Virus record (IMG/VR): IMGVR_UViG_3300027985_000843
Span: 62,001 to 126,000 of that record
Strand: one strand, 5' to 3'
Length of the DNA stretch: 64,000 bases
Source of the DNA: a virus
Translations under genes and position numbers: made by a program
Part shown: piece after piece, positions 1 to 64,000 of the stretch
How positions within the stretch are numbered: position 1 is the stretch's first letter
Layout: each line of letters starts with the position of its first letter
The notes under the pieces: model-generated
Told to the model about the DNA's origin: nothing
Database searches by the model: none
Seen by the model: the letters and a program-made list of their open reading frames with translations, nothing else

Positions 1-2
1 GC

Positions 3-911
3 GGATTCGAGGCAGCCTTCACCCTCGTTCTAGATGACACCCGCACACTGCCTGCTGGCGAGAAGCCCGACTTCGAAGCCTACCGCCGCAAGTGCAATGC
101 CTCCCTTAAGGACGGATCGATCACCGTAGGGCAGGAATACATGTGGGAAAAGGAAGAGGCGAGGAAGGAAAACGACAAGATGGCTGGCCGAGGTTATCGT
201 GACCGGAGCATCGGCTACCACCGGTACCGCCCCTACGGCAACCCCGGGCCGGGCCTCGTTGCCCGCGTTGCCAAGCACACTCGGTCAGGCAAGTGCACCT
301 ACGCTTGGATGAAGGAGAAGAGTACCAGGGAGGGCACGATTCGTTGCACCTTCACGTGCAGCCAGAAGCATGTGCTCAACGTCGAAGCCTACAAGCCGGG
401 GGACTACCACATCTTCTTCGACGATCCCCGCACACGGCAGGAATACCTCCAGTGGGCCCCTTTGCTTCTGACCGCAGAGGACTATCACGCGGAACTCCTG
501 AAGGTGAAGGACGTCCCCGATCCCCAACCAAAGAAGCAAAGTTCCTGGGAGGGCAAGGAACGCTACCGCTACCGGAAGCTTCACAAGGAACTCAGCGGTA
601 AGGTGGTGCAGCTTGTAAACGACATCGAGATGAAGAACGGCCGCGTTTACAAGGCCGGAACCGTTTGGCGGGTCAGGGAGGGTGGGAGCGGGCGAGACTT
701 CAGCCTCTCAGGCATCGATACAGACGGCGAGCATCTCGCACGTTGGATCAACGGTGCCCAGGTGTACGACTTCAAGGTCGTCGACGATCTACAGAAAGCC
801 CTCGGAGAGATTCCGGAGTGCCAAGTAGAGGATCCCCCCGAAGGGGAGGAGACTGAGGAAAAGGTATACGATGACGATGAGGAGGACGACATTGGTCTTC
901 ACCTGCCGTAG
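3..911 (+). CDS. Hypothetical protein, 5' end cut by the window edge
   Basis: The frame is open from base 3 to the stop at 911 and reads as coding from the first codon, so the gene begins left of the window; the internal ATG at 141 is not the true start. The visible part is about 302 residues. It is rich in Lys, Arg and aromatic residues, with a compact beta-rich stretch near the C-terminus that looks SH3-like, and ends in a very acidic tail of Glu/Asp runs. I recognise no family. It is one of only two plus-strand genes here and converges on the minus-strand HNH gene, with about 65 bases between their stops. That gap holds a short inverted repeat at 902-918 but no T-run, so no terminator is called. 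Confidence 0.75.
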   Translation, partial: GFEAAFTLVLDDTRTLPAGEKPDFEAYRRKCNASLKDGSITVGQEYMWEKEEARKENDKMAGRGYRDRSIGYHRYRPYGNPGPGLVARVAKHTRSGKCTYAWMKEKSTREGTIRCTFTCSQKHVLNVEAYKPGDYHIFFDDPRTRQEYLQWAPLLLTAEDYHAELLKVKDVPDPQPKKQSSWEGKERYRYRKLHKELSGKVVQLVNDIEMKNGRVYKAGTVWRVREGGSGRDFSLSGIDTDGEHLARWINGAQVYDFKVVDDLQKALGEIPECQVEDPPEGEETEEKVYDDDEEDDIGLHLP

Positions 912-976
912 GGGCAGGGGGTAGCCGTGGCACTGAACCCACATGACCGCTAGGTCCCGCCGGTACTGTTCAAGGC

Positions 977-1360
977 TTACTCCTTCGGGTCTTCGTGGTG
1001 GCCTAAATCCCATGACTCGACATCATACACCGAACCGCCCTCCCGCACGCCCAGCTCTTCCTCACTGAGGTATTCGGGGTGCCACCCGGCATGCACCTCT
1101 TGGTGGCAGTTGGAGCACAGCAGCACGCACTTGCTCAGCTCGGGCTCGATGGCCTGCCACGACAGCCGAGAGCTGATTTCGAAGTCCTTCTCCCGTGGGT
1201 CCATGTGATGGAACACCATGGCTGCCGGGCACTTGTCGTAGCCGCAGATACGGCACTTGCCACCGAGGTGAGCGATGGCCCTGTCTTTGACCTCTCGACG
1301 CCGCTGGGCTGCCTCGAAGTTTCGCTGCCAGCGGGCGTCAAGTTTCTCTGCGATCGTCAC
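977..1360 (-). CDS. HNH endonuclease-like protein
   Basis: The 127-residue protein carries a zinc-binding HNH fold: a CRICGYDKC cluster, then FHHMDP with the paired His, then CSNCHQEVH at the end of the motif. This is the arrangement of small HNH nucleases found free-standing in phage genomes as homing or packaging-associated enzymes. The likely start is a GTG at 1360, two bases after the stop of the upstream gene (1363-1767), so the two are probably co-transcribed. The N-terminus is a basic helix suited to DNA contact. Whether it is a mobile homing enzyme or has a role in DNA processing cannot be told. The HNH call is firm, the biological role is not. Confidence 0.85.
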   Translation of the reverse strand: MTIAEKLDARWQRNFEAAQRRREVKDRAIAHLGGKCRICGYDKCPAAMVFHHMDPREKDFEISSRLSWQAIEPELSKCVLLCSNCHQEVHAGWHPEYLSEEELGVREGGSVYDVESWDLGHHEDPKE

Positions 1361-1362
1361 TG

Positions 1363-1767
1363 CTAGCGAGCTGCCTTGTCGATTCGCTCTTCGGCTCCCT
1401 TGCTAGGAGCTTGCGGCATTGTCGTGCGGAGACGCTCGCCTGCCCACTTGGCTAGGAGCTGGAAGTCCGTGTAACCATCGAGACCATGCTTATCAGCAGC
1501 CCGACCGAGCCAGTAGTCTGCCGGCTTCTCCCGGTCGTCGCCCATCATCTTGATAGCTTCCGATCGAATCTTCTGGAACAGCTGCTTGTACTTCGCCTTG
1601 GGAAGTTGACCCCCGGCACCTGCAACCCGATCGGCGATGTCCCGCAGCTTACCTGCTAGGACGTCGCGGTCGGGCTTGCCGCCGGGGCCGTGGCCCTGGA
1701 TGAAGGCCATCAGGGAGCGGAGTTCCGCTTGCAGCTCCTGGGGAGACGCGATCTTCTGCATAGCCAT
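1363..1767 (-). CDS. Hypothetical helical protein
   Basis: This 134-residue protein starts at the ATG of MAMQKIAS; the frame upstream is open but runs into the divergent promoter region. The N-terminal half is an amphipathic helical segment (ELQAELRSLMAFI, then a Gly/Pro loop, then LAGKLRDIADRVA). The C-terminal half has a basic helix (KAKYKQLFQKIRSEAIKMM) and ends in a basic tail. I recognise no named family. It is transcribed divergently from the small plus-strand gene at 1806, with 38 bases between the two starts. It is followed directly by the HNH gene. Confidence 0.7.
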   Translation of the reverse strand: MAMQKIASPQELQAELRSLMAFIQGHGPGGKPDRDVLAGKLRDIADRVAGAGGQLPKAKYKQLFQKIRSEAIKMMGDDREKPADYWLGRAADKHGLDGYTDFQLLAKWAGERLRTTMPQAPSKGAEERIDKAAR

Positions 1768-1787
1768 GGTACGGCATAGGAAGATCC

Positions 1788-1799
1788 TCGGTGTATGAT
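1788..1799 (+). promoter_or_regulatory. GGTGTA-class extended -10 element, plus strand
   Basis: TCGGTGTATGAT ends six bases before the ATG at 1806, with GGTGTA exactly ten bases from the start codon and no Shine-Dalgarno sequence between. TATGAT reads as a -10 hexamer with the extended TG upstream, placing transcription at or next to the ATG. It is the only plus-strand member of the family found here and matches the orientation of its gene. Confidence 0.6.
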
Positions 1800-1805
1800 C
1801 TCCCC

Positions 1806-2030
1806 ATGGACCCAAACGAATGCCTTGCTCAGTTGCGGGAACTGGCCGCTAAGACGGTCGGCGAGCAACACCCCAACCTGGACGCTGAGGCCGCGTCAGC
1901 TTACCGCATGGCCGAACTGTTCGAAGGGCTCGACCAGTGGATCAAGCGGGGCGGTTTCCTCCCCGACGATTGGAAGCAGAAGCCCGACCAAGACGTGTCC
2001 CCGGACCTCCGGGAACTTCGCTCACACTAG
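1806..2030 (+). CDS. Small hypothetical protein
   Basis: The 74-residue acidic protein begins MDPNECLAQL. The reading frame also contains an upstream GTG at 1791, but that lies within the GGTGTA promoter element, so the ATG at 1806 is chosen. It is mostly helical, with a Trp-containing segment (FEGLDQWIKRGGFLPDDW) that looks like a small folded unit. No family is recognised. The gene is expressed divergently from 1363-1767 and ends one base before the stop of the minus-strand metallopeptidase gene at 2032, so the two transcription units converge with no room for a terminator. The transcript is probably leaderless. Confidence 0.7.
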   Translation: MDPNECLAQLRELAAKTVGEQHPNLDAEAASAYRMAELFEGLDQWIKRGGFLPDDWKQKPDQDVSPDLRELRSH

Positions 2031-2031
2031 G

Positions 2032-3153
2032 TCACACGGTCGGCTCAAACCGAACCATGACCTCGGGTGGGATGGGCATACCCAGCACGTAGTGGGCGAA
2101 CGTCTCAGCGAAGTCCTCCCCCACGCCCGTCTTGGCGTACTGACTCACCGTGACGGTGTTGTTGTCCCCGATGAACACGTACTTCCGACCGGGCCGAACG
2201 AAGTTCCGTTCGAGCCACATCTCCCCTCGCTTGTATGCTGCGGTAGCATCCTTCTGCGACATCCCCGAGCCTGAGAAGGTATCCTTGAAGTATTCGATCA
2301 AGGGGACGTTCGGGTCCTTGAGGAACCCCACGGCCTTCGCAGGAGAGAAGTCCCCTCGAACAAGAGCCTGCCACATGTCCTGACGCGCCTCAAGAGTGAT
2401 ACCCTCTCCCTTGGAGTAGTTGTCCTCGTAGGCGTCTCTCTGGGGCCCTGAGAGCTTCTTGTGCCAGTAGCGGTGTCCAAGCTCGTGGACGAAGGTGTGG
2501 ACGTCGCTGAAGCGGAACCTAGCCTCCGCATTGAGCAAGACTATGTCGGGCGACTCCTTGTACATGCCCGCCCAGCTCTTCCGGCCCTTGTCCTCGGACC
2601 CACCGACGAGATAGACATCCCCGTACAGAATGCTACCGAAGCCCTTGGACTGTATCTTGCTCGAAGCGTCATCCAACAGCTTCATGGCCTCCGCATACTC
2701 TTCCGGGCGGTAGCCGAACTTGTTGATGATCTTGAACGGCCCGTGCTGGAAGTCCTTCTCGACCGTCCGATACGAGTCGAGGCGGTCCTGGACCCTCACG
2801 AGGGACTTGAGGGAATCCTCGATGCTTTCGAGCTGGATCGAAATCCAGGAAACAGCATCTTGTGTGGGGCCGCTCAGGTTCTTCTCAGCGAACGGATACT
2901 TGAGACGATGCAACCACTGAAGGACGCTCTTCATCTTCCGTTGCTCGTCCTTGCGCTCGAATCGAACACCATCGAGCATGGTCGCAAGAGGGCTCAGCTG
3001 CTCGCCCATCTTCCGGAACAGTTCGACGGCCCCCTCGGGGTCCTCTCGCAACTTCCGCTCGATCTGCGGGGCCATCTTCCGGAACAGCTGGACGTAGTCC
3101 TTGACCTTCGCGGCCAGGATGTATCGAGCTACGACCTTTCGGACGTCCGTCAT
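2032..3153 (-). CDS. HExxH zinc metallopeptidase with N-terminal RVVARYL-like tag
   Basis: The 373-residue protein starts at the ATG overlapping the upstream stop (ATGA). Residues 6-14 read KVVARYILA, a short peptide repeated across this operon. A long charged helical region follows (about 15-135). The catalytic motif HELGH is at 223-227 and a second conserved segment EDFAETFAHY at 346-355. The latter has the position and form of a gluzincin third zinc ligand (Glu). The fold type is clear, but the substrate is unknown. There is no signal peptide. It is the last gene of a four-gene coupled operon that also encodes two other HExxH enzymes. Confidence 0.85.
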   Translation of the reverse strand: MTDVRKVVARYILAAKVKDYVQLFRKMAPQIERKLREDPEGAVELFRKMGEQLSPLATMLDGVRFERKDEQRKMKSVLQWLHRLKYPFAEKNLSGPTQDAVSWISIQLESIEDSLKSLVRVQDRLDSYRTVEKDFQHGPFKIINKFGYRPEEYAEAMKLLDDASSKIQSKGFGSILYGDVYLVGGSEDKGRKSWAGMYKESPDIVLLNAEARFRFSDVHTFVHELGHRYWHKKLSGPQRDAYEDNYSKGEGITLEARQDMWQALVRGDFSPAKAVGFLKDPNVPLIEYFKDTFSGSGMSQKDATAAYKRGEMWLERNFVRPGRKYVFIGDNNTVTVSQYAKTGVGEDFAETFAHYVLGMPIPPEVMVRFEPTV

Positions 3154-6100
3154 CGCTGGCCCCTGTTCGCCAAGTAGCGGGCGATGACGCGAGCCATCCG
3201 GATCTCTCCCGGGATGGTCACGTTGAGCCACTTGCGAATTTGGGGGAGGACCGTTCGAGGGCCGTAGGCGACCAGCATGCCGACAGCCTCACAGAACGCC
3301 TCCTCAGAGTTCTTGTTGGCGTACCCTGTGATGGGGTTGTTGGGGGTAGGCATTGTCGTGGTGCCCTCTTCCAACAGATCCTCGAAGTCTTGCTTCTTGG
3401 CAAGCTCTCGGTGGCGGCCGGCGTAGCCGGGCCACACAGCGTCGAGCTGGAGAGACAGAACGGGGTCCTTGTCCGCCAGGTACTCGGCGAACTCGTAGGA
3501 CCACATGTCCCCGGGCCACTTCGCGAGAAGCTCCCGGATGTCGAGGTCACCGTAATCCCCGTAGATGGCCTCCGACCAATAGTCCTTGGCTCCCCCGCCC
3601 AACAACTTCCACAGGTGGTGGCCCATCTCATGGGCCATCGTCTTGACGAGCTTGTCAGGGTTGCTGCTGACAGCTGCGGAGGCGTAGATCGTGATGGTCC
3701 CGTCGTGGTTGTATCGACCGCCTTCCCCGATCGTGGCTTCGAACTCGAAGATCATCGGGAGCTGATTCTTTGCCATCCACGGCATCCGCTCTGCGGACCT
3801 CTTGCGGAACAGCTTGAGGGCCTCCTTGAGCATCGCCATCTCTTCGGCGTTGTAGCGATCGTTCTGCTTGTAACCCCGGACTTCGATCCTGAAGCCCTCC
3901 AAGATGACTTGCTCTCGACCTGGAACCTCAGCCTGCAACGTCGCGGGCTCGTCGGGGTCCTTGTATCGGCGGTTGTTCGGGTCTTCATAGTAGTCGATGG
4001 CCTCCCGCACCGCTTTCCAGAACACCTGAGCCTTCCGCCTGATTCGCTTCTCCCACGCCTTGACATCCTGCTGGTACCGGCTGAATCGAACCGTCTCAGG
4101 CATGAAGTCCGTAGCCCTGTCGATGGGCAAGTCGGCTTCGATGTAGAAGTCCCATCCGGACTTGCGAAGCATGTAGTCGATGTTCTTGCGGACGTTTTCC
4201 TTGATCCGCTCATCGTACTTGAGCGACTTGTTCAAGAAGCGCTCGAACATCAGGTCGGCGAACCGCTTGCCCCACACATTGAAGGCTTCCTTGAGCCGGA
4301 TGGCCGTATCATAGTCCTTGACGCGAGGGACGTTCTTCATGAGGGTGAGGAAGTCAGCCCTCATCTTGTCGACCCATGGTTGATCGATCTGGACCAGCTC
4401 GGTTGCGTATCGAGCCACAACACGATTGACGAGGGAGGCCGCGAACGGAACCGGCTCGTAGTCCTCATCGGGGGTTACTTTGCAAGTCGGGCACGCCTGG
4501 CACACGTCGTCAGCCCGCTCTTTGAGCTGCTTGAGTCTACGCTTCTCCTTGGTCGCCCGTTCCTGTTCCTTGTACCAAGCATCCTCGTACTTGTCTTGGC
4601 CGGTCTCACACTTGCGCTCCAACCGTATTTGCTTCTGACGCTCACGCTCCATTTGGGCGATCTCTCGATCGGCGTTTTCCTGGAGCCACGCGTCATTCTC
4701 GTAGGGATGCTCCTCGATGTACTCCATGAACTGCTCGGCCCGTTCATCGGGGGTGCCTTTGAACTGGTTTTTGAGCTTGTTCCACAGGCCGTGATACTCG
4801 GACGGAATATTGTACTGTGCCCGCTCGTCTCGTTCCCTCCGACGTTCCCAGCCCCTCTGTTGTGGCGACAGCGCAATCCGGTCGGCCGACTTGTCCAGCC
4901 GATGCATGACCGTGCCGTCTTTCATGTACGTGTCTTCGAGGCCCGGGACAAGGTACTGACTCCGAAGCGTGGAAGCCTCGTGCCCGACAGCGGCAGCCGT
5001 TTCCTCCAGGGCCTTCTTGAACTCCTCCTTGAGGACGGCCTGCCGTTCCTTCGCGTCCGTGGGGAGCTTGCCCTTGCGGACAGCCTTGAGGCGCCGCTTC
5101 ATTTCCTCGTTGGCGTGCAGTCCCCGGATGTCTTTCGCCGTGATGTCGAACTTCTGAAGGTACGCATTGATCTTGGTCGCGTCGATCTTGCCTGTGTCAT
5201 GGCAGAACAGGCAGTCTTCGCCTTCCACGGCCTCGTAGGCATCCCGCAACGCCTTGACCAACGCTGCGCTGCTGACCGTTTTCTTCTGCTTGACGCCGGA
5301 CTTGCCAACGTAGGTGACCGTCGCCTTGCCTCGACCGAAGCTGACGTGATTCTTTTGCCAGCCGGTGACCCCGAAGTGACCATCCTTCGCTGAAGTGTCG
5401 TTGCCAACCCGCTCATACGTCTCGTCGATCAGCCCCACGGCCAGTGCCGTGAGGAACTTGTTCGGGTCGGAGGACTTGAGGTCCTTCGCCACCTGGGCCC
5501 GCAAGCCGTCGATGCTCTTGCGGAGCTTCTCGACGCGCTTCGCCTTCTCTCGGTTGCGGTGTTGGACCTGCCCTTCACTGTACTCGTAGACGGTCGTGGT
5601 TCCCTCACCGTCCTGCTTCGGAACCTGCTTCTTGTTCTTGTATCGAGCCGCCGTCCGCTTCTCCCGCTCGACCGGCTTGCCGTCGATGAGAATCTCGTGC
5701 GTCCGGTCAGCCCCATCGCCATCGACACCCGCGATGGCTTCACCGTCGACGTCGATGGAGGTCGAGTGGCCCACATCCCCAAGATACTTGATCTCGGCAA
5801 GCACCTTCTCGATGGCCTTGAGAGTGTCGCCCTCCACATCCACCTCGATAGTGTGGCGAGCCGCTTCCAGGTACCGGGCCACCACGCGTGTGGGGCCGTC
5901 TCCCCCGGGCCCATTCTCCCCGCACTCCCCCGTCTCGGGGCAGCGGTAGGCATCCCGGCCGTCGTCATAGATGGGCTCAGAGGGGCACTCAAGCAGGTCA
6001 GGGCCCGTTTGGCTAGGCAGGTCCCACAGGTGAGCCGCGACGACCCTGGTGGCCCCTCCTAGGGCCTCCAGGGCCGAGGTCACGCCGGGGATGACATCCA

Positions 6101-6425
6101 TGGCCGAGACCTCGCGAATGGGGACCCACTGATACTCGGACGATTCGTAGTTGAGCGTGGGCTCACCCTCCGAGTCGAACGTGTGGAAGTAGGTGACCGT
6201 CGCCGTGGGCATGTTGAGCGTGATGACCTTGGTCAGGTAGTTGACTGCGAGCCCCGCCTCTTCTTGCGTCTCCCGGATGGCCGCCTCCACCACGGCCTCG
6301 TCATCTTCGACACCACCCGTCGGGAAGTTCCACTTGCCGGGCATCCACGGAGCCGTAGGGCCTCGCTTGAGCAGCAGGACAGAGTCGCCTCGTTGAATGA
6401 TGGTGGCTGCAACGGTCTTGGTCAT
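3150..6425 (-). CDS. Nudix hydrolase - type IB topoisomerase - HExxH metallopeptidase fusion
   Basis: This 1091-residue multidomain protein starts at an ATGA overlap. Residues 1-125 are a Nudix hydrolase with a complete box at 37-59 (GG..E43..R51E52..E55E56.G58). A TopIB domain covers about 260-505, with a full candidate pentad R339 (RVGN), K375 (GKSG), R434 (KDIRG), H482 and Tyr491 (SQY). These spacings resemble the vaccinia enzyme. A Lys/Glu-rich linker with a CxxCxxC (642-648) follows. The C-terminal metallopeptidase has HEMGHH at 932-937 and SEEAFCEAV near 1040. RVVARYL-like peptides sit at 127-134, 180-190, 668-674 and 1079-1085, separating and ending the domains. It may act as a polyprotein or a multifunctional virion protein; both readings are inference. 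Confidence 0.85.
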   Translation of the reverse strand: MTKTVAATIIQRGDSVLLLKRGPTAPWMPGKWNFPTGGVEDDEAVVEAAIRETQEEAGLAVNYLTKVITLNMPTATVTYFHTFDSEGEPTLNYESSEYQWVPIREVSAMDVIPGVTSALEALGGATRVVAAHLWDLPSQTGPDLLECPSEPIYDDGRDAYRCPETGECGENGPGGDGPTRVVARYLEAARHTIEVDVEGDTLKAIEKVLAEIKYLGDVGHSTSIDVDGEAIAGVDGDGADRTHEILIDGKPVEREKRTAARYKNKKQVPKQDGEGTTTVYEYSEGQVQHRNREKAKRVEKLRKSIDGLRAQVAKDLKSSDPNKFLTALAVGLIDETYERVGNDTSAKDGHFGVTGWQKNHVSFGRGKATVTYVGKSGVKQKKTVSSAALVKALRDAYEAVEGEDCLFCHDTGKIDATKINAYLQKFDITAKDIRGLHANEEMKRRLKAVRKGKLPTDAKERQAVLKEEFKKALEETAAAVGHEASTLRSQYLVPGLEDTYMKDGTVMHRLDKSADRIALSPQQRGWERRRERDERAQYNIPSEYHGLWNKLKNQFKGTPDERAEQFMEYIEEHPYENDAWLQENADREIAQMERERQKQIRLERKCETGQDKYEDAWYKEQERATKEKRRLKQLKERADDVCQACPTCKVTPDEDYEPVPFAASLVNRVVARYATELVQIDQPWVDKMRADFLTLMKNVPRVKDYDTAIRLKEAFNVWGKRFADLMFERFLNKSLKYDERIKENVRKNIDYMLRKSGWDFYIEADLPIDRATDFMPETVRFSRYQQDVKAWEKRIRRKAQVFWKAVREAIDYYEDPNNRRYKDPDEPATLQAEVPGREQVILEGFRIEVRGYKQNDRYNAEEMAMLKEALKLFRKRSAERMPWMAKNQLPMIFEFEATIGEGGRYNHDGTITIYASAAVSSNPDKLVKTMAHEMGHHLWKLLGGGAKDYWSEAIYGDYGDLDIRELLAKWPGDMWSYEFAEYLADKDPVLSLQLDAVWPGYAGRHRELAKKQDFEDLLEEGTTTMPTPNNPITGYANKNSEEAFCEAVGMLVAYGPRTVLPQIRKWLNVTIPGEIRMARVIARYLANRGQR

Positions 6426-7786
6426 TGTGCTTTTCCGTGAAGGTAGCGGTGCACCACCTGGAAGGCCAGCTTGGAGACAGGCTTGCCGCCAAATCCCGAG
6501 AGCCACAAGGTGCGACGCATCCGGTACAGAGCGTTGGGCGGCAACTTCTCTGGTGAAACCATGAACAAGACGAAGGTGTCGGCGAAGTCCTCTTTCTCGT
6601 CCGTGGTTCCATATTCGGTCGGAATCTGCAATTGCTCGTAGAGAGCCTTCAGAGCTTCCCCTACCTCAGGGTTCTCCCGCCGAAGAAGGTTGACCGTGTC
6701 GGGGGCGATGCGGAGTCCTGAGGAGTACCCCAGGCCCAAGATCTTCTTCTTGTGAGCAACCACCCTCTCCACTGTGCGATCGAAGTCAGGATCGTCTGGG
6801 GAATAGCCGTAGTTCGTTTTTACATAGAGCTGTGGATTCCGGATGACGTCGAAGAGTTGCTGCCCTCGCTTGGTGAGCCGAAATTGATTCGCCGCGATGA
6901 GCGGGTCACCCATCCCAGGGTCTCGAAGCCAGTAGGCAAATTTGACTTTGTCGAGCCCCTTGAGGCGGCGGGCCGTCTTGGCGGGGTTGAAGTCGTCTTT
7001 TTCGAGCAACGCGTAGTAGCGTTCCAGTTCGTTGGGCTTGATCTGATCCAACAAGCTTCGTGTGTCGTGGATGGGGTCCCAAGCACCGTCCCAGAACTCT
7101 CGGGCTTCTCCCTTGATGTAGGTCATGTGCACGAAGTGACCGAACTCGTGCATGAACGACCCCATAATCCACGATCCTGTTCCGAGCATCCGGTGGGGAC
7201 CGTCCTCGGTGAACATGGTCTTGCCCAACACGATGGTTTGCGCGTGCGAAACGTAAAGAGCGCCAGCATCATCCGTGTCCTGAAGGACAACTTTCTTGAC
7301 TCCTTCCTGGAGGAGTTCCGGCACACCGCGCTTCTTGAAGGTAGCCCGCAGAAAGTCGATCGCATCAAACAGCTTTTGCAGCCGCTTGGGCCCAAGACGG
7401 AACTGATCCGTGACTGGAAAGCCCTTGTACTGGAACTGGGCCGGCCCGATCTGGCCCAAGAACTGTTGGAGGGTCTGCTCGAACCGGTCGAGTTGGCCCA
7501 ACAGCTCCTGGTAGTCCTCCGGTTTTTGGTTGTCTGACAACGCCAAGAGAACGGGGCCTCTCGGCCGCATCGCGTCCAGAGTGGCCTCAGCGTCTCCACC
7601 GAAAGCCAGCAAAACCCAGTCAATGAAGCCCTTTTGCGTTGTGAGCATCAGGGCGTTGGGGGCGAACGTGTAGCGATCGAACACGTCCTTAGCCTGAGGA
7701 GTACCGAGGCGCACGGCCCGCACTTCTTGGGCAGCCCTCTGGAATGCTTCCAGATCCTTCTTGGCCTCTTCCCACTCTCGGGTCAT
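6422..7786 (-). CDS. HExxH zinc metallopeptidase with C-terminal RVVARYL-like tag
   Basis: The 454-residue protein starts at an ATGA overlap with the upstream gene. HEFGH is at 213-217 (FMHEFGHFVHM) and the likely third-ligand segment EDFADTF at 399-405, the same arrangement as the enzyme at 2032-3153. A mostly helical N-terminal domain precedes the catalytic core. The protein ends in FQVVHRYLHG (442-451), a variant of the operon's repeated peptide, here at the C-terminus instead of the N-terminus. It has no secretion signal. The substrate is unknown; virion processing or host-protein cleavage are possibilities only. Confidence 0.85.
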   Translation of the reverse strand: MTREWEEAKKDLEAFQRAAQEVRAVRLGTPQAKDVFDRYTFAPNALMLTTQKGFIDWVLLAFGGDAEATLDAMRPRGPVLLALSDNQKPEDYQELLGQLDRFEQTLQQFLGQIGPAQFQYKGFPVTDQFRLGPKRLQKLFDAIDFLRATFKKRGVPELLQEGVKKVVLQDTDDAGALYVSHAQTIVLGKTMFTEDGPHRMLGTGSWIMGSFMHEFGHFVHMTYIKGEAREFWDGAWDPIHDTRSLLDQIKPNELERYYALLEKDDFNPAKTARRLKGLDKVKFAYWLRDPGMGDPLIAANQFRLTKRGQQLFDVIRNPQLYVKTNYGYSPDDPDFDRTVERVVAHKKKILGLGYSSGLRIAPDTVNLLRRENPEVGEALKALYEQLQIPTEYGTTDEKEDFADTFVLFMVSPEKLPPNALYRMRRTLWLSGFGGKPVSKLAFQVVHRYLHGKAQ

Positions 7787-8205
7787 CGTGCCGCCGCTCC
7801 TGCCACTTGGGCGAGGTTCTTGCCCATCGCCACGCGGGCCTTCTCTTTGGCGTACTGCTCCTGGCGGGCAGTTGCCTTGATCCGCAAGGTCTGTAAGTCC
7901 TTGCCCCGTTGGGTACCGAAAGGCGTGACGCTAATACCACGGTACGGCTTCTTTTCCTCCTGGAACGCGTCGTAGTCTCGCTGGTACCGCGCACTCAGCT
8001 CCTCAGCCTCTTGGCGGAGAGACTCCAAGCTCTTTGGGTCCGTTCCCGTACCCCAGCACTGAACACACAGGTGTTTGACTTGAGCCGTCTTCTCCACGTG
8101 GACACCCTCTCCCCCACAATGCTTGCAAGGGTCCAGCCGCACAGGAGGAACATTGAGCATTCGGGCCGCGTACCGGGCCACTACTCGGAAGAGAAGGTCA
8201 TGCAT
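7783..8205 (-). CDS. DnaJ-like zinc-binding protein with N-terminal RVVARYL-like tag
   Basis: This is a roughly 140-residue protein. After MHDLLFRVVARYAARML comes a pair of CxxCxGxG-type zinc knuckles (CKHCGGEG and CVQCWGTG), the pattern of the DnaJ cysteine-rich domain. The rest is a charged coiled-coil-like helix with a basic Ala-rich tail. There is no J-domain HPD motif, so it is not a full DnaJ. It is the first gene of the four-gene coupled operon. The ATG at 8205 was preferred to an adjacent GTG, and a purine-rich GGGAAGG lies just upstream. Confidence 0.75.
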   Translation of the reverse strand: MHDLLFRVVARYAARMLNVPPVRLDPCKHCGGEGVHVEKTAQVKHLCVQCWGTGTDPKSLESLRQEAEELSARYQRDYDAFQEEKKPYRGISVTPFGTQRGKDLQTLRIKATARQEQYAKEKARVAMGKNLAQVAGAAAR

Positions 8206-8264
8206 CACCTTCCCTGACGCACAGGAGAATTATCGCCAAGCACAGAGCTATGTACGGCGGGCTC

Positions 8265-9272
8265 TCACTGAAGAAGGCGCCACTTCAGATAGCGAAGACG
8301 ATCCCTGATCGACAGCTTGCTGCCGTACTTCTTGCCCGTCAGCTCATAGTGTTCGACCACTCGACGAATCAGCGTGTGGGGCTGAGGGTCTTTGGGGTCG
8401 AGCTTGCCGGCGAAGCCCGCTGCCTTCGTGTGGCCTCCCCCGCCGTGGACCTTGGCGAAGCTGGCACAGTCGAAGAACGTGTGGCTGCGAGTCGAAAAGA
8501 CGATCGAGGGCTCCCCGTCGATCATGAAGATGTTGAAGCCGACCAGCAGGTCCACGTTGGTGTCCAGATACTCGGCCGTGTCGCTGGTCAGCTTGACTCC
8601 CTCGATGACCGCAACGCGAGTGCCGCTGGACGTAGTGAACCGCCACGCATCGTCGCCCTTCTTCTTCGCTGTCTTGAGCTTGCGTTCGAGAAGGATGGGG
8701 CCGATCTCCAGCTTGGCGTCCAGATCGCGCAAGGACTTGTGCGAATCCCACGGCCAGAAGTCGATGGCCTCGGAGACCTCTCGGGCCTCGTGCCATCTCT
8801 CGTGCTTGTTCTGCCAAGTGTCTCTGATGCCGATGAGGGTTGCGAAGTCTTGGATCTTGTCGATGTCGGGGGTGTTGGGAACCGTCTTGCCGTAGCTCTC
8901 CATGAGCGGCTTGAAGACCTCTCTGAACACGAGCAGGGCCCCGCATACGCCTGGATCTTTCTTCTCGTCGCCGAAGACGCCGTTCTCGCCGAAGGCTTCC
9001 ACGACTCCCTGTTGTGTCTTGTGGTGGTCCAGCACGACAGCCCCCATGCCGATGAAGTCGTCGACCTGATCCTCGTGTGGAGAGAAGTCCGCGAAGATGG
9101 TGCCGGGTTCCACCGGTAGCGTCTGATGTTGCCTCGTCTTGTACTGCACGAAGGACACCTTCGCGTTCGGCAGGCAGTGCTTCAGCAGAAGCGCACTCGC
9201 GGTGCCGTCGGAGCAGTTGTCGTGGACCACGATGTGGTTGATGTGGCTAATCTTGTCGAGCGGGATAGGCAT
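8265..9272 (-). CDS. DHH/DHHA1 family phosphoesterase
   Basis: The 335-residue protein shows the DHH superfamily signatures in order: HDNCSDG (D18, D22), an Asp in FADFSPH, the DHH triad at 82-84, and a DHHA1-type GGGGHTKAAGF near residue 285. Members are manganese-dependent and cleave nucleotides or short RNA (nanoRNase/NrnA, RecJ, oligoribonuclease-like). The size and lack of a RecJ OB-type extension favour a small-substrate enzyme, which would fit nucleotide salvage or degradation of short RNAs during infection. Its start overlaps the stop of the upstream gene (TGATG). The exact substrate is inferred only. Confidence 0.85.
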   Translation of the reverse strand: MPIPLDKISHINHIVVHDNCSDGTASALLLKHCLPNAKVSFVQYKTRQHQTLPVEPGTIFADFSPHEDQVDDFIGMGAVVLDHHKTQQGVVEAFGENGVFGDEKKDPGVCGALLVFREVFKPLMESYGKTVPNTPDIDKIQDFATLIGIRDTWQNKHERWHEAREVSEAIDFWPWDSHKSLRDLDAKLEIGPILLERKLKTAKKKGDDAWRFTTSSGTRVAVIEGVKLTSDTAEYLDTNVDLLVGFNIFMIDGEPSIVFSTRSHTFFDCASFAKVHGGGGHTKAAGFAGKLDPKDPQPHTLIRRVVEHYELTGKKYGSKLSIRDRLRYLKWRLLQ

Positions 9273-9970
9273 CAGCTTACTCCAAGAGTTCGTTGCTTGG
9301 CTCGGATCGTGTCGAACACCGAGTTGCGCAGTTTGGGGTCAAGAATCTTGTCGAGGGCCGTTCGGTTCTCGGCGTACCACTCCGACAGTTCCGAGTGGCT
9401 CGTCATGTTGTTGATCTTGACGATGTATGCTTTGACGAAGTCGTATTCGTGAACAGCCGTAGGCTGAAGCTGCTCGAAGGACTTCGCGGTGTCACTCTTG
9501 GTGGCGTCTGAAACTTCCGAGACCTTCGAGGAGATTTCGAAGGTCTGCCGGCCCATGTCCAACGCTTGATCCAGGGCATTGCGTGCCTGGGTTGCTTGTT
9601 CGAGGTTGCCCCCGAAGTATCCGTCAAGGATGAGCCGCAAGGCGTCGAACGCCGCCATGAAGACGGTAAGCTGCGCCTGCGTCTTCATGTTCGGGATCTG
9701 CTCTGCCAGCATCCGGAGCATCTGCCGCTCTTGGGCGTTCTGTCCGAACTCGGGCATGGGAGGGCTGTCCGTCTTGCTCGACTGCTCACCCCGCATGGCA
9801 GCGAAGTCGAAGTCGGGGAACGCTCGTCTGAGCAGCTCCTCGCCTTCCTTCGAGCCCAGAAATCGCTCCGCGATGTTCTGGACTGCCTTGTTGTAAGCCT
9901 CTTCCCCTTGCGTGTGTTTGATTTTGAGAAGCTCGTCCGCTGTCTTTTTCAAGACATCTTCTAGTCCCAT
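9272..9970 (-). CDS. Hypothetical helical protein
   Basis: This 232-residue protein begins MGLEDVLKKTADELL, its ATG overlapping the upstream stop (TGATG). It is almost entirely predicted helix. Residues 1-60 and 85-170 are charged/Gln-rich helices, and the C-terminal part (FVKAYIVKINNMTSHSELS) forms a separate helical unit. There are no catalytic motifs, cysteines or membrane segments. It is coupled to the DHH phosphoesterase downstream and a small zinc-finger protein upstream, which suggests shared expression but not a function. Confidence 0.65.
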   Translation of the reverse strand: MGLEDVLKKTADELLKIKHTQGEEAYNKAVQNIAERFLGSKEGEELLRRAFPDFDFAAMRGEQSSKTDSPPMPEFGQNAQERQMLRMLAEQIPNMKTQAQLTVFMAAFDALRLILDGYFGGNLEQATQARNALDQALDMGRQTFEISSKVSEVSDATKSDTAKSFEQLQPTAVHEYDFVKAYIVKINNMTSHSELSEWYAENRTALDKILDPKLRNSVFDTIRAKQRTLGVS

Positions 9971-10260
9971 CACGACCTCGGTTTGCTGGCGTTTTTGATG
10001 AGCCACGAGTGGTACCTGTCCGCTCGCTCCTCCGCATCAGTTACACCGAGACGCCGCAAACCCCCCTCGAAAATTCCTCGAACTAGCGCAGGTGCCGCAA
10101 CAGGATCCGACATCGTTCGCCAACACGGCATGCAGTAGTCGAGCTTGTCTGGAGGCTCCTGCCCTTGACTACTGATGGTTTGCTTTTCCTTCTCCGTGAG
10201 CGTTATCGTGTGGATGCTGGCCTCGTCGAAGTCTCTGTGGCACATGCAGCAAGTCACCAT
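9970..10260 (-). CDS. Small zinc-finger protein
   Basis: A 96-residue protein starting MVTCCMCHRDF. Two CxxC pairs (CCMC near the N-terminus, CMPC near residue 45) form a treble-clef or ribbon-like zinc site. The remainder is a helical segment rich in Arg and Glu. The start is the ATG that overlaps the stop of the upstream gene (ATGGTGA), not the upstream open frame, which is a shadow of that gene. The function is unknown. The window is rich in such small CxxC proteins. Confidence 0.65.
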   Translation of the reverse strand: MVTCCMCHRDFDEASIHTITLTEKEKQTISSQGQEPPDKLDYCMPCWRTMSDPVAAPALVRGIFEGGLRRLGVTDAEERADRYHSWLIKNASKPRS

Positions 10261-10832
10261 GGCAGCTCCCTGTGGAGGTCTTGTAGGTCCAGACCTCCAT
10301 CGATCTTCTCGCCAAGCAAGACAGCACATGCCATGGGGAAGTAGGCTTGTGCTGAGCCGAAGCGCTTCATGAGACGCTTCTCGGATGCCATCATCTCCAG
10401 GACCTCCGCCCGGGACACAAGCGTGCTCTCGTTGAATCGGTGCGGGTGGCAGTCCCGAGGGTTACCTCGCGAGAAGGTCGCCCGGCAGTGGGTGGGCCGG
10501 TTGTCGTAGGAGCGACACAGCCCGTCATCCCCGAGAAGGGGGCAGGGTCGGTTGCTCAGCATCCACACGGCCACGCTCTGTCCCCAGGTAGCCCTTGCAG
10601 CCTCCTGGAACTTGGTCCTGAGCCTCGTCGTCCAGAGCCCCTCTTCGTGCAACCCCTGATAGATCAGGAGCCCTTCCAGCAAAGAGATGTAGAGGGGGTA
10701 GTGGCAGCAGTGGTTGCACCCCTTCTTGCAGCTCACCCGGCCTTCCTTCAGCACCTTCAGGCGGAAGTCCACGGTGACCTTGGATCTCTCCGCACGGAGC
10801 TGCCGCACGGCCTGGGTCATGGCATCGTCCAC
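10254..10832 (-). CDS. YkgJ-like cysteine-cluster protein
   Basis: The 192-residue protein has the pattern of the YkgJ/UPF0153 family: CKKGCNHCCHYP at 35-46 followed by CPLLGDDGLCRSYDNRPTHCR. These cysteines are thought to bind an iron-sulfur cluster or zinc. The family is widespread in bacteria with poorly defined function. A GTG start at 10832 is preferred because GGAGG lies eight bases upstream; the next candidate is an in-frame ATG at 10820. It is coupled to the downstream zinc-finger gene and follows the 10836-11336 gene after three bases. Confidence 0.75.
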   Translation of the reverse strand: MDDAMTQAVRQLRAERSKVTVDFRLKVLKEGRVSCKKGCNHCCHYPLYISLLEGLLIYQGLHEEGLWTTRLRTKFQEAARATWGQSVAVWMLSNRPCPLLGDDGLCRSYDNRPTHCRATFSRGNPRDCHPHRFNESTLVSRAEVLEMMASEKRLMKRFGSAQAYFPMACAVLLGEKIDGGLDLQDLHRELPW

Positions 10833-10835
10833 GCG

Positions 10836-11336
10836 TCAGTCCTCCATGTCAAAGTCGAAGTCATCGTCTGACGACAGCCGGCCGTACGCGGTCTTGGGAC
10901 GGCGGGGCCGATAAGGCTTCTCTGCCAGCCTCTTCCGATCCTTGGTGTTCATGAACGAGAATTTGACCTTCGCCTTGCTTACGCCCCTCTCGTGGTGAAT
11001 GAGGAGAATTTCACCCGGTCGAAGGCGTAACGCAGGGTTGAAGAAGATCGAGCCCCCGCTGCTGATCATGCCGCTCGGGACCCAATCGTCCAGGGGCTTG
11101 GTCATCTCCCCGTTGCGGGAGATGTTGAGGATGCGCCCCTTCGAGGCCCGCATCGGAAGGGCCATGAACGGCCAGTCCTGCGGAGTGTGTACCACCCGAA
11201 CACCGTCGACAGGCGTGTCTGGGACTTCGATCTTGGACCCCGACCAACTCGCCAGAGTGAGGGTCCTGTACTCGGAGCTGTGGAACGTGACCTTCCACAG
11301 CTGGCCGTCCGTCCAGACAATGTCGCCCAGCTTCAT
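10836..11336 (-). CDS. Hypothetical protein with leaderless start
   Basis: This is a 166-residue beta-rich protein beginning MKLGDIVWTDGQLWKV, with an SH3-like N-terminal barrel, a basic segment (KPYRPRRPK) and an acidic Asp-rich tail. The ATG at 11336 is chosen over the in-frame upstream start because GGTGTA lies exactly ten bases upstream of it and would otherwise be translated. There is no Shine-Dalgarno sequence. It resembles a nucleic-acid-binding small domain, but no family can be named. Confidence 0.65.
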   Translation of the reverse strand: MKLGDIVWTDGQLWKVTFHSSEYRTLTLASWSGSKIEVPDTPVDGVRVVHTPQDWPFMALPMRASKGRILNISRNGEMTKPLDDWVPSGMISSGGSIFFNPALRLRPGEILLIHHERGVSKAKVKFSFMNTKDRKRLAEKPYRPRRPKTAYGRLSSDDDFDFDMED

Positions 11337-11342
11337 GCGGGC

Positions 11343-11354
11343 AGTATACACCAA
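11343..11354 (-). promoter_or_regulatory. GGTGTA-class element before 10836-11336
   Basis: On the minus strand this reads TTGGTGTATACT, with GGTGTA at 11352-11347 and ten bases to the ATG. TATACT is a good -10 hexamer with an extended TG, six bases before the start codon. No Shine-Dalgarno sequence is present, so a leaderless mRNA is inferred. It overlaps the stop region of the upstream gene. Confidence 0.6.
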
Positions 11355-12569
11355 TCAGCTAGCAGCCTGGAACGGGTTGCCCTCTACGCCAGGGTCGCCG
11401 GTCAGGTCCACTCCGTAACGCTTCAGCTGCTCGCGCATGGCAACGTCGACCGTGGGGGACTTGCCCTTCGTGGCCGTCAGGATAGACTTCTTCACGCGGT
11501 ACACGCCGCGTGTCTCCGTTCGCTCGAAGGTCTCAGGCGTGTTCGTCGACAGGCAGTGCGAGACAGCCTCACGCGGATTCGAAGAGGTGGGCAGCCACTT
11601 CTTTTCCGTCAGACGCTCGACAATCTCGGGGGCACTCAGCGCATCCTTGCCCATTACACCGACGATCGCCACACGAAGGATCGGACGCCTGCCGTTGCCG
11701 GGATAGTCCGCCTCGTTGACCTTCTTGACCTTCTCAGCCTTCGGAGGGGCCGCCTTCTTCTCGGCCTTCGGGGGCTTCTCGGCCTTCGGCTTCGGAGCTG
11801 CCTTAGCCTTCGGAGGGGGCGCCGCCTTCGGCTTCTCAGCCTTCGGGGCCTTGGCTTTCGGAGCTGCCTTCGGCTTCTCAACCTTCGGGGCTGCCTTGGC
11901 CCGTGCCTTGGGGAACTGCGCGTTCGGCGACACCCGGTACTTACCGGTGGACATCCGCTCGAAAATCCTCGGGGTGTACTTCGACAAGTATGAACCAATG
12001 TAGGCGTTGAGGTCGGCGTTCTCCGGTTCCAGCCCGGTATCCTTCAGACGCGTCGCGACCTCCGACGCAAGCAGCGTGTCAGCACCCGTGACGAAGACCA
12101 TACGTTCCCACAAGGGGTTGTCCTTCGTCACCGGGATGGCTTTTTTCATCTCGGGCTCCACCTCGGTCTCCGGCGCCTTTGTCTCCTTGGGCTCTTCCGG
12201 TGCGGGTGCTGCCTTGGCCTTGGGCTCTTCGGGCTCCGGCTTCTTGGCCTCTTCCGGCTTCACCTTGGTCTTGGGAGTCTCCACCTTGGTCTTGGGAGTC
12301 TCAACTTCCGGTTCGCAGTTGGTGACAACGATTTCTGGCTCGTAGTCAGAATCGAGTGCCTGACCCTCGGAGATATCGGGGATGTCCAGGGTCCCCTCGA
12401 CCTTCATGAGCTGAGAGTCGATGGCGCTCCGTTCGGCTTGCCGACGGGAGATCTTCTTGTGCTTCTTGGCGATCTTCTGCAACAGGCGTTCGATTTCCTT
12501 GCGGTCCTCTTCGTCTGCCTTGTTGAGAGAATCACGTCGCTGGATGGCCTCGAAAATGGTGATGTTCAT
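11355..12569 (-). CDS. Histone H1-like protein with two winged-helix-like domains
   Basis: The 404-residue protein has a charged coiled coil at 1-55 and an acidic Pro/Glu/Lys linker. Next comes a first globular domain of about 65 residues (NPLWERMVFVTG to GKYRV), then a long Lys-Ala-Pro tail of repeated PKAEKPKAAP-type units. A second copy of the globular domain follows (RRPILRVAIVG to GVYRV). The two domains share the pattern 'Ser/Ala-x-E-(I/V)-x-x-R-L' and end in 'FER...(K/G)xYRV', resembling HARE-HTH-like winged helices. The Lys-Ala-Pro linker is like the tail of histone H1. A role in DNA condensation or transcription is inferred. A Shine-Dalgarno AGAGGAGAT precedes the ATG. Confidence 0.75.
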   Translation of the reverse strand: MNITIFEAIQRRDSLNKADEEDRKEIERLLQKIAKKHKKISRRQAERSAIDSQLMKVEGTLDIPDISEGQALDSDYEPEIVVTNCEPEVETPKTKVETPKTKVKPEEAKKPEPEEPKAKAAPAPEEPKETKAPETEVEPEMKKAIPVTKDNPLWERMVFVTGADTLLASEVATRLKDTGLEPENADLNAYIGSYLSKYTPRIFERMSTGKYRVSPNAQFPKARAKAAPKVEKPKAAPKAKAPKAEKPKAAPPPKAKAAPKPKAEKPPKAEKKAAPPKAEKVKKVNEADYPGNGRRPILRVAIVGVMGKDALSAPEIVERLTEKKWLPTSSNPREAVSHCLSTNTPETFERTETRGVYRVKKSILTATKGKSPTVDVAMREQLKRYGVDLTGDPGVEGNPFQAAS

Positions 12570-12619
12570 CTTGATCTCCTCTACATGTCTGGCGAGCTTG
12601 CCCCGTCCAAGGGGAGAGG

Positions 12620-12925
12620 TTAGGACCCTTTCGGGTGCTTTTCAACCCCTAAGTTGTCGACCACTACCAGCTGTTTCCTCGAAATGTCCACTGACCGCAC
12701 GTTTCGGTAGAAGCACTTTTTTAGCTGAAAACAAGTAGCTACCACATTTGGACCGGCCTTTAACCCGTCGCAGGACTGGCACTTGACCGAACCAAAGTTT
12801 GTTTGAAATCGAGCTTCCGCTGACTCCTGAACCAGGGAACGGGTAAGCCTCAGTATGTCCTGGACAAGTTTCCATACCTTACCCGGGTCAGGCTTGCGGA
12901 AGGCTTCGACGAATTGAAGCTCCAA
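12620..12925 (-). CDS. Small CxxC protein with uncertain start
   Basis: About 101 residues reading ELQFVEAFRKPDPGK onward look genuine: a helical N-terminal half, then CQSCDGLKAGPNVVATC and a further Cys (LKKCFYRN), a likely zinc site. The frame is open far upstream, but that part is a shadow of the 12931-13173 gene. The first plausible start in the real part is a TTG at 12925, just past the upstream stop, with no clear Shine-Dalgarno. A -1 frameshift from the upstream gene is an alternative. Base composition is less GC-rich than the neighbours in the 3' half. Confidence 0.5.
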   Translation of the reverse strand: MELQFVEAFRKPDPGKVWKLVQDILRLTRSLVQESAEARFQTNFGSVKCQSCDGLKAGPNVVATCFQLKKCFYRNVRSVDISRKQLVVVDNLGVEKHPKGS

Positions 12926-12930
12926 CTCGT

Positions 12931-13173
12931 CTAGGTCTTCTGGGGTGACAACTCGCGGTCCAGGTCGACCTCGGAGACGATGTTCATCCGCTTGAGGGTC
13001 TGGGCCACCCGGTTGTCCTTGATGGCCTGTTCGAGCATCCGTACCCGCCGCAGGTCCCCGTTGGCCCTTGCCTGCTCGATCACCTTCATCGCCAGCTTGT
13101 GCCAGTCCGTGGGCGAGCTGGCCGTCTTGTTCTTGGCGGCCTGTTTCTGTACCGCCAGCCGTGTCCTTGCCAT
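12931..13173 (-). CDS. Small hypothetical helical protein
   Basis: An 80-residue protein starting MARTRLAVQKQAAKN, basic at the N-terminus and helical throughout, with a repeated heptad-like segment (LRRVRMLEQAIKDNRV). GAAGGGA lies about seven bases before the ATG at 13173. A TTG two codons upstream is less likely. It begins two bases after the stop of 13176-13568 and probably lies in one operon with it. No family is recognised. Confidence 0.6.
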   Translation of the reverse strand: MARTRLAVQKQAAKNKTASSPTDWHKLAMKVIEQARANGDLRRVRMLEQAIKDNRVAQTLKRMNIVSEVDLDRELSPQKT

Positions 13174-13175
13174 GG

Positions 13176-13568
13176 TCAAGTCCCTTCATCGCCAGCCGTT
13201 TCGAGCACTTCAGGCACCGCTTCTTGAGCAAATGCCCGTATCTCCCTGGTCACACTTGCTGCTGTCCGGTTGATTGTGTCCTCGCTCAGAAGCTTGGCAA
13301 ACAACAGATGGGTCAGGCGGTGTTGGATCTCCTGACCTTGCTTGAGGGTCTCTACCTCAGCATTCAGCGTCTCCATGTCGGCCACCATGGCCGCCATCAA
13401 CCTGTGGGCCTCTTGGATGTCGGACTGCACTGACGTCAAGACAGGGAGAATGTTCTCCATCCCCTGTAGTTGTTTCAGTGCCTGGATGGCCGTGCTCAAG
13501 TTGCTGCTCGCCTTGGCGACCTTGGCCTTGGCCTTGGGCAGCGGAGGCCACTTCTTCTTCGTCTTCAT
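13176..13568 (-). CDS. Hypothetical coiled-coil protein
   Basis: A 130-residue protein with a Lys-rich start (MKTKKKWPPLPKAK) and a long coiled coil from about residue 25 to 95, ending in an acidic tail. No cysteines or catalytic motifs are seen. No Shine-Dalgarno sequence is evident. TAGTAG lies six bases before the ATG, which could be a weak -10 of a leaderless transcript, but it lacks the GGTGTA core, so no promoter is called. Confidence 0.6.
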   Translation of the reverse strand: MKTKKKWPPLPKAKAKVAKASSNLSTAIQALKQLQGMENILPVLTSVQSDIQEAHRLMAAMVADMETLNAEVETLKQGQEIQHRLTHLLFAKLLSEDTINRTAASVTREIRAFAQEAVPEVLETAGDEGT

Positions 13569-13609
13569 CTGTTGCTACTACGCTCGGGGTTGAGAACAGT
13601 TCGGAAGAA

Positions 13610-13969
13610 TCATCCGTTCCAGGGCATCTTGCCCTTGAATTGCGTGTAGAACGGAATGCTCTCAGAGTTGCGGTTGATCTCGGTCTGCATTTGGTCGCCT
13701 GGCCGGTCGGTCGGCAACCGAGGGGTCTTGGCCGCGAGGTTGATCAGGTAGGGGTCGCTCGTCACCCGGCACAGGTCCACTCGGGCCCGTTCGCTGCGTT
13801 GAAGCGAGTAGATGACCTGCTCCTCGCTCAGGGTGTCGAGGAGGCACACGCCGCCCTCTCCGTTCTCGTCCGCACCCTCGACCCATACGTTGTTCGCACG
13901 GTCTCGGTCGCAGTATGTCGTTCGGGCGGTGACTTCTTCGGTGGTGTCGTCGCTGCTACAGATCGTCAT
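13610..13969 (-). CDS. Hypothetical protein
   Basis: A 119-residue acidic protein beginning MTICSSDDTTEE, with scattered cysteines and no repeated motif. The start is the ATG that overlaps the upstream stop as ATGA; an in-frame ATG four codons earlier is less likely. It is the third gene of a coupled set behind the DUF1848-like gene (14250-15071). No function can be proposed. Confidence 0.6.
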   Translation of the reverse strand: MTICSSDDTTEEVTARTTYCDRDRANNVWVEGADENGEGGVCLLDTLSEEQVIYSLQRSERARVDLCRVTSDPYLINLAAKTPRLPTDRPGDQMQTEINRNSESIPFYTQFKGKMPWNG

Positions 13970-14253
13970 GTGTTCACCCAATCCGCTCGGAATACCAACA
14001 TCTTGTCGGCTTCACTCGTGGCGGTCAAATGAACGCGGATGTAAAGATGATCTTCGAACCGACGGACCGCATACCTCTGCACGGAGAACTTGCACACGCG
14101 CGTGCCCTTCACGTGAGACATGAGCTTCCGAACGAAGTCGTTGGAATTTTCAGTGGGGATGGCGTCCACGGCCTCTTGTTCGGTGAAGTCCTCGGAGTCA
14201 CCTGGTTCCAAGCCCCCAAACAGAGCCGTCAACATGTGTCCCTGATCACTCAT
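13966..14253 (-). CDS. Small hypothetical protein
   Basis: A 95-residue protein starting MSDQGHMLTALFGG, its ATG overlapping the stop of the DUF1848-like gene (ATGA). The C-terminal half is beta-rich with alternating charged and hydrophobic residues (VCKFSVQRYAVRRFEDHLYIRVHL), suggesting a small beta-sheet fold. No family is recognised. It is probably translated in step with its two neighbours. Confidence 0.6.
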   Translation of the reverse strand: MSDQGHMLTALFGGLEPGDSEDFTEQEAVDAIPTENSNDFVRKLMSHVKGTRVCKFSVQRYAVRRFEDHLYIRVHLTATSEADKMLVFRADWVNT

Positions 14254-15071
14254 GGTAGCACCCACAACCCCTTGGTGGTGTTCTTCTTGGCCGGGGCCAG
14301 CGACTTGTCCGCTGCGTAGCAGTATTTGCAGCCCATGACGCACGCCTCGTTGACCGTAAACGGGTCAACAGCATGAGCACAACCACAGGCTTCGTGAGAA
14401 ACGCCCTCTCCCTGGAAGCGGCGGCCGTCCTCACACACACCGTACCTGAGATTGACCGGCCGTGGAAGCCTGAAGTTGTCGAGAGTGCGATCTTCGTTGC
14501 ACACGAGAACCTTCAGCCCCCGCGCCTGTTCGGCCATCCGCTGCAAGAGCCTCTGACGGGTCGGTAGAGACCTCTTCTCGGGCAGCAGGTCGTTGTCCTG
14601 GAGGAAGGCCACGTAGACGCTCCTGACCCCAATAGATTCGACCCGAGAGGCTATCTTGGCGAACCTGTCAACCACGTCCTCCACAACGGGCACTGGACTG
14701 AATCGCCAAGTGATGTTCTCCGCCCCGAACTTGTCCACAGCCCGACCCATGAGATCCAAGCTCTGATCCAGACCCGGTGCTCCGATCTCGACCTCCTCCC
14801 ACCCTGTGATGGTCATGTGGATAACCAATGGGTAGGGTTTGAGCAGGTCCGCGTTCTTGATGAGAGTGATGGGCTTGCGGCTCCAGAAGATCAAGCCCAG
14901 GGTGTCCTCGGGGGCGAGAGACCATCGGCTCGGAACCGCAGTTCGGGGGTCGAAGGCCGCCATCCACCCCTGCTGAAGCTGGGCTCGGAACCACGGCCAT
15001 TTGGCGGCAGGCAGGTCAGTCCACCGCGACAATGAGTAGGGTAATCCTTCGGCTTTTCCGCTACGAATCAT
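14250..15071 (-). CDS. DUF1848-like protein with C-terminal CxxxCxxC cluster motif
   Basis: The 273-residue protein matches the DUF1848 pattern as I know it: an N-terminal 'SLSRWTDLPA' stretch, 'EDTLGLIFWSRKP', 'ITWRFSPV', and a terminal cysteine cluster. C244, C248 and C251 form CVMGCKYCYA, preceded by a CGC motif. CxxxCxxC is the 4Fe-4S/SAM site of radical SAM enzymes, unusually placed at the C-terminus in this family. The substrate is unknown. A GGTGTA element stands 11 bases before the ATG, with no Shine-Dalgarno. The gene heads a three-gene coupled unit. Confidence 0.75.
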   Translation of the reverse strand: MIRSGKAEGLPYSLSRWTDLPAAKWPWFRAQLQQGWMAAFDPRTAVPSRWSLAPEDTLGLIFWSRKPITLIKNADLLKPYPLVIHMTITGWEEVEIGAPGLDQSLDLMGRAVDKFGAENITWRFSPVPVVEDVVDRFAKIASRVESIGVRSVYVAFLQDNDLLPEKRSLPTRQRLLQRMAEQARGLKVLVCNEDRTLDNFRLPRPVNLRYGVCEDGRRFQGEGVSHEACGCAHAVDPFTVNEACVMGCKYCYAADKSLAPAKKNTTKGLWVLP

Positions 15072-15076
15072 TGGGT

Positions 15077-15090
15077 TGATCTTACACCGG
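15077..15090 (-). promoter_or_regulatory. GGTGTA-class element before the DUF1848-like gene
   Basis: The minus strand reads GCCGGTGTAAGATC, with GGTGTA at 15088-15083, 11 bases before the ATG at 15071. TAAGAT is the likely -10 hexamer, seven bases from the start. There is no ribosome-binding site. It lies in the short gap after the clpX stop codon. Confidence 0.55.
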
Positions 15091-15118
15091 CAAGACCAAC
15101 CGCAAGCTCGGGAAACGC

Positions 15119-16396
15119 CTACCCTTGAGAAGCCACTCGCTTCTCGGTGGCCTCACCGCCACCCTTGTACTTGATGATGGGGGGCTGCTTGTCCGTGACG
15201 GTGTCCTTCGTCACGGTGATGGATTCCACGTTGGATCGTTTGCCTGCATACTCGAAGGTGAGCGGGATCGTGATGTCCTCCACCACGCTTCGCAAGGCCC
15301 GCGCCCCCGTGGGCTTGCTCATCACCTTCCGCGCGATGGCTTGCAGAGCCTCTTCCTCGAACGTCAGCTGGATACCGTCCATGCTGAACAGGGCGATCAA
15401 CTGTTTGATCAAGGCGTGCTTTGGCTGAGTGAGGATCTGGACGAGCTGCTCTTCCGTGAGGGGGAGAGTCGTGGTCATGATGGGCAGGCGCCCCTTCAAT
15501 TCGGGGATGATTCCGAATTCCAGGATGTCGTCCTCTTCCGCCAACTCGTAGACGTCTGTCTTCGTGAGTTCACGCTTCGCCTGTGCGACGCCGAACCCCA
15601 TTTTGCTGCCCTTGTTTATCCGCTGTTTGACGATGTCATCCAAACCACCCTCGAAGGACCCGAGGCAGATGAACAGGACGTTGGAGGTATCGAACATCGT
15701 GGTCGGCTGGTCGACGGACACCATGCGGGAGGTCCCGAGCGGGAGGTTGACCCTGCTCCCCTCGACCAGCTTGAGCAACGCCTGTTGAACGCCTTCCCCG
15801 GTAACGTCACGGAATCCAGAAGCTCCGCGCCCCGACTTGCGGGCAATCTTGTCGATCTCATCGATGACACACACACCCCACTGAGCCTTCTCGGTGTCAC
15901 CGCCGGCCGCCGCGACGAGCCCTTGAAGGATGGACTCGACGTCATCCCCGACGTAGCCCGTTTGGGTGAGCTTGTTGGCATCGGCGACATGCATGGGCAC
16001 GCCTAGCATGTCGGTGAAAGCACGGATGACCTCCGTCTTTCCCGAACCCGATGGGCCCAGGATCAGGATGTTGCTCTTGTCTATCCGAACATGGTCCCCG
16101 CCGCCTCCCTGCCGGAAATACTCTCGGCGAAGATAGTGCCGGTACACAGCCACGGCGACGTCTCGCTTGAGTTTTTCCTGACCGATGACATGCTCGTCGA
16201 GGAATGCTTTGATCTCTTTCGGCGGGAGGAGAGGCTTCTCGGCTTCCTCGTGCACGTGCTCCTTCGCGTCCTTGTACAACGTCTCGTGCACCAAGTCGCT
16301 GCACCGGTTGCAGATGAAGGGGCCGCCCTCGTTGCCAATGAGGGTCTTGACTTCGTTTTCGGGTCGCTTGCAAAAACTGCACTGTCGCTTGGGCAT
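15119..16396 (-). CDS. clpX: ClpX-like AAA+ unfoldase
   Basis: The 425-residue protein has a complete ClpX layout. An N-terminal zinc domain has C6, C9, C29 and C32. Walker A is GPSGSGKT (114-121), the pore loop GYVG (147-150), and Walker B VIDEID (177-182). A C-terminal small domain includes PTGARALRS. The start MPKRQCSFCKR at 16396 fits bacterial ClpX and places GGTGTA ten bases upstream; the longer open frame reads through the promoter. ClpX feeds substrates to ClpP or remodels complexes alone. No ClpP gene is seen here. It could act with host ClpP or as a stand-alone remodeller. Confidence 0.95.
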   Translation of the reverse strand: MPKRQCSFCKRPENEVKTLIGNEGGPFICNRCSDLVHETLYKDAKEHVHEEAEKPLLPPKEIKAFLDEHVIGQEKLKRDVAVAVYRHYLRREYFRQGGGGDHVRIDKSNILILGPSGSGKTEVIRAFTDMLGVPMHVADANKLTQTGYVGDDVESILQGLVAAAGGDTEKAQWGVCVIDEIDKIARKSGRGASGFRDVTGEGVQQALLKLVEGSRVNLPLGTSRMVSVDQPTTMFDTSNVLFICLGSFEGGLDDIVKQRINKGSKMGFGVAQAKRELTKTDVYELAEEDDILEFGIIPELKGRLPIMTTTLPLTEEQLVQILTQPKHALIKQLIALFSMDGIQLTFEEEALQAIARKVMSKPTGARALRSVVEDITIPLTFEYAGKRSNVESITVTKDTVTDKQPPIIKYKGGGEATEKRVASQG

Positions 16397-16398
16397 GC

Positions 16399-16629
16399 CT
16401 AGCCTATACACCGATCGCAGGCGGAAAGCTTCAAATCCTCTATCTTTTCGCCTGTATGACAAGGACACACCAGCACGTATTCCTTCTGCCACGAACCCGA
16501 AGCGATCCGCCAACCCTCGGCCTGAAGGACCTTCTTGGCCTCACCGAAGGTATCGGAGTCAGTTTCGAAGTAGAGGGGCTGAAGGTATTGGCAGCCTTCG
16601 ACGTCGCACACGGCATTGAAGAAAATCAC
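16399..16629 (-). CDS. Small zinc-ribbon protein
   Basis: A 76-residue protein with an N-terminal C-x4-C pair (CDVEGC) and C-terminal cysteines (CPCH and CDRC) that would make a zinc ribbon. The start is a GTG overlapping the stop of the carbon-nitrogen hydrolase gene (GTGA), which explains why there is no separate ribosome-binding site. The function is unknown. It overlaps the clpX promoter element at its 3' end. Confidence 0.6.
   Translation of the reverse strand: MIFFNAVCDVEGCQYLQPLYFETDSDTFGEAKKVLQAEGWRIASGSWQKEYVLVCPCHTGEKIEDLKLSACDRCIG
16401..16414 (-). promoter_or_regulatory. GGTGTA-class element before clpX
   Basis: Minus strand GATCGGTGTATAGG, with GGTGTA at 16412-16407 and ten bases to the ATG at 16396. 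TATAGG is the -10-like hexamer. No Shine-Dalgarno sequence lies between. It overlaps the 3' end of the upstream zinc-ribbon gene. Confidence 0.6.
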
Positions 16630-17372
16630 GGCACTTCCGCGTACACGATGCAGGGAGCGGACCACGCGAGTCCCTCACAAGTCACCTTGTTGTTCGGACT
16701 GATGATGCAGCTGCCACCCTCTCCGAAGTCGTTGTTGGCCTCTCGACCGTAACGGTTGGCGACCACGAGCCACGTCTTGTTGCTCTCGGCGAACTCGATC
16801 CAACGGTTGGCGGGGAAGCCCCCGTTACCCCAGTTGGTCGAGAAGGCCACGATGTCGGCGTCTCCCGGCTCGTAGAAGTCGTCCATCCCTGGGCCCTTGT
16901 CTCGGACGTCACGACAGATGAGCAGGCCCACCTGATGGCCGTACAGCCCGACTATGGGCGGGCTGTCCTTGCCCGCCTCAGCCCACAAGAAGTCCTGGCC
17001 CCAGCGGTTGACCTTTCGGTAGGTCGAGTAGTTCCCGTTCGGCAACACGATGGCCTGACTGTTGTACAGCCGAAACAACCGGTCGGGAACGGAATCGTCT
17101 GCGACACGCTCAGCAAACCCCCACACGATGGCAACGCCGTGCTGAACAGCTAGCTCCTGGAACAATCGGAACGTCTCCCCCTCCCCTACCGTTTCAGACA
17201 GGGGGAACGCTTCGTGGAAGCCCATCATGCTGTAGCCCGACAAGCACAGTTCGGGCAACACGATGAGTTTGGCCCCCTGCTGGATAGCCACCAGGATCAT
17301 CCGGACTGCGGTGTCACGGTTGATGGCAGGCTGACTGTACTCGGGTCGGAATTGGACAGCGGCGACCTTCAT
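16626..17372 (-). CDS. Carbon-nitrogen hydrolase (nitrilase superfamily)
   Basis: The 248-residue protein has the Glu-Lys-Cys catalytic set of nitrilase-fold amidohydrolases: E41 in LPELCLSGY, K119 in YRKVNR, and C152 in LLICRDVR. It begins MKVAAVQF, typical of the family, and the ATG overlaps the preceding stop as ATGA. Members hydrolyse amides, nitriles or glutamine (the glutaminase domain of NAD synthetase belongs here). The length fits a free-standing amidase. The substrate is unknown; NAD-related or amino-sugar metabolism are possibilities only. Confidence 0.88.
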   Translation of the reverse strand: MKVAAVQFRPEYSQPAINRDTAVRMILVAIQQGAKLIVLPELCLSGYSMMGFHEAFPLSETVGEGETFRLFQELAVQHGVAIVWGFAERVADDSVPDRLFRLYNSQAIVLPNGNYSTYRKVNRWGQDFLWAEAGKDSPPIVGLYGHQVGLLICRDVRDKGPGMDDFYEPGDADIVAFSTNWGNGGFPANRWIEFAESNKTWLVVANRYGREANNDFGEGGSCIISPNNKVTCEGLAWSAPCIVYAEVP

Positions 17373-17959
17373 GACACGTCCCTGGGCATTGCCCCGTCGA
17401 GGGGAATGAGGCGGTCGGCGACCCTCCAGTGAGGAGTGCCCCACCGGGACTGGGCCTGACGCATGCTAGCTGCCACGAGAGTGTCGCGGATGTTCTGCGG
17501 AACCTCCACGTCAAACTCGTGCTCGATCCACGACAGTTCTCGGGAGACAGTGGTGGTCACAGACGGGAACTTCTCAATGAGGGCCCTCGTGTCCCTCACA
17601 TGCTCCGGCGTCAAGGCATCCGGCCCAAATCGAGAGACTCTCCAGATGGGCCGAATGACGATGCCGTTCAAGTCCAACCGGGCCGCCCTCTTCGTGGGAA
17701 AGTAGGGCAGGATGGTGAAGGTCCACAAGTTCCAGCCAAGCCCCGACGACGCAAGCACAAGGTTGTGTGGCTTGAGCCACCAGCCCGTTGAACCGAGAGG
17801 GTCCAGCCCCTCGATCTTCGAGGCCGTCTTGCTGAGCGTTTGGGTTCCAAGAGCTTCCATGACCTGCATGGTCTTGGCTGCCAAGTCATACTCCCCGAGG
17901 GAAGCCATCACCTTGGCTGTCTCTTGAATCTCCGCGTAGACTTGCTTCAAAGTCATCAT
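17369..17959 (-). CDS. Hypothetical protein
   Basis: A 196-residue protein starting with two Met codons, with an N-terminal helical hairpin (residues 1-45) and a beta-rich middle (NLVLASSGLGWNLWTF, LDLNGIVIRPIWRV). The C-terminus contains an amphipathic helix, DTLVAASMRQAQSRW. It is coupled to the amidohydrolase downstream. No motif or family is recognised and no good ribosome-binding site is present. Confidence 0.6.
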   Translation of the reverse strand: MMTLKQVYAEIQETAKVMASLGEYDLAAKTMQVMEALGTQTLSKTASKIEGLDPLGSTGWWLKPHNLVLASSGLGWNLWTFTILPYFPTKRAARLDLNGIVIRPIWRVSRFGPDALTPEHVRDTRALIEKFPSVTTTVSRELSWIEHEFDVEVPQNIRDTLVAASMRQAQSRWGTPHWRVADRLIPLDGAMPRDVS

Positions 17960-17983
17960 CGTTGGACACGAACAATCAAAGGA

Positions 17984-18370
17984 CTAGCCCCTGATGTCCA
18001 AGAACTGTCTCTCCCACAGCTCGACGGCAGGGCCTCGGTAGAGTCGCTGCTTGTTGGGGTCCGAGGCCATGTGCATCTTCGTGATGGGCAGCTTCCCCCG
18101 ACGCCCGTCAGGCAGGTCCACGTTGTAGCCCACACCATTGGGCGTGATGGTGGCGCGGTCTCGCAAGGACGTGTCCTTGAGGGCTTTCGGAAGGTCGGGG
18201 TGGCCCGTCCGGAACCGAACGAAGGACATGGTCCCAACTTCCAATACACCAAGAACCTCCAGCGTCTTGAAGGAAATTCCCTGGTTCACAGCCGCCTGCA
18301 TGATAGCCCACACGGTCTCGTGAGGCTGCTCGCCCCTGTGGCACTGAAGTGCTGCATATAGTTCTGCCAT
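17984..18370 (-). CDS. Hypothetical protein
   Basis: A 128-residue protein with a helical N-terminus (MAELYAALQCHRGEQ) and a beta-rich C-terminal half (ITPNGVGYNVDLPDGRRGKL). AGAGGGTGAG directly precedes the ATG as a ribosome-binding site. It begins eight bases after the stop of the thyX gene, so co-transcription is likely. The function is unknown. Confidence 0.6.
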   Translation of the reverse strand: MAELYAALQCHRGEQPHETVWAIMQAAVNQGISFKTLEVLGVLEVGTMSFVRFRTGHPDLPKALKDTSLRDRATITPNGVGYNVDLPDGRRGKLPITKMHMASDPNKQRLYRGPAVELWERQFLDIRG

Positions 18371-18378
18371 CTCACCCT

Positions 18379-19878
18379 CTACCTGTATGTCATTGCCGTA
18401 GCATCACGAACAGTCTCATCGAAACAATGCTTACCCCCGAGCAAGAGGGCCGCCGCCGGAGCCTTTATCCGGACCTTCTCGGACATCTGTTTGGAGATCC
18501 GCCGGATGGCCCATTGGGCATGCTCGTCCTCTCGCATACGCGAGAAGTGATACAGCTCCCGAAGGTTGGCCGTTATCGTGATCCGACGTCTGTGCGCGTT
18601 CGTAAGCACGTAGTCGGCGGCTTGCACCGGCGCCCCTCGGCCAGCCAGCGACTTTCGGAGCTTCCTCCAAACATCGTCCGTATGGTCCATGATGTCCATG
18701 AACCTCTCCCGTTCGTTGATCTGATCGATCATCGGCGGCACCGTCACGCCCAGATTGACGTCGTAGGGACCCCATTGCTGGGTCGTCATGCGGTGTCGTT
18801 TGACGTGGGCCAAGACACTGGCGTCGATGACCAACTCGAACTGGAACACCGCTTCCTCGAAGGCTCTGGGAGGCGCGTCGAACTTCGACATGTGCGAGAA
18901 GACCTTGAGGATGATCTTCTGCTTGTCCTGTTTGGGTAGAACAGACGCTGCATACAGGCACCTATTCATGGGCCCGCGACCAGCGGCAAACAGCAATGCC
19001 CCTACGACTGACGTGTCCGGTTCCGGCGTGTAGTTGACGAGCTGTACCTCGTTGAGCGTGACGGGCAAGAGGTACATCTCGACGTCACTGGTGGCAGCTT
19101 GCAGGTCAGCGGCCGCGTGCTCGAAATAGCGGTCTTGCAAGGTGACTCCGTGGGCCTTTTCGAAGCCCTCTTCGTCGGCCAGGATGATGAGCGACGGAGC
19201 CACAGCCTTGGCCTGCTCGAACAACTTCTGGCCCAGCTCTCGGACTTCCGAGAGGGGCGACCGTCTGAATCGTCTGATGATCAACTCCAGATTTCGGGCG
19301 TTGGCCGTGAAGCCCAGTTGTAACTCCGTAGCCAGCGGGACCACGTAGCGAGCATCCTCTTTGGCCCACCCCTCGATCTTGGCCCGGTCTTGCTTCTTCG
19401 TCAGGCCGGGATTCGCTGCCACCTGGGCCGCCGTGAGCTTGGGAAGCAACTCGTGGTAGCACGCAACTTGGGCCGCAACGAGGTCCTTCACCATCTGCGT
19501 CTCGGTCTCGTCGAACTCCGACGGCAGAACCCAGTCACCATCGAGCGTGATGTAGCGTTGGGACTTCTCTGTGTACGAGCAGAGTCTGTGCCATTCGAGA
19601 GACTCAACCGCGAGTCGAGACAGCCCAAGGATGTCGAAGTTGAACACCGCGTGCTCGGCGACCGAATGATGGCCCAGGCCGAACACGATAGTCTTGTTCG
19701 ACTTGCGGGAGGATTCGACCTCAGCCCGGGCCTGTTCTCTGAGAAGCGGGACCGGATCAGGCGATCTGCTGATGCGGGCATACGCTGCGGACAGGGTCTC
19801 CGGAGTGAACTCCCCCTCTCCCGATCTCAGAACTTCGGTGTCGCCGTTATGCCCGGCGAGGATGACTTGCAAGCTCAT
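18379..19878 (-). CDS. thyX: Double-domain flavin-dependent thymidylate synthase
   Basis: The 499-residue protein is two ThyX domains in tandem, about twice the usual length. Domain 1 carries GHHSVAEHA (69-77) and the ThyX motif WHRLCSYTEKSQRY (96-109), with a conserved ARNLELIIRRF near 195. Domain 2 has RHRMTTQQW (361-369) and NLRELYHFSRMREDEHAQW near 445, but a diverged signature motif. ThyX makes dTMP from dUMP using methylene-tetrahydrofolate, FAD and NADPH. The start MSLQVILAG at 19878 overlaps the upstream stop (ATGA). The second domain may be structural. It supplies thymidylate for replication together with the neighbouring nucleotidase. Confidence 0.9.
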   Translation of the reverse strand: MSLQVILAGHNGDTEVLRSGEGEFTPETLSAAYARISRSPDPVPLLREQARAEVESSRKSNKTIVFGLGHHSVAEHAVFNFDILGLSRLAVESLEWHRLCSYTEKSQRYITLDGDWVLPSEFDETETQMVKDLVAAQVACYHELLPKLTAAQVAANPGLTKKQDRAKIEGWAKEDARYVVPLATELQLGFTANARNLELIIRRFRRSPLSEVRELGQKLFEQAKAVAPSLIILADEEGFEKAHGVTLQDRYFEHAAADLQAATSDVEMYLLPVTLNEVQLVNYTPEPDTSVVGALLFAAGRGPMNRCLYAASVLPKQDKQKIILKVFSHMSKFDAPPRAFEEAVFQFELVIDASVLAHVKRHRMTTQQWGPYDVNLGVTVPPMIDQINERERFMDIMDHTDDVWRKLRKSLAGRGAPVQAADYVLTNAHRRRITITANLRELYHFSRMREDEHAQWAIRRISKQMSEKVRIKAPAAALLLGGKHCFDETVRDATAMTYR

Positions 19879-20447
19879 GATACCCTTCCCTTGGTCCACG
19901 CCTGGACCTCTTTGATAACGTGCTCCCACGAGGGGACCCGGAGATCGTCGCAGTCGATCACCCGTTGGTTGTTGCGGGAGTTCCAGACCATGCCCACACC
20001 ATCCGGGTGAGCATCCATCCAGGACCGAACGTTGTCTGGGCTGTCATCGACGATGAAGTCTCCATCAACGACTGACTTGTCCTTCGTGTATACCTGGTGG
20101 TTTTTGCTGATGTTGAACACCCGAACCAGATAGTTCGAGCGCTCCTCCGCCCAGCTCAGTGCGGAGGTCACAGTACGAACGTCGGCGACCTGTTGTAGCC
20201 TCCAAACAGCATCGAGGGCCTCCGGGTGGGGCTTCAAACGAAGGCTCCAACCGGGAGTGTGGATGACCGCCATCACCAGTTGGAGCTGTCGTTCGTTGAG
20301 GACCTTGAAGAGGTCCCACTCTTGGGGCCCCTCCTCAAGAGTCCACTTGCGGCCCAAGATATCCGAGATGAGCTTCTCCGCCTCTGTCTCGAAGTCGACC
20401 ATCACGTCGTCTACGTCCAACAGGACGCGGGGTTTGATTCTAACCAT
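19875..20447 (-). CDS. 5'-deoxyribonucleotidase-like HAD phosphatase
   Basis: The 190-residue protein opens with the HAD nucleophile motif LLDVDDVMVDF (D11, D13) and has a late FIVDDSPDNV acidic motif typical of the NT5C/5'(3')-deoxyribonucleotidase group. A motif II Thr/Ser (VTSA) lies in between. Such enzymes dephosphorylate dNMPs and tune pools of dUMP/dTMP. Placement directly before thyX, with overlapping start and stop, supports a role in thymidylate metabolism. The ATG overlaps the end of the upstream gene. Confidence 0.75.
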   Translation of the reverse strand: MVRIKPRVLLDVDDVMVDFETEAEKLISDILGRKWTLEEGPQEWDLFKVLNERQLQLVMAVIHTPGWSLRLKPHPEALDAVWRLQQVADVRTVTSALSWAEERSNYLVRVFNISKNHQVYTKDKSVVDGDFIVDDSPDNVRSWMDAHPDGVGMVWNSRNNQRVIDCDDLRVPSWEHVIKEVQAWTKGRVS

Positions 20448-20694
20448 TCAGCATGTCCTCGAAGTCGTCCAGTTTTGGGTCATCGTGCAGCAACCTCGAC
20501 CACGCATCCGTCTTGCCCTCAGGTCCTTTGGCTACCACGGACATGGCAGCACTCACCTCGTCGAACTCCTTCTGAGTTCGGCACTTGGCGAGCATCTGTC
20601 GGAAGGTAGCGGCCTCGTCGGTTTTGACCTTGCCGGCCTTGACGAGGAATTCGAGGGACGTGAGGTAGCGTTGCTTGGTGTATCGGCGGCTCAC
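20440..20694 (-). CDS. Small hypothetical protein with GTG start
   Basis: An 84-residue helical, charged protein beginning (GTG)SRRYTKQRYLTS. The GTG is supported by a GGTGTA element exactly ten bases upstream. No cysteines or catalytic residues stand out; the C-terminus is acidic (LDDFEDMLNG). It overlaps the deoxyribonucleotidase start by eight bases and probably heads the nucleotidase-thyX transcription unit. Confidence 0.65.
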   Translation of the reverse strand: MSRRYTKQRYLTSLEFLVKAGKVKTDEAATFRQMLAKCRTQKEFDEVSAAMSVVAKGPEGKTDAWSRLLHDDPKLDDFEDMLNG

Positions 20695-20698
20695 GCCA

Positions 20699-20712
20699 CC
20701 TACTTACACCGG
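20699..20712 (-). promoter_or_regulatory. GGTGTA-class element heading the nucleotidase-thyX unit
   Basis: Minus strand CGCCGGTGTAAGTA, with GGTGTA at 20710-20705 and ten bases to the GTG at 20694. An AGGTGG lies only one base from the start, too close for a normal Shine-Dalgarno. It overlaps the 3' end of the upstream gene. It would drive 20440-20694, the deoxyribonucleotidase and thyX. Confidence 0.55.
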
Positions 20713-20921
20713 CGGTACCCCTGTCTACCGTCTACCATCGTAAATTCTAGATGCCCTTCGACAGCCATCTCTTCGAGAAGATCCTCAGTCTCGGCGAGCG
20801 ACCAGCACAGACCCAGGTCCAAGCTCACCTCCCCGACACACAGGAGGCGACGCTTACGAGCGGCTAGCTCAAGAACCTTCGTCTTCGCCTTCTCCCTCGA
20901 CAACTTCTGGATCTTCTCCAT
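20700..20921 (-). CDS. Small winged-helix-like protein
   Basis: A 73-residue protein starting MEKIQKLSREKAK. A basic N-terminal helix is followed by ETEDLLEEMAVEGHLEFTMVDGRQGYRR, which has the helix-then-wing form of a small winged helix. The start lies inside the 3' end of the upstream gene (about 50 bases overlap), so a later start is possible. A DNA-binding role is inferred from shape only. Confidence 0.5.
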   Translation of the reverse strand: MEKIQKLSREKAKTKVLELAARKRRLLCVGEVSLDLGLCWSLAETEDLLEEMAVEGHLEFTMVDGRQGYRRCK

Positions 20922-21171
20922 GGTCTTCCCCGTGCGAGCCCAACAAGGCCAACTCATCAGGCAACAGTAAGCTTTCCAACCCGACGGGCTTGTGATCGTC
21001 GAGCTGGACCACTTTCCGGATGTCTGCTCCCTCGTCGGTCAGCCTTTGCTTGAACGCCTCGACGTCTGGAACAGACACCGAGAAGACGTTGATTCCAGGC
21101 CCCAGCTGCACGATGGGGTCACTCAGGACGATGATGTCCTTGGCGAAGACCTGAAAGGAGTAGAAACCCAT
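20869..21171 (-). CDS. Small hypothetical protein
   Basis: A 100-residue protein with a beta-rich N-terminal half (FQVFAKDIIVLSDPIVQL) and a very acidic C-terminal tail. AAGGACA about seven bases before the ATG is a reasonable ribosome-binding site. The 27-base gap upstream holds no GGTGTA element. No family is recognised. Confidence 0.6.
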   Translation of the reverse strand: MGFYSFQVFAKDIIVLSDPIVQLGPGINVFSVSVPDVEAFKQRLTDEGADIRKVVQLDDHKPVGLESLLLPDELALLGSHGEDHGEDPEVVEGEGEDEGS

Positions 21172-21198
21172 ATCTGTCCTTAACGGGCTATCGATGAT

Positions 21199-22407
21199 TT
21201 AGACCATGAAGGCATCGTAAACGACGCCTGTCACGGGGATGTACTTGAGGTGGTCGGTATTGATCCGAAGAGCGTAGGTCAGGTCAGAGGTGACAGTCCA
21301 CTTGTCGAACAGCTCCTGACTCATCACATCGAAAACGTCGGGAAGCAAAAGCTCACCCACCTTGGCCTGCTGGAACCCCACGAGGGGCGCCCCCTCAACC
21401 ACCAGGACGGAGACCCCCGGCTTGGCCTGAAGAACCCTACCGGCGAGTTCGGGAGGCGTGATCCAGAACAGAGCCATGTCGCCGAAGTGCTCCGGCCCAA
21501 GTTCGTCAGCCTTGATGACCTCGTTGTTCGCCCAGGCTGTGCTACCAAGACGCGCCACCTCCCGGGCGATCTCTCGCACCCACCCGTTGGACAGGGAGGT
21601 GCGCAGACCCCGAGGGACATCGTACTTCAGGTTGAAGGCCCGGATGTCTTGGACCGGCGTCAGTATGTGACCCCTTGCCCTCTTGACCAGGACGCCCTCA
21701 GGACGCGCTTTCTCCGGGTCCAGGACTCCCAGGTCCAGATGGCGGAGAAAGGCCCAAGACGCCCCTCCTAGGGCCTCCAGAAGCTCTTTCGGAGTGTGCC
21801 CGGCGTAGCGCTTGGCAATCTCCCGTCGCCCGTCCCTCGTGACCACGAGGTGGGCAGGGTCACCGGCCTCTCGCAAAAACGTCGTCTGGTGCCCACGTGC
21901 GACGAGTTCCGAACAGACAGCAGCCTCTCGCTGGAAGTCGAACTGCCACGAGGTGACGAACGCCTCGATGTCCGGCCGGATGCGGGGTAAAGGTTGAGCA
22001 AGCCTGCCCGTCCCCTCCCGAGGGACCGGGGCTGGTGTCTCGATGTCCTCGGGACGAAGAACGATGAGCACCTTTCCCGTGTCTTGCGAGACCAGGCACA
22101 CGCCAGGTTCGATCTGAGCATGTTCGTCTGCAAGGTACAGGGCCGCCTCGTAGGCTTCCGTTGCCCTCTCCGCCCCCCACAGACCCGCCAAGGCCGAACC
22201 AACCGCGTCCGCCACCTCCTCCGGTGACTTCCCTTGGTCCTTGGCAGTCATGAAGATCTTCCGGATACGTGTGCTGTGCGTGATGTCCGCACGGGCCTGG
22301 AGAAGATCGGCAGCCGTCGTATTGGCCTTTGATTCAACAACAGGGTTCAGTCGGTTCTCGATAGCAAGAGAACCGGCCGAAGTCGGTTTGACAAGATTGC
22401 CTGCCAT
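21199..22407 (-). CDS. Hypothetical protein
   Basis: A 402-residue cytoplasmic-type protein with a helical N-terminal third (residues 1-95, including EEVADAVGSALAGLWG), a middle domain rich in charged residues, and a beta-rich C-terminal part. There are no HExxH, P-loop or cysteine motifs and no signal peptide. A CAAGGGC lies just before the ATG. It begins two bases after the AAA ATPase stop, suggesting shared transcription with it, and could be a partner or substrate of that ATPase. This is inference from position only. Confidence 0.6.
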   Translation of the reverse strand: MAGNLVKPTSAGSLAIENRLNPVVESKANTTAADLLQARADITHSTRIRKIFMTAKDQGKSPEEVADAVGSALAGLWGAERATEAYEAALYLADEHAQIEPGVCLVSQDTGKVLIVLRPEDIETPAPVPREGTGRLAQPLPRIRPDIEAFVTSWQFDFQREAAVCSELVARGHQTTFLREAGDPAHLVVTRDGRREIAKRYAGHTPKELLEALGGASWAFLRHLDLGVLDPEKARPEGVLVKRARGHILTPVQDIRAFNLKYDVPRGLRTSLSNGWVREIAREVARLGSTAWANNEVIKADELGPEHFGDMALFWITPPELAGRVLQAKPGVSVLVVEGAPLVGFQQAKVGELLLPDVFDVMSQELFDKWTVTSDLTYALRINTDHLKYIPVTGVVYDAFMV

Positions 22408-22408
22408 G

Positions 22409-24007
22409 TCAGCCCTTGGATGTCTTGATCGAGTGGAAGCTCTTAAAGCTCTGGCCCTGAGGGTCAGAGGCGAACCGCGCCCGGATACCGTCGTTCACGT
22501 CCTCGTCGAAGCCAACCCACTCAAGAACCTCGGCCAATTCTTCGGCCATCGTCTTGAAGATGCGAGGCTTCGTCTTGAGCTGCGTAGCAAGGATCTCCTC
22601 GTCGAGGTCATCCTTGTCAGCGTCGAAGGATTCCACGAGAGCCGCCCCGATGGCCTGCTCGATCTCGCGCCCGACCATGTTCTTTGCGTGATCCGAGAGA
22701 ACGGCGAGCTGATAGTTGTCGGGGTTGCGTCCTCGCTTGGCGAGGTGGATCTTCAGGATGGCGACGCGTTCATCGTCCGACGGCAGGTTGAAGAAGAAGC
22801 GTTCGTCCATGCGGTTGACGAACTCGATCGGCATGGTGCTCAGGCTGTTGGCCGTCATCGCCAGGCAGATGGGGGCGGACGTCTCCTGAAGCCAGTTGGA
22901 CAGAATGCCAATGGTTCGGCTCGTGGTGCCCGCGTCACTCATGGCTGAGGACTGGCCGCCGGACAGGCTCTTCTCTGCCTCATCCATCCACACGACGCAG
23001 GGAGCGACAGACTCGATCAGGTTGATGGCCCGATAGACGTTGGCCTCCGTCTGGCCCACGGCCGAACTGCGGAGCTTGCCCATCTCCAGAAGGACGGCGG
23101 GCAGATTCCATTCGTTCGCCATAGCCTTGACCGAGAGCGACTTGCCGCAACCCCATACCCCCACGAGGAGCACCCCCTTGGGAGGCCGGAGGCCGAACTC
23201 CTGCCCGATGGGCGTCCACGAAGCCTTCGTCTTGCCCGCCCACTGCTTGAACCGGTCGTTGCCTCCAACGTCATTGAAGGATGTTGTCGATGTGTCGACG
23301 TACGTGAGCAAGTCCGTCTTGGCAAGCTGGTTTTGCTTGAACTGCGCAATGAGGCGAGGGTCGATGCGCCGAGGGTTGGTTGCGTCTTCCTTCGTCGAGA
23401 TGATGCTCTGCGAGATCGCCATCGACGCTTCGTAGTGGGTCAAACCTCGGAACGCCTTCGCCAGAGACGTCGGGTCCTTGGGGCGCGTCACGCCTTCCAG
23501 CTCTTTGCACACCTTATCGATGAGTTCGACCACGGCGCGGTCCTCCAGCCCCGTGTCGTGCACCACCTGGATGTACCGTTGGAGCTTGGCCGGGATGACC
23601 GGGCGAGGCCCAACGAAGATGATGATCTTGACGACGCGATCGTCCTGGTGAAGTTGGTGGGCAATGTTCAGGAATCGCCGCTGAACCATTGCGTCAGACA
23701 AGAGACGATCGGGATCGGTGAAGATGTAGAAGTTCTGCTTCTCCCGTGGTTCGTCCTGGTACACGCGAATCAGGGCTCGGTGGATGTCCCGAGTCTGCTC
23801 GTCGCTCTCCTGGTGAGCACGCGTGCCCCAGTCGGTCACCAACCGCTCAAGAGGCACCATGCCGAACGCGTAGTTGAAGACGAACGTGTTGTCCTTGTAT
23901 TGCTTCAAGCCCCGATTCAGCTTCGCCAGGAAGACATCTTCCTCTTCTGTGACGTAGTACAGAAATCGAGTCATCGACCTCAAGTGGTAAAGCATCTCAG
24001 GGTTCAT
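22409..24007 (-). CDS. Ycf46-like AAA ATPase
   Basis: The 532-residue protein has a non-catalytic N-terminal domain (1-240), then a AAA core. Walker A is GVWGCGKS (283-290), Walker B VVWMDEAEK (338-346), with NRMDERFF following as the sensor/arginine-finger region. N-terminal 'FYIFTDPDRLL' and the overall length match Ycf46-type ATPases, known from cyanobacteria and plastids. It lies next to genes resembling DUF1257 (Ycf35-like) and DUF2997, which are reported neighbours of such ATPases. AGGAGG stands eight bases before the ATG, and a GGTGTA element farther upstream. Confidence 0.82.
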   Translation of the reverse strand: MNPEMLYHLRSMTRFLYYVTEEEDVFLAKLNRGLKQYKDNTFVFNYAFGMVPLERLVTDWGTRAHQESDEQTRDIHRALIRVYQDEPREKQNFYIFTDPDRLLSDAMVQRRFLNIAHQLHQDDRVVKIIIFVGPRPVIPAKLQRYIQVVHDTGLEDRAVVELIDKVCKELEGVTRPKDPTSLAKAFRGLTHYEASMAISQSIISTKEDATNPRRIDPRLIAQFKQNQLAKTDLLTYVDTSTTSFNDVGGNDRFKQWAGKTKASWTPIGQEFGLRPPKGVLLVGVWGCGKSLSVKAMANEWNLPAVLLEMGKLRSSAVGQTEANVYRAINLIESVAPCVVWMDEAEKSLSGGQSSAMSDAGTTSRTIGILSNWLQETSAPICLAMTANSLSTMPIEFVNRMDERFFFNLPSDDERVAILKIHLAKRGRNPDNYQLAVLSDHAKNMVGREIEQAIGAALVESFDADKDDLDEEILATQLKTKPRIFKTMAEELAEVLEWVGFDEDVNDGIRARFASDPQGQSFKSFHSIKTSKG

Positions 24008-24025
24008 CAGTCATTCCTCCTACAC

Positions 24026-24039
24026 ACTTCATACACCGA
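24026..24039 (-). promoter_or_regulatory. GGTGTA-class element with leader, before the AAA ATPase gene
   Basis: Minus strand TGATCGGTGTATGA, with GGTGTA at 24037-24032, 24 bases before the ATG at 24007. Unlike the close-spaced copies, this one is followed by a perfect AGGAGG (24021-24016). The element therefore behaves as a promoter that can also drive a leadered mRNA. It sits just downstream of the terminator at 24059. Confidence 0.65.
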
Positions 24040-24058
24040 TCACTTGGCAGAAAGACGC

Positions 24059-24094
24059 AAAAAGCCCCGCCCATTCAGGGAGTGGACGGGGCTT
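24059..24094 (-). terminator. Rho-independent terminator
   Basis: On the minus strand an AAGCCCCG arm pairs with CGGGGCTT across a loop containing CACTCCCTGA, with further CCA/TGG pairing after one T bulge. The 3' arm runs directly into a T-tract. It ends the transcript of the DUF1257/DUF2997 genes upstream and separates it from the ATPase promoter at 24026-24039. Confidence 0.8.
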
Positions 24095-24129
24095 ACGTGT
24101 CCCTTGGTTGCAGACGCGTGGCGAGTAGG

Positions 24130-24459
24130 TCAGCCGAATGCGCCGAAGCACACGAGGCGAATCGTGCCGTCCTTCTGCTCCTGGCGGGACTCGACGGTGT
24201 GGCCTTCCAGCATGCAGCGCTCGCGGATCTGGGCCTCGGAGTAATACTTGCGCAAGGCTCCGAGTTCCTTCTGCGAGTGAATGTCGGTGTCGCCGGTGAT
24301 GCGGCCGGTCGACAGATTGATCTCGGCTCCGCGCATCAGACCACTGGTGATCCGAATGCGGTCGCCGTTCTCGGTGAAGCTCATGCCGGCCGTCTTGATC
24401 GCTTGGACGGCGAGCTTCTTGTTCGTGATTTGCGTCTGTGTCGTGATCTTGTGACTCAT
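24130..24459 (-). CDS. DUF1257 (Ycf35-like) protein
   Basis: This 109-residue protein begins MSHKITTQTQITNKK, the characteristic 'MSH...T.IKTQI.D' opening of DUF1257/Ycf35. A beta-rich stretch (GDRIRITSG) and a C-terminal Cys follow. The molecular function of the family is unknown. Its placement one terminator away from a Ycf46-like ATPase and beside a DUF2997-like gene strengthens the call. GGAAAGGAC precedes the ATG as ribosome-binding site. Confidence 0.7.
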   Translation of the reverse strand: MSHKITTQTQITNKKLAVQAIKTAGMSFTENGDRIRITSGLMRGAEINLSTGRITGDTDIHSQKELGALRKYYSEAQIRERCMLEGHTVESRQEQKDGTIRLVCFGAFG

Positions 24460-24489
24460 GGGGTCAGTCCTTTCCAGCTAGCCGCTAAG

Positions 24490-24678
24490 CTAGCCGACGA
24501 TCCTCTCGTGCACGTCGTCGCATTCGGGACCGGTCTGTTCGTCGCTGATCTCATCGCCGAGGGTGCTGGCGAATTGGCGCACCTTGCTACACTGCGTTCC
24601 TTCTTGGCGCTCCAGGACGTTCGTAATGACCTTGCCGTCTTCCTGGATGATGTGCTCCCACCGCATTTGCTCAGCCAT
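24490..24678 (-). CDS. DUF2997-like small protein
   Basis: A 62-residue protein with the pattern of DUF2997: a beta-strand start ending in 'IIQEDGKV', a 'GTQCSKV' segment with one conserved Cys, then a helix ending 'LGDEI', and an acidic tail. The function is unknown, but members are reported next to DUF1257 and Ycf46-like genes. AGGGAGAA precedes the ATG. The 30-base gap before the DUF1257 gene holds two copies of the palindrome GCTAGC. Confidence 0.6.
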   Translation of the reverse strand: MAEQMRWEHIIQEDGKVITNVLERQEGTQCSKVRQFASTLGDEISDEQTGPECDDVHERIVG

Positions 24679-24688
24679 GATGTTCTCC

Positions 24689-25294
24689 CTATCCTAACCG
24701 AATCTTGGCTCCGGGTTTGACGACTTGCAAGCCGTCAGTCTCTCCGCCCTTCATGGGCTCCCATTGATCAAACACCGGCTGGCTCGGTTTCGTGTCGACT
24801 TTTTTGCCCCCGAGCATCATTTTTGATCGGGTTGGGGTGTTCATCAGACCCGGAGGTGCCGGTATAGTAGAGGGCACCGGCTGCGTGTCAGGGGCCGAAT
24901 CCATAGACTCTGGCGGGGGTTCAGGCATGCCGGAGGGCGGGGGAGCAGGGTCCGTGGGGACCGTTTCAACAAGCTCCAGCTCAGGCAGGTCGTCGGGCTC
25001 CTCAGGGGCATCCTGCGGGATATCCTGCGGGCTAACCCATCCTTGTACAGACCCCACGTCCAGGAACTTCTTCGACTGGAACTGAGTGAACTGGGGGTCA
25101 TTAGGATCCATGCGAGGAACATCGAGAAACAGCCGCTTTTCCCAGTCCCGCACGCGAGATTCGAATCGGCTACTGCCGTGTTGGCTTCGACCACATTCTG
25201 GTTGGAGACAACGTGCACAGAACTGGGCCTCAAAGTCTCCCACAGGGACCTTGAACTCGTTGCACTCCTTTAGGTAGTCCTGCTTTCCAGCCAT
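24689..25294 (-). CDS. Proline-rich hypothetical protein with N-terminal Cys cluster
   Basis: A 201-residue protein with a cysteine cluster near the N-terminus (FCARCLQPECGRSQHG), probably a zinc knuckle. A charged region with a Trp (RVRDWEKRLF) follows, then a long Pro/Glu/Ser linker (about 90-150) that is likely disordered, and a basic C-terminus. No family is recognised. The start lacks a good Shine-Dalgarno and no GGTGTA element is seen. Confidence 0.6.
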   Translation of the reverse strand: MAGKQDYLKECNEFKVPVGDFEAQFCARCLQPECGRSQHGSSRFESRVRDWEKRLFLDVPRMDPNDPQFTQFQSKKFLDVGSVQGWVSPQDIPQDAPEEPDDLPELELVETVPTDPAPPPSGMPEPPPESMDSAPDTQPVPSTIPAPPGLMNTPTRSKMMLGGKKVDTKPSQPVFDQWEPMKGGETDGLQVVKPGAKIRLG

Positions 25295-25319
25295 TTGTAT
25301 AGGGGATCCTATCGAAAGA

Positions 25320-28265
25320 TTACGTAAGGTTCACTAGGTCGTAGGTGCCCGCCCCGAGATTGCGGTCGGCCAGTCCCCGGCCAAACTCCTCAGGGTCAAT
25401 CTTAATGCCCAGCTTCGGGTCAATCAAGATGCCCCCACTTTCGTCGATCACTTGGAGCGTCTTGAACTTGCTTTGACCGCTTTCGCCGCCGAACGGCTCA
25501 GCCCCCTTGATCACCTGCGCCACAATCCGAACAGACTGCCGAGTAAGGTAGGTGCTCGGAATAGCAAACACGGCCACCTGACCATCTTGACTCGGAACAG
25601 GCTTCGGCTTAGAGGTCGGCGCGGGCGGGGGAGTCGAAGCCTTTGAGGTAGTCGTAGGCTTCGACTCCGAAGCCTGCATGGGTTCTGGTTCGGGAGCGTT
25701 CTCGTCATCCTTGACCAACGGAGCATCCGCCGGTGCCTTGTTGGACCGAGGTTCGTCCTCGAAGGGCAGACGCCAGTTCTCTCCCTTGGGCTCGACGATG
25801 TCCAAGAACCACTGGGGCAAGGGCTCTTCGGGCTTGTCCTTGTTCAAGAAGTACGTCGTCTTGCCCTTCATGACGTCTTCCCAGTCGAACTTGGCGTCCC
25901 AGCTCTTGCCGACCAGGGGCTCGACGTAGAAGGGGATGTCCCAACCCACGATGCGAGGAGGACTCTCCATGACACGCACGAGTTCGGGCAGGACTTCCAT
26001 GAGCCGATCCTTGCGAACCTCGAAGACGATTTCATCGTGCACGGTCATGAGCATGCGGACAGAATCGTCACCGTTGTCCTTGAGCCAACCCTTGCTGTGA
26101 AGAAGCTTGGTCAGCTTGACCAAGCTGATCTTCAGGATGTCAGCACCCGACCCCTGAATCGGGTAGTTCGTGCTCTGTCGCTCGCAAGATGCTCGTATCT
26201 TCCGAGCGTCCTTCTCATCCACCACCATCCGAGAGGGGTGCTTCTTGGTTCGGGTCGTGTACTCACCCACCTTGATGTCGGCGTCGGGGATGGACACGAA
26301 CCGACCAAACCCCGTCGTAATGCCCCTGTTCTTCTTGACAGATGTGTGCTGCTGCTTGACCCATCCGGAGAACACAGGCACGGAAGCATCGAAGGCTTCC
26401 TTCTTGCGGGCCGCCTCGACCTTATCGCAGCCGGTGGCGCGTTGGATGGCACCCACACCGCCACCGTAAATCAGCGAGAAGTTGGCGATCTTGCCTGCCG
26501 TTCGTTCCTTCTTGTGGTTCTTCGTGATGTGCGGGCCAAAGAACGCCTGGGCCGTAAGGGTGTGCAGGTCGCCGGTGCCCTCCAGGAACTCGTGCCGCCA
26601 CTTGGGCTCTTTCGACACGCATGTGACGACGCGAAGCTCTTGGCCGGCGTAGTCGATCTTGACCAAGACATAGCCCTCGTGAGCCACGAAGAGCCGGCGG
26701 AGAGAGTTGGCGACTTTCGGCCGCTTCGGGTCGGTCTTGGCAGGTATCCCGTGGATGGGCACGCCCGCGAAGCCTTGGTCGGGGTCTCCTTGAGGTGCCG
26801 TGAATCGACCCGTGGCAGCTCCCGTCTGCTGGAAGTTAAAGCGCAGCTGTCCGTGCTCGTCCGTGTTGGATGCGAGCTTGGTGAGGTACGTCCCGATGAT
26901 CTTGTCGATCTGTCGGTACATCACGATCCACCGAAGGACCTCCACCTCCTGGTTGTTCTCGTAGATGGCCTCCAGTGTCTTGGCGTCCGTCTTGTACTGT
27001 CCGCTGGACTCGTTCTTTTCCGGCTTGTTCGGTAAGTCGAGGCCGCGTTTCGTGAACAAGAAGTCCGAGAGCTGCGCAGTGCTCGATGGGTTGAACTTCT
27101 CGAAGCCCTTGGCCTTCGCAGCCGCCACGAGCTTGTCTTCGAACTCCTGCCGCTCGGTGTACGCCTCTTCGAGCAAGGCATCGATCTCGCCCTTGTCCAC
27201 GAGCGTGCGGGAGCGCTCCATTTCCCGGGCACCCTGGGCCGACTGCTTCTCCAGACGAAGGATTCCTCTGAACTTGGGCTTGTATGACGGCCCCACAGGG
27301 CTCTTGTAGCTGTACTTGAGGCCCTTAACCGTGTGTTTCCAGGCGACCTTCTTGGTCTCGCACAGAAGCTCCGTGCAGATGGCATCCGAGCAAGCGTACA
27401 GAACGACGCTCGAACCATCCGTCGGCCGGAGGACGGAGAACTTCCGCAGCTCCTTCGGAACCACAGGCTCGAAGAGCTGCGCGAATTTGATCATCTCATA
27501 GGGGTAGATCGCCCCTGTCTCCGGGTCCTGGATGCTCAGATGCTCCTCGGCATTCTCCTTGAGCCCCAGAATGTCTTCTGTGTACAGCACGTAGGTGGAC
27601 AGCATGCCGTCCTGGAAGCTGTCCGGGTGCCAGAAGTAGATGCCCGTGATCGGATACAAGAACTCCTGGTCGAACTTCGCGTGCCAGAAATAGATGACGA
27701 CGCGGGGAGGTATCTCGAACTGGGGCGAGGCATACTGGTCCGGCGCATCCTTCACCACCACCGGCTGAGACGCCAAACACAGCCGCTTGATCTCGGCGTT
27801 CGTCTCCTGGAGGGGAAGGTTGGGATTGGGTTCACCCATTTCCGCCAAGAATTTGTGCCCGATCGGAAGATAGTGCCCGACGCCCTTGACCGAGATGCAG
27901 TAGCCGACGATCTTGTGACGCGTGTGCGGCTTGCCCTCCTTGTCGTAGTCGATTCGGTTGTCCAGACCCTCGGTCTCCAAGTCCAGAGCACATCTGCCAT
28001 GCTCAATGGCCGAATCCACCAAGGCTCTGACTTCGTCGATGGTCTTGACCAGCCGGAACTCGTGGAACTGCATCCACGGTTTTCTGAGTGCCTCCGTCTT
28101 GATTTGGTCCGCTGTTTTGATGTCGCCAACGAAGTCTTCCAGGTCATCGCAACCCACCCCATCAACGGGGGGCGGTGGCGTCTCGACTTTCGGTGTGGCC
28201 TTCGGAGCTGCTTCGGCGAAGCTCTCCAGGTCGAGGTCGTCATCCACCACGTTCATGTCTTCCAC
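25320..28265 (-). CDS. polA: Family A DNA polymerase with 3'-5' exonuclease and C-terminal extension
   Basis: The 981-residue replicative polymerase has a DEDDy-type proofreading exonuclease (ALDLETEG, D95 and E97). Its family A motifs are motif A DYAGQELR (538-545), motif B RTAGKIANFSLIYGG (588-602), and motif C VHDE (742-745). The N-terminus has an acidic, Pro-rich leader. After about residue 845 comes a Pro/Ser/Thr-rich linker and a small beta-rich domain (895-981) not found in PolA. A GTG start at 28265 is chosen because AGGAGG lies six bases upstream; the ATG three codons on is spaced poorly. It would replicate the phage genome with the helicase and primase-like protein encoded upstream. 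Confidence 0.95.
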   Translation of the reverse strand: MEDMNVVDDDLDLESFAEAAPKATPKVETPPPPVDGVGCDDLEDFVGDIKTADQIKTEALRKPWMQFHEFRLVKTIDEVRALVDSAIEHGRCALDLETEGLDNRIDYDKEGKPHTRHKIVGYCISVKGVGHYLPIGHKFLAEMGEPNPNLPLQETNAEIKRLCLASQPVVVKDAPDQYASPQFEIPPRVVIYFWHAKFDQEFLYPITGIYFWHPDSFQDGMLSTYVLYTEDILGLKENAEEHLSIQDPETGAIYPYEMIKFAQLFEPVVPKELRKFSVLRPTDGSSVVLYACSDAICTELLCETKKVAWKHTVKGLKYSYKSPVGPSYKPKFRGILRLEKQSAQGAREMERSRTLVDKGEIDALLEEAYTERQEFEDKLVAAAKAKGFEKFNPSSTAQLSDFLFTKRGLDLPNKPEKNESSGQYKTDAKTLEAIYENNQEVEVLRWIVMYRQIDKIIGTYLTKLASNTDEHGQLRFNFQQTGAATGRFTAPQGDPDQGFAGVPIHGIPAKTDPKRPKVANSLRRLFVAHEGYVLVKIDYAGQELRVVTCVSKEPKWRHEFLEGTGDLHTLTAQAFFGPHITKNHKKERTAGKIANFSLIYGGGVGAIQRATGCDKVEAARKKEAFDASVPVFSGWVKQQHTSVKKNRGITTGFGRFVSIPDADIKVGEYTTRTKKHPSRMVVDEKDARKIRASCERQSTNYPIQGSGADILKISLVKLTKLLHSKGWLKDNGDDSVRMLMTVHDEIVFEVRKDRLMEVLPELVRVMESPPRIVGWDIPFYVEPLVGKSWDAKFDWEDVMKGKTTYFLNKDKPEEPLPQWFLDIVEPKGENWRLPFEDEPRSNKAPADAPLVKDDENAPEPEPMQASESKPTTTSKASTPPPAPTSKPKPVPSQDGQVAVFAIPSTYLTRQSVRIVAQVIKGAEPFGGESGQSKFKTLQVIDESGGILIDPKLGIKIDPEEFGRGLADRNLGAGTYDLVNLT

Positions 28266-28696
28266 TAATCACCTCCTCGAACCACCACAACATACACCCC
28301 GGCCCGCCACTGTTCGATCGCCTCCGACGCAGCCCGACGCAAGGCATCGTCCGCTTCCGTCAGCTCGAAGCACCACGGCATCTTCTGAGACGCATGGTGG
28401 CACTCAGGCCCCTGAAGAGGGCACCGACGATCGTTGGGGGGCCGCTTCTCTCGAAACCAGCACTGCCGGGCCTCCAAGGGGACTTTTCGAAGAGCGCCCT
28501 CGGGAGGTATCCCGAGGGCATCCACGAGTGGGCGCGACCAACCATGCAGGGCATGATCGATCGTGTCCTTGTCCACCACGGTCACCAAATCACCATAGGC
28601 CGTGCCCTTCAGGACGGCCCAGTTTTTCTCCCATCCGTTCAGGAGGAGCAAGTGCAGCTCCCCCTTCTCGCGGGTCAGTAGTTTGACGTGCCTCAC
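28265..28696 (-). CDS. Hypothetical protein with cysteine/His motif
   Basis: A 143-residue protein starting (GTG)RHVKLLTREKGE, its GTG overlapping the stop of the small membrane protein gene (GTGA). The open frame upstream is a shadow. The C-terminal half holds CPLQGPECHHAS and a further Cys (PWCFEL), a possible metal site, and it ends in a hydrophobic strand (YVVVV). It shares its last base with the polymerase GTG. The function is unknown. Confidence 0.6.
   Translation of the reverse strand: MRHVKLLTREKGELHLLLLNGWEKNWAVLKGTAYGDLVTVVDKDTIDHALHGWSRPLVDALGIPPEGALRKVPLEARQCWFREKRPPNDRRCPLQGPECHHASQKMPWCFELTEADDALRRAASEAIEQWRAGVYVVVVRGGD
28287..28300 (-). promoter_or_regulatory. Possible GGTGTA-class element before polA
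   Basis: Minus strand GCCGGGGTGTATGT, with GGTGTA at 28298-28293, 27 bases before the GTG start. It is followed by a strong Shine-Dalgarno AGGAGG. It lies inside the coding end of the upstream gene, so it may be chance, but it repeats the spaced element-plus-Shine-Dalgarno arrangement of the AAA ATPase gene. Confidence 0.4.
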
Positions 28697-28857
28697 TGTG
28701 ACTGCTTGAGGACAAGGACGATGAGGCCCACCGATGTGATGACACTCACACAGCCGAGGACAAACACTGACAGCCACAGTTGAAATGTGGCCTTTTTCAA
28801 GCGGTCGAGTTCCTGTATGATCTCAGGAGCAAGCTGAACTCGCTGGATTTTAGACAT
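28693..28857 (-). CDS. Small single-pass membrane protein
   Basis: This 54-residue ORF begins MSKIQRVQLAPEIIQEL. A helical cytoplasmic segment precedes one hydrophobic stretch (LWLSVFVLGCVSVITSVGLI) long enough to cross the membrane. The start overlaps the end of the primase-like gene (CATGTCTAA) and the stop overlaps the next GTG (GTGA), the coupling pattern of this genome. The role is unknown; replication-module context could mean membrane anchoring. Confidence 0.65.
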   Translation of the reverse strand: MSKIQRVQLAPEIIQELDRLKKATFQLWLSVFVLGCVSVITSVGLIVLVLKQSQ

Positions 28858-29512
28858 GACTGATCTCCTCGATGGGAACGGACCGCACTTTGGCCCCGAT
28901 CTTCTCCAATAGACCCCTGAGCACCTTCTCTCCCTGAGTCGGCGTCAACATCCCCTTGCCCACCTTGTAGTGGAGGCGGTCGAGGATGGACCCGGCGGTG
29001 AGATAGCCCTGCAAGTCCCTCAGCTTGTAGTAGGAATCCCTAGAGGACTTCAGACGGCTCTCACAGGCCGCGTAGAGCCGCTCGAAGCTCTCCAAGGCCA
29101 TGTTCCCCATGTCGGCCCGGAAGGTGGCTTCCTTGGGCATCTCCGACGGCGTGATGCCGTATTCTCGCTCGATGCTCGCCACCACGGAACTGAAAGACAT
29201 CTCTTCGGCCGCGTGGAACTTGCGCCACAAGGCCACAACGTCCCACCGCTCCTGACAGACGAAGCACCAGGCATGGGATCGGCTCCGCCCGTCCGAGGGG
29301 TAGACGCGAGCGCTAGGCTTGTTGTCCTGCCCATGGAAGGGGCAGCGGAACTGCTCCTCTCCGTCGACGGAAGCAAGCTCCACGCCCCCGTTACGAAGCA
29401 CGTCGTGGGCGGTCACCTTGTCGTGGATGACGTCCACACGTTGCCGCAGCCAAGAGAACCAAGCCTCCTTGGACTCGATCTCCTTTCGGACGTCGTTCTC
29501 GGAAGTTGCCAT
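28850..29512 (-). CDS. CHC2 zinc-finger primase-like protein without TOPRIM domain
   Basis: The 220-residue protein has a DnaG-type CHC2 zinc-binding domain: CPFH (57-60), then KPSARVY, then CFVC (83-86) and RWDVVALW. DnaG uses this domain to recognise DNA. The rest is helical with no TOPRIM Glu/DxD motif, so RNA-primer synthesis cannot reside here alone. The catalytic part may lie elsewhere in the genome or be supplied by the host. It starts four bases after the helicase stop, consistent with a helicase-primase pair. Confidence 0.8.
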   Translation of the reverse strand: MATSENDVRKEIESKEAWFSWLRQRVDVIHDKVTAHDVLRNGGVELASVDGEEQFRCPFHGQDNKPSARVYPSDGRSRSHAWCFVCQERWDVVALWRKFHAAEEMSFSSVVASIEREYGITPSEMPKEATFRADMGNMALESFERLYAACESRLKSSRDSYYKLRDLQGYLTAGSILDRLHYKVGKGMLTPTQGEKVLRGLLEKIGAKVRSVPIEEISHV

Positions 29513-29515
29513 GCG

Positions 29516-30976
29516 TCACACCATGCTCAGGATGTCGTCCGGATCCTCGCACCCCATGCCATGCCCCTCCACCTGCGTGACGTCGAAGTTCTTGAGACGC
29601 CGACAGGTGAAGTTCACCTTGACGATGGTCCGGTCGAACAAGGGGTTGTCTCGGTTCTTGAGGTTGCAGCAGACCGTTGTGCCCGCCTGTCTATGGGCCT
29701 GGTTGAGATAGGTGGTCGTGATGACGTCGGCGCTCCTCTCTGCCTCGTTCGCGTAGCTGAGGGCCCGCATCTTGTATACACCATCGGCCTTGTCGGCCTG
29801 GTCCTTACCGTCACGGTTGATCTGGAAGAGCATGAGCAGAGGGATGCCCTCGCCGCCGTTGAAATGCAGGGCGAGCTTCTTCCCGTCCCGGAGGACAGAG
29901 TTCAGCTCGATGGTGTAGTTGGTGTTGTGTCGGCGAGGCTTCACCAGGCCGCCGTGGTCGATGACCAGCAGCCCGATTTCCATCTGCCGGTGCATCAGCT
30001 CGGCTTCGATTCTGATGTCGTCCAACGTCACGTCACGGTCCGGACACCAGATCTCGAACCGGGCGTATTCGGGGTTGTTGGCGAAGTCGTTCAGGACGAG
30101 ATCGTAGAACTTCTCCTCCTCCAGCGACAGCTCCCCGTCCCGCACCTTGCGGTAGTCCAAGGGTTCATAGCCCATGGCCGCGAACTTGCCGTTCGCCGAG
30201 TGAAGAACGTGGATGATTCGCTGGATCTGCTCAAGAGGCATTTCCAGCGACACGTAGAACACGTTCGCTCTGAATCGGGTGACGAGGTTGTACGCCCAGT
30301 TGAGCGCAAAGGTGGACTTCAATTCACCCGCAAAGCCTGCGTGGACCCACATCTCGCCACGCTTGATGCCCCGGCACACCTTGTCGATGTCGTTGATGCC
30401 CGTGAGCTTGCCGTACGCCTTGCTTTTGTCGTGCTTGGCCGCGAGGTACGCTTCCCACGAGTTGTCCGTAAGGACCCTCAGGTTGCCCCTGGTTCTGGTG
30501 TTGGCCTCCCTCGGTAGCAGGTCGACGGCTCGGGCACTGTAGAACAGGTGGGCGTCCGAAGTACCTCGATAGATCTTCTTCTCTCGCCCCTCCTGCACTT
30601 CCATGCCCTTGCTCACCACCTCTTGGGCGTCCTTGAGCAACTTGAGCATCTTGACCTTGTTCTGGTCGTCCAGCAGTTGCTTGAGCAAGAAGCCATAGTT
30701 GGCGTACGTGTAGACGGGCTGTCCCTCGATGTCCTTTAGCCGCTCCAACGCCTCGACGTTGTTGGCCTTCGTGAAGTAATCCTCTACCGTCTGAGCCGAC
30801 GGGAGGTTGGGCAAATTGTGCTCGAAGTAGGACTTGACGAATCTGAAGATTTGCTCGTCATCCGGCCGGTTCCACTGGATGTTCGAGCCCAGCAAGTAGC
30901 GGAAGTTGACCGACAGGGCCTCCGGGTCAATCTTACCGTCCTCGAAGTCAATGATCGATCTGAGAAGACGAATCAC
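29516..30976 (-). CDS. DnaB-like replicative helicase
   Basis: The 486-residue protein has a helical N-terminal region (1-190) and a RecA-like core. The Walker A GFAGELKST (214-222) keeps the terminal Lys-Ser/Thr but lacks the usual second Gly. The DnaB signature VSLEM (242-246) follows, with an IGLLVIDHGG Walker B and a C-terminal segment ending in NFTCRR. It fits the ring helicase of phage replication. The GTG start overlaps the upstream stop (GTGA), coupling it to the putative helicase-loader gene. Confidence 0.88.
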   Translation of the reverse strand: MIRLLRSIIDFEDGKIDPEALSVNFRYLLGSNIQWNRPDDEQIFRFVKSYFEHNLPNLPSAQTVEDYFTKANNVEALERLKDIEGQPVYTYANYGFLLKQLLDDQNKVKMLKLLKDAQEVVSKGMEVQEGREKKIYRGTSDAHLFYSARAVDLLPREANTRTRGNLRVLTDNSWEAYLAAKHDKSKAYGKLTGINDIDKVCRGIKRGEMWVHAGFAGELKSTFALNWAYNLVTRFRANVFYVSLEMPLEQIQRIIHVLHSANGKFAAMGYEPLDYRKVRDGELSLEEEKFYDLVLNDFANNPEYARFEIWCPDRDVTLDDIRIEAELMHRQMEIGLLVIDHGGLVKPRRHNTNYTIELNSVLRDGKKLALHFNGGEGIPLLMLFQINRDGKDQADKADGVYKMRALSYANEAERSADVITTTYLNQAHRQAGTTVCCNLKNRDNPLFDRTIVKVNFTCRRLKNFDVTQVEGHGMGCEDPDDILSMV

Positions 30977-31836
30977 CAGCGGCCTCCCTTTCCCTTCTTG
31001 AACTTCGACTTTGGCTGGGCCTTGGGCCTCGACAGAAGCTCCACCTCGTCACCCGCGTCGTCCGACTCATCAGGTTCGGGTTCGTAGGGGTCAGGCTCCT
31101 CCTGGCTGAACTCCTCCTCCGGCTCTACGTCGGTGACCGACAATCCCAAGTCATCGTCGCTGCGTTCGCCCACGTACCGCCTCCCAGGGTCGACCGGCTC
31201 AACATCGACGGATTCGAAGTGCGTTCGGAGATACTCCTCCACTTCTTCACTCCGAGAATGCAGCCACGGTCGGTCTTCCTCGTGGATGACCCACACAGCA
31301 GCCTGCATGGCTTCCCGGATCATCAAAGTCTCCAGCAAGGCACCGGCCGCCGCCCTGTTGGGGTAGCCGATAAAGCCAAGCCGAAGGATGATGAGGTCGT
31401 AGTCCTCCACGAAATCCGACAAGGAGTTGAACACCTCGCGGACCTCCCTGGAGGCCAACGGTTGGTTGCGATACTGCTCGTTGCCGACGTAGACGTTCTT
31501 GATTTGCTGATCTGTGATGATCTTGAAGTTGAATTTCAGGCCCTTGCAGCCCAGGACCCACTTGAGGTGAGGCAGCAAGTTGGGCCACGGGCAGTCGAGG
31601 AACAGGTTATCCCCTGTCCGGTCCACGGAGGGCGGTTCCCCCTTCGTCATCTGGAACAGAGGGCTGGACGTCACGTGGGTGGAGCTACTGATCTCCGGAC
31701 CCAGCTTCTCTCGGAGCAAGATTGAGAGCATGTTCCGACAGGGCCGGTCCGTAAATTCATCGACGGGCACCGAGCCATTCCCATCGCAGCCGGGAAGTCT
31801 CGGCAGCCCACACCTCGGGCATTTGGATTCTGCCAT
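30973..31836 (-). CDS. Hypothetical protein, possible degenerate helicase loader
   Basis: A 287-residue protein with an N-terminal zinc cluster (CPRCGLPRLPGC) and an acidic Pro/Glu tail ending in Lys-rich residues. The middle has the layout of a DnaC/IstB-type AAA domain: NLFLDCPWPNLL where a P-loop would be, and DLIILRLGF where a Walker B would be. The P-loop Lys and Walker B acids are missing, so ATPase activity is unlikely. A helicase-loader role is inferred from this and from its place directly before the helicase. A GGTGTA element lies ten bases before the ATG. Confidence 0.55.
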   Translation of the reverse strand: MAESKCPRCGLPRLPGCDGNGSVPVDEFTDRPCRNMLSILLREKLGPEISSSTHVTSSPLFQMTKGEPPSVDRTGDNLFLDCPWPNLLPHLKWVLGCKGLKFNFKIITDQQIKNVYVGNEQYRNQPLASREVREVFNSLSDFVEDYDLIILRLGFIGYPNRAAAGALLETLMIREAMQAAVWVIHEEDRPWLHSRSEEVEEYLRTHFESVDVEPVDPGRRYVGERSDDDLGLSVTDVEPEEEFSQEEPDPYEPEPDESDDAGDEVELLSRPKAQPKSKFKKGKGGRW

Positions 31837-31840
31837 TAGT

Positions 31841-31854
31841 CTCCCTTACACCGA
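31841..31854 (-). promoter_or_regulatory. GGTGTA-class element heading the helicase-primase unit
   Basis: Minus strand AGTCGGTGTAAGGG, with GGTGTA at 31852-31847, ten bases before the ATG at 31836. It overlaps the last codons and TAA of the SNF2 gene. GGGAGA lies within the spacer and could act as a weak ribosome-binding site. It probably serves the loader-helicase-primase genes. Confidence 0.55.
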
Positions 31855-33627
31855 CTTTGAATTTTGCAGCATCTTGACAAGGCTTCGCAGGTCGCTGCCA
31901 CCTGTGTCGAACTTGAGAGCCCCAACAGCTCCCTCGCCCAGCACCTTGTCGATGAACCCTCGCTTGTTTCGGAGCAGGGTCAGCACGTGGTGGTCGATCG
32001 TCTTGCTGTCGGCGGCCTTCTCTTTGCCCGGCCGCATTGCCACGAGATGGAACACGAGCACGCCCTTGTGGGGCGAGCCGATTCTGACCATTCGTCCAAG
32101 GATCTGGAGGTAGTTTCCCCACGACCAGGGGGCGTCGTAGAAGACGGTGGCCGCCGCCATCTGGAGGTTGATGGCTTCCGACCCGGCATCTGTGATGAAC
32201 ACGACGTTGATGCCGCTGTCCGGGTCCTGGAACTTCTTCTGGTTGCTGCGTCTGACCTTGTCGTCCGTCTCCTTGCCCGTGATGCGGGTCGACTCGATGC
32301 CCTGCTTCTTCAGGATGGCCTGGAGTCTCGGCACGAGGGAGGCGAAGCGGGTGTAGACGATGACCTTCTGATCGTCCAGCTGCTCCGAGAGCAGGTCGAC
32401 CAATGCCTGTTCCTTCGACCCCAGGGAATTCACCCTGTATCGCTTCGGATCGTCAATGAGGTCGGCGTTGACACCCGAGCCCTCACCGAACCCCAACATT
32501 GCGAGCGAATTGACGACCTGCTGGCAGTAAATGAGGGACACCAGAGCCTTGTTGTCCTCGTAGACCTTCATCTCGCCGTCGCCCAGCTCGAACACGCCGG
32601 TGAGGGCCTCTGCGTACTTCAGCTCCTCGGGACGCGACAGCTCAACCACGATCTCTCGCGTGGTGAGCGTGGGCAGCTCTTTCGCCACCATGTGCTTCTT
32701 GCGGCCAAGGAAGAACGGATCGATGGTCGATCTGAAATGGTCGAGGTTCTTGTACCCCTTGATGATGGGAACTCGGGCCTTGCCCATCTTCTTCAACTCG
32801 ACGAAGCAATAGGAGTCGTGGAACTTCGATTGGGTGGTGAACAGCCCGGGCCGAACCACGCCGTAGATGCAGTAGCCCTCGAACAGTCGGTTCTTCAGAA
32901 GGGTGGCCGTCAGGCCGTAACATCTGTTCGCCTTCCGGCTCAGGAACTGAGCGATTTCCCACGTCTTGGTACGCTTCGACTTGAAGGCCGTCGCCTCGTC
33001 GAACACCACCGTGAGCTTTTCGATCGATCCCGTGATTTCGTCGAGGAGCCCTGGCTTGACAGGCTTCTTTGGATCTGGCTTGCCGTCCGGCTTCAATGGC
33101 TGAAAGCCGCCCTCATTCCAGTCCCGAACCAGCAGGGCGTAGTTCGTGATCAAAACGGCAGGTTTCTTGCTGTCTCGCCACTTCTGGTATGCCTCAGTTC
33201 GGAGGTCAAGAGCTGACTTGCCCTTGGTCGGCTTGGCCGAGGCCACGATGGGCTCGACCCCCACGAGGAAGCGTCTGATCTCGTCCGCCCATTGCTCGAT
33301 GGCGCTTTTGGGGGCAACCACGATGACCTTGTGGTCTGATTCGGCCTTCGAGTCCCACAGGTAGGCCATGGCGGCAAGAGTCTCCACCGTCTTGCCCAAA
33401 CCACAGTCATCCCCAAGCACCATCCGCTTGAGCGTCATCATGTGATAGACGCCCTGCACTTGGTAGTATCTGAGGGTGAAGTCTTCCTCACCCCCTCCGA
33501 TACTCGTGATTCTCTGTCTGAGCCACTTGCATGGCTTCAAACTCACTGTCTTGGATGCCCGTACTTCTTTGAGTCTCTCGTAGGCTTTCGCCATCGAAGG
33601 AGACAACTCCGCCATCGGTTCCAGCAT
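31846..33627 (-). CDS. SNF2-type superfamily 2 helicase
   Basis: The 593-residue protein has both RecA-like lobes. Motif I is GDDCGLGKT (72-80), motif II VVFDEAT, motif III GLTAT, and motif VI QILGRMVRIG. Motif Ia (VIVVAPKS) and the lobe-2 strand KVIVYTRF are also clear. SNF2 translocases remodel protein-DNA complexes, and phage versions are linked to replication or recombination. There is no C-terminal nuclease domain. MLEPMAEL at 33627 is the start; the longer frame reads through the GGTGTA element ten bases upstream. Confidence 0.9.
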   Translation of the reverse strand: MLEPMAELSPSMAKAYERLKEVRASKTVSLKPCKWLRQRITSIGGGEEDFTLRYYQVQGVYHMMTLKRMVLGDDCGLGKTVETLAAMAYLWDSKAESDHKVIVVAPKSAIEQWADEIRRFLVGVEPIVASAKPTKGKSALDLRTEAYQKWRDSKKPAVLITNYALLVRDWNEGGFQPLKPDGKPDPKKPVKPGLLDEITGSIEKLTVVFDEATAFKSKRTKTWEIAQFLSRKANRCYGLTATLLKNRLFEGYCIYGVVRPGLFTTQSKFHDSYCFVELKKMGKARVPIIKGYKNLDHFRSTIDPFFLGRKKHMVAKELPTLTTREIVVELSRPEELKYAEALTGVFELGDGEMKVYEDNKALVSLIYCQQVVNSLAMLGFGEGSGVNADLIDDPKRYRVNSLGSKEQALVDLLSEQLDDQKVIVYTRFASLVPRLQAILKKQGIESTRITGKETDDKVRRSNQKKFQDPDSGINVVFITDAGSEAINLQMAAATVFYDAPWSWGNYLQILGRMVRIGSPHKGVLVFHLVAMRPGKEKAADSKTIDHHVLTLLRNKRGFIDKVLGEGAVGALKFDTGGSDLRSLVKMLQNSKSV

Positions 33628-33631
33628 CCCG

Positions 33632-33645
33632 CAACTATACACCGA
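33632..33645 (-). promoter_or_regulatory. GGTGTA-class element before the SNF2 helicase gene
   Basis: Minus strand CTTCGGTGTATAGT, with GGTGTA at 33643-33638 and ten bases to the ATG. TATAGT is a near-consensus -10 with an extended TG, six bases from the start codon. No Shine-Dalgarno. This is one of the clearest copies. Confidence 0.65.
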
Positions 33646-33654
33646 AGGTGATAG

Positions 33655-33963
33655 TTACCGACGGATGAAATGAGCCTTATTGCGACGAAACGCTATCTGC
33701 TGAGCCTCGTCCATGGCCCTATGAATTTGCTCGGTGGTCGCGCCAGCATCCATAGCCGTTCGCAGAGTGGCAGAGACCTCCCGCGACAGAATAATCTCCG
33801 CCTGTATGGGGACCTTCGCTTTGCGCGGCATCCGCATATCCGCATCAAAAGACGACGTCACGATAGCCGGCGTCTTGTGCAAGTACACCTTCACCCATGT
33901 CGCCCTCAGGCGACGCAGGCTCAGGAACACATTCATCCTTCGAACACGACTCAGACGATTCAT
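33655..33963 (-). CDS. Small basic hypothetical protein
   Basis: A 102-residue, strongly basic protein starting MNRLSRVRRMNVFLSLRR. The middle is a beta-strand and helix pair (KVPIQAEIILSREVSATLRTAM), and the tail is basic (RRNKAHFIRR). It could bind nucleic acid. A GGTGTA element lies 13 bases before the ATG; the in-frame upstream codons fall in the promoter. No family is recognised. Confidence 0.6.
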   Translation of the reverse strand: MNRLSRVRRMNVFLSLRRLRATWVKVYLHKTPAIVTSSFDADMRMPRKAKVPIQAEIILSREVSATLRTAMDAGATTEQIHRAMDEAQQIAFRRNKAHFIRR

Positions 33964-33970
33964 GTCTGTA

Positions 33971-33984
33971 GTACGATACACCGA
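33971..33984 (-). promoter_or_regulatory. GGTGTA-class element before 33655-33963
   Basis: Minus strand CTTCGGTGTATCGT, with GGTGTA at 33982-33977, 13 bases before the ATG. It shares the first ten bases (CTTCGGTGTA) with the element 340 bases away before the SNF2 helicase. No Shine-Dalgarno is present. Confidence 0.55.
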
Positions 33985-34000
33985 AGGCAAGAGTTCGGAA

Positions 34001-34534
34001 CTATCTTACTTCGCACGTACCGGGAGGTGCCGGATCGGGCACACCATCCCACCAAGTGCTCACGAGCTTCGCCACCCCCTTTGTCTCCACAGCAAAGACA
34101 ATCGTGAGCCGGGACGGGGTCGTGTAGCGAATCTTTTGCCCCTGTTCGATCATGGCCGACAACACGCCATAGAAGGGGTCGTTCCTCTTGCGAAGGGCGT
34201 GTGCCTCCTTGGCCCATTCGACGAAGGCTTTCTGCACGTCTTTGACGGAGACTTTGCGAAGATCCATCCGGTATTGAGCGTGCGGGCCGATGAGCACCTT
34301 GGTGACGATGCTCTTGGTCTTCTCCACTTGCAGGTCGTAGACCTTGGCCGCGTCAGGATTGGACAAGGGCTTGCCGTTCTCGACCTGCTCGACCAGCTTG
34401 TCCTTGAGGCGCGGGTTCTGGATCTCTTGATCCACTCGCTGGACCACCTGGCAAGGGCCTCCTGGCCGCCCAAGAGGCGGGTTCAGGTCGGCAAGGAATC
34501 TCCGAACGACACCTTCTGCGGTTGCATGCGTCAT
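34001..34534 (-). CDS. Hypothetical protein with N-terminal RVVARYL-like segment
   Basis: A 177-residue protein starting MTHATAEGVVRRFLADL, where residues 8-15 are a diverged copy of the RVVARYL peptide. The middle holds a HAQYRMDLRKVSVKDVQKAF segment reminiscent of small DUF4258/RelE-like folds, but the match is weak. The ATG overlaps the stop of the upstream secreted-protein gene (ATGA). The function is unknown. Confidence 0.6.
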   Translation of the reverse strand: MTHATAEGVVRRFLADLNPPLGRPGGPCQVVQRVDQEIQNPRLKDKLVEQVENGKPLSNPDAAKVYDLQVEKTKSIVTKVLIGPHAQYRMDLRKVSVKDVQKAFVEWAKEAHALRKRNDPFYGVLSAMIEQGQKIRYTTPSRLTIVFAVETKGVAKLVSTWWDGVPDPAPPGTCEVR

Positions 34535-35139
34535 GGGTTCCAGAAGCTGAAGGTCAGCGAGAAGTTCCAGTTGTGGTGCCAGCTGCCCCACGTCAAACCG
34601 TAGCCGCTGTAGGCCCCGAAGTTCTCCGTGAGGTCGATGCCCACCCCACCACCGATGCTGCGGTAGCCCAGGGCGGCATTGAGGTTGACCCAGTCGTAGT
34701 ACAGGAAGTCGGCCATGAAGCCCGCATCCGTCACATCGCGGAACTCTTGCGAGTCCCCATAGAGGGCTTCCAAGGGCAGCAACCCCATGTACGCCTTCGG
34801 CCGGAAGCGGAAGCCCCAGATCGGCGGCTTGTGCATCGCGGCGATCACGTGGACCTCACCCTCAGCCTTGACTTCGTAGTTGCACCAGGTCATCCGCAGA
34901 GTGTAGGGCTCCGGAGCATTCCCCGTGAAGAAGACTCGGCCGTCCCTGTCCACGACAATCCGGATGGGGTCCAGCTCGAACGTTGGCTTCTCGTCGAGCT
35001 GGCACTGCTTCTCCCGAAGCAACGTGGCGAAGACACGCATGTCCTTCTCGGGCACGCACATCGACGGCTCCGCACACTCTTGAGCCGACGCCACCGACGA
35101 CAATAGCAGGACCGCCAGAACGAACAGCCACCGGTGCAT
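34531..35139 (-). CDS. Secreted protein, probably outer-membrane or periplasmic
   Basis: This 202-residue protein has a classic signal peptide: Met-His-Arg, a 15-residue hydrophobic core, and a probable cleavage site ASA|QE near residue 20. The mature part is rich in beta-strands and aromatics and ends NFSLTFSFWNP, like a membrane beta-strand. The ATG at 35139 overlaps the upstream stop (TGATG) after a GGAGAGGAGA ribosome-binding site. A phage-encoded exported protein could serve in lysis, superinfection exclusion or envelope modification; none is shown. Confidence 0.65.
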   Translation of the reverse strand: MHRWLFVLAVLLLSSVASAQECAEPSMCVPEKDMRVFATLLREKQCQLDEKPTFELDPIRIVVDRDGRVFFTGNAPEPYTLRMTWCNYEVKAEGEVHVIAAMHKPPIWGFRFRPKAYMGLLPLEALYGDSQEFRDVTDAGFMADFLYYDWVNLNAALGYRSIGGGVGIDLTENFGAYSGYGLTWGSWHHNWNFSLTFSFWNP

Positions 35140-35888
35140 CACTGTCTCCTCTCCAGACGAGCTTTCAGCTCACGGGTGGCCGCCGCCAGCTCCTTGAGGT
35201 TCTGCGTCGAGCTGGGGCTGCCTTCGCCCGTGTTGATCCAGTTCCAGAAGTCGGGCGTCTCACACAGCTCGCACGAGGTCCCGGACTCCTTCCAGTCTTT
35301 CGACCCCCGCTCGTAACCCCACCCGAGCCCATAGTGGTGGGCAAGGGAGTTCATACACGCCTCACAGGCCGTAGCAGCCACGAGAATCGAGTCTTCAACC
35401 GACAGGGGCCGGAGGACCTTGCCATGCCTCAAGGCCGCTTCCTGGACCTCCTGGGACGACGGGCGAGCCATTGCGAGAGCGAGGTCTGTCGGCCAAGTCG
35501 ACTCGCCCGACAGGAGTGTGTAACTGCCGCTCGAATCCCACTTGTCCGGCCAAGGCTCGCCGATGTTCCGAACTTGTGTCCCTTTGCAACGTGCGCACTC
35601 CCGACCCTCTACCCCCTCGACCCACCCGTAAGTCTTGCGAAGGTCCTCTTCCGGATGAGGGCAGGTCGCAACCTCTTCGGGCAGAATCGTCCGAAGGATG
35701 GAATGCCGAAGGGACGCAGGCATCCGGTCGTGCTGGTAGATGTACCCAGGGGGAGGGACATGCCCGTCGCCGGTGCTGAAGTCGGGAATCCACCGCTCGC
35801 CCGCCTCGTTCTCGAACCACAGGGACGGGAGCAGCTGGAACCTCTGAGCGAGGCGGTAGCGAAAGACGATGCGAGCTGCGAGGTTCAT
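35139..35888 (-). CDS. Hypothetical Cys-rich protein with N-terminal RVVARYL-like tag
   Basis: A 249-residue protein starting MNLAARIVFRYRLAQRF; residues 5-12 resemble the operon tag at 3150-8205. Two zinc-like cysteine pairs follow (CARC, and CELC near the C-terminus), with another CEAC between, so it may bind two metals. The ATG overlaps the stop of the GIY-YIG gene (ATGA). It is not an obvious nuclease or protease. Confidence 0.6.
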   Translation of the reverse strand: MNLAARIVFRYRLAQRFQLLPSLWFENEAGERWIPDFSTGDGHVPPPGYIYQHDRMPASLRHSILRTILPEEVATCPHPEEDLRKTYGWVEGVEGRECARCKGTQVRNIGEPWPDKWDSSGSYTLLSGESTWPTDLALAMARPSSQEVQEAALRHGKVLRPLSVEDSILVAATACEACMNSLAHHYGLGWGYERGSKDWKESGTSCELCETPDFWNWINTGEGSPSSTQNLKELAAATRELKARLERRQ

Positions 35889-36643
35889 AGAGAGCCCTCG
35901 ATGTCTGTCTGTTTGCGTTGCCAATACGCCTTAACACCGCGTGCAATACTGGCCTTGTGCTCTTCAGACAGTTCGCTCGGACCTTTACCCTTACGGCCTC
36001 TAGAGATTCGGGCCAGGGTTTCCGGAGTTCTCTTTCGACCCCTGTTTGCCGCAGCCACCTTTTCTACATGTTCAGGGGATAACTTCCGACCCACGCGAGC
36101 CGCAGCCATTTTGGCTTTGGTCTCCTCGGACAAGGGTTTTCCTTTGAGTGCTTCGGACACCTTTCTTCCGACCTCCGGATCTCTTTTCTTGCCCTTTTTG
36201 GCCTGAGACATTTTAGCTCTGGTCTCTGGGGATAGCTTCCTCCCTCTCAAGGCAGCGGCTACTTTGGCAACAGCTTCTGGCGACTTTTTTCGTCCTTTCA
36301 TGACTTTGGATAGCTTTTCCTTAGTCTCAGAACTCAGGGATTTACCACCCAAGCCCCCACTATCCAAGTTGTAGCCACGTGTCAGGTCGGTTGAGCTGTA
36401 GTGCTTGATCCAACGACGCTCTGCACAAAGGGCGTCGTCCTCTGTGTCGAATTCTTCCAGCACTTCCACCACGAAATTGTCGATGCCGTGCTTTCTCATG
36501 GCTCTGACAATCAACATATGGTGATGACTTCTTTTGGAAGCACTCACGTGCTGAGCCCATCGATGGCTCATATGGTTGGTCTTGCCCACATAGACCTTAC
36601 CATTCACAAGATTCTTGATGAGGTACACGCACGGCCGTTTCAT
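35885..36643 (-). CDS. GIY-YIG homing endonuclease with NUMOD3 repeats
   Basis: The 252-residue protein has an N-terminal GIY-YIG nuclease domain (VYLI at 6-9, KVYVGKT at 16-22, Arg and Glu downstream). About six tandem NUMOD3-like DNA-binding units follow, with repeated 'KGR..SPE...K' cores. This is the standard layout of phage homing endonucleases, which are mobile elements. The region is visibly less GC-rich than its neighbours, a sign of transfer. AGGAGG stands five bases before the ATG. Its start overlaps the end of the amber-interrupted frame at 36640-36738. Confidence 0.9.
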   Translation of the reverse strand: MKRPCVYLIKNLVNGKVYVGKTNHMSHRWAQHVSASKRSHHHMLIVRAMRKHGIDNFVVEVLEEFDTEDDALCAERRWIKHYSSTDLTRGYNLDSGGLGGKSLSSETKEKLSKVMKGRKKSPEAVAKVAAALRGRKLSPETRAKMSQAKKGKKRDPEVGRKVSEALKGKPLSEETKAKMAAARVGRKLSPEHVEKVAAANRGRKRTPETLARISRGRKGKGPSELSEEHKASIARGVKAYWQRKQTDIEGSL

Positions 36644-36738
36644 TGGTACCTCCTAAGCAAGTCGTCCACCTCCTCAGCAGATACACCGGAGTTGTCTTTC
36701 ACCGAAACAACAAAAGTTCCAGGTTGAACAACGATGAC
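36640..36738 (-). other. In-frame extension after an amber codon
   Basis: The frame of the membrane-protein gene 36739-37176 continues past its TAG for 32 codons, reading VIVVQPGTFVVSV, then KDNSGVSAEEVDDLLRRYQ. It stops at a TGA that overlaps the GIY-YIG ATG (ATGA). The extension looks like real protein, and that stop/start overlap is the normal gene junction of this genome. It may be reached by amber readthrough, be a remnant after a nonsense mutation, or encode a 20-residue peptide from a GTG at 36702. It also contains the GGTGTA-like element at 36687-36682. Confidence 0.55.
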
Positions 36739-37176
36739 CTAGTCTACACTTGAAGAATGAACTCCGTCGGGAAGCACGATCTCGACGGGATCCTTCTCTC
36801 CAGGTGGAACAATCTTGACGATGCCCGGGTCACCAAACAGGCCAGGCTTTTCGATGGGCACAACCACTGCTTGCGTCTGCCCCTTCGAGTCTGGCGTCCC
36901 GGGAGGGATGAGCTTGCCATCCTTGTCCACTCGGGCCTTCGGCACAGAGTTGGCGACGTCGATGGCCTTGTTGCCTGTGGCCTTCTTGTCCTCCTTGCCG
37001 AACAGCTTGTTGAGCAACCCACCGATCTGGACATCCTTCACGCCGAGAACAACAAGGATGATGGCACCCACCACGATGAGGATGGCCGGGAGGGGCGCGG
37101 CGATCCAACGGAAGACCCGCTTGATCCACGTCCAAGAAGCATCCCAGAAGGTGGGTTCCTTCTCCGCCTCACTCAT
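36739..37176 (-). CDS. Membrane protein with possible amber readthrough
   Basis: A 145-residue protein starting MSEAEKEPTFWDASW. A short amphipathic N-terminus is followed by one hydrophobic segment (LPAILIVVGAIILVVLG), a basic stretch, and a beta-rich C-terminal domain with Pro/Gly turns. It ends at a TAG in the middle of what looks like a beta domain, and the same frame continues (see 36640-36738). The start overlaps the upstream stop. Together with the upstream membrane protein it could form a lysis or tail-membrane pair; this is inference. Confidence 0.65.
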   Translation of the reverse strand: MSEAEKEPTFWDASWTWIKRVFRWIAAPLPAILIVVGAIILVVLGVKDVQIGGLLNKLFGKEDKKATGNKAIDVANSVPKARVDKDGKLIPPGTPDSKGQTQAVVVPIEKPGLFGDPGIVKIVPPGEKDPVEIVLPDGVHSSSVD

Positions 37177-37591
37177 CGCCCGCTGGCTCCGGGGCCTTCG
37201 CGGCAGGCAGGTCGCTCTCATCGACGATGTCGAACTTCTTGAGCACGATCTTCTTCAGGATCTTGTAGATGAAGCCCGAGAAGAAACCAACCACGATCCC
37301 GAAGAACAGACGAGCTGAGAAGCTATCGAGCCCCTGAGGGAAGGGGTACATCGTCGCCGCCGTCGCTGTGACGCTGCCCCAAGCCACTGGCAGAACGTAG
37401 AGAATCACCTCGTTCCACCACCGAGCGAAGGTCGTCTTGTAGGTTGCGCCGGCTACGTTGGCATCGACCACCTTCTTGGCCGTCGGGATGGCCGTCTCGA
37501 CCACCTTGCGGGTCAGGAAGGTGAGGATCCAGCACATCAGCCCAAAGATGAGCGTGTGCCAACCGAGAAAGTTCGTGAGTGCTTGTTCCAT
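37169..37591 (-). CDS. Multi-pass membrane protein, holin-like in form
   Basis: A 140-residue protein with about three hydrophobic segments (LIFGLMCWILTFL, VILYVLPVAWGSV, LFFGIVVGFFSGFIY) and a basic-then-acidic C-terminal tail. Size and topology fit holins, but many phage membrane proteins look similar. AGGAGG about nine bases before the ATG. It is coupled to the single-pass protein gene downstream. No endolysin is seen next to it, so the holin reading is weak. Confidence 0.65.
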   Translation of the reverse strand: MEQALTNFLGWHTLIFGLMCWILTFLTRKVVETAIPTAKKVVDANVAGATYKTTFARWWNEVILYVLPVAWGSVTATAATMYPFPQGLDSFSARLFFGIVVGFFSGFIYKILKKIVLKKFDIVDESDLPAAKAPEPAGDE

Positions 37592-37628
37592 GATAATGGC
37601 CTCCTACTAGGAGCCTCGAACAATAAGA

Positions 37629-37865
37629 CTAGGAGCCGTCGTCGACGTTGACATCTTCGGCGATCTCGACCCGGTGGTCGTTGGTCGGCAACGTGCCAGC
37701 GGCCCATTGATTGATGCGGTTGATACGTTCGAGCACGTTCGCCCTCTGCTCTTCTGTGAGCACAGGATTACCAAGAGAGTCCCGAAGCTGCGCGAGGCTC
37801 TTGGATGCAGTCGCCCTACGGCGTACCGTAGGAATGCTCAGGTAGTTCTTGTGGTTGACAGCCAT
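37629..37865 (-). CDS. Small hypothetical protein
   Basis: A 78-residue protein starting MAVNHKNYLSIPTVRRRA, basic at the front, helical in the middle (EEQRANVLERINRINQW) and acidic at the end. GAGGTAACTG precedes the ATG. It lies directly after the large tail gene, so it may be a virion component. The short gap to the next gene holds two copies of GGCTCCTAG. Confidence 0.55.
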   Translation of the reverse strand: MAVNHKNYLSIPTVRRRATASKSLAQLRDSLGNPVLTEEQRANVLERINRINQWAAGTLPTNDHRVEIAEDVNVDDGS

Positions 37866-37873
37866 CAGTTACC

Positions 37874-40800
37874 TCAGTCCATGCTCAGCGGAGTCTTCTT
37901 GGCAAGGTCGATCGAGGTCGGGTCGACATCGAAGCGGACGTTGTCAGACACGAGAGGGTGACCAGGCAGGCGATACAGGTCGACAGCTGAGACTGTCTCA
38001 CCCGTGCCATTGGTGCCGCTCTGAATCACGATATTCCGAGTCGTGCCAGTCTTGAGCTGCGTGCCGGAAGTCACAACCAACAGCATCAGCTCACCACCCG
38101 CAGACACCTCGGTCGAACCGATGTTCGTGACCGTGTTGCGAACCAGGTACGCCGATCCCGCGAGAACCGTGGAGAAGCTCGGGGAGGTGCCTGCCGTCTG
38201 GAACTGCATCGCGAACTCGCCACCCGGATGCGGAGGGAAGGCCGTGAAGCCCGAGCCGCCTCGGTTGGTTCTGAAGTTCACCAGCAGTCCGTAGTTGCCC
38301 TGCTCGCCGTCGACGTGGACGACAACCTCGCCCGGCTGACCGGACGACAGGCTGGACGTCCCCACCAACAGTCCCGCCGCCTCATAGGAAGAGTTGACCG
38401 CAATGCTGCTCGGCAAGATACCCGGCCCGTACGAGTCCGTGTACATGAACGGGGTGGGGACTTGGCTGCTCACGCCACCGATGAAGTCGCCCTTGAAGTC
38501 CTTGTCCAGCAACCCAGCTCCGAGCGGGAGCCGTTCAATGCACCCGTGGTAGGCCGTTCCGATAGCCCCTGCATGTGTTGAGTCCAAAGCGGCGAGGGCG
38601 AGGGTCGGGCGAGGATCAAGGGCTGAAGTGATAGGATTGGTCCAGTCCTCATAGCCCACGTTGCGGAAGTCGAGCGAGGTCGCAGAGGGCGAGAGGTCTC
38701 CAGAGAGGCGCCCCGTCCCAAGCGTCGTGAGGAAGCTGCGGGAAGCCAGGACCTCCAGCGCCTTCTGATTCGGTCGTGTGAGGGCTGCCTCATTGAGTTC
38801 CGTCGACAGGAGTTGGTAGAGCGTCGACGTCAGAAGCGGCCCCTGCTTGTGTTGGATGTCCTGTTGCAAGGTCTGACTACCCCACGCGTCGCCCTGGTAC
38901 GGGGTCCGTGAGTAGTTGACCGCGATCTCGTCGCTGTTGATGGCCGGGGCCGGGATGACGAGGTTCGGGGTGGACGTCTCCGCCTGAGAAATGGGGCCGT
39001 AGTTATTCGTTCGAGTGGCGCTCTTCGTTTCGAGCCGCTCCCGAGTCAGGACGAAACGGAAGTCGCTGTTGAGGTCGAAGCTCCCCCGGTCGAATCCGAA
39101 GATGTTCGCCTCGATGACGTAGTGCCCCGCTGCGAAGGACGAGATGAGGTTCGGGCTCTTCGTGATGTCGATGGCTTCGGCATTGAGGATGAACGTGCTG
39201 TCACCGTCGTCATCGATCTCGATCCAGAAGACAGGGCCGTTGAAGTTCTGCCGCAGCAAGTTCGCTGCCCCACCACCCACGTACTGTCGGGTGGTCGCGT
39301 CGTAATTCGACCCGTTGTCGCTGTAGTCCTCCGCCTCGTACACCGCGAACAACCGAGCGATGCCGTAGAAGGGCGGCATCTCCAGGCCCTCTCGACCAAG
39401 AGCCCGGGTCTCCGTGTACTGCCGCATGCCGGCGTACGTGATGCCGCTGTAGGTGAGCTGGGCATTGTAGGTCGCCGCTGCCGGAGCTGGGTACGTGTTG
39501 AGGTCCGCTGTCGAGAACACCGCGTAGGACAAGCTGCCGTTCTCGAAAGGCACGAAGTTCTTCTCTGAGGCGGGCCCGGTCGTCTTGTCGCCCTTGGTGG
39601 TGAGCACCATGAAGTTGACGCCCTCATCCCACACCGTGTTGTCCGTGTGGATGATGGGAGCATGCACCGCACCCCAACCTGGGATGAGCTTGCGAGGCAT
39701 CGGCATGCAGATGTTGTTGGTGTTGGTGTCCGGGTCGGTCTCACCAGCGAACAGCTCCAGTGGGTCCGTAGTCGCCCACTTGGCAGCACCGCTGATATCG
39801 TTCAGGGGCATGAGCCCTTGCGTATGATAGACGGTAAACGTGCTGACGGCCGCCGGTGCGGTTCTGTCAAGGACAAGGTTGTGGGCGTCGCTCACAGACG
39901 ACACGTAGTAGAAGCCCGTGGCCGCCCCGGTGTCGATGACGATCACGTCCCCTTGGAGGATGGATGCGAGGAAGTTCGCCGAAGCACTGTTGAACGCGGT
40001 TGTGCCGTTCGTGGTGCCGTCCGCGTAGGTCATGACCACCGTGTCCGTGTTCCAGTTGATGTTCGCGCCGTCGAGCGTCTGGAACGTTTGCGGCAGCACG
40101 ATGCGTCGGAACGGGGTCAAGATGACGGTCTTGCTGCCCGGGTCCACATAGGCGGAGGCCGTGACGGGCAACAGGTTGTTGTACACCGAGTCCCTGTACT
40201 TGGACCACAGCGGCGCCCAGGCCGTCGACAGCGGGGTGTTGTCCGCCGGCACACCGATCTGGGGGAGCAAGATTTCCGTGCTGCCGCTGAGGTACGAGAC
40301 GCTGTGAATGAGGTCAGGACGACGGCTGATACCTCGACCCGGCCCCCACATGACGTGGAAGGTGATGATCAGGTGCCTGTCCGTGGGCGAGGGGTCGATG
40401 TTCAAGAGAGTGATCACGAGGTCATCGTTGGGCCCTGTGATGGGGGTCACAGTGAAGTCGACGCCCTCCACCATGGGGGTAGCCATGCCATCGACACGGA
40501 TGGACACAGCCCCTGCGTTCGATAGGAACTGAACTTGGTCAGCGTCCGCCGCAGGCAGGCTGTTCTTGAGTTGAGCGATCGGAATGGTCAGGATGTCGCC
40601 CGCATCGAAGACCCCGATGCCGCCTCCTTGATTGGTATGCACACCCGTCAGCCCAAGAGACCAGCTCGTGGTGATGGGCGTTCCAGAACCCGTGCCGGGC
40701 GTCGCGATGAACTCCATCGACTGGATCATGGCCGCATCTGAGTACACCGTCCGATACCCGTCAGGAGCATCGAGCAAGGTGACGCCGAGAGCAGGGGCCG

Positions 40801-42178
40801 ACGCAGAGATCTTGTCCTGATACGACACGAACGGGCCTTGGGGTCCAGCACCCGACCGCTTCCACGTGCCTCGCAACTCGCCTCTGAGCAGCTTGTCGAG
40901 ACCCTGGTACAGCATCGAGTTGTAGTCGAACCCGTTCGGGTTGACTGTGTGGCGCAGGTCGAGGATGTCCGTCTTGACGATTTGGTCGCTGTACAGCTCG
41001 TCGGGCCGACCCGACAACACAGCGATCGTCGCCCCCGCCTTGTGGACTTCGGCCTTCGTGCCGAGGTACCCACGGTTGGTCAGAGTCATGGTCGTACCGG
41101 TGATCACCGAGTAGGTCATGATCTCATCGTCGACCTTGATCACGACGGAGGAAGCCGGGGTGAGAGGAAGCGGGATGCCCGTGGCCGACACAAGTGTGAG
41201 CGACACATCGGCCGCAGTGATATTCGCCGCCAGGGTCGGGGTGGCCGTGAAGGTTGTCGCCCCTGTTCTGTCAGTCGCAGTGGGGTTACGATTGAACCCA
41301 CCATTGAGGTTCTGACCAGGGTCGCCGTCCCATGCCACGCTGTTGCGCCGGAACACGGCACACAGGGGGATTGCGTAGACGTAGCCGTCCACGGTCCCCA
41401 GAGCGTTGTCGGTCCCGTCGCCGGCCCTCCAGAGCCCCGCATCGCCCAATTCCTGACGCATGTTGGTGAAGGTGTAACTTGTGTCGGCAGCAGCCGCGCC
41501 ACGAGCCTTGACCACCGTCGGATCGAACCCGTCTGGATAGGAGGTGAGGCCCACGAGGCCACTCACCACTCGGATGCGGTATTGCAGTTGCACTCGCTGG
41601 GCCGTCTCGATGCCCAGAGCAGGGTCCTTCATGTCGTCGGCCAAGTAGGTGTAGCCACCCTCGACGTTGCCGTACCGATAGACGGTGGCCGCCCCCGGCT
41701 TGTTGGTCAGGCTGGGGTTGGGGGCGAGCTTTGCCTGCCACACCTCAAGGAAGGCAAAGTCAATCCGGCTGTCCCCCGAGTTCGAGGGAGGCGGGTCGAG
41801 CTTGATCTTGTTCCACGTGTCCGCATCATTGGGGCTGCCCGGAGGGGTGCCCGTGCCGGTGCCCGTAACGGGGATCAACCAGCCATTGACACACGCCCAC
41901 TGGACAGCCATGACCTCGCCAGTCTTTTGTTGACCGAATCGGAACCAGTTGGACCATGACGCGCTCGTGAGGTAGTCGTCCCCTGAGTTGGTCACGTTCG
42001 ACAACCAACCCGAAGGCGTTCCTCGCAAGGTCAGAATCCGACGCCAGTCGTCGGTAAGCTGTTGCAAGAAGTTGAACTCAGCGTCCATCGGGGGCTTTCC
42101 CTGTTGCAGGATGACCTGCACCATGGCCGCTTGATTGGGGTTGAGAACCCGCGAGACGCCTGTTCCAAAGTTCGTCAT
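37874..42178 (-). CDS. Large tail/fibre structural protein (paralogue A)
   Basis: A 1434-residue protein of beta-rich, Gly/Thr/Asn-rich composition typical of tail or baseplate fibres. The N-terminal 500 residues are paralogous to those of 44832-47396: both have 'GVSRVLNP'/'GVSGYLDP', 'VNGWLI', 'RVQ(L/I)QYR(L/I)RV', 'GLWRAGDG', 'LGTVDGY(V/M)YA', and 'ILDLR'/'IIDLR'. The rest is a string of beta domains without recognised enzymatic motifs. GAGGAA precedes the ATG. It is the most downstream of the large structural genes. Confidence 0.75.
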   Translation of the reverse strand: MTNFGTGVSRVLNPNQAAMVQVILQQGKPPMDAEFNFLQQLTDDWRRILTLRGTPSGWLSNVTNSGDDYLTSASWSNWFRFGQQKTGEVMAVQWACVNGWLIPVTGTGTGTPPGSPNDADTWNKIKLDPPPSNSGDSRIDFAFLEVWQAKLAPNPSLTNKPGAATVYRYGNVEGGYTYLADDMKDPALGIETAQRVQLQYRIRVVSGLVGLTSYPDGFDPTVVKARGAAAADTSYTFTNMRQELGDAGLWRAGDGTDNALGTVDGYVYAIPLCAVFRRNSVAWDGDPGQNLNGGFNRNPTATDRTGATTFTATPTLAANITAADVSLTLVSATGIPLPLTPASSVVIKVDDEIMTYSVITGTTMTLTNRGYLGTKAEVHKAGATIAVLSGRPDELYSDQIVKTDILDLRHTVNPNGFDYNSMLYQGLDKLLRGELRGTWKRSGAGPQGPFVSYQDKISASAPALGVTLLDAPDGYRTVYSDAAMIQSMEFIATPGTGSGTPITTSWSLGLTGVHTNQGGGIGVFDAGDILTIPIAQLKNSLPAADADQVQFLSNAGAVSIRVDGMATPMVEGVDFTVTPITGPNDDLVITLLNIDPSPTDRHLIITFHVMWGPGRGISRRPDLIHSVSYLSGSTEILLPQIGVPADNTPLSTAWAPLWSKYRDSVYNNLLPVTASAYVDPGSKTVILTPFRRIVLPQTFQTLDGANINWNTDTVVMTYADGTTNGTTAFNSASANFLASILQGDVIVIDTGAATGFYYVSSVSDAHNLVLDRTAPAAVSTFTVYHTQGLMPLNDISGAAKWATTDPLELFAGETDPDTNTNNICMPMPRKLIPGWGAVHAPIIHTDNTVWDEGVNFMVLTTKGDKTTGPASEKNFVPFENGSLSYAVFSTADLNTYPAPAAATYNAQLTYSGITYAGMRQYTETRALGREGLEMPPFYGIARLFAVYEAEDYSDNGSNYDATTRQYVGGGAANLLRQNFNGPVFWIEIDDDGDSTFILNAEAIDITKSPNLISSFAAGHYVIEANIFGFDRGSFDLNSDFRFVLTRERLETKSATRTNNYGPISQAETSTPNLVIPAPAINSDEIAVNYSRTPYQGDAWGSQTLQQDIQHKQGPLLTSTLYQLLSTELNEAALTRPNQKALEVLASRSFLTTLGTGRLSGDLSPSATSLDFRNVGYEDWTNPITSALDPRPTLALAALDSTHAGAIGTAYHGCIERLPLGAGLLDKDFKGDFIGGVSSQVPTPFMYTDSYGPGILPSSIAVNSSYEAAGLLVGTSSLSSGQPGEVVVHVDGEQGNYGLLVNFRTNRGGSGFTAFPPHPGGEFAMQFQTAGTSPSFSTVLAGSAYLVRNTVTNIGSTEVSAGGELMLLVVTSGTQLKTGTTRNIVIQSGTNGTGETVSAVDLYRLPGHPLVSDNVRFDVDPTSIDLAKKTPLSMD

Positions 42179-42200
42179 TTTTTCCTCATTCTCATCTGCG

Positions 42201-42833
42201 TCAGTAGACGACAGCCCAGCTTCCTACCCAGAGGCGTCGACCAGAAGAATTGGTGACCCTGAGGACGAACTGCGTACCTTGTTGCCACGCCGGGATGTTG
42301 AACTGCACTCCGTCCGTGACTCCGCTGGAGTAGGACACGCCGTTGTCGAAACTGGCTTGCACAGTCAAGTCTGTGGTGGCCCCTTCGGTGTACTTGCGGA
42401 GCACCACTCCATCGATGTCGTTGTCCCAACTCAGCTCGAAGACCTCCCACGTCATGATGGCCGCCGCCGGAGCTGCCCCCGTCAACGCCACCGCCGACGA
42501 GATGAGAAGACCCCCGTCTTGAATGGATACGTTTCCTCGGTCACCCAGGCCCACTCCAGATGACGCAGCCGCGTTCCAGTTGGTCGCGTCGATACCTTCG
42601 TCATAGCTGATGTAGGTGAAGCCTGGGTAGAAGGCGAGAAGACCCGCGAACTTGTCGGAAAGCAATGCCGTGAGGTTTGCCGGCGTTCCGTCGATCGGAA
42701 CACCAAAAGGCACGTTCACCACGAAGCTTCCGTTGAGCGTTTGAGTGTCTCCGAACTCCAGGGGGATCGTGTCGTTGATCTCCGAGTTCGCGAGGACAGG
42801 GGTGTGCCCGTCAATCAGGAAGATGCTCCCCAT
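42201..42833 (-). CDS. Structural protein, probable tail component
   Basis: A 210-residue beta-rich protein with low charge, starting MGSIFLIDGHTPVLAN. The C-terminal half has a carbohydrate-binding-like beta-sandwich composition (Trp/Asn/Ser-rich, 'WEVFELSWDNDIDG'). The ATG follows the upstream stop by one base (TGATATG). Its place between two large tail genes supports a virion role. No family is recognised. Confidence 0.6.
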   Translation of the reverse strand: MGSIFLIDGHTPVLANSEINDTIPLEFGDTQTLNGSFVVNVPFGVPIDGTPANLTALLSDKFAGLLAFYPGFTYISYDEGIDATNWNAAASSGVGLGDRGNVSIQDGGLLISSAVALTGAAPAAAIMTWEVFELSWDNDIDGVVLRKYTEGATTDLTVQASFDNGVSYSSGVTDGVQFNIPAWQQGTQFVLRVTNSSGRRLWVGSWAVVY

Positions 42834-42834
42834 A

Positions 42835-44832
42835 TCACCACTCTCCCACCTTGGTCATGTAGATGTAGTTTGAAGGTCCAGCCACAATCCCCTTCCAGAT
42901 CGTTTCCGACCCGATGCCAGCGTTGGGGAGTGCATCCCCTGCTGTCTGGAACTGGAAATTGGCATCCCACGTGATGACTGCGCCGCCACTGACGTTGTTG
43001 ACGCAGACCGTGAGTGTGTCGCCGGCTGCCCTGACGTGGGTGATGTAGTCGGTATCGATGTTGATGACCATCGTGACGCCGTCGCTGATGCGGGCGTCCA
43101 CGACCGACCCGTCAATGCTCGGGTGCCAGGTCAAGGTACGATCCGGAACAGCAGTGGCCGAGCCGATGATGAAGAACGTTGTCTGTCGAGCAAGCAACGT
43201 GCACTCGATCGAACCGTCTCCCCGCAAACCACCGCGAGCTTCCATAAGGTGGGTGCGCGGGTTATGCCCTCCGAAGACCAGGGCGTATGGCTTGAAGCCC
43301 GTAGCAGCGATCTCAGCCCGCGTTCGGGCTCGGGCGTAGAAAGCAAAATGCCCGGGGTCAACCTCATCAGACCCTGTGACAGTCGGATCGTCAGTCAACG
43401 TCGGCGTGACGGCATTGTAGCCGTACCCAAGCAGCACCGGGTCGGTGTGTGTGTCGATCTTGGCCCGAAGTGCTTGTGTGCCGACACCCGAGAAGTGTCG
43501 CGTCTTGATGAACCGGAACGTGACTCCCGTGGTGGCTGCACCCGAAGGGAACTCAGGGCTGTCACCCGCGATGGTCCTGACCAACGCCCTTCGTTGGTCC
43601 TCGGCCGGAACAGGGCTGGCAGCGTGAGGCCCGCCAAAGAGCGTCGTAATGACGTACGCCTGCTTTTCGCCGCCGGGCAGGGTCACTTCGATCATGTCGG
43701 AGCCAACCGCAACCTCTGACAGATCGTCACCCGAGGTACTCTCCCAGAAGTAGTCCCCGGTTGCCAAACGAATGGTTCGACGATCGTCCGCCGTTGCTCC
43801 CGCATCCGGGTTCAGGGCGGTCCCTGTAGAGTTCGCAGCCCCTACACGTGTTTTGACGTTGCCTGCCCCGATGGTCGAAGCCACCAGGTCGCGCTCGATG
43901 ACGTCCATCCGGCTTGCGAAGCTCAAGGAGTAGGCATTCGTTCGTTGCGACACCGAAACGGTGTTTCTTTGCTGAAGAACTCCCACGAAGCCCGTGCCGC
44001 CGTCGTAGTTCGCCAAGGACGAGGTCCCGATAACAGACGGGCCCGCAGTGACCAAGAAGTTGGCCCAGTACGGATCCGGCTGAGGGCTGCTGTAGTTGTA
44101 GGCGTTCGCAGTGGCCTGCACTGTGACTGCCTGGCCTGTCCGTTGGATGAGGCCACCGTCGCCGGCACTGTTCAGGGTCGGGGATCCTGCAACAGACGTG
44201 GACCGATTGTATCGCTCCTGGAGGCCGGACAGAGCTGCCTCAGACAATGTGGTGGTTGGCGTAGCGTCCCACGCGACCAGCACGTTGCTCAGCATGGCCT
44301 GGAAGCGTTGCTCATAGATGGGCTGCTCCGGCACGAAGCGTCTTGCCGTAGCCAGGGCGCCGGTTGTGAAAGCCCCGAGCGTAGTCCTCTTCGAGAACTT
44401 GAACCGATACTGGGTCGAGGCAGGAATGGGGGCACTCAGGTTGAACGTGATGACGCTCGAAGTGAAGGCACCGGTGCCAATCGTAGCCCCTGTGATACCC
44501 GTGATGTAGATGGGGAGGTTGTTCGTGCCCGTGACCCGGCTGTCGGTGATGGTGTCGACAAGATCGAAAACATCGCCCACATGTTCGCCGGTGTAGCCCA
44601 ACCAGAAGGGGCCGTAGACGCTCGCATCCACCGCGAACGAGGTGTCTGTCAAAGAGAGGTTGACGTCCATTTCTGTCGGGACGGCGATCTCCTGGTTGAG
44701 AGATGCGAGAAACGTGGCAAGCATTGCCTCCGTCCCCGCGCTCGTCTGGAAGTCCGATGCCGCAGAGGCCACATTAGGGTGCAGCTTGCCTGCACCGACC
44801 TGCACGAGAGACAGAGCCTTTGAAGACGGCAT
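42835..44832 (-). CDS. Tail structural protein
   Basis: A 665-residue beta-rich protein starting MPSSKALSLVQVGAGK, its ATG overlapping the upstream stop (TGATG). It has a Thr/Val/Asn-rich composition and a helix-poor profile like tail-associated appendage proteins, with a C-terminal domain around 560-665 that is dense in short strands. No enzymatic motif is seen. It lies between paralogue B and the small structural gene. The exact part of the virion is unknown. Confidence 0.65.
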   Translation of the reverse strand: MPSSKALSLVQVGAGKLHPNVASAASDFQTSAGTEAMLATFLASLNQEIAVPTEMDVNLSLTDTSFAVDASVYGPFWLGYTGEHVGDVFDLVDTITDSRVTGTNNLPIYITGITGATIGTGAFTSSVITFNLSAPIPASTQYRFKFSKRTTLGAFTTGALATARRFVPEQPIYEQRFQAMLSNVLVAWDATPTTTLSEAALSGLQERYNRSTSVAGSPTLNSAGDGGLIQRTGQAVTVQATANAYNYSSPQPDPYWANFLVTAGPSVIGTSSLANYDGGTGFVGVLQQRNTVSVSQRTNAYSLSFASRMDVIERDLVASTIGAGNVKTRVGAANSTGTALNPDAGATADDRRTIRLATGDYFWESTSGDDLSEVAVGSDMIEVTLPGGEKQAYVITTLFGGPHAASPVPAEDQRRALVRTIAGDSPEFPSGAATTGVTFRFIKTRHFSGVGTQALRAKIDTHTDPVLLGYGYNAVTPTLTDDPTVTGSDEVDPGHFAFYARARTRAEIAATGFKPYALVFGGHNPRTHLMEARGGLRGDGSIECTLLARQTTFFIIGSATAVPDRTLTWHPSIDGSVVDARISDGVTMVINIDTDYITHVRAAGDTLTVCVNNVSGGAVITWDANFQFQTAGDALPNAGIGSETIWKGIVAGPSNYIYMTKVGEW

Positions 44833-47396
44833 CAGCTTCTCCTGTTGTTGAGCAAGTTGCCCTTGAGCCGGTACACGCTGGCACACGTCTCATTGTTGGC
44901 AAGGTCACCCGCAATGAACCCGACCGAGTTACGGTCGTCGAATCTGGCCCATCGGGAGATGAGCACCAGAACCAGCTCTCCCTTCGGACCGAAAGACGTG
45001 TCGCTCGACAACTCGGCCAAGAGGGGTTGAATCACCTTGTGCTTCTTGGGGTCAGACAAGGGTTGGGCGTACGAGTTCGGGCTGTACTCGGTGGTGGGCA
45101 CGTCGTTGAAGTACGCTCGCCCCTCGATGTCCACGTCGCCGCCAAGCCGCGAGAAGGTCAGCTTGTCCGGTGCCGGAACCATAGGGATCAAGGTCTCCAG
45201 CTGCACGAAGCCTGTGTTCGCGTCGAAGTTCGATACGTAGATCGAGCTTGCCCCGTCCAGCTCATGGTCTCCTGAGAACGTGCCACCCGAAGTCGGATAG
45301 ACGGCCGCCGCGAGGTACTGGTAGGGGAAGGGGTATGCCTCGATCTGCGCTCCGCTACCAGCGGTCAGGGTGTAGAGATAAGGGGCGATGTACCTCGGGA
45401 TGACCGTGAGGCTTGTGCCGAGAAAACTGTCAGGCACCGTCATGGGGGCCCGGGCCTCGTAGTAGACGGTCACCTGCTCCCCGTTCTGCGGGTAGGGCCG
45501 GGCCGCTCGGTACTCCACAAGGATAGTGTCTCCAGGAGCTGAGCCGAAGGCTGCCGAAGCACCGTCTGTGAGGACGAAGCCCGACGCGTCAATGGTCACG
45601 GCGCCGCCGTAAGGCGTGCCATTGACCTTGACGTTGTCCAGAGAGGCCACCCGGTCTGGCAGGACGATGCGGTTTTGCGAACCATCCGACAGGAACGTGA
45701 ACGTCACCTGCGTGGTTCGATAGACCAGCTCCATCTCGCGGTTCGCCCAGTACAGGTTCGCGTATTCATCCGAAGCGTAGTCTGCTGGCAAGCTTCCCGG
45801 ATTGTTGACGCTGAATGAAGACGCTCCGTAGTCCGCCGTCGGCGTCTTGGTGAGACCCTGACCGGCGGGGTACGCGATCTCCACGTACAGGTACAGGGTC
45901 TCGTTCGTCACACCGGCGGGCACCGTGCCGATGTCCAGAGAGATGCTCCCTTGAGGCAGGGCCCCCAAGCCTGTGGCGGCGTAGTTGCCGATGTCCTCTT
46001 GGCCCACAGACCCCGAGAACTTGCCCTGGACGATGTCCAAGATACTCACGTCGGAGGGTGCCCTGCTCGCCCAGTTGTAGGCCGCGTAGGGGTAAACCGG
46101 AAGGGCCGACGGGTCGATTGTGACGACCTCGTTGTTCACCCACGTGGCGCCAGCCGGGGTGAAGGCAAGGCACACAATCTCGTGAATGACGCGGTCCGAG
46201 AACCGTCGTCGGACCCCGTCGAACTGACCGATGAACTCGGCTCCGGGAGTATCGCCCGTCGTTGTACCGTCACCAGGGAGCACGCCCACTTCGTCAGCCC
46301 ACAAAACGGTGTTGCCATCCATTCCGCCGCCGATGAGGGTTCTCGTGAGTTCGGTCCTCAAGGCGTTGTCGAAGAGGAAATGAGTGTTCTTCTCAGTGAC
46401 TTCCCTGTAGTTCCAACCTTCGGGGGCAACACCCGTCCGAAGGTCGATGATGTCTCTTGCGTCGACGATGTCGTAGAAGAGGCCGTCAGGGCGGTCTGAG
46501 GGGCCAGGAGAGGCAACCCCGCCGTTGTGGTTAGAGTTGCGATCGAACGCTGCCGTGTTCCGCCGCACCACCGCCATCAGGGGGAGGGCATACATGTAGC
46601 CATCGACCGTGCCGAGGGTGTTCGTGGGAACGCCGTCGCCCGCACGCCATAGGCCGGGGTCGCCGGCTGCTGACTGAGAGGTGTAGGGGAACAGAGTCGC
46701 CACGCCATCCGGAGCGGCCGCCGCTGCCGGGACCGAGTTGGCGACCACAGAAGGGTCGTTCATGCCGTAGGGGTAGGCAAACAGGTCGACGCCCTGAATG
46801 ACCCGAAGGCGATACTGGATCTGGACCCTCTTCGTAGACTCGGCACCCAAAGAAGCATCGAGGATGTCGTCAGCGAAGTTGAGGGTCACGTCGTCGCCCC
46901 CAGAGATCTTGACATTACCAAACCACCAGATGCGGCCGGCTGGGCTCTTGCCATCCGTGGAAGGCGAGGGCGAAAGAAGTCGCCGCCACACCTCAAGAAC
47001 CACCAGGTCCACCCTCTTGGCGCCAGCCCCTGCGGGCCCCGCTCCGAGGTCGAGGCTGTTCTTCGTCCCACCCGCCGCATTGGTGTAGCCAACTCGAATC
47101 AGCCACCCGTTGACGGTAGCGTACAGGTCCTGAGGGATTTCCAGGTCGTCAGCGGTAGCACTCGCTGCGAAGATCGCCGAAGTCATGTTCGACGTGTTGA
47201 GGAAGTCGTCCGATAGCCAACCCGAAGCAAAGGATCGTTTGCCGAGTCGGCGCAGCTCATTCTGGGAAACATCCTGGGCAAGGTTCAGTTCCTTGTCCAG
47301 GACCGGCTTCGACGCCTGGTAGACACCCGTTTCCCAATTGCGGCCCTCGGGATCCAAGTACCCGCTGACGCCCGCTCCGTAATTCTTGGTGGTCAT
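44832..47396 (-). CDS. Large tail/fibre structural protein (paralogue B)
   Basis: An 854-residue protein starting MTTKNYGAGVSGYLDPEG. It shares a long N-terminal region with 37874-42178 (see that entry), but is shorter at the C-terminus. It is Gly/Ala/Asn-rich and beta-dominated, with an internal 'NLAQDVSQNELRR' helix early on. The shared N-terminal part probably anchors both proteins to the same baseplate site; this is inference. A weak AGGTAGAG ribosome-binding site lies upstream. Confidence 0.75.
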   Translation of the reverse strand: MTTKNYGAGVSGYLDPEGRNWETGVYQASKPVLDKELNLAQDVSQNELRRLGKRSFASGWLSDDFLNTSNMTSAIFAASATADDLEIPQDLYATVNGWLIRVGYTNAAGGTKNSLDLGAGPAGAGAKRVDLVVLEVWRRLLSPSPSTDGKSPAGRIWWFGNVKISGGDDVTLNFADDILDASLGAESTKRVQIQYRLRVIQGVDLFAYPYGMNDPSVVANSVPAAAAAPDGVATLFPYTSQSAAGDPGLWRAGDGVPTNTLGTVDGYMYALPLMAVVRRNTAAFDRNSNHNGGVASPGPSDRPDGLFYDIVDARDIIDLRTGVAPEGWNYREVTEKNTHFLFDNALRTELTRTLIGGGMDGNTVLWADEVGVLPGDGTTTGDTPGAEFIGQFDGVRRRFSDRVIHEIVCLAFTPAGATWVNNEVVTIDPSALPVYPYAAYNWASRAPSDVSILDIVQGKFSGSVGQEDIGNYAATGLGALPQGSISLDIGTVPAGVTNETLYLYVEIAYPAGQGLTKTPTADYGASSFSVNNPGSLPADYASDEYANLYWANREMELVYRTTQVTFTFLSDGSQNRIVLPDRVASLDNVKVNGTPYGGAVTIDASGFVLTDGASAAFGSAPGDTILVEYRAARPYPQNGEQVTVYYEARAPMTVPDSFLGTSLTVIPRYIAPYLYTLTAGSGAQIEAYPFPYQYLAAAVYPTSGGTFSGDHELDGASSIYVSNFDANTGFVQLETLIPMVPAPDKLTFSRLGGDVDIEGRAYFNDVPTTEYSPNSYAQPLSDPKKHKVIQPLLAELSSDTSFGPKGELVLVLISRWARFDDRNSVGFIAGDLANNETCASVYRLKGNLLNNRRS

Positions 47397-47404
47397 GCTC
47401 TACC

Positions 47405-48052
47405 TCAGAACGTCAGTCTCCAGGTGATCTCAAGCGTGCTCGTTGCCGGCTTGTTGATCACCGCGAAGGTCAGGTAGTTGATGAGCGTTTCGTAGCTCGT
47501 CAAATCCACCGTCGGGTCATATGTCCCGTTGGGCGGCGACACGGGGTTCTTCACAGCGAGGTTGGTGTCGATGTTGCCACCAACGAGCCCCATCTCGACC
47601 AGGGGACCCACAGCTTCAGACTCAGTGAAGATGGTGGTGAAATCGACGATGTTGGTGGGGTAGGCTACCGGTAACGCACTCCCGTCGATGAACTGGGTCG
47701 TGGAGAAGGTCTTGCGGGTGACCTCGGAATACAGGGCCCGCTGGGTGATGGTGGGCGCGGGAGGGCTCATGGGGTCCCATCCGGAATCCCCTGTGCCCAC
47801 CGCCAAAACGTAAGCCCCCTTTGGGGGCTCGGCGTTGTCCTTGACCAACCTGGCGATGAGAATCGACGCGTCGGAGACGACCAGGTTTCGCTTCACCTGT
47901 TCGAGCTGAAGCTCCCCCGTCTTGCCATCCCTCATTCGGAAGAAGACATCGCCTCGGATTTTGATCCGAGCATCCTCTTCGTGCCGGTTGTTCAGCGCTG
48001 ACTTGAAAGTGCTTCCGGCAGCCCGGAAAGCCTCAAGAATCCTCATGTTCAT
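47405..48052 (-). CDS. Tail protein with phage structural beta fold
   Basis: A 215-residue protein with a basic helical start (MNMRILEAFRAAGS), a charged linker, then a beta domain. 'VSDASILIARLV', 'VGTGDSG', 'ALYSEVTRKTF', 'FTESEAVGPLVEMGL', and the end 'STLEITWRLTF' match the general layout of a tail domain also seen in 60150-60662. AGAGGAGAT precedes the ATG. It is probably a virion component near the tail tip. Confidence 0.65.
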   Translation of the reverse strand: MNMRILEAFRAAGSTFKSALNNRHEEDARIKIRGDVFFRMRDGKTGELQLEQVKRNLVVSDASILIARLVKDNAEPPKGAYVLAVGTGDSGWDPMSPPAPTITQRALYSEVTRKTFSTTQFIDGSALPVAYPTNIVDFTTIFTESEAVGPLVEMGLVGGNIDTNLAVKNPVSPPNGTYDPTVDLTSYETLINYLTFAVINKPATSTLEITWRLTF

Positions 48053-48096
48053 CTCCTCTTGGCTTCACCGAATGTGCAAGCATAAGAGGATTAGGG

Positions 48097-49332
48097 TCAG
48101 GGCTGGAGGCTGATGTTGGTTGTGGTTCCGGCTGGGACAGGGGTCAGGTTGTCGGCTGTGGAGAACGGCGTGCCGACGCCATCGTACAAGGTCCACGTGC
48201 TCACATTGAGAAGCGACACGCGGCTCTGATCGAAGGTCTCTTGGAGAATAGCATCTGCCGGGCCATCGACAGGAGCTGCGACGGTGTCCTCTCGAAGGTC
48301 GGACAGGTTGACCTGAGCGAGCCCCAGACGATCAGCCGTGGCCCACAAGACGTTGTTTCCGAGGGTCGCCGAATAAGTCTGGTTCGGGCCCCACGTCATC
48401 AAGGGCTCAGGGTCCGGCAAAGAGGGCATCGTGTAGGTGTCGTAGGCCCTCGTGCAGCACGATACCGAGTCCACCTGGATGGTCGAGTTGGCAATGGCAG
48501 CTTCGAGGGCTGGCGAGAAGAAGATCTGTCCAAGGGGCTGGCCCAGAAGTCCGCCGGACACTTCTCCTGAGAAGTTCGAGATGTCGATGGAGATAGGGAT
48601 GCCCCTCATCGGGGTTTGCATCTCGCCCCACTGGAACATGTCGTAGGTGGGGTTCAGGTTCAGGCCGCCCACCGTCTTGACGCCCGGGTTCGTGATCTGA
48701 ACCACGTAGTAGCCGCCGGGGACCATCTCGGAGTCCAGCTCCAACGTCACTCGTTGGGCAGGGGTTGGCCCATAGATCGTTGCCGACGTGACAGTGATGG
48801 GGGTCAGGTTGAGATCCGTGACCTGGTAGCTGCCCGCACTCACGATTGCCGCGTTCTGCTCCATCTCTGTCGAGAACACGAGCTGGATCTTGGTCCTGCT
48901 CTGAGCTGAGGCGAAGAAGACGGGAGCTGTACCAAACCCTGCGAAGATGGCCGTTCGATGGGCTGGATCAAGAGTGTCTCCCACAGAAGACCGTGCATCG
49001 GCCACCGTGAGGGTGTAGATCGGTTGCGTCAGCTGGTCGGTCGTGAGCCAGACCGTGGAAGAGGTTGGACCGATAGCTACCGACGAGATGCCCAGGATCG
49101 GAACCGTACTGTAGTTTGCCGTATTCAGTACGGGGGCGTAGCCAAAGTCCAGGGCCTGGCCGAACTCCACCTGAACAAGGAAGGGGCTCAAGGCGGTCGC
49201 GCTCACGACTCGGAGGGGGAGCGTGAGAGCAACCGCTTCAGAGACGCCCACCGTCTCCGGAATTTCTACCGGACCGCTGAGACCTGTGGCCCAAGGGCTC
49301 GTTCCGTACGGGTATATACCCCAACCAGGCAT
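48097..49332 (-). CDS. Tail protein with SbsA-like Ig-type domains
   Basis: A 411-residue protein starting MPGWGIYPYGTSPWATG. After a short 'ETVGVSEAVAL' stretch come two Ig-like domains with the SbsA/Big_5 look: 'FLVQVEFGQALDF' to 'HRTAIFAGFG', and 'RTKIQLVFSTEM' to 'YVVQITN'. A C-terminal domain ends in a Ser/Asn-rich segment. The same type of domain and the 'ETV..SEAL' repeat occur in 54814-60069. GTAGGAG precedes the ATG. Confidence 0.7.
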   Translation of the reverse strand: MPGWGIYPYGTSPWATGLSGPVEIPETVGVSEAVALTLPLRVVSATALSPFLVQVEFGQALDFGYAPVLNTANYSTVPILGISSVAIGPTSSTVWLTTDQLTQPIYTLTVADARSSVGDTLDPAHRTAIFAGFGTAPVFFASAQSRTKIQLVFSTEMEQNAAIVSAGSYQVTDLNLTPITVTSATIYGPTPAQRVTLELDSEMVPGGYYVVQITNPGVKTVGGLNLNPTYDMFQWGEMQTPMRGIPISIDISNFSGEVSGGLLGQPLGQIFFSPALEAAIANSTIQVDSVSCCTRAYDTYTMPSLPDPEPLMTWGPNQTYSATLGNNVLWATADRLGLAQVNLSDLREDTVAAPVDGPADAILQETFDQSRVSLLNVSTWTLYDGVGTPFSTADNLTPVPAGTTTNISLQP

Positions 49333-49349
49333 GTTCTGCTCCTACGTGG

Positions 49350-49673
49350 TCAGACTTGATGTGCTCCCGAGAAGAAGGGCAGCGCCCTGAGCTTCGTGTA
49401 GAGAGCGGCTCGGAGGTCCCCTGTCACCAAGGCTTCCTTGAACTCCTCCCCTGACAGCTGCAAGGCATCTTCTACGGCCCGAGCCATCTGAGGCGTCATG
49501 AAATCGTGAAGGTGAAGGGGGTTCTTGCCGTTTCGCCTGGTTTTGTCATTGGCCCAGACCATGAGCATCCCCTTCGCAGTACCTCCCTCGAAGTCCACGA
49601 TGATCTGGGGCATCACACGCCAATAGTTGCCTGTGACCCCCATGCTGTTTTCGACGATTTTCCACAGTGCCAT
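49350..49673 (-). CDS. Small structural-region protein
   Basis: A 107-residue protein starting MALWKIVENSMGVTGN, with a beta-rich N-terminal half (VMPQIIVDFEGGTAKGMLMVW) and helical C-terminal half. It ends in PFFSGAHQV. It stands one base from the stop of the first copy of the duplicated small gene. No family is recognised. Confidence 0.55.
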   Translation of the reverse strand: MALWKIVENSMGVTGNYWRVMPQIIVDFEGGTAKGMLMVWANDKTRRNGKNPLHLHDFMTPQMARAVEDALQLSGEEFKEALVTGDLRAALYTKLRALPFFSGAHQV

Positions 49674-49674
49674 G

Positions 49675-49974
49675 CTATTCCTCCGAGATTCCGATCAGGG
49701 TCACATTGGTCACAGGATCCCCACTTGGAGGATTGGTGTCGGGAGACCCAGCGGATGTCCAGATCTCCCAGTCTCCCGTGACCGTATTCCATGCTCGCAT
49801 GCGGTACCGATATTGCGCTCCGATGGGCACGGGGTAAAACTTCCAGTCTGCTGGCTTGCCCCTGTGAACCGAGCCGCCAAACATTTCTCTAGGCACAACA
49901 GTCGCCGCCCGCCCAAGATAGGCCGTCGAACTGTTGGGATCCAGAGGAATAATTTGTGCGTCGTAGCTAGCCAT
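49675..49974 (-). CDS. Small structural protein, duplicated pair copy 1
   Basis: A 99-residue protein starting MASYDAQIIPLDPNSS. The C-terminal block (WKFYPVPIGAQYRYRMRAW to VTLIGISEE) is nearly identical in the paralogue at 50945-51190; the N-termini differ and this copy is longer. It ends one base before the stop region of the next gene and shares its start with the stop of 49974-50945. It is presumably a virion or tail-tip component made in equal ratio to its partner. Confidence 0.65.
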   Translation of the reverse strand: MASYDAQIIPLDPNSSTAYLGRAATVVPREMFGGSVHRGKPADWKFYPVPIGAQYRYRMRAWNTVTGDWEIWTSAGSPDTNPPSGDPVTNVTLIGISEE

Positions 49975-50945
49975 CAGGCAATCTCCGGAACGGAACCATC
50001 CCAGGGGAAGATCAGGTGCCCGAACTGCGCGAACTGATTGGTGGCGTCACCGGGGTAGGTGCTTCCAGTAGCGAGGGACGTGCTCCCCCACCAGAGGTCA
50101 TACATGGAAGCCTTGCGGCCACGATGTGCCCCGGTACTGCTGAACAGCCCGATGGGCATCACAGGCCATTCCCCTGTGTCATCGTCCGGCCAAGCCATGT
50201 ACTCCCCGACCATGGCAGAGGAGTACCCCTCACAGGTCATGTAGCACGCGAAGACGTCTGAACTTATGCCGGTGTAGATCTTGGCGGCGTCGTTCCAGTA
50301 CACGAAGGTCGCCATGTTGGTCGCGTCGCTGGTCTGGACTCCTCCAACAGGAAGAGTAAAGCCAGTGATCGGGGTGGCTGGCATACCCAGAAGGCCAATC
50401 CACGTAGGAACATTAGCCTTGCAAACGATGAAGTAGGTGACTTCACCGTCTGTGCTGTGCATCACGTGAACCTTGTAGGTCTCTGCCGAGTTGGCGGACC
50501 AGCCTCCGCCATTGACCAAAACGACCTGGTCCCCCGCCGTAGGCGGGGTGTCTGCGGTACCGTCAGTGCCCGTCCCCCCACTGCCCGGGGCTCCAAATGC
50601 GCCAGAAGGCGATAAGGTGATGGTTCCATAGACTGGAAAGGATGCGTTGGAGAAGTCAAACAGGATCTGCTGCCCTGTGACGGGATTCTTTGCCACCAGC
50701 CAAGAACTCCCCAGGGTGATGTTGCTAGGGTCATTCAACCAACGATCCGTGGCATCGTTGTTTCCGAAGCCGCCTCCGCCGCCAGCACCGCTCGACCCCC
50801 ACGGAACCCATGGATTCGAACCAAAGCTGAACAAGGAGTTCATCACAGCGAGCGGAGGGGTTCTGGGACTCAGCGACGCGCTGCTGTTGTAGACAGTCTG
50901 GTTGACATTGAACTGCCAGCTTTTGACAACTACAGGAAGGGCCAT
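49974..50945 (-). CDS. Structural protein, duplicated pair copy 1
   Basis: A 323-residue beta-rich protein starting MALPVVVKSWQFNVNQ. It shares 'SNPWVPWGSS', 'GAPGSGGTGTDG', 'GEWPVMPIGLFSSTG' and 'YDLWWGSTSLATG' with the paralogue at 51190-52149. The middle, Gly-rich loop (SSGAGGGGGFGNND) is more variable. Typical of an adhesin or tail-spike head, but no family is recognised. Start and stop overlap the neighbours. Confidence 0.65.
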   Translation of the reverse strand: MALPVVVKSWQFNVNQTVYNSSASLSPRTPPLAVMNSLFSFGSNPWVPWGSSGAGGGGGFGNNDATDRWLNDPSNITLGSSWLVAKNPVTGQQILFDFSNASFPVYGTITLSPSGAFGAPGSGGTGTDGTADTPPTAGDQVVLVNGGGWSANSAETYKVHVMHSTDGEVTYFIVCKANVPTWIGLLGMPATPITGFTLPVGGVQTSDATNMATFVYWNDAAKIYTGISSDVFACYMTCEGYSSAMVGEYMAWPDDDTGEWPVMPIGLFSSTGAHRGRKASMYDLWWGSTSLATGSTYPGDATNQFAQFGHLIFPWDGSVPEIA

Positions 50946-51190
50946 TACTCCTCCGTGACTCCGATCAGGGTTACGTTAGTTACAGGGTCTCCGCTGGGAG
51001 GGATGAGGTTAGGGGACCCCGTCGAAGTCCAAATCTCCCAGTCATTCAGCACGGTGTTCCAGGCCCGCATCCGGTAGCGGTATTGCGGCCCAAGAGGCAC
51101 AGGATAGAACTTCCAATTACCCTTCTGAACCAGAATGATCTTCCCGCTGTAGAAGCCTAGAGGAATATACTGTCCGTCAGCTGTAGCCAT
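50945..51190 (-). CDS. Small structural protein, duplicated pair copy 2
   Basis: An 81-residue protein starting MATADGQYIPLGFYSG. The open frame upstream is a shadow; the ATG overlapping the stop of 51190-52149 (TGATG) is the real start. The C-terminal block is about 80 percent identical by eye to that of 49675-49974. It is shorter because the N-terminal region differs. Confidence 0.65.
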   Translation of the reverse strand: MATADGQYIPLGFYSGKIILVQKGNWKFYPVPLGPQYRYRMRAWNTVLNDWEIWTSTGSPNLIPPSGDPVTNVTLIGVTEE

Positions 51191-52149
51191 CAGGACACCT
51201 CCGGTGCAACCCCGTTCCACGGAAAGATCACGTGGCCTAGCTGCACGAACTGGTATGTCAGGTCGTCCGGAAAAGCCGTGCCCACGGCAACAGCCGTGCT
51301 CCCCCACCATAGGTCGTAGACAGAACCTTTGCGCCCACGGTGGGATCCCGTGGTGGAAAGAAGCCCCATAGGCATGATGGGCCATTCCCCAGTATCATCA
51401 TCCTGAGAGGTCAGCCATTCCCCAACCATCTGGCTGGTAGCTCCCTCACAGGTAACGTACATGCCGATGTTGTCTGACCCTATTCTAGTGATCATCGGGG
51501 CGACATCGTTCAGAGCGGCATACGTGGTAGCACTGGAAGATCCATTCCCAGTGCACACGGCCATAGGCGTGGTCCACGGAGTGATGGGATTACTTGGAGC
51601 GTCAAACAACCACAGAAGGCCACATATGCTGCTGGTTGTCGTGACGACCCTGGTGCACTCTCCGTCGGAAGAGTGCATTACGTGCAACTTGAAAGTGAGG
51701 GTGGTACTGTGTGTGAAGGCCCCGTTGAACGCGGTCCACTGGTCCGCAGCCGTCGGAGGGGTTGCAGCAGCGCCATCCGTGCCAGTGCCTCCAGAAGCCG
51801 GAGCCCCGAATCCCCCAAGAGGGGAAACGAAGATTCGTACGTACCCTGTACCTGTGCCGTTGTACATGTAGAAGCAGACCTGCATCCCCGTGACCAGGTT
51901 CTCCAGCACGATCCATCTGTTGCCAGAACCGATGTCCGCTGTTGTGGTCCACCGGTCTACGCCGTCGTTGTTCCCGAACAACCCGGACTCGTTGCTGGAC
52001 CCCCACGGAACCCAGGGATTGGACGCGAACCCCACCATGCTGTTCTTGATGGCAAGAATCGTGACACGACCATTTTCATTCCAATTGGCCGCAGAGATCA
52101 GTTGATTGACGGCATATTGCCAAGTCTTCACTTTCGGAGGTAAAGCCAT
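51190..52149 (-). CDS. Structural protein, duplicated pair copy 2
   Basis: A 319-residue protein starting MALPPKVKTWQYAVNQ, paralogue of 49974-50945. Shared blocks include 'GFASNPWVPWGSS', 'FGNNDGVDRW', 'GGTGTDGAAATPPTA', 'GEWPIMPMGLLSTTGSHRGRK' and 'YDLWWGS'. The chosen ATG lies just past the upstream TGA (TGATATG). The divergence between copies is greatest in the middle, as in receptor-facing proteins; this is inference. Confidence 0.65.
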   Translation of the reverse strand: MALPPKVKTWQYAVNQLISAANWNENGRVTILAIKNSMVGFASNPWVPWGSSNESGLFGNNDGVDRWTTTADIGSGNRWIVLENLVTGMQVCFYMYNGTGTGYVRIFVSPLGGFGAPASGGTGTDGAAATPPTAADQWTAFNGAFTHSTTLTFKLHVMHSSDGECTRVVTTTSSICGLLWLFDAPSNPITPWTTPMAVCTGNGSSSATTYAALNDVAPMITRIGSDNIGMYVTCEGATSQMVGEWLTSQDDDTGEWPIMPMGLLSTTGSHRGRKGSVYDLWWGSTAVAVGTAFPDDLTYQFVQLGHVIFPWNGVAPEVS

Positions 52150-52150
52150 A

Positions 52151-53272
52151 TCACCACTCCACAATCAGCTGAGCTGACTTGCAGGTCACAGTGTTTCCGC
52201 CACCAGCTGTCGCGATCCATAGACGAGCCTCGAACACTCCCGCCCCCGTGAAGCCGGCAAAGGCGGCCGTTACCGTGGCCTCGACCATCGTAGCCACGAG
52301 AGCGTTGGAGCTGACCTCAGACCCGCTTACCGGGGCCGGGGAACCGCCTGCTAATGAGTCCGCAGTGTCAAACAGGTCGGCCGTAGCCTCGTAGCCAGCC
52401 GCCGCATTTGTGGTCTCCAAAACGCACCGGAACTTGATCGTTCTGGTCGCCGGCCATCGAGACGCATCGATGTAGTCAGCCCCGATGACGGTTGCCACAC
52501 CCGTGGTGTCTGTCGCCAGGTTCTTGTGCAGATCGTAGACAATCCGGTCAGGGATGTCGGCGTAGTTCGTGCCGTTCTTCGACGCCTGGATCCGTCCGTC
52601 GGTGTTGTTCCATCTGAACCCCGGCTGGTTCGACGAAGAGCTGTTCTGAAAGTACCAATACTTGTCCCCGGCATCCTCGTTGCCGAACCGAATGGCAGTC
52701 CCTCGAATCCAAGTTGCGGTGAACGAGGTCTTGCCAATGAGCGTTGTGTAGCTGCCCTTTGCAGTCTCAGCGTCTCCGATGACGATGCACGTGGTCGTGG
52801 TGGCACTGTCTACGCTGGCGTTGGACCCGACCAGGATGTTCGAGTTGCCAGAACAGGCAAGCGAATAACCGGCCCGGTACCCCATGCAGACGTTGTACGT
52901 ACCGTACATGTAGTACCCGGCATACGCCCCGTAGCCGGTACTGTAGTTTCCGGTCGAGTTGTAGTAGCCCGAGTAGTAGCCCATCCACGTCGAATAGAGC
53001 GAAGTCCAGAACGCCGCCTGTGTGTTGACCCCTAGGGCCGTCTTGTACGGGGAGACAGATTGCGTGTATCCAGTCGGGATCGTCGGCGGATACGTGTAGG
53101 TCCACCACCCGTTGGCGTCGTCCCACGAGATGATGTAGGTATCCCCGAGGTAAGCACCCTCCTCGACAGGGAGCCCTGCGATCGTTTCCACGGCCGCGCA
53201 ACCAAGGCCGAGAGGTATGTCCAGTGCCGAGACAACACCGAGTTGCGTGACCTTGTAAAGTCCAATGGGCAT
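52151..53272 (-). CDS. Tail fibre-like protein with Gly/Tyr-rich repeats
   Basis: A 373-residue protein. Residues about 85-160 are very rich in Tyr and Gly (GYYSGYYNSTG, GYGAYAGYYMYG, NVCMGYRAGY), then 'NILVGSNASV' and 'CIVIGDAE' units. This is the look of the short coiled 'head' repeats in phage fibres and trimeric adhesins. A C-terminal beta domain (from about 250) ends in 'AQLIVEW' and would be the distal part. AGAGAGGTTG precedes the ATG. A receptor-contact role is inferred. Confidence 0.65.
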   Translation of the reverse strand: MPIGLYKVTQLGVVSALDIPLGLGCAAVETIAGLPVEEGAYLGDTYIISWDDANGWWTYTYPPTIPTGYTQSVSPYKTALGVNTQAAFWTSLYSTWMGYYSGYYNSTGNYSTGYGAYAGYYMYGTYNVCMGYRAGYSLACSGNSNILVGSNASVDSATTTTCIVIGDAETAKGSYTTLIGKTSFTATWIRGTAIRFGNEDAGDKYWYFQNSSSSNQPGFRWNNTDGRIQASKNGTNYADIPDRIVYDLHKNLATDTTGVATVIGADYIDASRWPATRTIKFRCVLETTNAAAGYEATADLFDTADSLAGGSPAPVSGSEVSSNALVATMVEATVTAAFAGFTGAGVFEARLWIATAGGGNTVTCKSAQLIVEW

Positions 53273-53284
53273 GAATCAACCTCT

Positions 53285-54805
53285 CTACGCCGGGCCGCCG
53301 CCACTAAGGTCTTCGAAGGCCGCTGTGATGAAATCCCCGTTGTAGGCCACGATGCCTCCCCACTTTCGAGCTGGCATCGTGTCCGTGAACAGGGAAACGC
53401 TCCACCCCACGGTGTCTATGACCGCCGCGTTGCCTCCTGAAACGGAACTCTGGGCATCGGTGACAAGGGCCACTCCAGAACCCAGGTCATCGAAGTGTAC
53501 GGTATCGGGCTGGGTCATCTCGCCCGAGGGCGATAGGTTCAGTGCGGCCCCGACCTGCGTGCAGGTGGTGTCGAACCGCATCAGGGTGGCGGCCTCTGTA
53601 GTCACGTAGACGTAGGTACCGTCGAAGGCAGAGTCCATACTGTTGCCTATCTCGACAGAAGCTGTGACCGTGAGAAGGTCGACAGGATTGAGCTTACGCA
53701 GCGTCGATATCCCCGACTTCCCAGTCAGCCACAGATAGCTACCGTAGTACCGAAGGTTTCTGGCACTGGCTGCCCAACCACCGTCACCATTGTAGTTGGA
53801 GACAGATGGCGTCACAGCACCAAAGGCAGCCCCCAGACAGGCCGCCGTGGACCACTTGAAGATGCCATCTCCTGTGTTGTCAAACCCGCAGGCGTAGAAG
53901 TTCCCCGCGTTGTCCGCGCACACCCCATTGAGGGTTGGACCAAGCCCAGCATCAACCAACGAGCCCCATCCAACAACTGTCCTGGTGGCCTTCGAGATGA
54001 TAGCTACGGCCCCTCTGTTCCAACACGAGCAGTAGATGTAGTCATCATCCTGCGCCATGGACCGCACACCGTACTGACCGTCCTTACCTATATTCACAGT
54101 GGTGATCAATGTGTTGTCGGTCAGGTCCATGACCCAAACAACAGCCTGCTCTGCGCTCGCTTCGTACCCGGGATGCTGTTGGGCGATCCACAAGATGTCC
54201 CCATCCCGAATGACCTCTCGTGGGTAGCTCGGGTTCACCTCGGGTGCCACCTTCACGAACAGGCCATTTTCGGCTGAGTCCGAGAGGGTTGCCCGCATGG
54301 TGTCGATACCAACCACCCGCTGCTGACTGTCGCTGGCCGGACTCCAGTCGGCAAGGTCCCCACCCAAGTTGGTGACCGTGAAACCGTTCTGCAAGAGGTC
54401 CTCTACGATGGCCTCCCAAACCTCGGACCAGGCTCTGTCGTTGACACCGTAGTCCGACTCCCCACCCTCCTCGTCAACGGCCGGGAGGGCCCATCCTCGG
54501 TCAGCCGCAGCCCCCACAGAGTCGTATCGAGCACGGATCACCTTGACGACCACGTCATCGTCCGTCGTAAGTTGGATCCGGTAGGTGCCCACTACGTCCG
54601 GCGTGATGCTTGCTGTAGCTGCGGTGGGATTCGAGATCGTGGCTTCACTCAGACGGGGAGCATTGAGAAGCTCCCACAGGTACGTCGTACCCGTGCCGCT
54701 GGAGGTCATGTCCACGACCTGGCCTAGCCAGATGTCGTTCCGCGCCTTCCCCGCAACACCAGGCCCGGCTCCGAGCGGTTGGTCGAAAGTGATCTCAGCA
54801 GCCAT
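53285..54805 (-). CDS. Tail protein with beta-propeller-like repeats
   Basis: A 506-residue protein with an Ig-like N-terminal domain (MAAEITFDQPLG to 'TYRIQLTTDDD'). Several repeated strands of the form 'DDYIYCSCWNRGAVAIIS', 'GNFYACGFDNTGDGIFKW' and 'GTYVYVTTEAATLMRFD' then form a beta-propeller-like series. No signal peptide is present. AGGAAGCAC precedes the ATG. It lies between the largest tail protein and the fibre-like protein. Blade count and closure cannot be judged by eye. Confidence 0.6.
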   Translation of the reverse strand: MAAEITFDQPLGAGPGVAGKARNDIWLGQVVDMTSSGTGTTYLWELLNAPRLSEATISNPTAATASITPDVVGTYRIQLTTDDDVVVKVIRARYDSVGAAADRGWALPAVDEEGGESDYGVNDRAWSEVWEAIVEDLLQNGFTVTNLGGDLADWSPASDSQQRVVGIDTMRATLSDSAENGLFVKVAPEVNPSYPREVIRDGDILWIAQQHPGYEASAEQAVVWVMDLTDNTLITTVNIGKDGQYGVRSMAQDDDYIYCSCWNRGAVAIISKATRTVVGWGSLVDAGLGPTLNGVCADNAGNFYACGFDNTGDGIFKWSTAACLGAAFGAVTPSVSNYNGDGGWAASARNLRYYGSYLWLTGKSGISTLRKLNPVDLLTVTASVEIGNSMDSAFDGTYVYVTTEAATLMRFDTTCTQVGAALNLSPSGEMTQPDTVHFDDLGSGVALVTDAQSSVSGGNAAVIDTVGWSVSLFTDTMPARKWGGIVAYNGDFITAAFEDLSGGGPA

Positions 54806-54813
54806 GTGCTTCC

Positions 54814-57800
54814 TCAGCTAATCGAGACCTGGACCACTCCCGCTCCAGGGTCTCGTACAATGTGGTAGGTATGGTAGGCGCCATCGAGATAATCGAACGT
54901 GATCGAACCCAGGACGTTTCCATTGTTCAGGTCAATCACAAGAATGTAACGTTCTGCGAGCGGGGTCGTGATGAAAGCCAAGGCCACCGTCAGGTTCGGA
55001 GCCGACAATCCAGCTCGGATCTGCGTATCGTCCGTCCCCAAAGTTCCGTCATCCAACACCCGCATCCGGAACTGGGCCTCGGTCCGAAGGCCGGGGGCAT
55101 CGGGCAACGGAGTGTTGTTCCGATAGACCGTCTTCGTTCCTCCAGCGAGCGTGCCGTAGGTCAGAACACTTGAGAAGACCGTGGTGGTCACCTGGGCCGG
55201 GCTGTCGCTCACGAGCCCCCATGGGGTGGGAGCCGCCGTATCGTCCTCAGGCAGCACGTCGCCCTCGTAGGTCAGGCAGACTTCCTTCGTGTACTCCAGT
55301 TTCAAGCTCGGCATGCAGCCACAGCCGTCCGAGAAAGGCTTGATGAGTTCGGGCTCGCCCGTCGTCTGCTCGATGACGTCAAGACAGGAGTACAGCACAT
55401 CATCAGGCACGATGAGCTTGTATCTCAAGGCACCGTTGTTGAGCGTGAAGTCCCCCTCGTTGTTCAGAATGTCCTCGGGCTTGTTGAAGGCCGAAACGTA
55501 TTCCTGGACAGGGTAGGGGGCTCGCGTCTCGAACGCCTGCGTCAGAGGCACAAGAGGTGTCCCCTCATTGAGCGTCGTGAAGGCTCTCAAGGCAGGATCT
55601 GCGAGAAAGTCAGGATCCGTCTTCGGCACGATGCCCGTGGAGCTGCTCTTGTAGTCCGTCAGGTCATGAGGGATCTGTGTGTAGAGGCGCTCCGGTGAAG
55701 ACATGGCGTTCCACTGGTTCATGGTCTCGTGGTGAGGAACGATCCGAAGCTCCGTCGGCGACCTCGTGAGGCCGTATCGAACGAAGTCCCACGAGGACTG
55801 GGACAGATCCTCGACGGCGAAGGCACCGAAGGCGATGGCTGCGAGCCCGCCTGACAGGGTGCGAACAAGCCCCGACCCACTGGCGGGCAGATCGATCGCA
55901 TCGTAGCCAACCTGGACCAGCGGTTGAGTGCCGGCATCCAAGAACAGCGAGACCGTACCGGAAGAATCCCTCGCGAGCCGGTATTTGTGCTGTGTCGTCC
56001 AGTCCGTCTCTTCGGCGACCCGGTAGTCCACCTCTGAGGGCTGATGAGGGAAGGCCGCCGTCATCACCAGGGTGGTCGGGGTCGCCGCCGACACTTCGTA
56101 GATGCCCGTGTTGGGACCGTTGTCGATGATGACTTGGTCGCCAGCCACGACATTGGCCGCCACGAAGCTGGCATTGCTGTCGGTAAGCACGTTCCCGGCG
56201 ACTGTGGCGCCCCTTCCTGCGACTTTCATCGAGACGTGGTAGTCCCGGAGGGTCCCGGTGGTCGTGCCCTTCCAGAGGCCCACGTAGTGGCGTACATCGC
56301 TCCTCACCCGCCAAGCGTTGCAGTAGGCCCAGTCGATGACCGACTCGCTGCCAACACTTGCAGGGGTCGAGGCACCGAAGCTCACCTGGCCCGAGGGCGA
56401 AAGCCCAGGTGACGCAAAGGAGCTGTACGCGAGGCTGCCTGTGAACGTCCCGTCAACGAAGAGACTCACCAGGTCGCCCGAGGTGCTCTTTCGGAATCGG
56501 TACGTGTGGAACGCCCCGTCATCCCAGTTGAAGGCGAACCGGACAAGCACCGAGCCATCCGAATGGAGGGACACGTACTTGATGCCCAGGACCTCTTCGA
56601 GCAGGAGCCCTACGGACCGAGTCCCGTCGTAGACCTGACCAAAGGCCCCAGCATAGCCGCCAACGTCCAAGGTGTAGGACACGACCTTGCAACGGAACTC
56701 CAACATGTAGTCGATGGCTGCCGCGATGACCCTGTCGTCCGAGCCCGAAGGGGCAACGTCATCGAAGTAGTAGACCAGGCCATCCGTCGTCGACGCGTCG
56801 GTGATGCGGAGAATGCGGCCCGCCATCTCAGCCGTCTGCGTACCCGCCGAGAGCCACGAGAAGGGCGTGAAGTCCCCGGGGAGCGACCGACCGCCATAGC
56901 TGATCTTCGGAAGCTCTTGATCCGAGAGGAGGCACACCTGCATGAGGCGCGTGCCATCGTCGACAGCGAACATGAGCCCGTTGGGGTCGAAGCCGTGAGT
57001 GTAGGTCAGGAGTTGTACTTGAGCATCCACGACCAGCTCGGACGAGACTTCCAGGAGGGGCTCGAACCGCAGGTATCCGTGGAAGTCCCCTCCCAAAAGT
57101 CCCACGTCCGTCACATCCGACGCGCTCGTGGAGTCCAAGAGCAGGTAGTCCGACGACAAGATGGTGCTCGTCCCGTGGAAGCCAACCGGAGTCCACGGCT
57201 TCGAATCCATCTCCGGAACCACGTTGGCCTCGTAGTCGACGAAGCTCGAAGGCGATGTCTGAACAGGGTTCGTTGGCTGAGTGAGATAGCGGACGAAGTC
57301 CCAGTCCGAAGTGCTTCGGGCAGGACGAGAGAGGGAACCGAAGAACACCCCTTGGATGGCATCAAAGGGAGCGTTTAGCTCTTCGAGGAAGGGAAGATCA
57401 TCAGGAGACACCCGAAGGACTTCGTCGATGCTCCCGTCCACGTAGACACGGAGCACGCCATCGGTGCTGCGCATCACGCGGTAGCTGCGGATGACATTCC
57501 AGTCGATCTCGACCGGGGCATCCGTCGAATTACCGGAACCGTCCAAGCCACCAATCCAAGCCGTGACGTCTGAGGGATCGTCTCCGTAGCCCCTCTTGAG
57601 GATACCAAACTTCTTGACACCACCCTCTTCGAGGAATCCCACGATGAAGGCCACGTTGTCGTCAGAGTAACCCGCTGCCACGCCCGAGAACACGCCGGTG
57701 AACTCCGTGACCGTCGTGAGCGTGAACCTCCACGACAGGGCAAAGACGTGCGGGAAGGTCGTGTCAATCTCCCGCGTCCAGAAGATGGGCTGGCCCGTCG

Positions 57801-60069
57801 GATAGGGGCCCGAAGTGTCGTCCACCACGATGAGGTGACCGGACGAAATGGTCGCCGTGCCCACGCCCTTCCGCACCCAAGGATTGACCGTCAGGTTCTC
57901 GGGAAGGACCGAGCCCTCGTAGGCCACGAACTCCTCCGAGAGGAGTCGCTGAGGTGGGGGGTATGCGATCCGATGAATCGGCGTATTGAACACGAGTAGT
58001 GAGGGATCGTTGAAGACCGCCGTGTATGCTCGTTCGTACGCCCGGTAGTGAAGCTCCCGCTCCTCCGGTTGGTCGAGAAGGGCTCTCATATCATCCGGGT
58101 CGTAATCGCCCGGTCGGATGAGAACGTTGTTGTACCTGTACTGGTGCTGAGTTGGTGAGCCGGGTTGGCCGTAGTTACGGTTCCAGGCATTCATGCGGAA
58201 CTCAGCCGAATTGAATCGCCGAACGTCGACCGTGGGGTTGCAACACCAGGAATAGTCGATTGCGACGTCGTCAGAGGGGGCAGGAGCCGCTGAAAGAACA
58301 ATCTGGCCCAGGAGCCCAATGACGGCCTCTGGTGTCACAGGGGCGCCGTTGATTCGCACTGTGACGTCCGAGGGGTCGTCAGCAATGATTCCGTCTCTCG
58401 GATCGAAGACCTCCCACGAGAAGACTGTGACATCCGGCAAGGAGAAGCTCGCTTGGACGCGGACCTGGGTCGAGGTCACAACCGACGTGATTCGGTAGGT
58501 GCCGTCGTTGGTCGAAACGCCGCCGCTGTCCAGCGTAAGGAACATGCCCACATGATCGTTCGTGAGAGCTGCTCCCGTGAGGGTGATCAGGGCGAAGCTG
58601 TTGAAGGTCACCCCAGCTCCCGACTGGAGAGTGAGAGGGGGCTTCGCAATCGGGCCCTTGTCCGAGAAGATGCTACGAGGAGCCAGTGGCGCGGAGGCCA
58701 CCGAGAAGATGGCCGTGTTGTATGTCGGGTCGACTGGGTTGCCAGCGACATCCTTCGGGGTATTGGTCGAGACGGTCAGTGTGTAGTCCCCAGTGCCCAT
58801 ACCGCTCGTGTACAAGGCCACAATGTCCGTGGCACGAGAGGACACGCTTCGAACACCAACCGTGGTGGGTCCGGTGATGCTGTAATCGCTCGGATTGAAC
58901 AAGTTGTCCATGTCCGGCTGCATCGGCTGGTCGAACTGCACGAGAACGGCACCCTCGTCCCCTGTCATGGTGGTTCCAATGACTCGGGGGGCCCACACGA
59001 CAGACGGGTCCACGTAGGCATGACCACCGAAGTCAATACGCTCGCACGTCGTGGTGAGAAGGCGTTCTGCTGAGATCCGATAGGATTTTCCCGCCGTAAC
59101 CTTGGAAGTCTCGATGCGAATCTGCGTGACGCCGCTGATGACTCGCCATTCGACCTTGGCCGAGACTCTTGTCGTGGCGAACAACGTGGCCGTCTCACCG
59201 GGCCACGGCGTCAAGTTCGATGTCGTGACGGTGATGGTGTTGAAGGACGAGACCCCGATCGTTGGTGAAGGGATGGTCTTGTCGCCATCGCGCCGGGCCA
59301 GGTAGAGGACTTCGACGATCGGGTCCGCCAGAGTCAGCCGCGAGTCATCCAGACGGTACTCGTAGACCGTGTCGGTCAAGCCCACTGTCTTGCTCACGTA
59401 GGCCAACGGCCCCTGGACATAGCCGTTCAGGACGTCCATCAAGGGGAGCGGTCGCTCCAGCTCCAGAAGGATGGGCGCATCCCCCAGAGGGTTGATGCTG
59501 GCAATCTTGTGGATGCCCTGGTTGGTGCCGTTGGTGATCTCAAGGTACTGGCCGACCGGGCTGTAAGCCATAGCCGCCCTGTTCCCAGGGATGTTGAACA
59601 CCTTAGACTCAGTAGCTCCCTGGCTCCCATAGACGACATAGCCCGAAGACCCGGACTCGAAGACGTTGTACTCTCTGGTGAGCCTGAGAATCTTGGGAGG
59701 GACCCCGCCGTCGGTAGGCTCCACGCGCAGGGGGATGGTCGCCGCGACACCTCGGGGGGACCAGCTCAGGGGCTTGGGCAGGGTGACCCGGAAGAGCTGC
59801 GACGTAGGCGTACCTGCAAGCACGTCGACTTGGCTGAGCACTGTCGTTTCAGAGACCTCGACCATCTCGGAGATCTCTGTTGACTGGGTCTGCGCCACCG
59901 AAGCCGATTCGACGAGGGCAGCCGCTTCGCTTACGTTGACGTTCCTACCGAGGACCAGGGCCTCTGAGGTCGTGACGGTCTCGCCAATGGCCTCAGCGGT
60001 GCCCTGGGCCTCAGCTAGAGCTTCAGATGTGGTTACAGTCTCACTGCCCCCACCCGGATAATCGGCCAT
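54814..60069 (-). CDS. Giant modular tail protein with LamG-like domains
   Basis: At 1751 residues this is the largest gene here. The N-terminus has repeated 'ETVTTSEAL' units (residues 9-40) and a SEA/SE-rich stretch to about 80. An Ig-like domain ends 'YNTAIFSVA'. At least three LamG-like units follow, each opening with 'YE(G/A).V(L/V)PE' and containing 'YR..RS..G...(V/L)FVDG'-type strands and 'WDFVRY' ends. The last unit stops at 'YHIVRDPGAGVVQVSIS', where others continue with VDG, so the C-terminal domain looks cut short. It is probably a tail-spike or baseplate appendage protein. Confidence 0.75.
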   Translation of the reverse strand: MADYPGGGSETVTTSEALAEAQGTAEAIGETVTTSEALVLGRNVNVSEAAALVESASVAQTQSTEISEMVEVSETTVLSQVDVLAGTPTSQLFRVTLPKPLSWSPRGVAATIPLRVEPTDGGVPPKILRLTREYNVFESGSSGYVVYGSQGATESKVFNIPGNRAAMAYSPVGQYLEITNGTNQGIHKIASINPLGDAPILLELERPLPLMDVLNGYVQGPLAYVSKTVGLTDTVYEYRLDDSRLTLADPIVEVLYLARRDGDKTIPSPTIGVSSFNTITVTTSNLTPWPGETATLFATTRVSAKVEWRVISGVTQIRIETSKVTAGKSYRISAERLLTTTCERIDFGGHAYVDPSVVWAPRVIGTTMTGDEGAVLVQFDQPMQPDMDNLFNPSDYSITGPTTVGVRSVSSRATDIVALYTSGMGTGDYTLTVSTNTPKDVAGNPVDPTYNTAIFSVASAPLAPRSIFSDKGPIAKPPLTLQSGAGVTFNSFALITLTGAALTNDHVGMFLTLDSGGVSTNDGTYRITSVVTSTQVRVQASFSLPDVTVFSWEVFDPRDGIIADDPSDVTVRINGAPVTPEAVIGLLGQIVLSAAPAPSDDVAIDYSWCCNPTVDVRRFNSAEFRMNAWNRNYGQPGSPTQHQYRYNNVLIRPGDYDPDDMRALLDQPEERELHYRAYERAYTAVFNDPSLLVFNTPIHRIAYPPPQRLLSEEFVAYEGSVLPENLTVNPWVRKGVGTATISSGHLIVVDDTSGPYPTGQPIFWTREIDTTFPHVFALSWRFTLTTVTEFTGVFSGVAAGYSDDNVAFIVGFLEEGGVKKFGILKRGYGDDPSDVTAWIGGLDGSGNSTDAPVEIDWNVIRSYRVMRSTDGVLRVYVDGSIDEVLRVSPDDLPFLEELNAPFDAIQGVFFGSLSRPARSTSDWDFVRYLTQPTNPVQTSPSSFVDYEANVVPEMDSKPWTPVGFHGTSTILSSDYLLLDSTSASDVTDVGLLGGDFHGYLRFEPLLEVSSELVVDAQVQLLTYTHGFDPNGLMFAVDDGTRLMQVCLLSDQELPKISYGGRSLPGDFTPFSWLSAGTQTAEMAGRILRITDASTTDGLVYYFDDVAPSGSDDRVIAAAIDYMLEFRCKVVSYTLDVGGYAGAFGQVYDGTRSVGLLLEEVLGIKYVSLHSDGSVLVRFAFNWDDGAFHTYRFRKSTSGDLVSLFVDGTFTGSLAYSSFASPGLSPSGQVSFGASTPASVGSESVIDWAYCNAWRVRSDVRHYVGLWKGTTTGTLRDYHVSMKVAGRGATVAGNVLTDSNASFVAANVVAGDQVIIDNGPNTGIYEVSAATPTTLVMTAAFPHQPSEVDYRVAEETDWTTQHKYRLARDSSGTVSLFLDAGTQPLVQVGYDAIDLPASGSGLVRTLSGGLAAIAFGAFAVEDLSQSSWDFVRYGLTRSPTELRIVPHHETMNQWNAMSSPERLYTQIPHDLTDYKSSSTGIVPKTDPDFLADPALRAFTTLNEGTPLVPLTQAFETRAPYPVQEYVSAFNKPEDILNNEGDFTLNNGALRYKLIVPDDVLYSCLDVIEQTTGEPELIKPFSDGCGCMPSLKLEYTKEVCLTYEGDVLPEDDTAAPTPWGLVSDSPAQVTTTVFSSVLTYGTLAGGTKTVYRNNTPLPDAPGLRTEAQFRMRVLDDGTLGTDDTQIRAGLSAPNLTVALAFITTPLAERYILVIDLNNGNVLGSITFDYLDGAYHTYHIVRDPGAGVVQVSIS

Positions 60070-60149
60070 CAGGCTGCCTTTCGAGGCTCCAACACCCTCA
60101 CGTCAACAATCACCTTGACTCTCTAAGTGACCGTAATCACTCAGGAAGT

Positions 60150-60662
60150 TCAACCCAGGGTAATTGTATACGTGAGCGTCAAAGTGTCGTTGGTCGCCAA
60201 GGTACGCTGAGTGAACAGAACCTCGTGGGCCATGACGCCCGCCGACACCGCCGTGAACAGAGCAGACTTCTGGACTGCTTGCGAAGCTCCGGTGTAGGTG
60301 AAGACCTTCGTCACCATCGTCTGGTTGCCAGAACCAGTAGCGAGGGTCACGGTCCCCTGGGCTCGCGTCAGACCGTCCGCCGCCAGTTCCGACGTGAGAG
60401 TCGTGTCCGTCTCGGCGACCGCCGTGGCGTCGTTGGACAAGCCGATGAAGTTGAAGCCGTTGGTCAGGATGCCGCCACCCGCCGTGGTGTCGTAGCACTG
60501 GGTGTGCAGCTGGACCCGGCCGGCGTTGGTGATCAGGTTGTGGACAACCTCGTCCTCGTCCACTTCCTTCCGAAGCCAGATGCCTCTGACCTCGTCGAAG
60601 TCGTAAGCCACTTCATGGTGCACGCGAACGGCTGCCCGGGGGCCTGTCATGATGATCTGCAT
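60150..60662 (-). CDS. Tail protein with phage structural beta fold
   Basis: A 170-residue protein starting MQIIMTGPRAAVRVHHEV after AGGAGACACC. The domain layout 'HNLITNAGR', 'NFIGLSNDATAV', 'TLTSELAADGL', 'TKVFTYTGASQAV', 'TLTYTITLG' resembles the beta domain in 47405-48052. The open frame upstream of the ATG is a shadow. About 80 bases after the stop hold no gene. It is a likely tail-tip or fibre-attachment component. Confidence 0.65.
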   Translation of the reverse strand: MQIIMTGPRAAVRVHHEVAYDFDEVRGIWLRKEVDEDEVVHNLITNAGRVQLHTQCYDTTAGGGILTNGFNFIGLSNDATAVAETDTTLTSELAADGLTRAQGTVTLATGSGNQTMVTKVFTYTGASQAVQKSALFTAVSAGVMAHEVLFTQRTLATNDTLTLTYTITLG

Positions 60663-60703
60663 TGGTGTCTCCTGTTCAGGCCAGCTCATAAATAGAACTG
60701 GTT

Positions 60704-61510
60704 TCAAAAATCCGAAGAGTGGTCTTCGCCCGTGACGGTCTGGTTGACCTTCTTGCCCAAGCGGTCCCGGTCCCGCATGCCACACCAGTAAGACCGGAAG
60801 TCCTCGTAGTAGTAGCTCGCCATCCGCCACCGATACTCGTCCAGGACTCTCCCCGTCGGGTCGTTGGGGTTGTAGTTGTCGGTGAAGATGTACCGAATCC
60901 TGAACAAGGTGTGGGCGGGCCGGATGATGTCCAGGATGAGCTTGAGGGCCCGTTGCAGCTCGAACAGATTGGACGGGAAGACCCCGCCCGTCAGGATGTC
61001 CACCCGGAACCCAAACTGATCCGAGATGTCGAGACCCGAAGCCCCCTCCCGCTGCAACACGAAGTTCTCGTAGACCGTACCGCTGTCGAAGAACAGGTCG
61101 GAGGCATCCTGCATCGAGTCAGGAATCGAGCCCTGAAAGTAGATGCGGATGATGTTGATCAGGAAGGTCCGGAACTCCTCATCGTCAAACTCCAGGCCAG
61201 GCAGACGGCCATTGAGGAACACGAGGTAGCCGATCATCGAATACAGGAAGTCGGACCTGGTTTTCGTGAAGTCCAGGTCCATGTTCGCGTCTTCGAGAGC
61301 CAACTCGATCTTCGCCAGCTCGACCGCCACCGCCTTGACTTCGAGCGTGTAGTTCGGCCCCTGGATGGTGCTGATGTAGTTCGACGGCAGTAGCCCTAGA
61401 AGCGTCGAAAACACCGTCTGAGCACGTTGCAAGACCCGGAGGTTGTACTCCTTGCCTCGCCGCTCGATGTTGAAATTTACCCGAGCTGGATCGATCGTAA
61501 AGCGTGCCAT
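60704..61510 (-). CDS. Baseplate/tail protein
   Basis: A 268-residue, mostly helical protein starting MARFTIDPARVNFNIERRG. A conserved-looking charged helix (VELAKIELALEDANMD), an internal 'FLINIIRIYFQGS' and a C-terminal aromatic helix 'YRWRMASYYYEDF' are visible. It follows the baseplate-J-like gene after two bases. Gene order (J-like then this) is like P2-type baseplate modules, where the next gene is the gpI-like wedge protein. The gpI call is inference only. Confidence 0.6.
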   Translation of the reverse strand: MARFTIDPARVNFNIERRGKEYNLRVLQRAQTVFSTLLGLLPSNYISTIQGPNYTLEVKAVAVELAKIELALEDANMDLDFTKTRSDFLYSMIGYLVFLNGRLPGLEFDDEEFRTFLINIIRIYFQGSIPDSMQDASDLFFDSGTVYENFVLQREGASGLDISDQFGFRVDILTGGVFPSNLFELQRALKLILDIIRPAHTLFRIRYIFTDNYNPNDPTGRVLDEYRWRMASYYYEDFRSYWCGMRDRDRLGKKVNQTVTGEDHSSDF

Positions 61511-61512
61511 CC

Positions 61513-64000
61513 CTACGTCGTAGCCTCCCTGAAGGTCAAGGTCAGGTCACCGAGTTCGAGGCTCTCCACCTCGGAGGCTTGCAGATCATGCGGGCCGCGA
61601 TCGTTGTAGATCACGTAGCTCGCAGCGTAGTCGTGGTTGGTCGGGTCGTCTGCTGGTGTGCCGCCCGTTGCCAAGCTCACAACCACGTGGTTGGCTGTCC
61701 GTTCCAACCTCTCAGCCTCGATGGCGGCCGGAGTGGTCAGCCCCGTCTCAGCCGTGATGGTCGCGTCATCGCTGTAGCCCGTGATGGTCGCCCCGTCGGC
61801 CCCGATGATGTACGCCCCGGCCCCGTAGCTGCCTACCAGGGCGAGGGTGGTCGATAGGGCCATCGCCACGTCGTCCTGGAACACGCCCCGGTGCATCGTC
61901 ACAGGGCCACCCCCGTCGATGGTCGGATACCTCAGGGCGTTGGTGAGGATGTACACCTGGTTGTCGCCCGAGTCGAGTACCGAGAGCCGAGCATACGAAG
62001 AGAAGAGGGCCTCTCGAATCTTGCGGGACTCGTCTGCGTAGCCCATCTTCGCCAGAGGGATGACTTGGAAGTCGACCCCCGTGGTCGAGTCGATCGCATT
62101 GATGAGGTCCGACTGCGCGGACCCTTGCCCAACAAGCTTCTGATTCAGCTCCGTCGAAACATTGGTACGGACGATCGGATCGGTTGTGTCCTTTTTCGCT
62201 CCCGCCTTGAGCTGGATGGTTGTCTCTAGGTCGATGGCATTCAAGACGGCCTGTTTCGCGAGAACGTCTGCCGTCACGTGCCGCTGCTTGTTGAGAGCCC
62301 GCTGGAACTCCTGAAGCAAGTCGTTGATCACGTAGGTCACGGCGAAATTCTCGTCATGGCTGTAGTCCACACTCACCGTCTGACCACTGAGGATGGCCGA
62401 GGTGGTCGTGCGGACGACGGCCGCCGGAGTTGTTGCGGTGCCCTCGATGATCTCGAAGTCGGGGGCCACAGTGCTCGGGCCGTCGTATTCGATGGTCCGG
62501 TCTTCCGAAAAGACTCGAAGCGTCGCTGTGTTGATGCCGATGGCTGCGAGCTTCTCCGAGAAGAAGCCGATCATGACATGCGTCTCATTGTTGACCGTGA
62601 GAACATCGCCCGACGGCACACCTCCCACCTGGTTGATGGAGATGTAGTCCTGGGCGATGGTGCTCTCGCCATTCCACAGAGGATCCTCCGTCTTGTACAG
62701 GTCGTAGCCCGCCGTGGAAGACAGAGTCCCAGACACCTCCCCGACAACCGACGTGACCCGCCGAACCGGCTGCAAGGTCGGGATGAACTTGTTCACACTG
62801 CGATATCTCACGTCCGCGTGAATGACGTTGTCGATGGCAGTAACGAACGACTGAATGCTCACATCCAGCTGGAACGTCTGGTAGTCGAGGAGAACCACGC
62901 CAGCCAAGTCGTAGTCGAGCCCCTGCGTCACGTTTCGGACCCCGAGTCCCTGGGCGATGTTGTCGAGAATCTCCACCAGCGGCGTGTCGACCGTTACCCG
63001 AGGATCAGTCACGCGGAAGATCAGGTTGACTGCATCCACGATCTGGCATTGCGTATCTCTCAGGACCTCGAAGGTGAAGGCAAACGTCTCCGTGACGGTC
63101 CGCTCTCGAACACCTTGGATCCAAATGTCCACCTTGCCGCCGATGTGCTTGTCTCGAACCTCATCGTAGTCGCGCATCATGAGGTCGTCCCCGGACTTTA
63201 CGACCTTGGCCCGTACGATGCCCTGCTGCTCGGCTGCGGTGGCAGCATAGCCGCCTTCCGTGCCCGTATCGACCGAAACGAAGCCAAGCTGCGCCCGGAC
63301 TGCGAGATCGTGGTTGCTTTCACGGTCCGTACCGAAGACGGTGGCCTCGGTGTTCGTCACGTTCATGCTTCCAGTCGCGGAGGCCGACTGGAAACTCGTG
63401 ATGGCCCCCGCCGACACATTGCCGTTGGCTCCGGGGTTCTCCGCCGTGATGGTGACAATCAGCTCGTACCGCTGCGTGTCGAAGTTGTAGTAGGCGTCAG
63501 CGTCTGCTGCTGGCAACAGGTAGGTGCCGCTCACGAGGAAGCGGACGGTGCCTGTCGACACGATGGTGCCCGAGGCGATCGTGATGTCCCGCGCGGGGCG
63601 AGTGGTCGTATAGAACACGGCCTGCCCTGTGGCCGGGCGGCCCGCAAGACGAGTCCGCTGGAAATTGCCCGCGAGCTTCTCAAACTGCGTGTCGATCAGC
63701 TGCTGAACCGCGATGTCCGTCGCGAACCCTAGAGCCGCCTTGAGGGCTGACTTGTAGGAGGACGAGGCCACCGCATCGGACACCTCGTCGCCATTGGCGT
63801 CATCGATGGGCAACAGGGTGAGGAAGCTCTGCGACCTGTGGACGAAGTCGAGGATGAACCAGATGCGCTCGGCCTCCGAGGCGAACGGATCAATCGACAC
63901 GTCCCGAGTGGTCGACCCGGGGAGCAAGCTGATCTCCTCGTTGACCCGCTTGATAGCGTCGAGGAAGTTGAGTGTCACCTGAAGCTGGGTCCGATCCGGA
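61513..64000 (-). CDS. Baseplate J-like protein, 5' end cut by the window edge
   Basis: At least 821 residues are visible. The in-frame sequence continues to base 64000 without a stop (…PDRTQLQ, then a GTG at 63978 that has no Shine-Dalgarno), so the gene may begin outside the window. The body matches baseplate J-type proteins: 'GTIVSTGTVRFLVSGTYLL', 'AENPGANGNVSAGAITSF', and 'RESNHDLAVRAQL' followed by 'TGTEGGYAATAAEQQGIVRAKVV'. Such proteins form the wedge of contractile baseplates. A C-terminal beta domain is added. It is longer than the common P2/Mu proteins. Confidence 0.82.
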   Translation of the reverse strand, partial: PDRTQLQVTLNFLDAIKRVNEEISLLPGSTTRDVSIDPFASEAERIWFILDFVHRSQSFLTLLPIDDANGDEVSDAVASSSYKSALKAALGFATDIAVQQLIDTQFEKLAGNFQRTRLAGRPATGQAVFYTTTRPARDITIASGTIVSTGTVRFLVSGTYLLPAADADAYYNFDTQRYELIVTITAENPGANGNVSAGAITSFQSASATGSMNVTNTEATVFGTDRESNHDLAVRAQLGFVSVDTGTEGGYAATAAEQQGIVRAKVVKSGDDLMMRDYDEVRDKHIGGKVDIWIQGVRERTVTETFAFTFEVLRDTQCQIVDAVNLIFRVTDPRVTVDTPLVEILDNIAQGLGVRNVTQGLDYDLAGVVLLDYQTFQLDVSIQSFVTAIDNVIHADVRYRSVNKFIPTLQPVRRVTSVVGEVSGTLSSTAGYDLYKTEDPLWNGESTIAQDYISINQVGGVPSGDVLTVNNETHVMIGFFSEKLAAIGINTATLRVFSEDRTIEYDGPSTVAPDFEIIEGTATTPAAVVRTTTSAILSGQTVSVDYSHDENFAVTYVINDLLQEFQRALNKQRHVTADVLAKQAVLNAIDLETTIQLKAGAKKDTTDPIVRTNVSTELNQKLVGQGSAQSDLINAIDSTTGVDFQVIPLAKMGYADESRKIREALFSSYARLSVLDSGDNQVYILTNALRYPTIDGGGPVTMHRGVFQDDVAMALSTTLALVGSYGAGAYIIGADGATITGYSDDATITAETGLTTPAAIEAERLERTANHVVVSLATGGTPADDPTNHDYAASYVIYNDRGPHDLQASEVESLELGDLTLTFREATT

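Follow-up and report, generated by a model that had tools for sequence, protein, structure and literature searches.

A sequence-only reading of one jumbo-phage locus raised the question of whether the hexamer GGTGTA, repeated at a nearly fixed distance ahead of start codons, is a promoter element from which leaderless mRNAs are made. The window analysed here comprises 64,000 nucleotides (record positions 62001-126000) of a 371,739-bp jumbo-phage genome (G000). All six genes said to carry GGTGTA exactly 10 nt before the start codon, and the two said to carry it at 11-13 nt (in fact 11 and 13 nt), were confirmed by position (Table 1). The statement that nearly all of them lack a Shine-Dalgarno (SD) sequence agrees with the genome-wide scarcity of SD sequences in this class (see below), and the gene starting at 31836 is a local case that is not clean. 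For the genes starting at 15071 and 31836, a simple gene caller favours other positions. Orthologs of the ClpX-like AAA protein gene in two related phages (G003 and G007), and the ortholog of the SNF2-type helicase gene in a third (G008), likewise carry GGTGTA. Elsewhere in the window, the minus strand (3150-6506) encodes a protein of 1118 aa that matches Nudix hydrolase families in its N-terminal part.

Table 1. GGTGTA copies and a class II-like site ahead of start codons in the window (position 1 is the first nucleotide of the window).
Element	Position	Strand	Relation to start codon and gene
GGTGTA	1790..1795	+	ATG at 1806, 10 nt downstream (gene 1806-2030); TGAT directly after hexamer
GGTGTA	11347..11352	-	10 nt upstream of ATG at 11336 (gene 10836-11336)
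GGTGTA	15083..15088	-	11 nt to ATG at 15071 (ORF 14250-15071); alternative start 14963 possible
GGTGTA	16407..16412	-	10 nt to ATG at 16396; ClpX-like AAA protein gene 15119-16396
GGTGTA	20705..20710	-	10 nt to GTG start codon at 20694 (gene 20440-20694)
GGTGTA	31847..31852	-	10 nt to ATG at 31836 (ORF 30973-31836); AGGGAG also there, SD possible
GGTGTA	33638..33643	-	10 nt to ATG at 33627; SNF2-type helicase gene 31846-33627
GGTGTA	33977..33982	-	13 nt to ATG at 33963 (gene 33655-33963)
GGTGTATGAA	24032..24037	-	24 nt to ATG at 24007, AGGAGG in between; probable leadered version
GGTGTATGTT	28293..28298	-	27 nt to DNA polymerase GTG at 28265, GAGGAGGTGA in between; probable leadered version
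GGTGTATCTG	36682..36687	-	~38 nt to ATG at 36643, AGGAGG in between; possible leadered version
GGTGTA (additional copy, not listed in the earlier reading)	1026-1031	-	12 nt to ATG at 1013; ambiguous, inside another called gene
CCGAAC-N17-GTAGTA (class II-like)	13576..13604	-	ends 7 nt before ATG at 13568; position deduced

The window contains 38 copies of GGTGTA compared to 14.2 +/- 3.9 in dinucleotide shuffles, and five of them stand at spacing 10 before the ATG of ORFs that span 40 codons or more, where about 0.2 would be expected (P ~2e-6); this combination tops all hexamer/spacing combinations in the window. The proposed check, a motif scan of the whole genome for position relative to starts, gave a strong lock at the same spacing. 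In the record, which was scanned in full except 60001-62000, 254 copies were found, with an ATG at spacing 10 in 55 and at spacing 11 in 25 compared to a background of ~3.6 per spacing, and GGTGTA at spacing 10 ranked first among all hexamer/spacing combinations (P 7e-45). The 18 one-mismatch neighbours of the hexamer showed between 0 and 11 sites at spacing 10, none comparable to the 55 for GGTGTA, and the highest were GGTGTT (11 versus a background of 3.2) and GGTGAA (10 versus 2.9). This intolerance of one-mismatch variants, unlike the degeneracy of sigma-70 promoters, makes a phage-specified reader more likely than host sigma by itself, two options that had previously been left side by side.

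The position lock recurs in relatives, which were found via the DNA polymerase, an AAA protein and a sigma-like protein (P218, see below) and were each read in part: G002 (512 kb, GC 0.49), G003 (437 kb, GC 0.55), G007 (435 kb, GC 0.65) and G008 (251 kb, GC 0.68). At spacing 10, GGTGTA occurred 28, 27, 37 and 17 times, respectively, compared to backgrounds of 4.2, 2.4, 2.0 and 0.9, and ranked first or second among start-locked hexamers in each of the four; in a scan that also scored -35 positions, it was highly significant but ranked below the hexamers of a second class in G003 and G008. In G007 and G002, the spacing has two modes, at 9-10 and at 12 nt, and 11 nt is rare. Orthologs of about 35-60% identity share GGTGTA 15-27 times above expectation by odds ratio (Fisher P 2e-3, 1e-3, 3e-4 and 6e-3), and reversed-pattern controls gave 1 versus 40 sites in G003 and 0 versus 10 in G007. 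Another genome (G005) showed a weak GGTGTA excess at most, and no excess at spacing 10 was seen in G011, in pooled more distant loci or in 250 kb of LR745208.

Alignment of 85 sites from G000 gave the consensus Y-C-GGTGTA-T-G-K-T-N5-C-ATG, and the hexamers TATGAT, TATACT and TATAGT named in the sequence-only reading follow the T-G-G/T-T consensus of G000 and G003. The part clearly conserved across all five phages is Y-GGTGTA, and the constant element of the class is GGTGTA itself. The description of this element as an extended -10 therefore needs qualification: a TANNNT-like hexamer does begin at its TA in G000 and G003, but G002, G007 and G008 show no conservation of the last T, and the TG directly abuts the TA, whereas a canonical extended -10 has TGn before the hexamer (TGnTANNNT).

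These features bear directly on whether the host sigma-70 holoenzyme alone could recognise GGTG-TANNNT as an extended -10, the host being one with a preference for leaderless genes, as in the Actinobacteria or Deinococcus-Thermus. The G000/G003 consensus, Y-GGTGTATGGT, contains TANNNT about 12 nt before the ATG, as in leaderless bacterial genes (PMC3160421; PMC3898074), and the 85-site alignment holds no further information upstream of these starts, so that -35 conservation is absent, as this explanation would have it. However, the lack of conservation of the final T in three phages, the register of the TG and the lack of clearly tolerated variants of the hexamer all speak against it, as does the degeneracy of TANNNT in Mycobacterium tuberculosis, where only 7% of the hexamers are preceded by TGN (PMC3898074). 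We consider reading by host sigma alone unlikely.

Gene context was compared between class I genes (with GGTGTA), class II genes (with GTAGTA-type elements, see below) and the remainder. An SD sequence of at least 5 nt preceded 2/67 class I, 0/32 class II and 118/341 other genes of G000, where the starts come from a simple gene caller that gives motif starts a bonus and the class counts therefore lean towards the motif; raw hexamer-to-ATG counts are independent of the caller. The base before the ATG was C in 79% of class I, 97% of class II and 43% of SD genes in G000; this preference was modest in G002 and, in G007, no stronger than in some control classes. Class I genes had a divergent upstream neighbour more often than SD genes in G000 (36% versus 10%) and G002 (45% versus 14%), with a small excess in G007 (17% versus 13%). 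Among close divergent gene pairs of G000, 7/13 had class I genes on both sides, and facing GGTGTA pairs within 40 nt were diverging in 16 cases and converging in 1 in G000 (15 and 0 in G003). Only about 32-37 bp separate the two ATGs in some head-to-head class I pairs, some of which form the palindrome TACACCGGTGTA with ~32 bp from ATG to ATG. Because such pairs leave no intergenic space for another promoter, we read GGTGTA as a promoter.

The genes served include those for a DNA methyltransferase, an SNF2 helicase, a ClpX-like AAA protein, an ADP-ribosylglycohydrolase, dCTP deaminase, uracil-DNA glycosylase and an HNH endonuclease. In agreement with the claim that the structural genes, which begin at 37 kb, do without the element, no plausible start-locked site was present between record ~99 kb and 154 kb, and a search for a third motif before the structural genes found none. 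Sequence statistics back the earlier proposals of promoter function, of restriction to non-structural genes and of leaderless mRNA, the last through the fixed spacing, the lack of SD sequences and the pyrimidine at -1. The proposal that a strong AGGAGG intervenes where the element lies farther away held for the genes at 24007, 28265 and 36643 and across this phage, where 7/9 genes with a farther element had an SD compared to 111/332 others (Fisher P 0.01). As a general rule it was rejected, since the five phages pooled gave 19/60 compared to 443/1636 (P 0.46). Class I starts lie right behind tRNA 3'-end-like sequences at record positions 249846, 260991 and 273573 (minus strand), and likewise at 276822, 288693 and 295948 in G007; in G000, some 45 tRNA genes lie within record 246001-286000, together with a tmRNA whose tag is ANDNSAMPVAA.

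Constant spacing from the start codon, with hardly any SD sequences, could also be expected if GGTGTA were a translation signal within longer mRNAs, a phage-specific site for the ribosome or an RNA-binding protein that replaces the SD. Against this stand the excess of divergent neighbours, the head-to-head pairs without room for other promoters and the pyrimidine at -1; moreover, GGUGUA could pair with the 3' end of 16S rRNA over at most about four bases. A precedent exists in the start-associated sequences of cluster K mycobacteriophages, which have been proposed to act in translation initiation (PMC3203893), and yet a translational role for GGTGTA appears highly improbable. Even less credible is that GGTGTA is an operator at which a phage or host repressor sits over the start sites while the promoter lies elsewhere: head-to-head copies can build the TACACCGGTGTA palindrome, but most sites are single and point towards the ATG, and no other conserved element occurs upstream of class I starts. 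Enrichment arising artefactually from codon usage or repeats, for which nothing was found apart from ordinary copies within genes, is already refuted by the low reversed-pattern controls and the recurrence of the spacing lock in five genomes that differ in GC.

The same genome-wide scan of G000 returned a second start-locked hexamer, GTAGTA at spacing 5 (39 sites versus 2.1 expected). This class II has the form CCGAAC-N17/18-GTAGTA-N5-ATG at 42 sites, with a -35 spacing of 17 nt in 36 and 18 nt in 6, and an AT-rich stretch lies upstream of CCGAAC. Its counterparts are TTTGATTCC...GTAGTA in G008, GTGAGATC...GTAATA in G002, GGTTAAGATC...GTGTARTA in G003 and GGAAAA...CGTCT in G007, such that five phage-specific -35 elements (TCCGAAC, TTTTGATTCC, GTGAGATC, GGGTTAAGATC and GGAAAA) accompany a related -10. 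The exact G000 pattern matched once in the relatives, in G007, and was otherwise absent. An integrase-like protein (L022:17863-19284, plus strand; Pfam Phage_integrase 9.2e-7) is encoded behind a class II promoter. CCTATT at spacing 2, another candidate start-locked motif, was rejected as the CRISPR repeat. The corresponding CRISPR-like array (L023:5643-6930; record ~351,643-352,930) consists of a ~36-nt repeat, CTCAAAGGTGGCCCACGACCTATTGAATGGTGGGAC, that is present about 19 times and separated by spacers of ~36 nt, and a single repeat-like copy lies near record 6013; the 24-nt core of the repeat had no exact match in genome_contigs. Adjoining the array is a 764-aa ORF (L023:3108-5402, plus strand) similar to Cas12m (PDB 23vw, E 3.9e-20).

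Two sigma-like proteins were considered as factors. P283 (303 aa, record 282948-283859, beyond the end of the window) matches Pfam Sigma70_r2 (7.4e-7) over the first 38 of 71 positions, so only part of region 2 is recognised; Pfam gave no match to region 4, the predicted model of the protein is of low confidence (pLDDT 58), and a fold search with this model returned nothing usable. Homologs are present in all five phages and are fast-evolving (27-42% identical over aligned parts). Upstream of P283, TTGAC-N17-19-TA occurs in 5/5 phages, a pattern that was defined after looking and that 0.6-5.3% of the genes in each phage share. Ahead of P283 there also stands the phage's own class II promoter, in full in G000 and G008 and in part in G003 (the -35 half) and G007 (a variant, GAAAAAG...CGTCT); G002 has no class II promoter close upstream, only a distant -35 match. 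From these sequence relationships, we infer that P283 may be the class II factor. P218 matches Pfam Sigma70_r4 (2.8e-13) and has a second HTH-like stretch, and structure comparison gave a local match to a chain of a SigF complex (TM 0.87 by target, 1.1 A), although at a Foldseek E of 0.24; Pfam gave no match to sigma region 2. P218 was rejected as the sole reader of GGTGTA, as it occurs at ~40-44% identity in partly sampled phages without GGTGTA enrichment, and a host search of genome_contigs yielded no P218 relatives. No convincing DNA-binding candidate for a dedicated GGTGTA reader was found by Pfam among 20 clade-core genes. A phage RNA polymerase as reader was likewise rejected: neither PF00562 nor PF00623 matched, both being detected in 14/14 controls, PF00940 gave no match either, but its controls were silent, and a DxDGD motif search produced two unconvincing matches only.

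The best explanation, to which we assign a probability of about 0.72, is that GGTGTA is a strict promoter without a -35 that yields leaderless mRNA within a two-class phage scheme. GGTGTA would be the core of this promoter at many non-structural genes of one jumbo-phage clade, and position statistics suggest that the first transcribed base would be the A of an ATG that follows after 9-13 nt, in most cases 10. Since no phage RNA polymerase was found, the host core RNA polymerase probably transcribes from GGTGTA, with specificity supplied by a phage factor; the reader could be P283, a different phage protein, or the host holoenzyme after a phage protein has changed it. Expression of P283 would begin from a sigma-70-like promoter (TTGAC-N17-19-TA), and P283 would then steer the host RNA polymerase to class II promoters (TCCGAAC-N17/18-GTAGTA-N5-ATG in G000), with feedback on its own expression in the majority of the phages. 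More tentatively, at somewhat less than even odds, the clade may possess a leaderless code of its own, in which an invariant GGTGTA is read via a phage factor and a sigma factor has its -35 rewritten in each lineage beside a related -10, with promoters changing in step with one protein.

If this explanation is true, these phages reprogram the host RNA polymerase so that about one gene in five (67 class I and 32 class II of 447 called in G000) yields leaderless mRNA, from two promoter classes that can be told apart by visual inspection. The class II promoters would amount to a natural experiment in sigma-promoter co-evolution, with related phages, a related -10 and five -35 elements, and the motif classes would provide a means of assigning start codons, and of sorting genes into temporal classes, for jumbo phages that have not been cultured. 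The literature searched, which mostly lay outside subscription journals, contained no account of GGTGTA promoters.

In the SPO1 cascade, host sigma acts first and is followed by phage sigma factors with new bipartite promoters. The proposed scheme has the same order of host sigma and then phage sigma, but its promoters abut start codons and the -35 varies among related phages. Promoters of ECF (group IV) sigma factors have GGAAC-like -35 and CGTC or CGTA -10 elements; the G007 class II promoter (GGAAAA...CGTCT) and the CGTA-type -10 of G000, G008 and G002 resemble them, whereas most -35 elements here are not GGAAC, and P283 is a candidate member of this family. Group 2 jumbo phages are without RNA polymerase and carry sigma factors (PMC7824862). 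The late promoters of phiKZ (TATG) and AR9 (AACA-N6-TA/G), which are read by phage RNA polymerases (PMC5312081), are likewise short, strict motifs repeated over a jumbo genome. In contrast to the present phages, where none was found, phiKZ and AR9 encode multisubunit RNA polymerases, and the AR9 5' UTRs of 26-491 nt are not leaderless. The start-associated sequences of cluster K mycobacteriophages are also conserved motifs before a subset of phage start codons, but contain AGGAG and number 11-19 copies per genome (PMC3203893). Leaderless genes of Actinobacteria and Deinococcus-Thermus have a TANNNT -10 about 12 nt before the start (PMC3160421; PMC3898074; PMC12340547). As in these bacteria, the element lies beside the start codon, without SD or -35, and the start is placed at the ATG; unlike in these bacteria, the T of TANNNT is not retained in 3/5 phages, and the place of the degenerate hexamer is taken by GGTGTA, which is strict and specific to the clade.

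What the first reader, a model, noticed from the sequence alone, without database searches (positions are those of the whole stretch)
2032..8205. A recurring RVVARYL-like peptide tags every gene of a metallopeptidase operon and punctuates a polyprotein
Seen directly: KVVARYILA (N-terminus, 2032-3153); TRVVAAHLW, TRVVARYLEAA, NRVVARYA and RVIARYLA (three inter-domain, one C-terminal, 3150-6425); QVVHRYLH (C-terminus, 6422-7786); RVVARYAARM (N-terminus, 7783-8205). Diverged copies are GVVRRFLADL (34001-34534) and RIVFRYRLA (35139-35888). The underlying codons differ (for example CGCGTGGTGGCCCGGTAC against CGTGTTGTGGCTCGATAC), so this is conservation of the peptide, not a DNA repeat. Position at termini and between domains suggests a sorting, packaging or processing signal, for instance for carrying enzymes in the virion. 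The function is inference.
Basis: partly seen in the sequence, partly recalled or inferred. Interest (0 to 1): 0.85.

Follow-up and report, generated by a model that had tools for sequence, protein, structure and literature searches.

The report
Address tag on huge-phage cargo proteins
A family of huge bacteriophages puts the same short, position-independent peptide label (about RVVARYL) on a dozen or more otherwise unrelated enzymes; it is most likely an address that loads them into the virus head so they can be injected into the host, as bacteriophage T4 is known to do with a different label.

Summary
In the 371,739-bp phage record that holds the window, 16 peptide matches score >=17 bits against none in shuffled or reversed proteomes. 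Except one apparent chance hit, they sit at residues ~5-15, in the last ~12 residues, or between domains of one polyprotein. Twelve proteins carry strong copies; only one pair is homologous. Codons are fully scrambled, and the peptide is amphipathic as a helix.

The same label in lineage-specific spelling (RVAxRYL, RVAxRFL) is enriched at N-termini in five further phage records, two of them fetched as a hold-out, and punctuates topoisomerase-IB polyproteins in dozens of contigs. Many of those genes lie between terminase, portal and head protease. Homologs of one cargo domain carry the label at the N-terminus, the C-terminus, both, or upstream between domains. Two cargo families bear a T4-type capsid-targeting sequence instead in a T4-like phage. 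Cargo domains (metallopeptidase, 2H phosphoesterase, Nudix, InPase, ART) are those of injected 'polyvalent' proteins.

Best explanation: a capsid-targeting (prohead-loading) tag. Virion location is inferred, not shown. New variant of a known kind: it works at either end or internally and coexists with two further terminal tags.

The parts
2032..3153 (-). zinc metallopeptidase (HELGHRY at 2467-2487) with N-terminal tag
   Evidence: Peptidase_Mx, below the curated cut-off; N-terminal V7, R10, A14 and the HELGHRY helix invariant in homologs
3112..3138 (-). tag KVVARYILA (res 6-14)
3150..6425 (-). polyprotein: Nudix (res 4-106), small domain (192-264), TopoIB (288-486), HEMGHH metallopeptidase-like C-terminal region (932-937)
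6024..6050 (-). tag TRVVAAHLW, after Nudix
5859..5891 (-). tag TRVVARYLEAA, before the small domain
5628..5660 (-). degenerate tag KRTAARYKNKK at the N edge of TopoIB; homologs have RVAARYK here
4404..4427 (-). tag NRVVARYA, before the peptidase region
3168..3191 (-). C-terminal tag RVIARYLA
6422..7786 (-). metallopeptidase-like protein (HEFGH 7136-7150) with C-terminal tag
6437..6460 (-). tag QVVHRYLH
   Evidence: (tail 434-454 modelled as a helix with pLDDT<50, i.e. no confident packing on the fold)
7783..8205 (-). small protein with a DnaJ-like zinc-knuckle motif and N-terminal tag
   Evidence: DnaJ_CXXCXGXG, below the curated cut-off
8158..8187 (-). tag RVVARYAARM
34484..34513 (-). diverged tag GVVRRFLADL (gene 34001-34534); the homolog in G003 has RVARRYAQQR just upstream of the shared domain
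35847..35873 (-). diverged tag RIVFRYRLA (gene 35139-35888)

Best explanation
The peptide is a capsid-targeting (prohead-loading) tag. Proteins that carry it, at whichever end or between domains, are recruited through a short amphipathic helix to the internal core of the immature head, are enclosed with the DNA, and are injected to act on the host at the start of infection. Shown here: the tag, its position bias, its independence of protein family and codons, its exchange for a T4-type capsid-targeting sequence on two cargo families in a T4-like phage, the head-gene setting of many tagged polyproteins in relatives, and cargo domains typical of injected phage proteins. Inferred: the receptor (an unidentified scaffold/core protein), encapsidation, ejection, and any removal of the tag by the head protease. 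Inter-domain copies are read as N- or C-terminal tags of once separate genes, kept after fusion.
For: (1) Position: strict pattern at N-termini 8 vs 0.15 expected in G000, 7 vs 0.14 in G001, 5 vs 0.16 in LR745208, 2 vs 0.01 in G004; T4-like G005 0 vs 0.04. Hold-out genomes G006 3 vs 0.12 and G007 5 vs 0.12. In 589 neighbours of TopoIB genes: N 17 vs 0.33, C 4 vs 0.085, middle 21 vs 1.76; five of the N matches are members of one family (record gene 213224). (2) Family-independent: 12 tagged G000 proteins contain one homologous pair, 16 of G001 one pair. (3) Position-independent: homologs of 6422-7786 carry the tag at the N-terminus, C-terminus, both, or upstream between domains. (4) Tag swap: metallopeptidase (KVVARYILA here; MKFKQYLKED in G005, homology by hhalign 96.7%, 27 columns) and DUF5661 (HRVVQRFLSST at the C-terminus here; MSENKFIKYLLED in G005). 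G005 is T4-like: gp23 E=2e-101, S77 protease, and about 15 of its genes start with MKFKQYL-type sequences. A DUF5661 protein in LR756500 carries yet another N-terminal sequence shared with its neighbours (MEFVKTYLEFINE). (5) Setting: 33 of 55 distinct TopoIB genes have terminase, portal, head protease or MCP within 6 kb, often portal-polyprotein-protease. In G000 the tag-like ARVVARFVDSI lies in 204056, between protease and portal, and the tagged 213224 lies one gene from terminase. (6) Cargo: 2H phosphoesterase (Acb1 28.5 bits, cut-off 27), Nudix + TopoIB, InPase and RNA ligase, ART-PolyVal. These overlap phage polyvalent proteins, predicted to be packaged (PMC5512222). (7) Precedent: T4 packs diverse anti-host proteins that share only a CTS (PMC3012670); its targeting depends on residues 4 and 7 (PMC9026906). 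(8) Amphipathic: mean helical moment 0.626 vs 0.389 for shuffled tags, maximum of 2000 shuffles 0.572.
Against: No virion proteomics was found for these phages; nearly all are metagenomic. The 2032-8205 cluster is about 130 kb from the head genes in its own record. T4 and P1 signals are N-terminal; C-terminal and internal action has no precedent that I know of for capsid targeting. No S77 protease was found and no LxE cleavage consensus accompanies the tag (inspection). The receptor is unknown. One tagged protein of G001 is a AAA ATPase, which is not an obvious cargo. Isolate relatives by MCP (Tunturi_5, Bacillus phage G) showed no such tag in the 50-kb head-gene regions read.
Confidence: 0.66

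Rival explanations
1. The tag is a docking helix for a hub inside the infected cell (a phage compartment, replisome, membrane site or chaperone), not for the head.
For: The tag is a position-independent amphipathic helix, which would suit any docking partner. Two other terminal tags (YDYDR, PTxWERL) coexist and never share a protein with it, so the phage may have several intracellular addresses. A tagged AAA ATPase occurs in G001.
Against: Many tagged genes in relatives are embedded among terminase, portal and protease genes; cargo domains match injected proteins; the same domains carry T4-type capsid-targeting sequences in a T4-like phage.
Confidence: 0.17
2. The tag marks a cleavage site at which a head or cargo protease separates polyprotein domains (processing signal proper).
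For: Copies lie at domain borders of polyproteins up to 2833 aa; metallopeptidases and a head protease are encoded; T4 propeptides are cleaved just after the targeting residues (PMC9026906).
Against: C-terminal copies leave only 1-6 residues beyond them; N-terminal copies occur on single-domain proteins; the border copy between TopoIB and peptidase is missing in G001 although the fusion is kept; no constant residue follows the tag. Cleavage after targeting is compatible with the main explanation.
Confidence: 0.1
3. The peptide is merely a structural element of the adjoining domain (for example the first helix of TopoIB), or reflects common descent of the genes.
For: KYKxKK is part of the TopoIB edge, so part of the RVAARYK signal there is domain-encoded.
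Against: The tag adjoins at least ten unrelated families; tagged proteins are not homologous to each other; the TopoIB match to solved structures starts ~20 columns after the tag; homologs move or lose it.
Confidence: 0.03
4. Chance or compositional artefact.
For: Arg, Val and Ala are common in this 59% GC genome.
Against: 0 hits in shuffled and reversed proteomes at the score of 16 real ones; replicated in hold-out genomes.
Confidence: 0.01

Closest known systems
Bacteriophage T4 capsid targeting sequence (CTS) of internal proteins IPI-III and Alt
   Same: Short peptide shared by otherwise unrelated anti-host proteins; terminal; targeting depends on two positions spaced i,i+3 (residues 4 and 7, PMC9026906), which the V..Y spacing of this tag resembles; the same cargo families (metallopeptidase, DUF5661) carry a CTS-like N-terminus in a T4-like relative.
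   Different: Different sequence; found at N-terminus, C-terminus and between domains; no terminal LxE cleavage consensus; phages lack gp23 and S77 protease and have a phage G/mycobacteriophage-C type major capsid protein.
Bacteriophage P1 DarB N-terminal packaging signal
   Same: Directs a large injected anti-host protein into the head; the N-terminal 30 residues suffice for a reporter (PMC9024508).
   Different: N-terminal only, described for one protein; no sequence comparison was made here.
Polyvalent proteins of phages and conjugative elements (Iyer et al. 2017, PMC5512222)
   Same: Multi-domain proteins with zincin peptidases, 2H, InPase, ART and GNAT-type domains, predicted packaged and injected, often next to virion genes.
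   Different: In the passages of that paper that I searched, no shared peptide at termini or domain borders is described; TopoIB and RNA ligase as recurrent modules and single-domain tagged relatives are seen here.
Encapsulation peptides of bacterial microcompartments / encapsulin cargo-loading peptides (from general knowledge)
   Same: Short terminal peptide, in microcompartments an amphipathic helix at N-terminus, C-terminus or between domains, that loads enzymes into a protein shell.
   Different: Bacterial organelles rather than a phage head; no sequence relation tested.

Membership tests
T4-type capsid targeting sequence | Same peptide on several unrelated proteins of one phage | tested here: met
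   12 G000 proteins with one homologous pair
T4-type capsid targeting sequence | Located at the extreme N-terminus (first ~10 residues) | tested here: not met
   Also C-terminal and inter-domain
T4-type capsid targeting sequence | T4-like head genes (gp23, S77 prohead protease) | tested here: not met
   Absent from G000-G004, present in G005
T4-type capsid targeting sequence | MK.[FY]..[FY][LI].E-type sequence with cleavage after E | tested here: not met
   Tag is [RK][VI][AV].R[YF][LA]; no constant Glu
T4-type capsid targeting sequence | Sufficient to load a foreign protein into the head | not testable with these tools
   Needs a fusion assay
Polyvalent proteins (phage type) | Two or more conflict/effector domains in one polypeptide, usually with a peptidase | tested here: met
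   3150-6425: Nudix, TopoIB and HEMGHH region; relatives with InPase, RNA ligase, 2H, GNAT
Polyvalent proteins (phage type) | Encoded among virion genes | tested here: inconclusive
   Met in 33 of 55 relatives; not for 2032-8205 itself (head genes at record 198-215 kb)
Polyvalent proteins (phage type) | Packaged and injected | not testable with these tools
   No proteomics

The most novel reading that the evidence does not exclude
These huge phages run a multi-code protein-address system: at least three mutually exclusive short terminal tags (RVVARYL; YDYDRTAA; PTxWERL/PTRFDRI) sort dozens of unrelated phage proteins to head or other destinations. The RVVARYL code acts position-independently (N-terminus, C-terminus or internal), and cargo genes move between phage lineages by swapping the local tag. 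Fusing tagged genes yields tag-punctuated polyproteins.
Probability: 0.4. Interest if true: 0.88.

Novelty: new variant of a known kind. Interest (0 to 1): 0.76.

Why it matters
If the tag is a loading signal, it is a sequence-readable list of what a huge, uncultured phage carries in its head: every tagged open reading frame becomes a candidate injected effector or anti-defence protein (peptidases, an Acb1-like 2H phosphoesterase, Nudix, TopoIB, DUF5661 and many unknowns). Each phage lineage would have its own readable label, which gives a cheap way to find injected proteins in metagenomes and a set of ready-made peptides for loading enzymes into phage heads. It also offers a simple origin for 'polyvalent' polyproteins: fusion of individually tagged genes.

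Tried and rejected
Single-sequence search for the 2032 peptidase in viral contigs found nothing; the alignment found five relatives. The 6422 peptidase has no match in the phage collection. Self-trained PSSMs drifted to AK-rich repeats in G001 and to unrelated sequences in LR745208, so counts from them are not used; zone-shuffle tests with a fixed pattern were used instead. No paper holds VVARYL, VASRYL, LVDRYL, MKFKQYL or similar strings apart from one unrelated paper, but text search for peptides is weak evidence of novelty. Tunturi_5 (isolate, MCP 49% identical) lacks this tag in the 50 kb read and its paper reports no proteomics. Bacillus phage G head region lacks it. AlphaFold of 2032-3153 was too poor to use (pLDDT 61); fold search of the 6422 model gave no significant hit (best E 0.1, zincin aminopeptidases). 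Considered and rejected: DNA repeat or mobile 5' end (codons scrambled); tag as part of the TopoIB fold.
Full report
WHAT WAS CHECKED. The window is bases 62,001-126,000 of a 371,739-bp virus record, G000. I read the whole record, called 472 genes with a simple codon-model caller and scanned them with a PSSM built from 13 copies of the peptide. Sixteen hits score at least 17 bits, against none in shuffled or reversed proteomes. All but one (a probable coiled-coil coincidence at record 149972) lie at residues ~5-15 (allowing for start choice), in the last ~12 residues, or between the domains of window 3150-6425. Because the PSSM was trained on these copies, I also used a fixed pattern with zone-wise shuffling (8 N-terminal matches against 0.15 expected) and a search over all 4-residue gapped patterns that assumed no motif (RV..RY is the strongest N-terminal pattern of this genome). 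Codons at conserved positions are fully varied, so selection is on the peptide.

WHICH PROTEINS CARRY IT. In record coordinates: 31466 (2H phosphoesterase, Acb1 model above its cut-off, C-terminal), 64032 and 273890 (zinc metallopeptidases, N-terminal), 65150 (Nudix, TopoIB and peptidase-like region; four strong copies and a degenerate fifth), 68422 (HEFGH metallopeptidase-like, C-terminal), 69783 (DnaJ-like zinc motif, N-terminal), 173820, 213224, 255883, 259131, 316802 (N-terminal, unknown function) and 335849 (DUF5661, C-terminal). Weaker copies occur in 560, 9967, 26663, 96001, 97139, 194444 and 308309. The 273890 protein also has a below-cut-off match to another zincin family (PF07737), which I read as the common zincin fold only. 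Only one pair among the twelve proteins is homologous.

RELATIVES. The metallopeptidase homolog in the 485-kb phage LR745208 starts MSQVPQADRVASRFLQAK; in the 437-kb record G001 it starts MLATRVAFRYRLA; in G004 it has SLRVAARYLRAK. N-terminal enrichment holds in G001 (7 vs 0.14), LR745208 (5 vs 0.16) and G004 (2 vs 0.01) and is absent from the T4-like G005 (0 vs 0.04). Two genomes fetched afterwards as a hold-out confirmed it: G006 3 vs 0.12 and G007 5 vs 0.12. The major capsid protein of G000 is 83-93% identical to those of G006-G009 and belongs to the Bacillus phage G / mycobacteriophage-C type.

DOMAIN PUNCTUATION. A search with the TopoIB domain gave 80 loci from large virus contigs. In 28 of 55 distinct genes a strict tag abuts the N edge of TopoIB, both when TopoIB starts the protein (for example MTSIAARVAARYKSKKK in L100) and when it follows other domains in proteins up to 2833 aa. 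KYKxKK belongs to the TopoIB edge itself, so this is not counted as independent evidence. Among 589 neighbouring non-TopoIB genes the strict tag occurs at N-termini 17 times against 0.33 expected and at C-termini 4 times against 0.085; five of the N-terminal cases are homologs of one family, record gene 213224. The 6422-7786 family carries the tag at the N-terminus (L183), the C-terminus (window, L181), both (L185, L186) or upstream between domains (L182). The label is therefore not tied to one position.

HEAD CONTEXT. G000 head genes are MCP 198484, protease 201394, portal 206975 and terminase 210556. The 965-aa 204056 between protease and portal has a tag-like ARVVARFVDSI; its homolog next to the portal in G001 has two tags, and so does a 1308-aa protein of the G007 head region. 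The tagged 213224 lies one gene from terminase, and its tag is conserved in L108, L129, L132, L137 and L163. In 33 of 55 TopoIB loci a terminase, portal, protease or MCP homolog lies within 6 kb, often with the polyprotein between portal and protease. In G000 itself the 2032-8205 cluster is elsewhere, about 130 kb from the head genes.

THE T4 COMPARISON. G005 is T4-like (gp23 E=2e-101; S77 protease). About fifteen of its genes begin MKFKQYLTE, MRFNKYILED, MKDLVEKYLNS and the like, which resemble the T4 capsid-targeting sequence as I know it. Two of them are homologs of tagged G000 proteins: a metallopeptidase (catalytic helix only, hhalign probability 96.7%) and DUF5661 (Pfam 54.7 bits). The DUF5661 protein of phage LR756500 carries yet another N-terminus shared with its neighbours (MEFVKTYLEFINE). 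One cargo, several lineage-specific labels, is what a receptor-specific address would give. T4 packs diverse anti-restriction proteins that share only the CTS (PMC3012670), with targeting determined mainly by residues 4 and 7 (PMC9026906); P1 DarB uses its first 30 residues (PMC9024508). The cargo domains here (metallopeptidase, 2H, InPase, ART-PolyVal, GNAT) are those of phage polyvalent proteins (PMC5512222).

MECHANISM PROPOSED. Shown: the peptide, its position bias, its independence of family and codon, amphipathicity as a helix (moment 0.626 vs 0.389 for shuffles), lack of confident packing on the 6422-7786 model (tail modelled as a helix with pLDDT<50), tag swapping and head-gene setting. 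Inferred: binding of the helix to a prohead core component, enclosure with DNA, ejection, and possible removal by the head protease. Inter-domain copies most simply record fusions of separately tagged genes.

LIMITS. No virion data; gene starts from a home-made caller; virus records of unknown completeness; the strict pattern was written after seeing the first genomes, which is why the G006/G007 hold-out matters. The literature library is open-access only, so novelty is 'not found', not 'proved new'.

FURTHER TAGS. The unbiased scan also found an N-terminal YDYDRTAA peptide (12 proteins in G000+G001) and a PTxWERL/PTRFDRI peptide, mostly C-terminal (7 in G000, 16 in G001), on largely unrelated proteins and never together with RVVARYL. 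The domain that follows TRVVARYLEAA in window 3150-6425 exists in G001 as a separate YDYDR-tagged protein (E=1e-10), which suggests that tags 1 and 2 can replace each other.

Noticed in passing
record G000 256634, 257344, 277556, 288555, 289782; G001 259297, 275230, 275515, 275848, 287878, 288270, 302151: A second N-terminal peptide, YDYDRTAA-like, on largely unrelated proteins; one of them (G001 275230) is homologous to the small domain behind tag TRVVARYLEAA in window 3150-6425.
   Followed up: partly
window 10863-10895 (gene 10836-11351) and possibly 20479-20511 (gene 20440-20694); six further G000 genes, 16 G001 genes; PTRFDRI in G006 and G007: A third recurring peptide, PTxWERLL / PTRFDRI, mostly at C-termini of unrelated small proteins; meaning unknown.
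   Followed up: partly
window 1363-1767; record 202884 and 262854; G001 221694: An N-terminal module KIASPQELQAEL shared by three G000 genes, one of them next to the head protease.
   Followed up: no
record 204056-206953 (between head protease and portal); G001 345056; parts of polyproteins in L124, L153, L154: A charged, extended head-cluster protein with a conserved EAERLVRxxPKxKPPRxDxRRxR element that recurs inside TopoIB polyproteins; a candidate core or cargo protein.
   Followed up: partly
record 203339-204046 and homologs L144, L154, L162; LR745208 402952: Small conserved gene beside the head protease whose homologs contain an internal tag-like RVASRHLKxAxYWA; a possible tag-binding or tag-mimicking head component.
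   Followed up: no
Tunturi_5 PP885688 261501-265589 (gp321): 1362-aa protein in the head cluster annotated as a Nudix hydrolase that reads as a polyprotein (peptidase motif, 2H-like motifs and others) with recurring SKAAA-type stretches between parts; maybe another lineage's label.
   Followed up: no
LR745208 64700, 276342, 462951: Double N-terminal tags such as MPPQTLVDRYLSLRVAGRYLSAMD; LVDRYL resembles LVDKYL / LVEKYL of T4-like G005.
   Followed up: no
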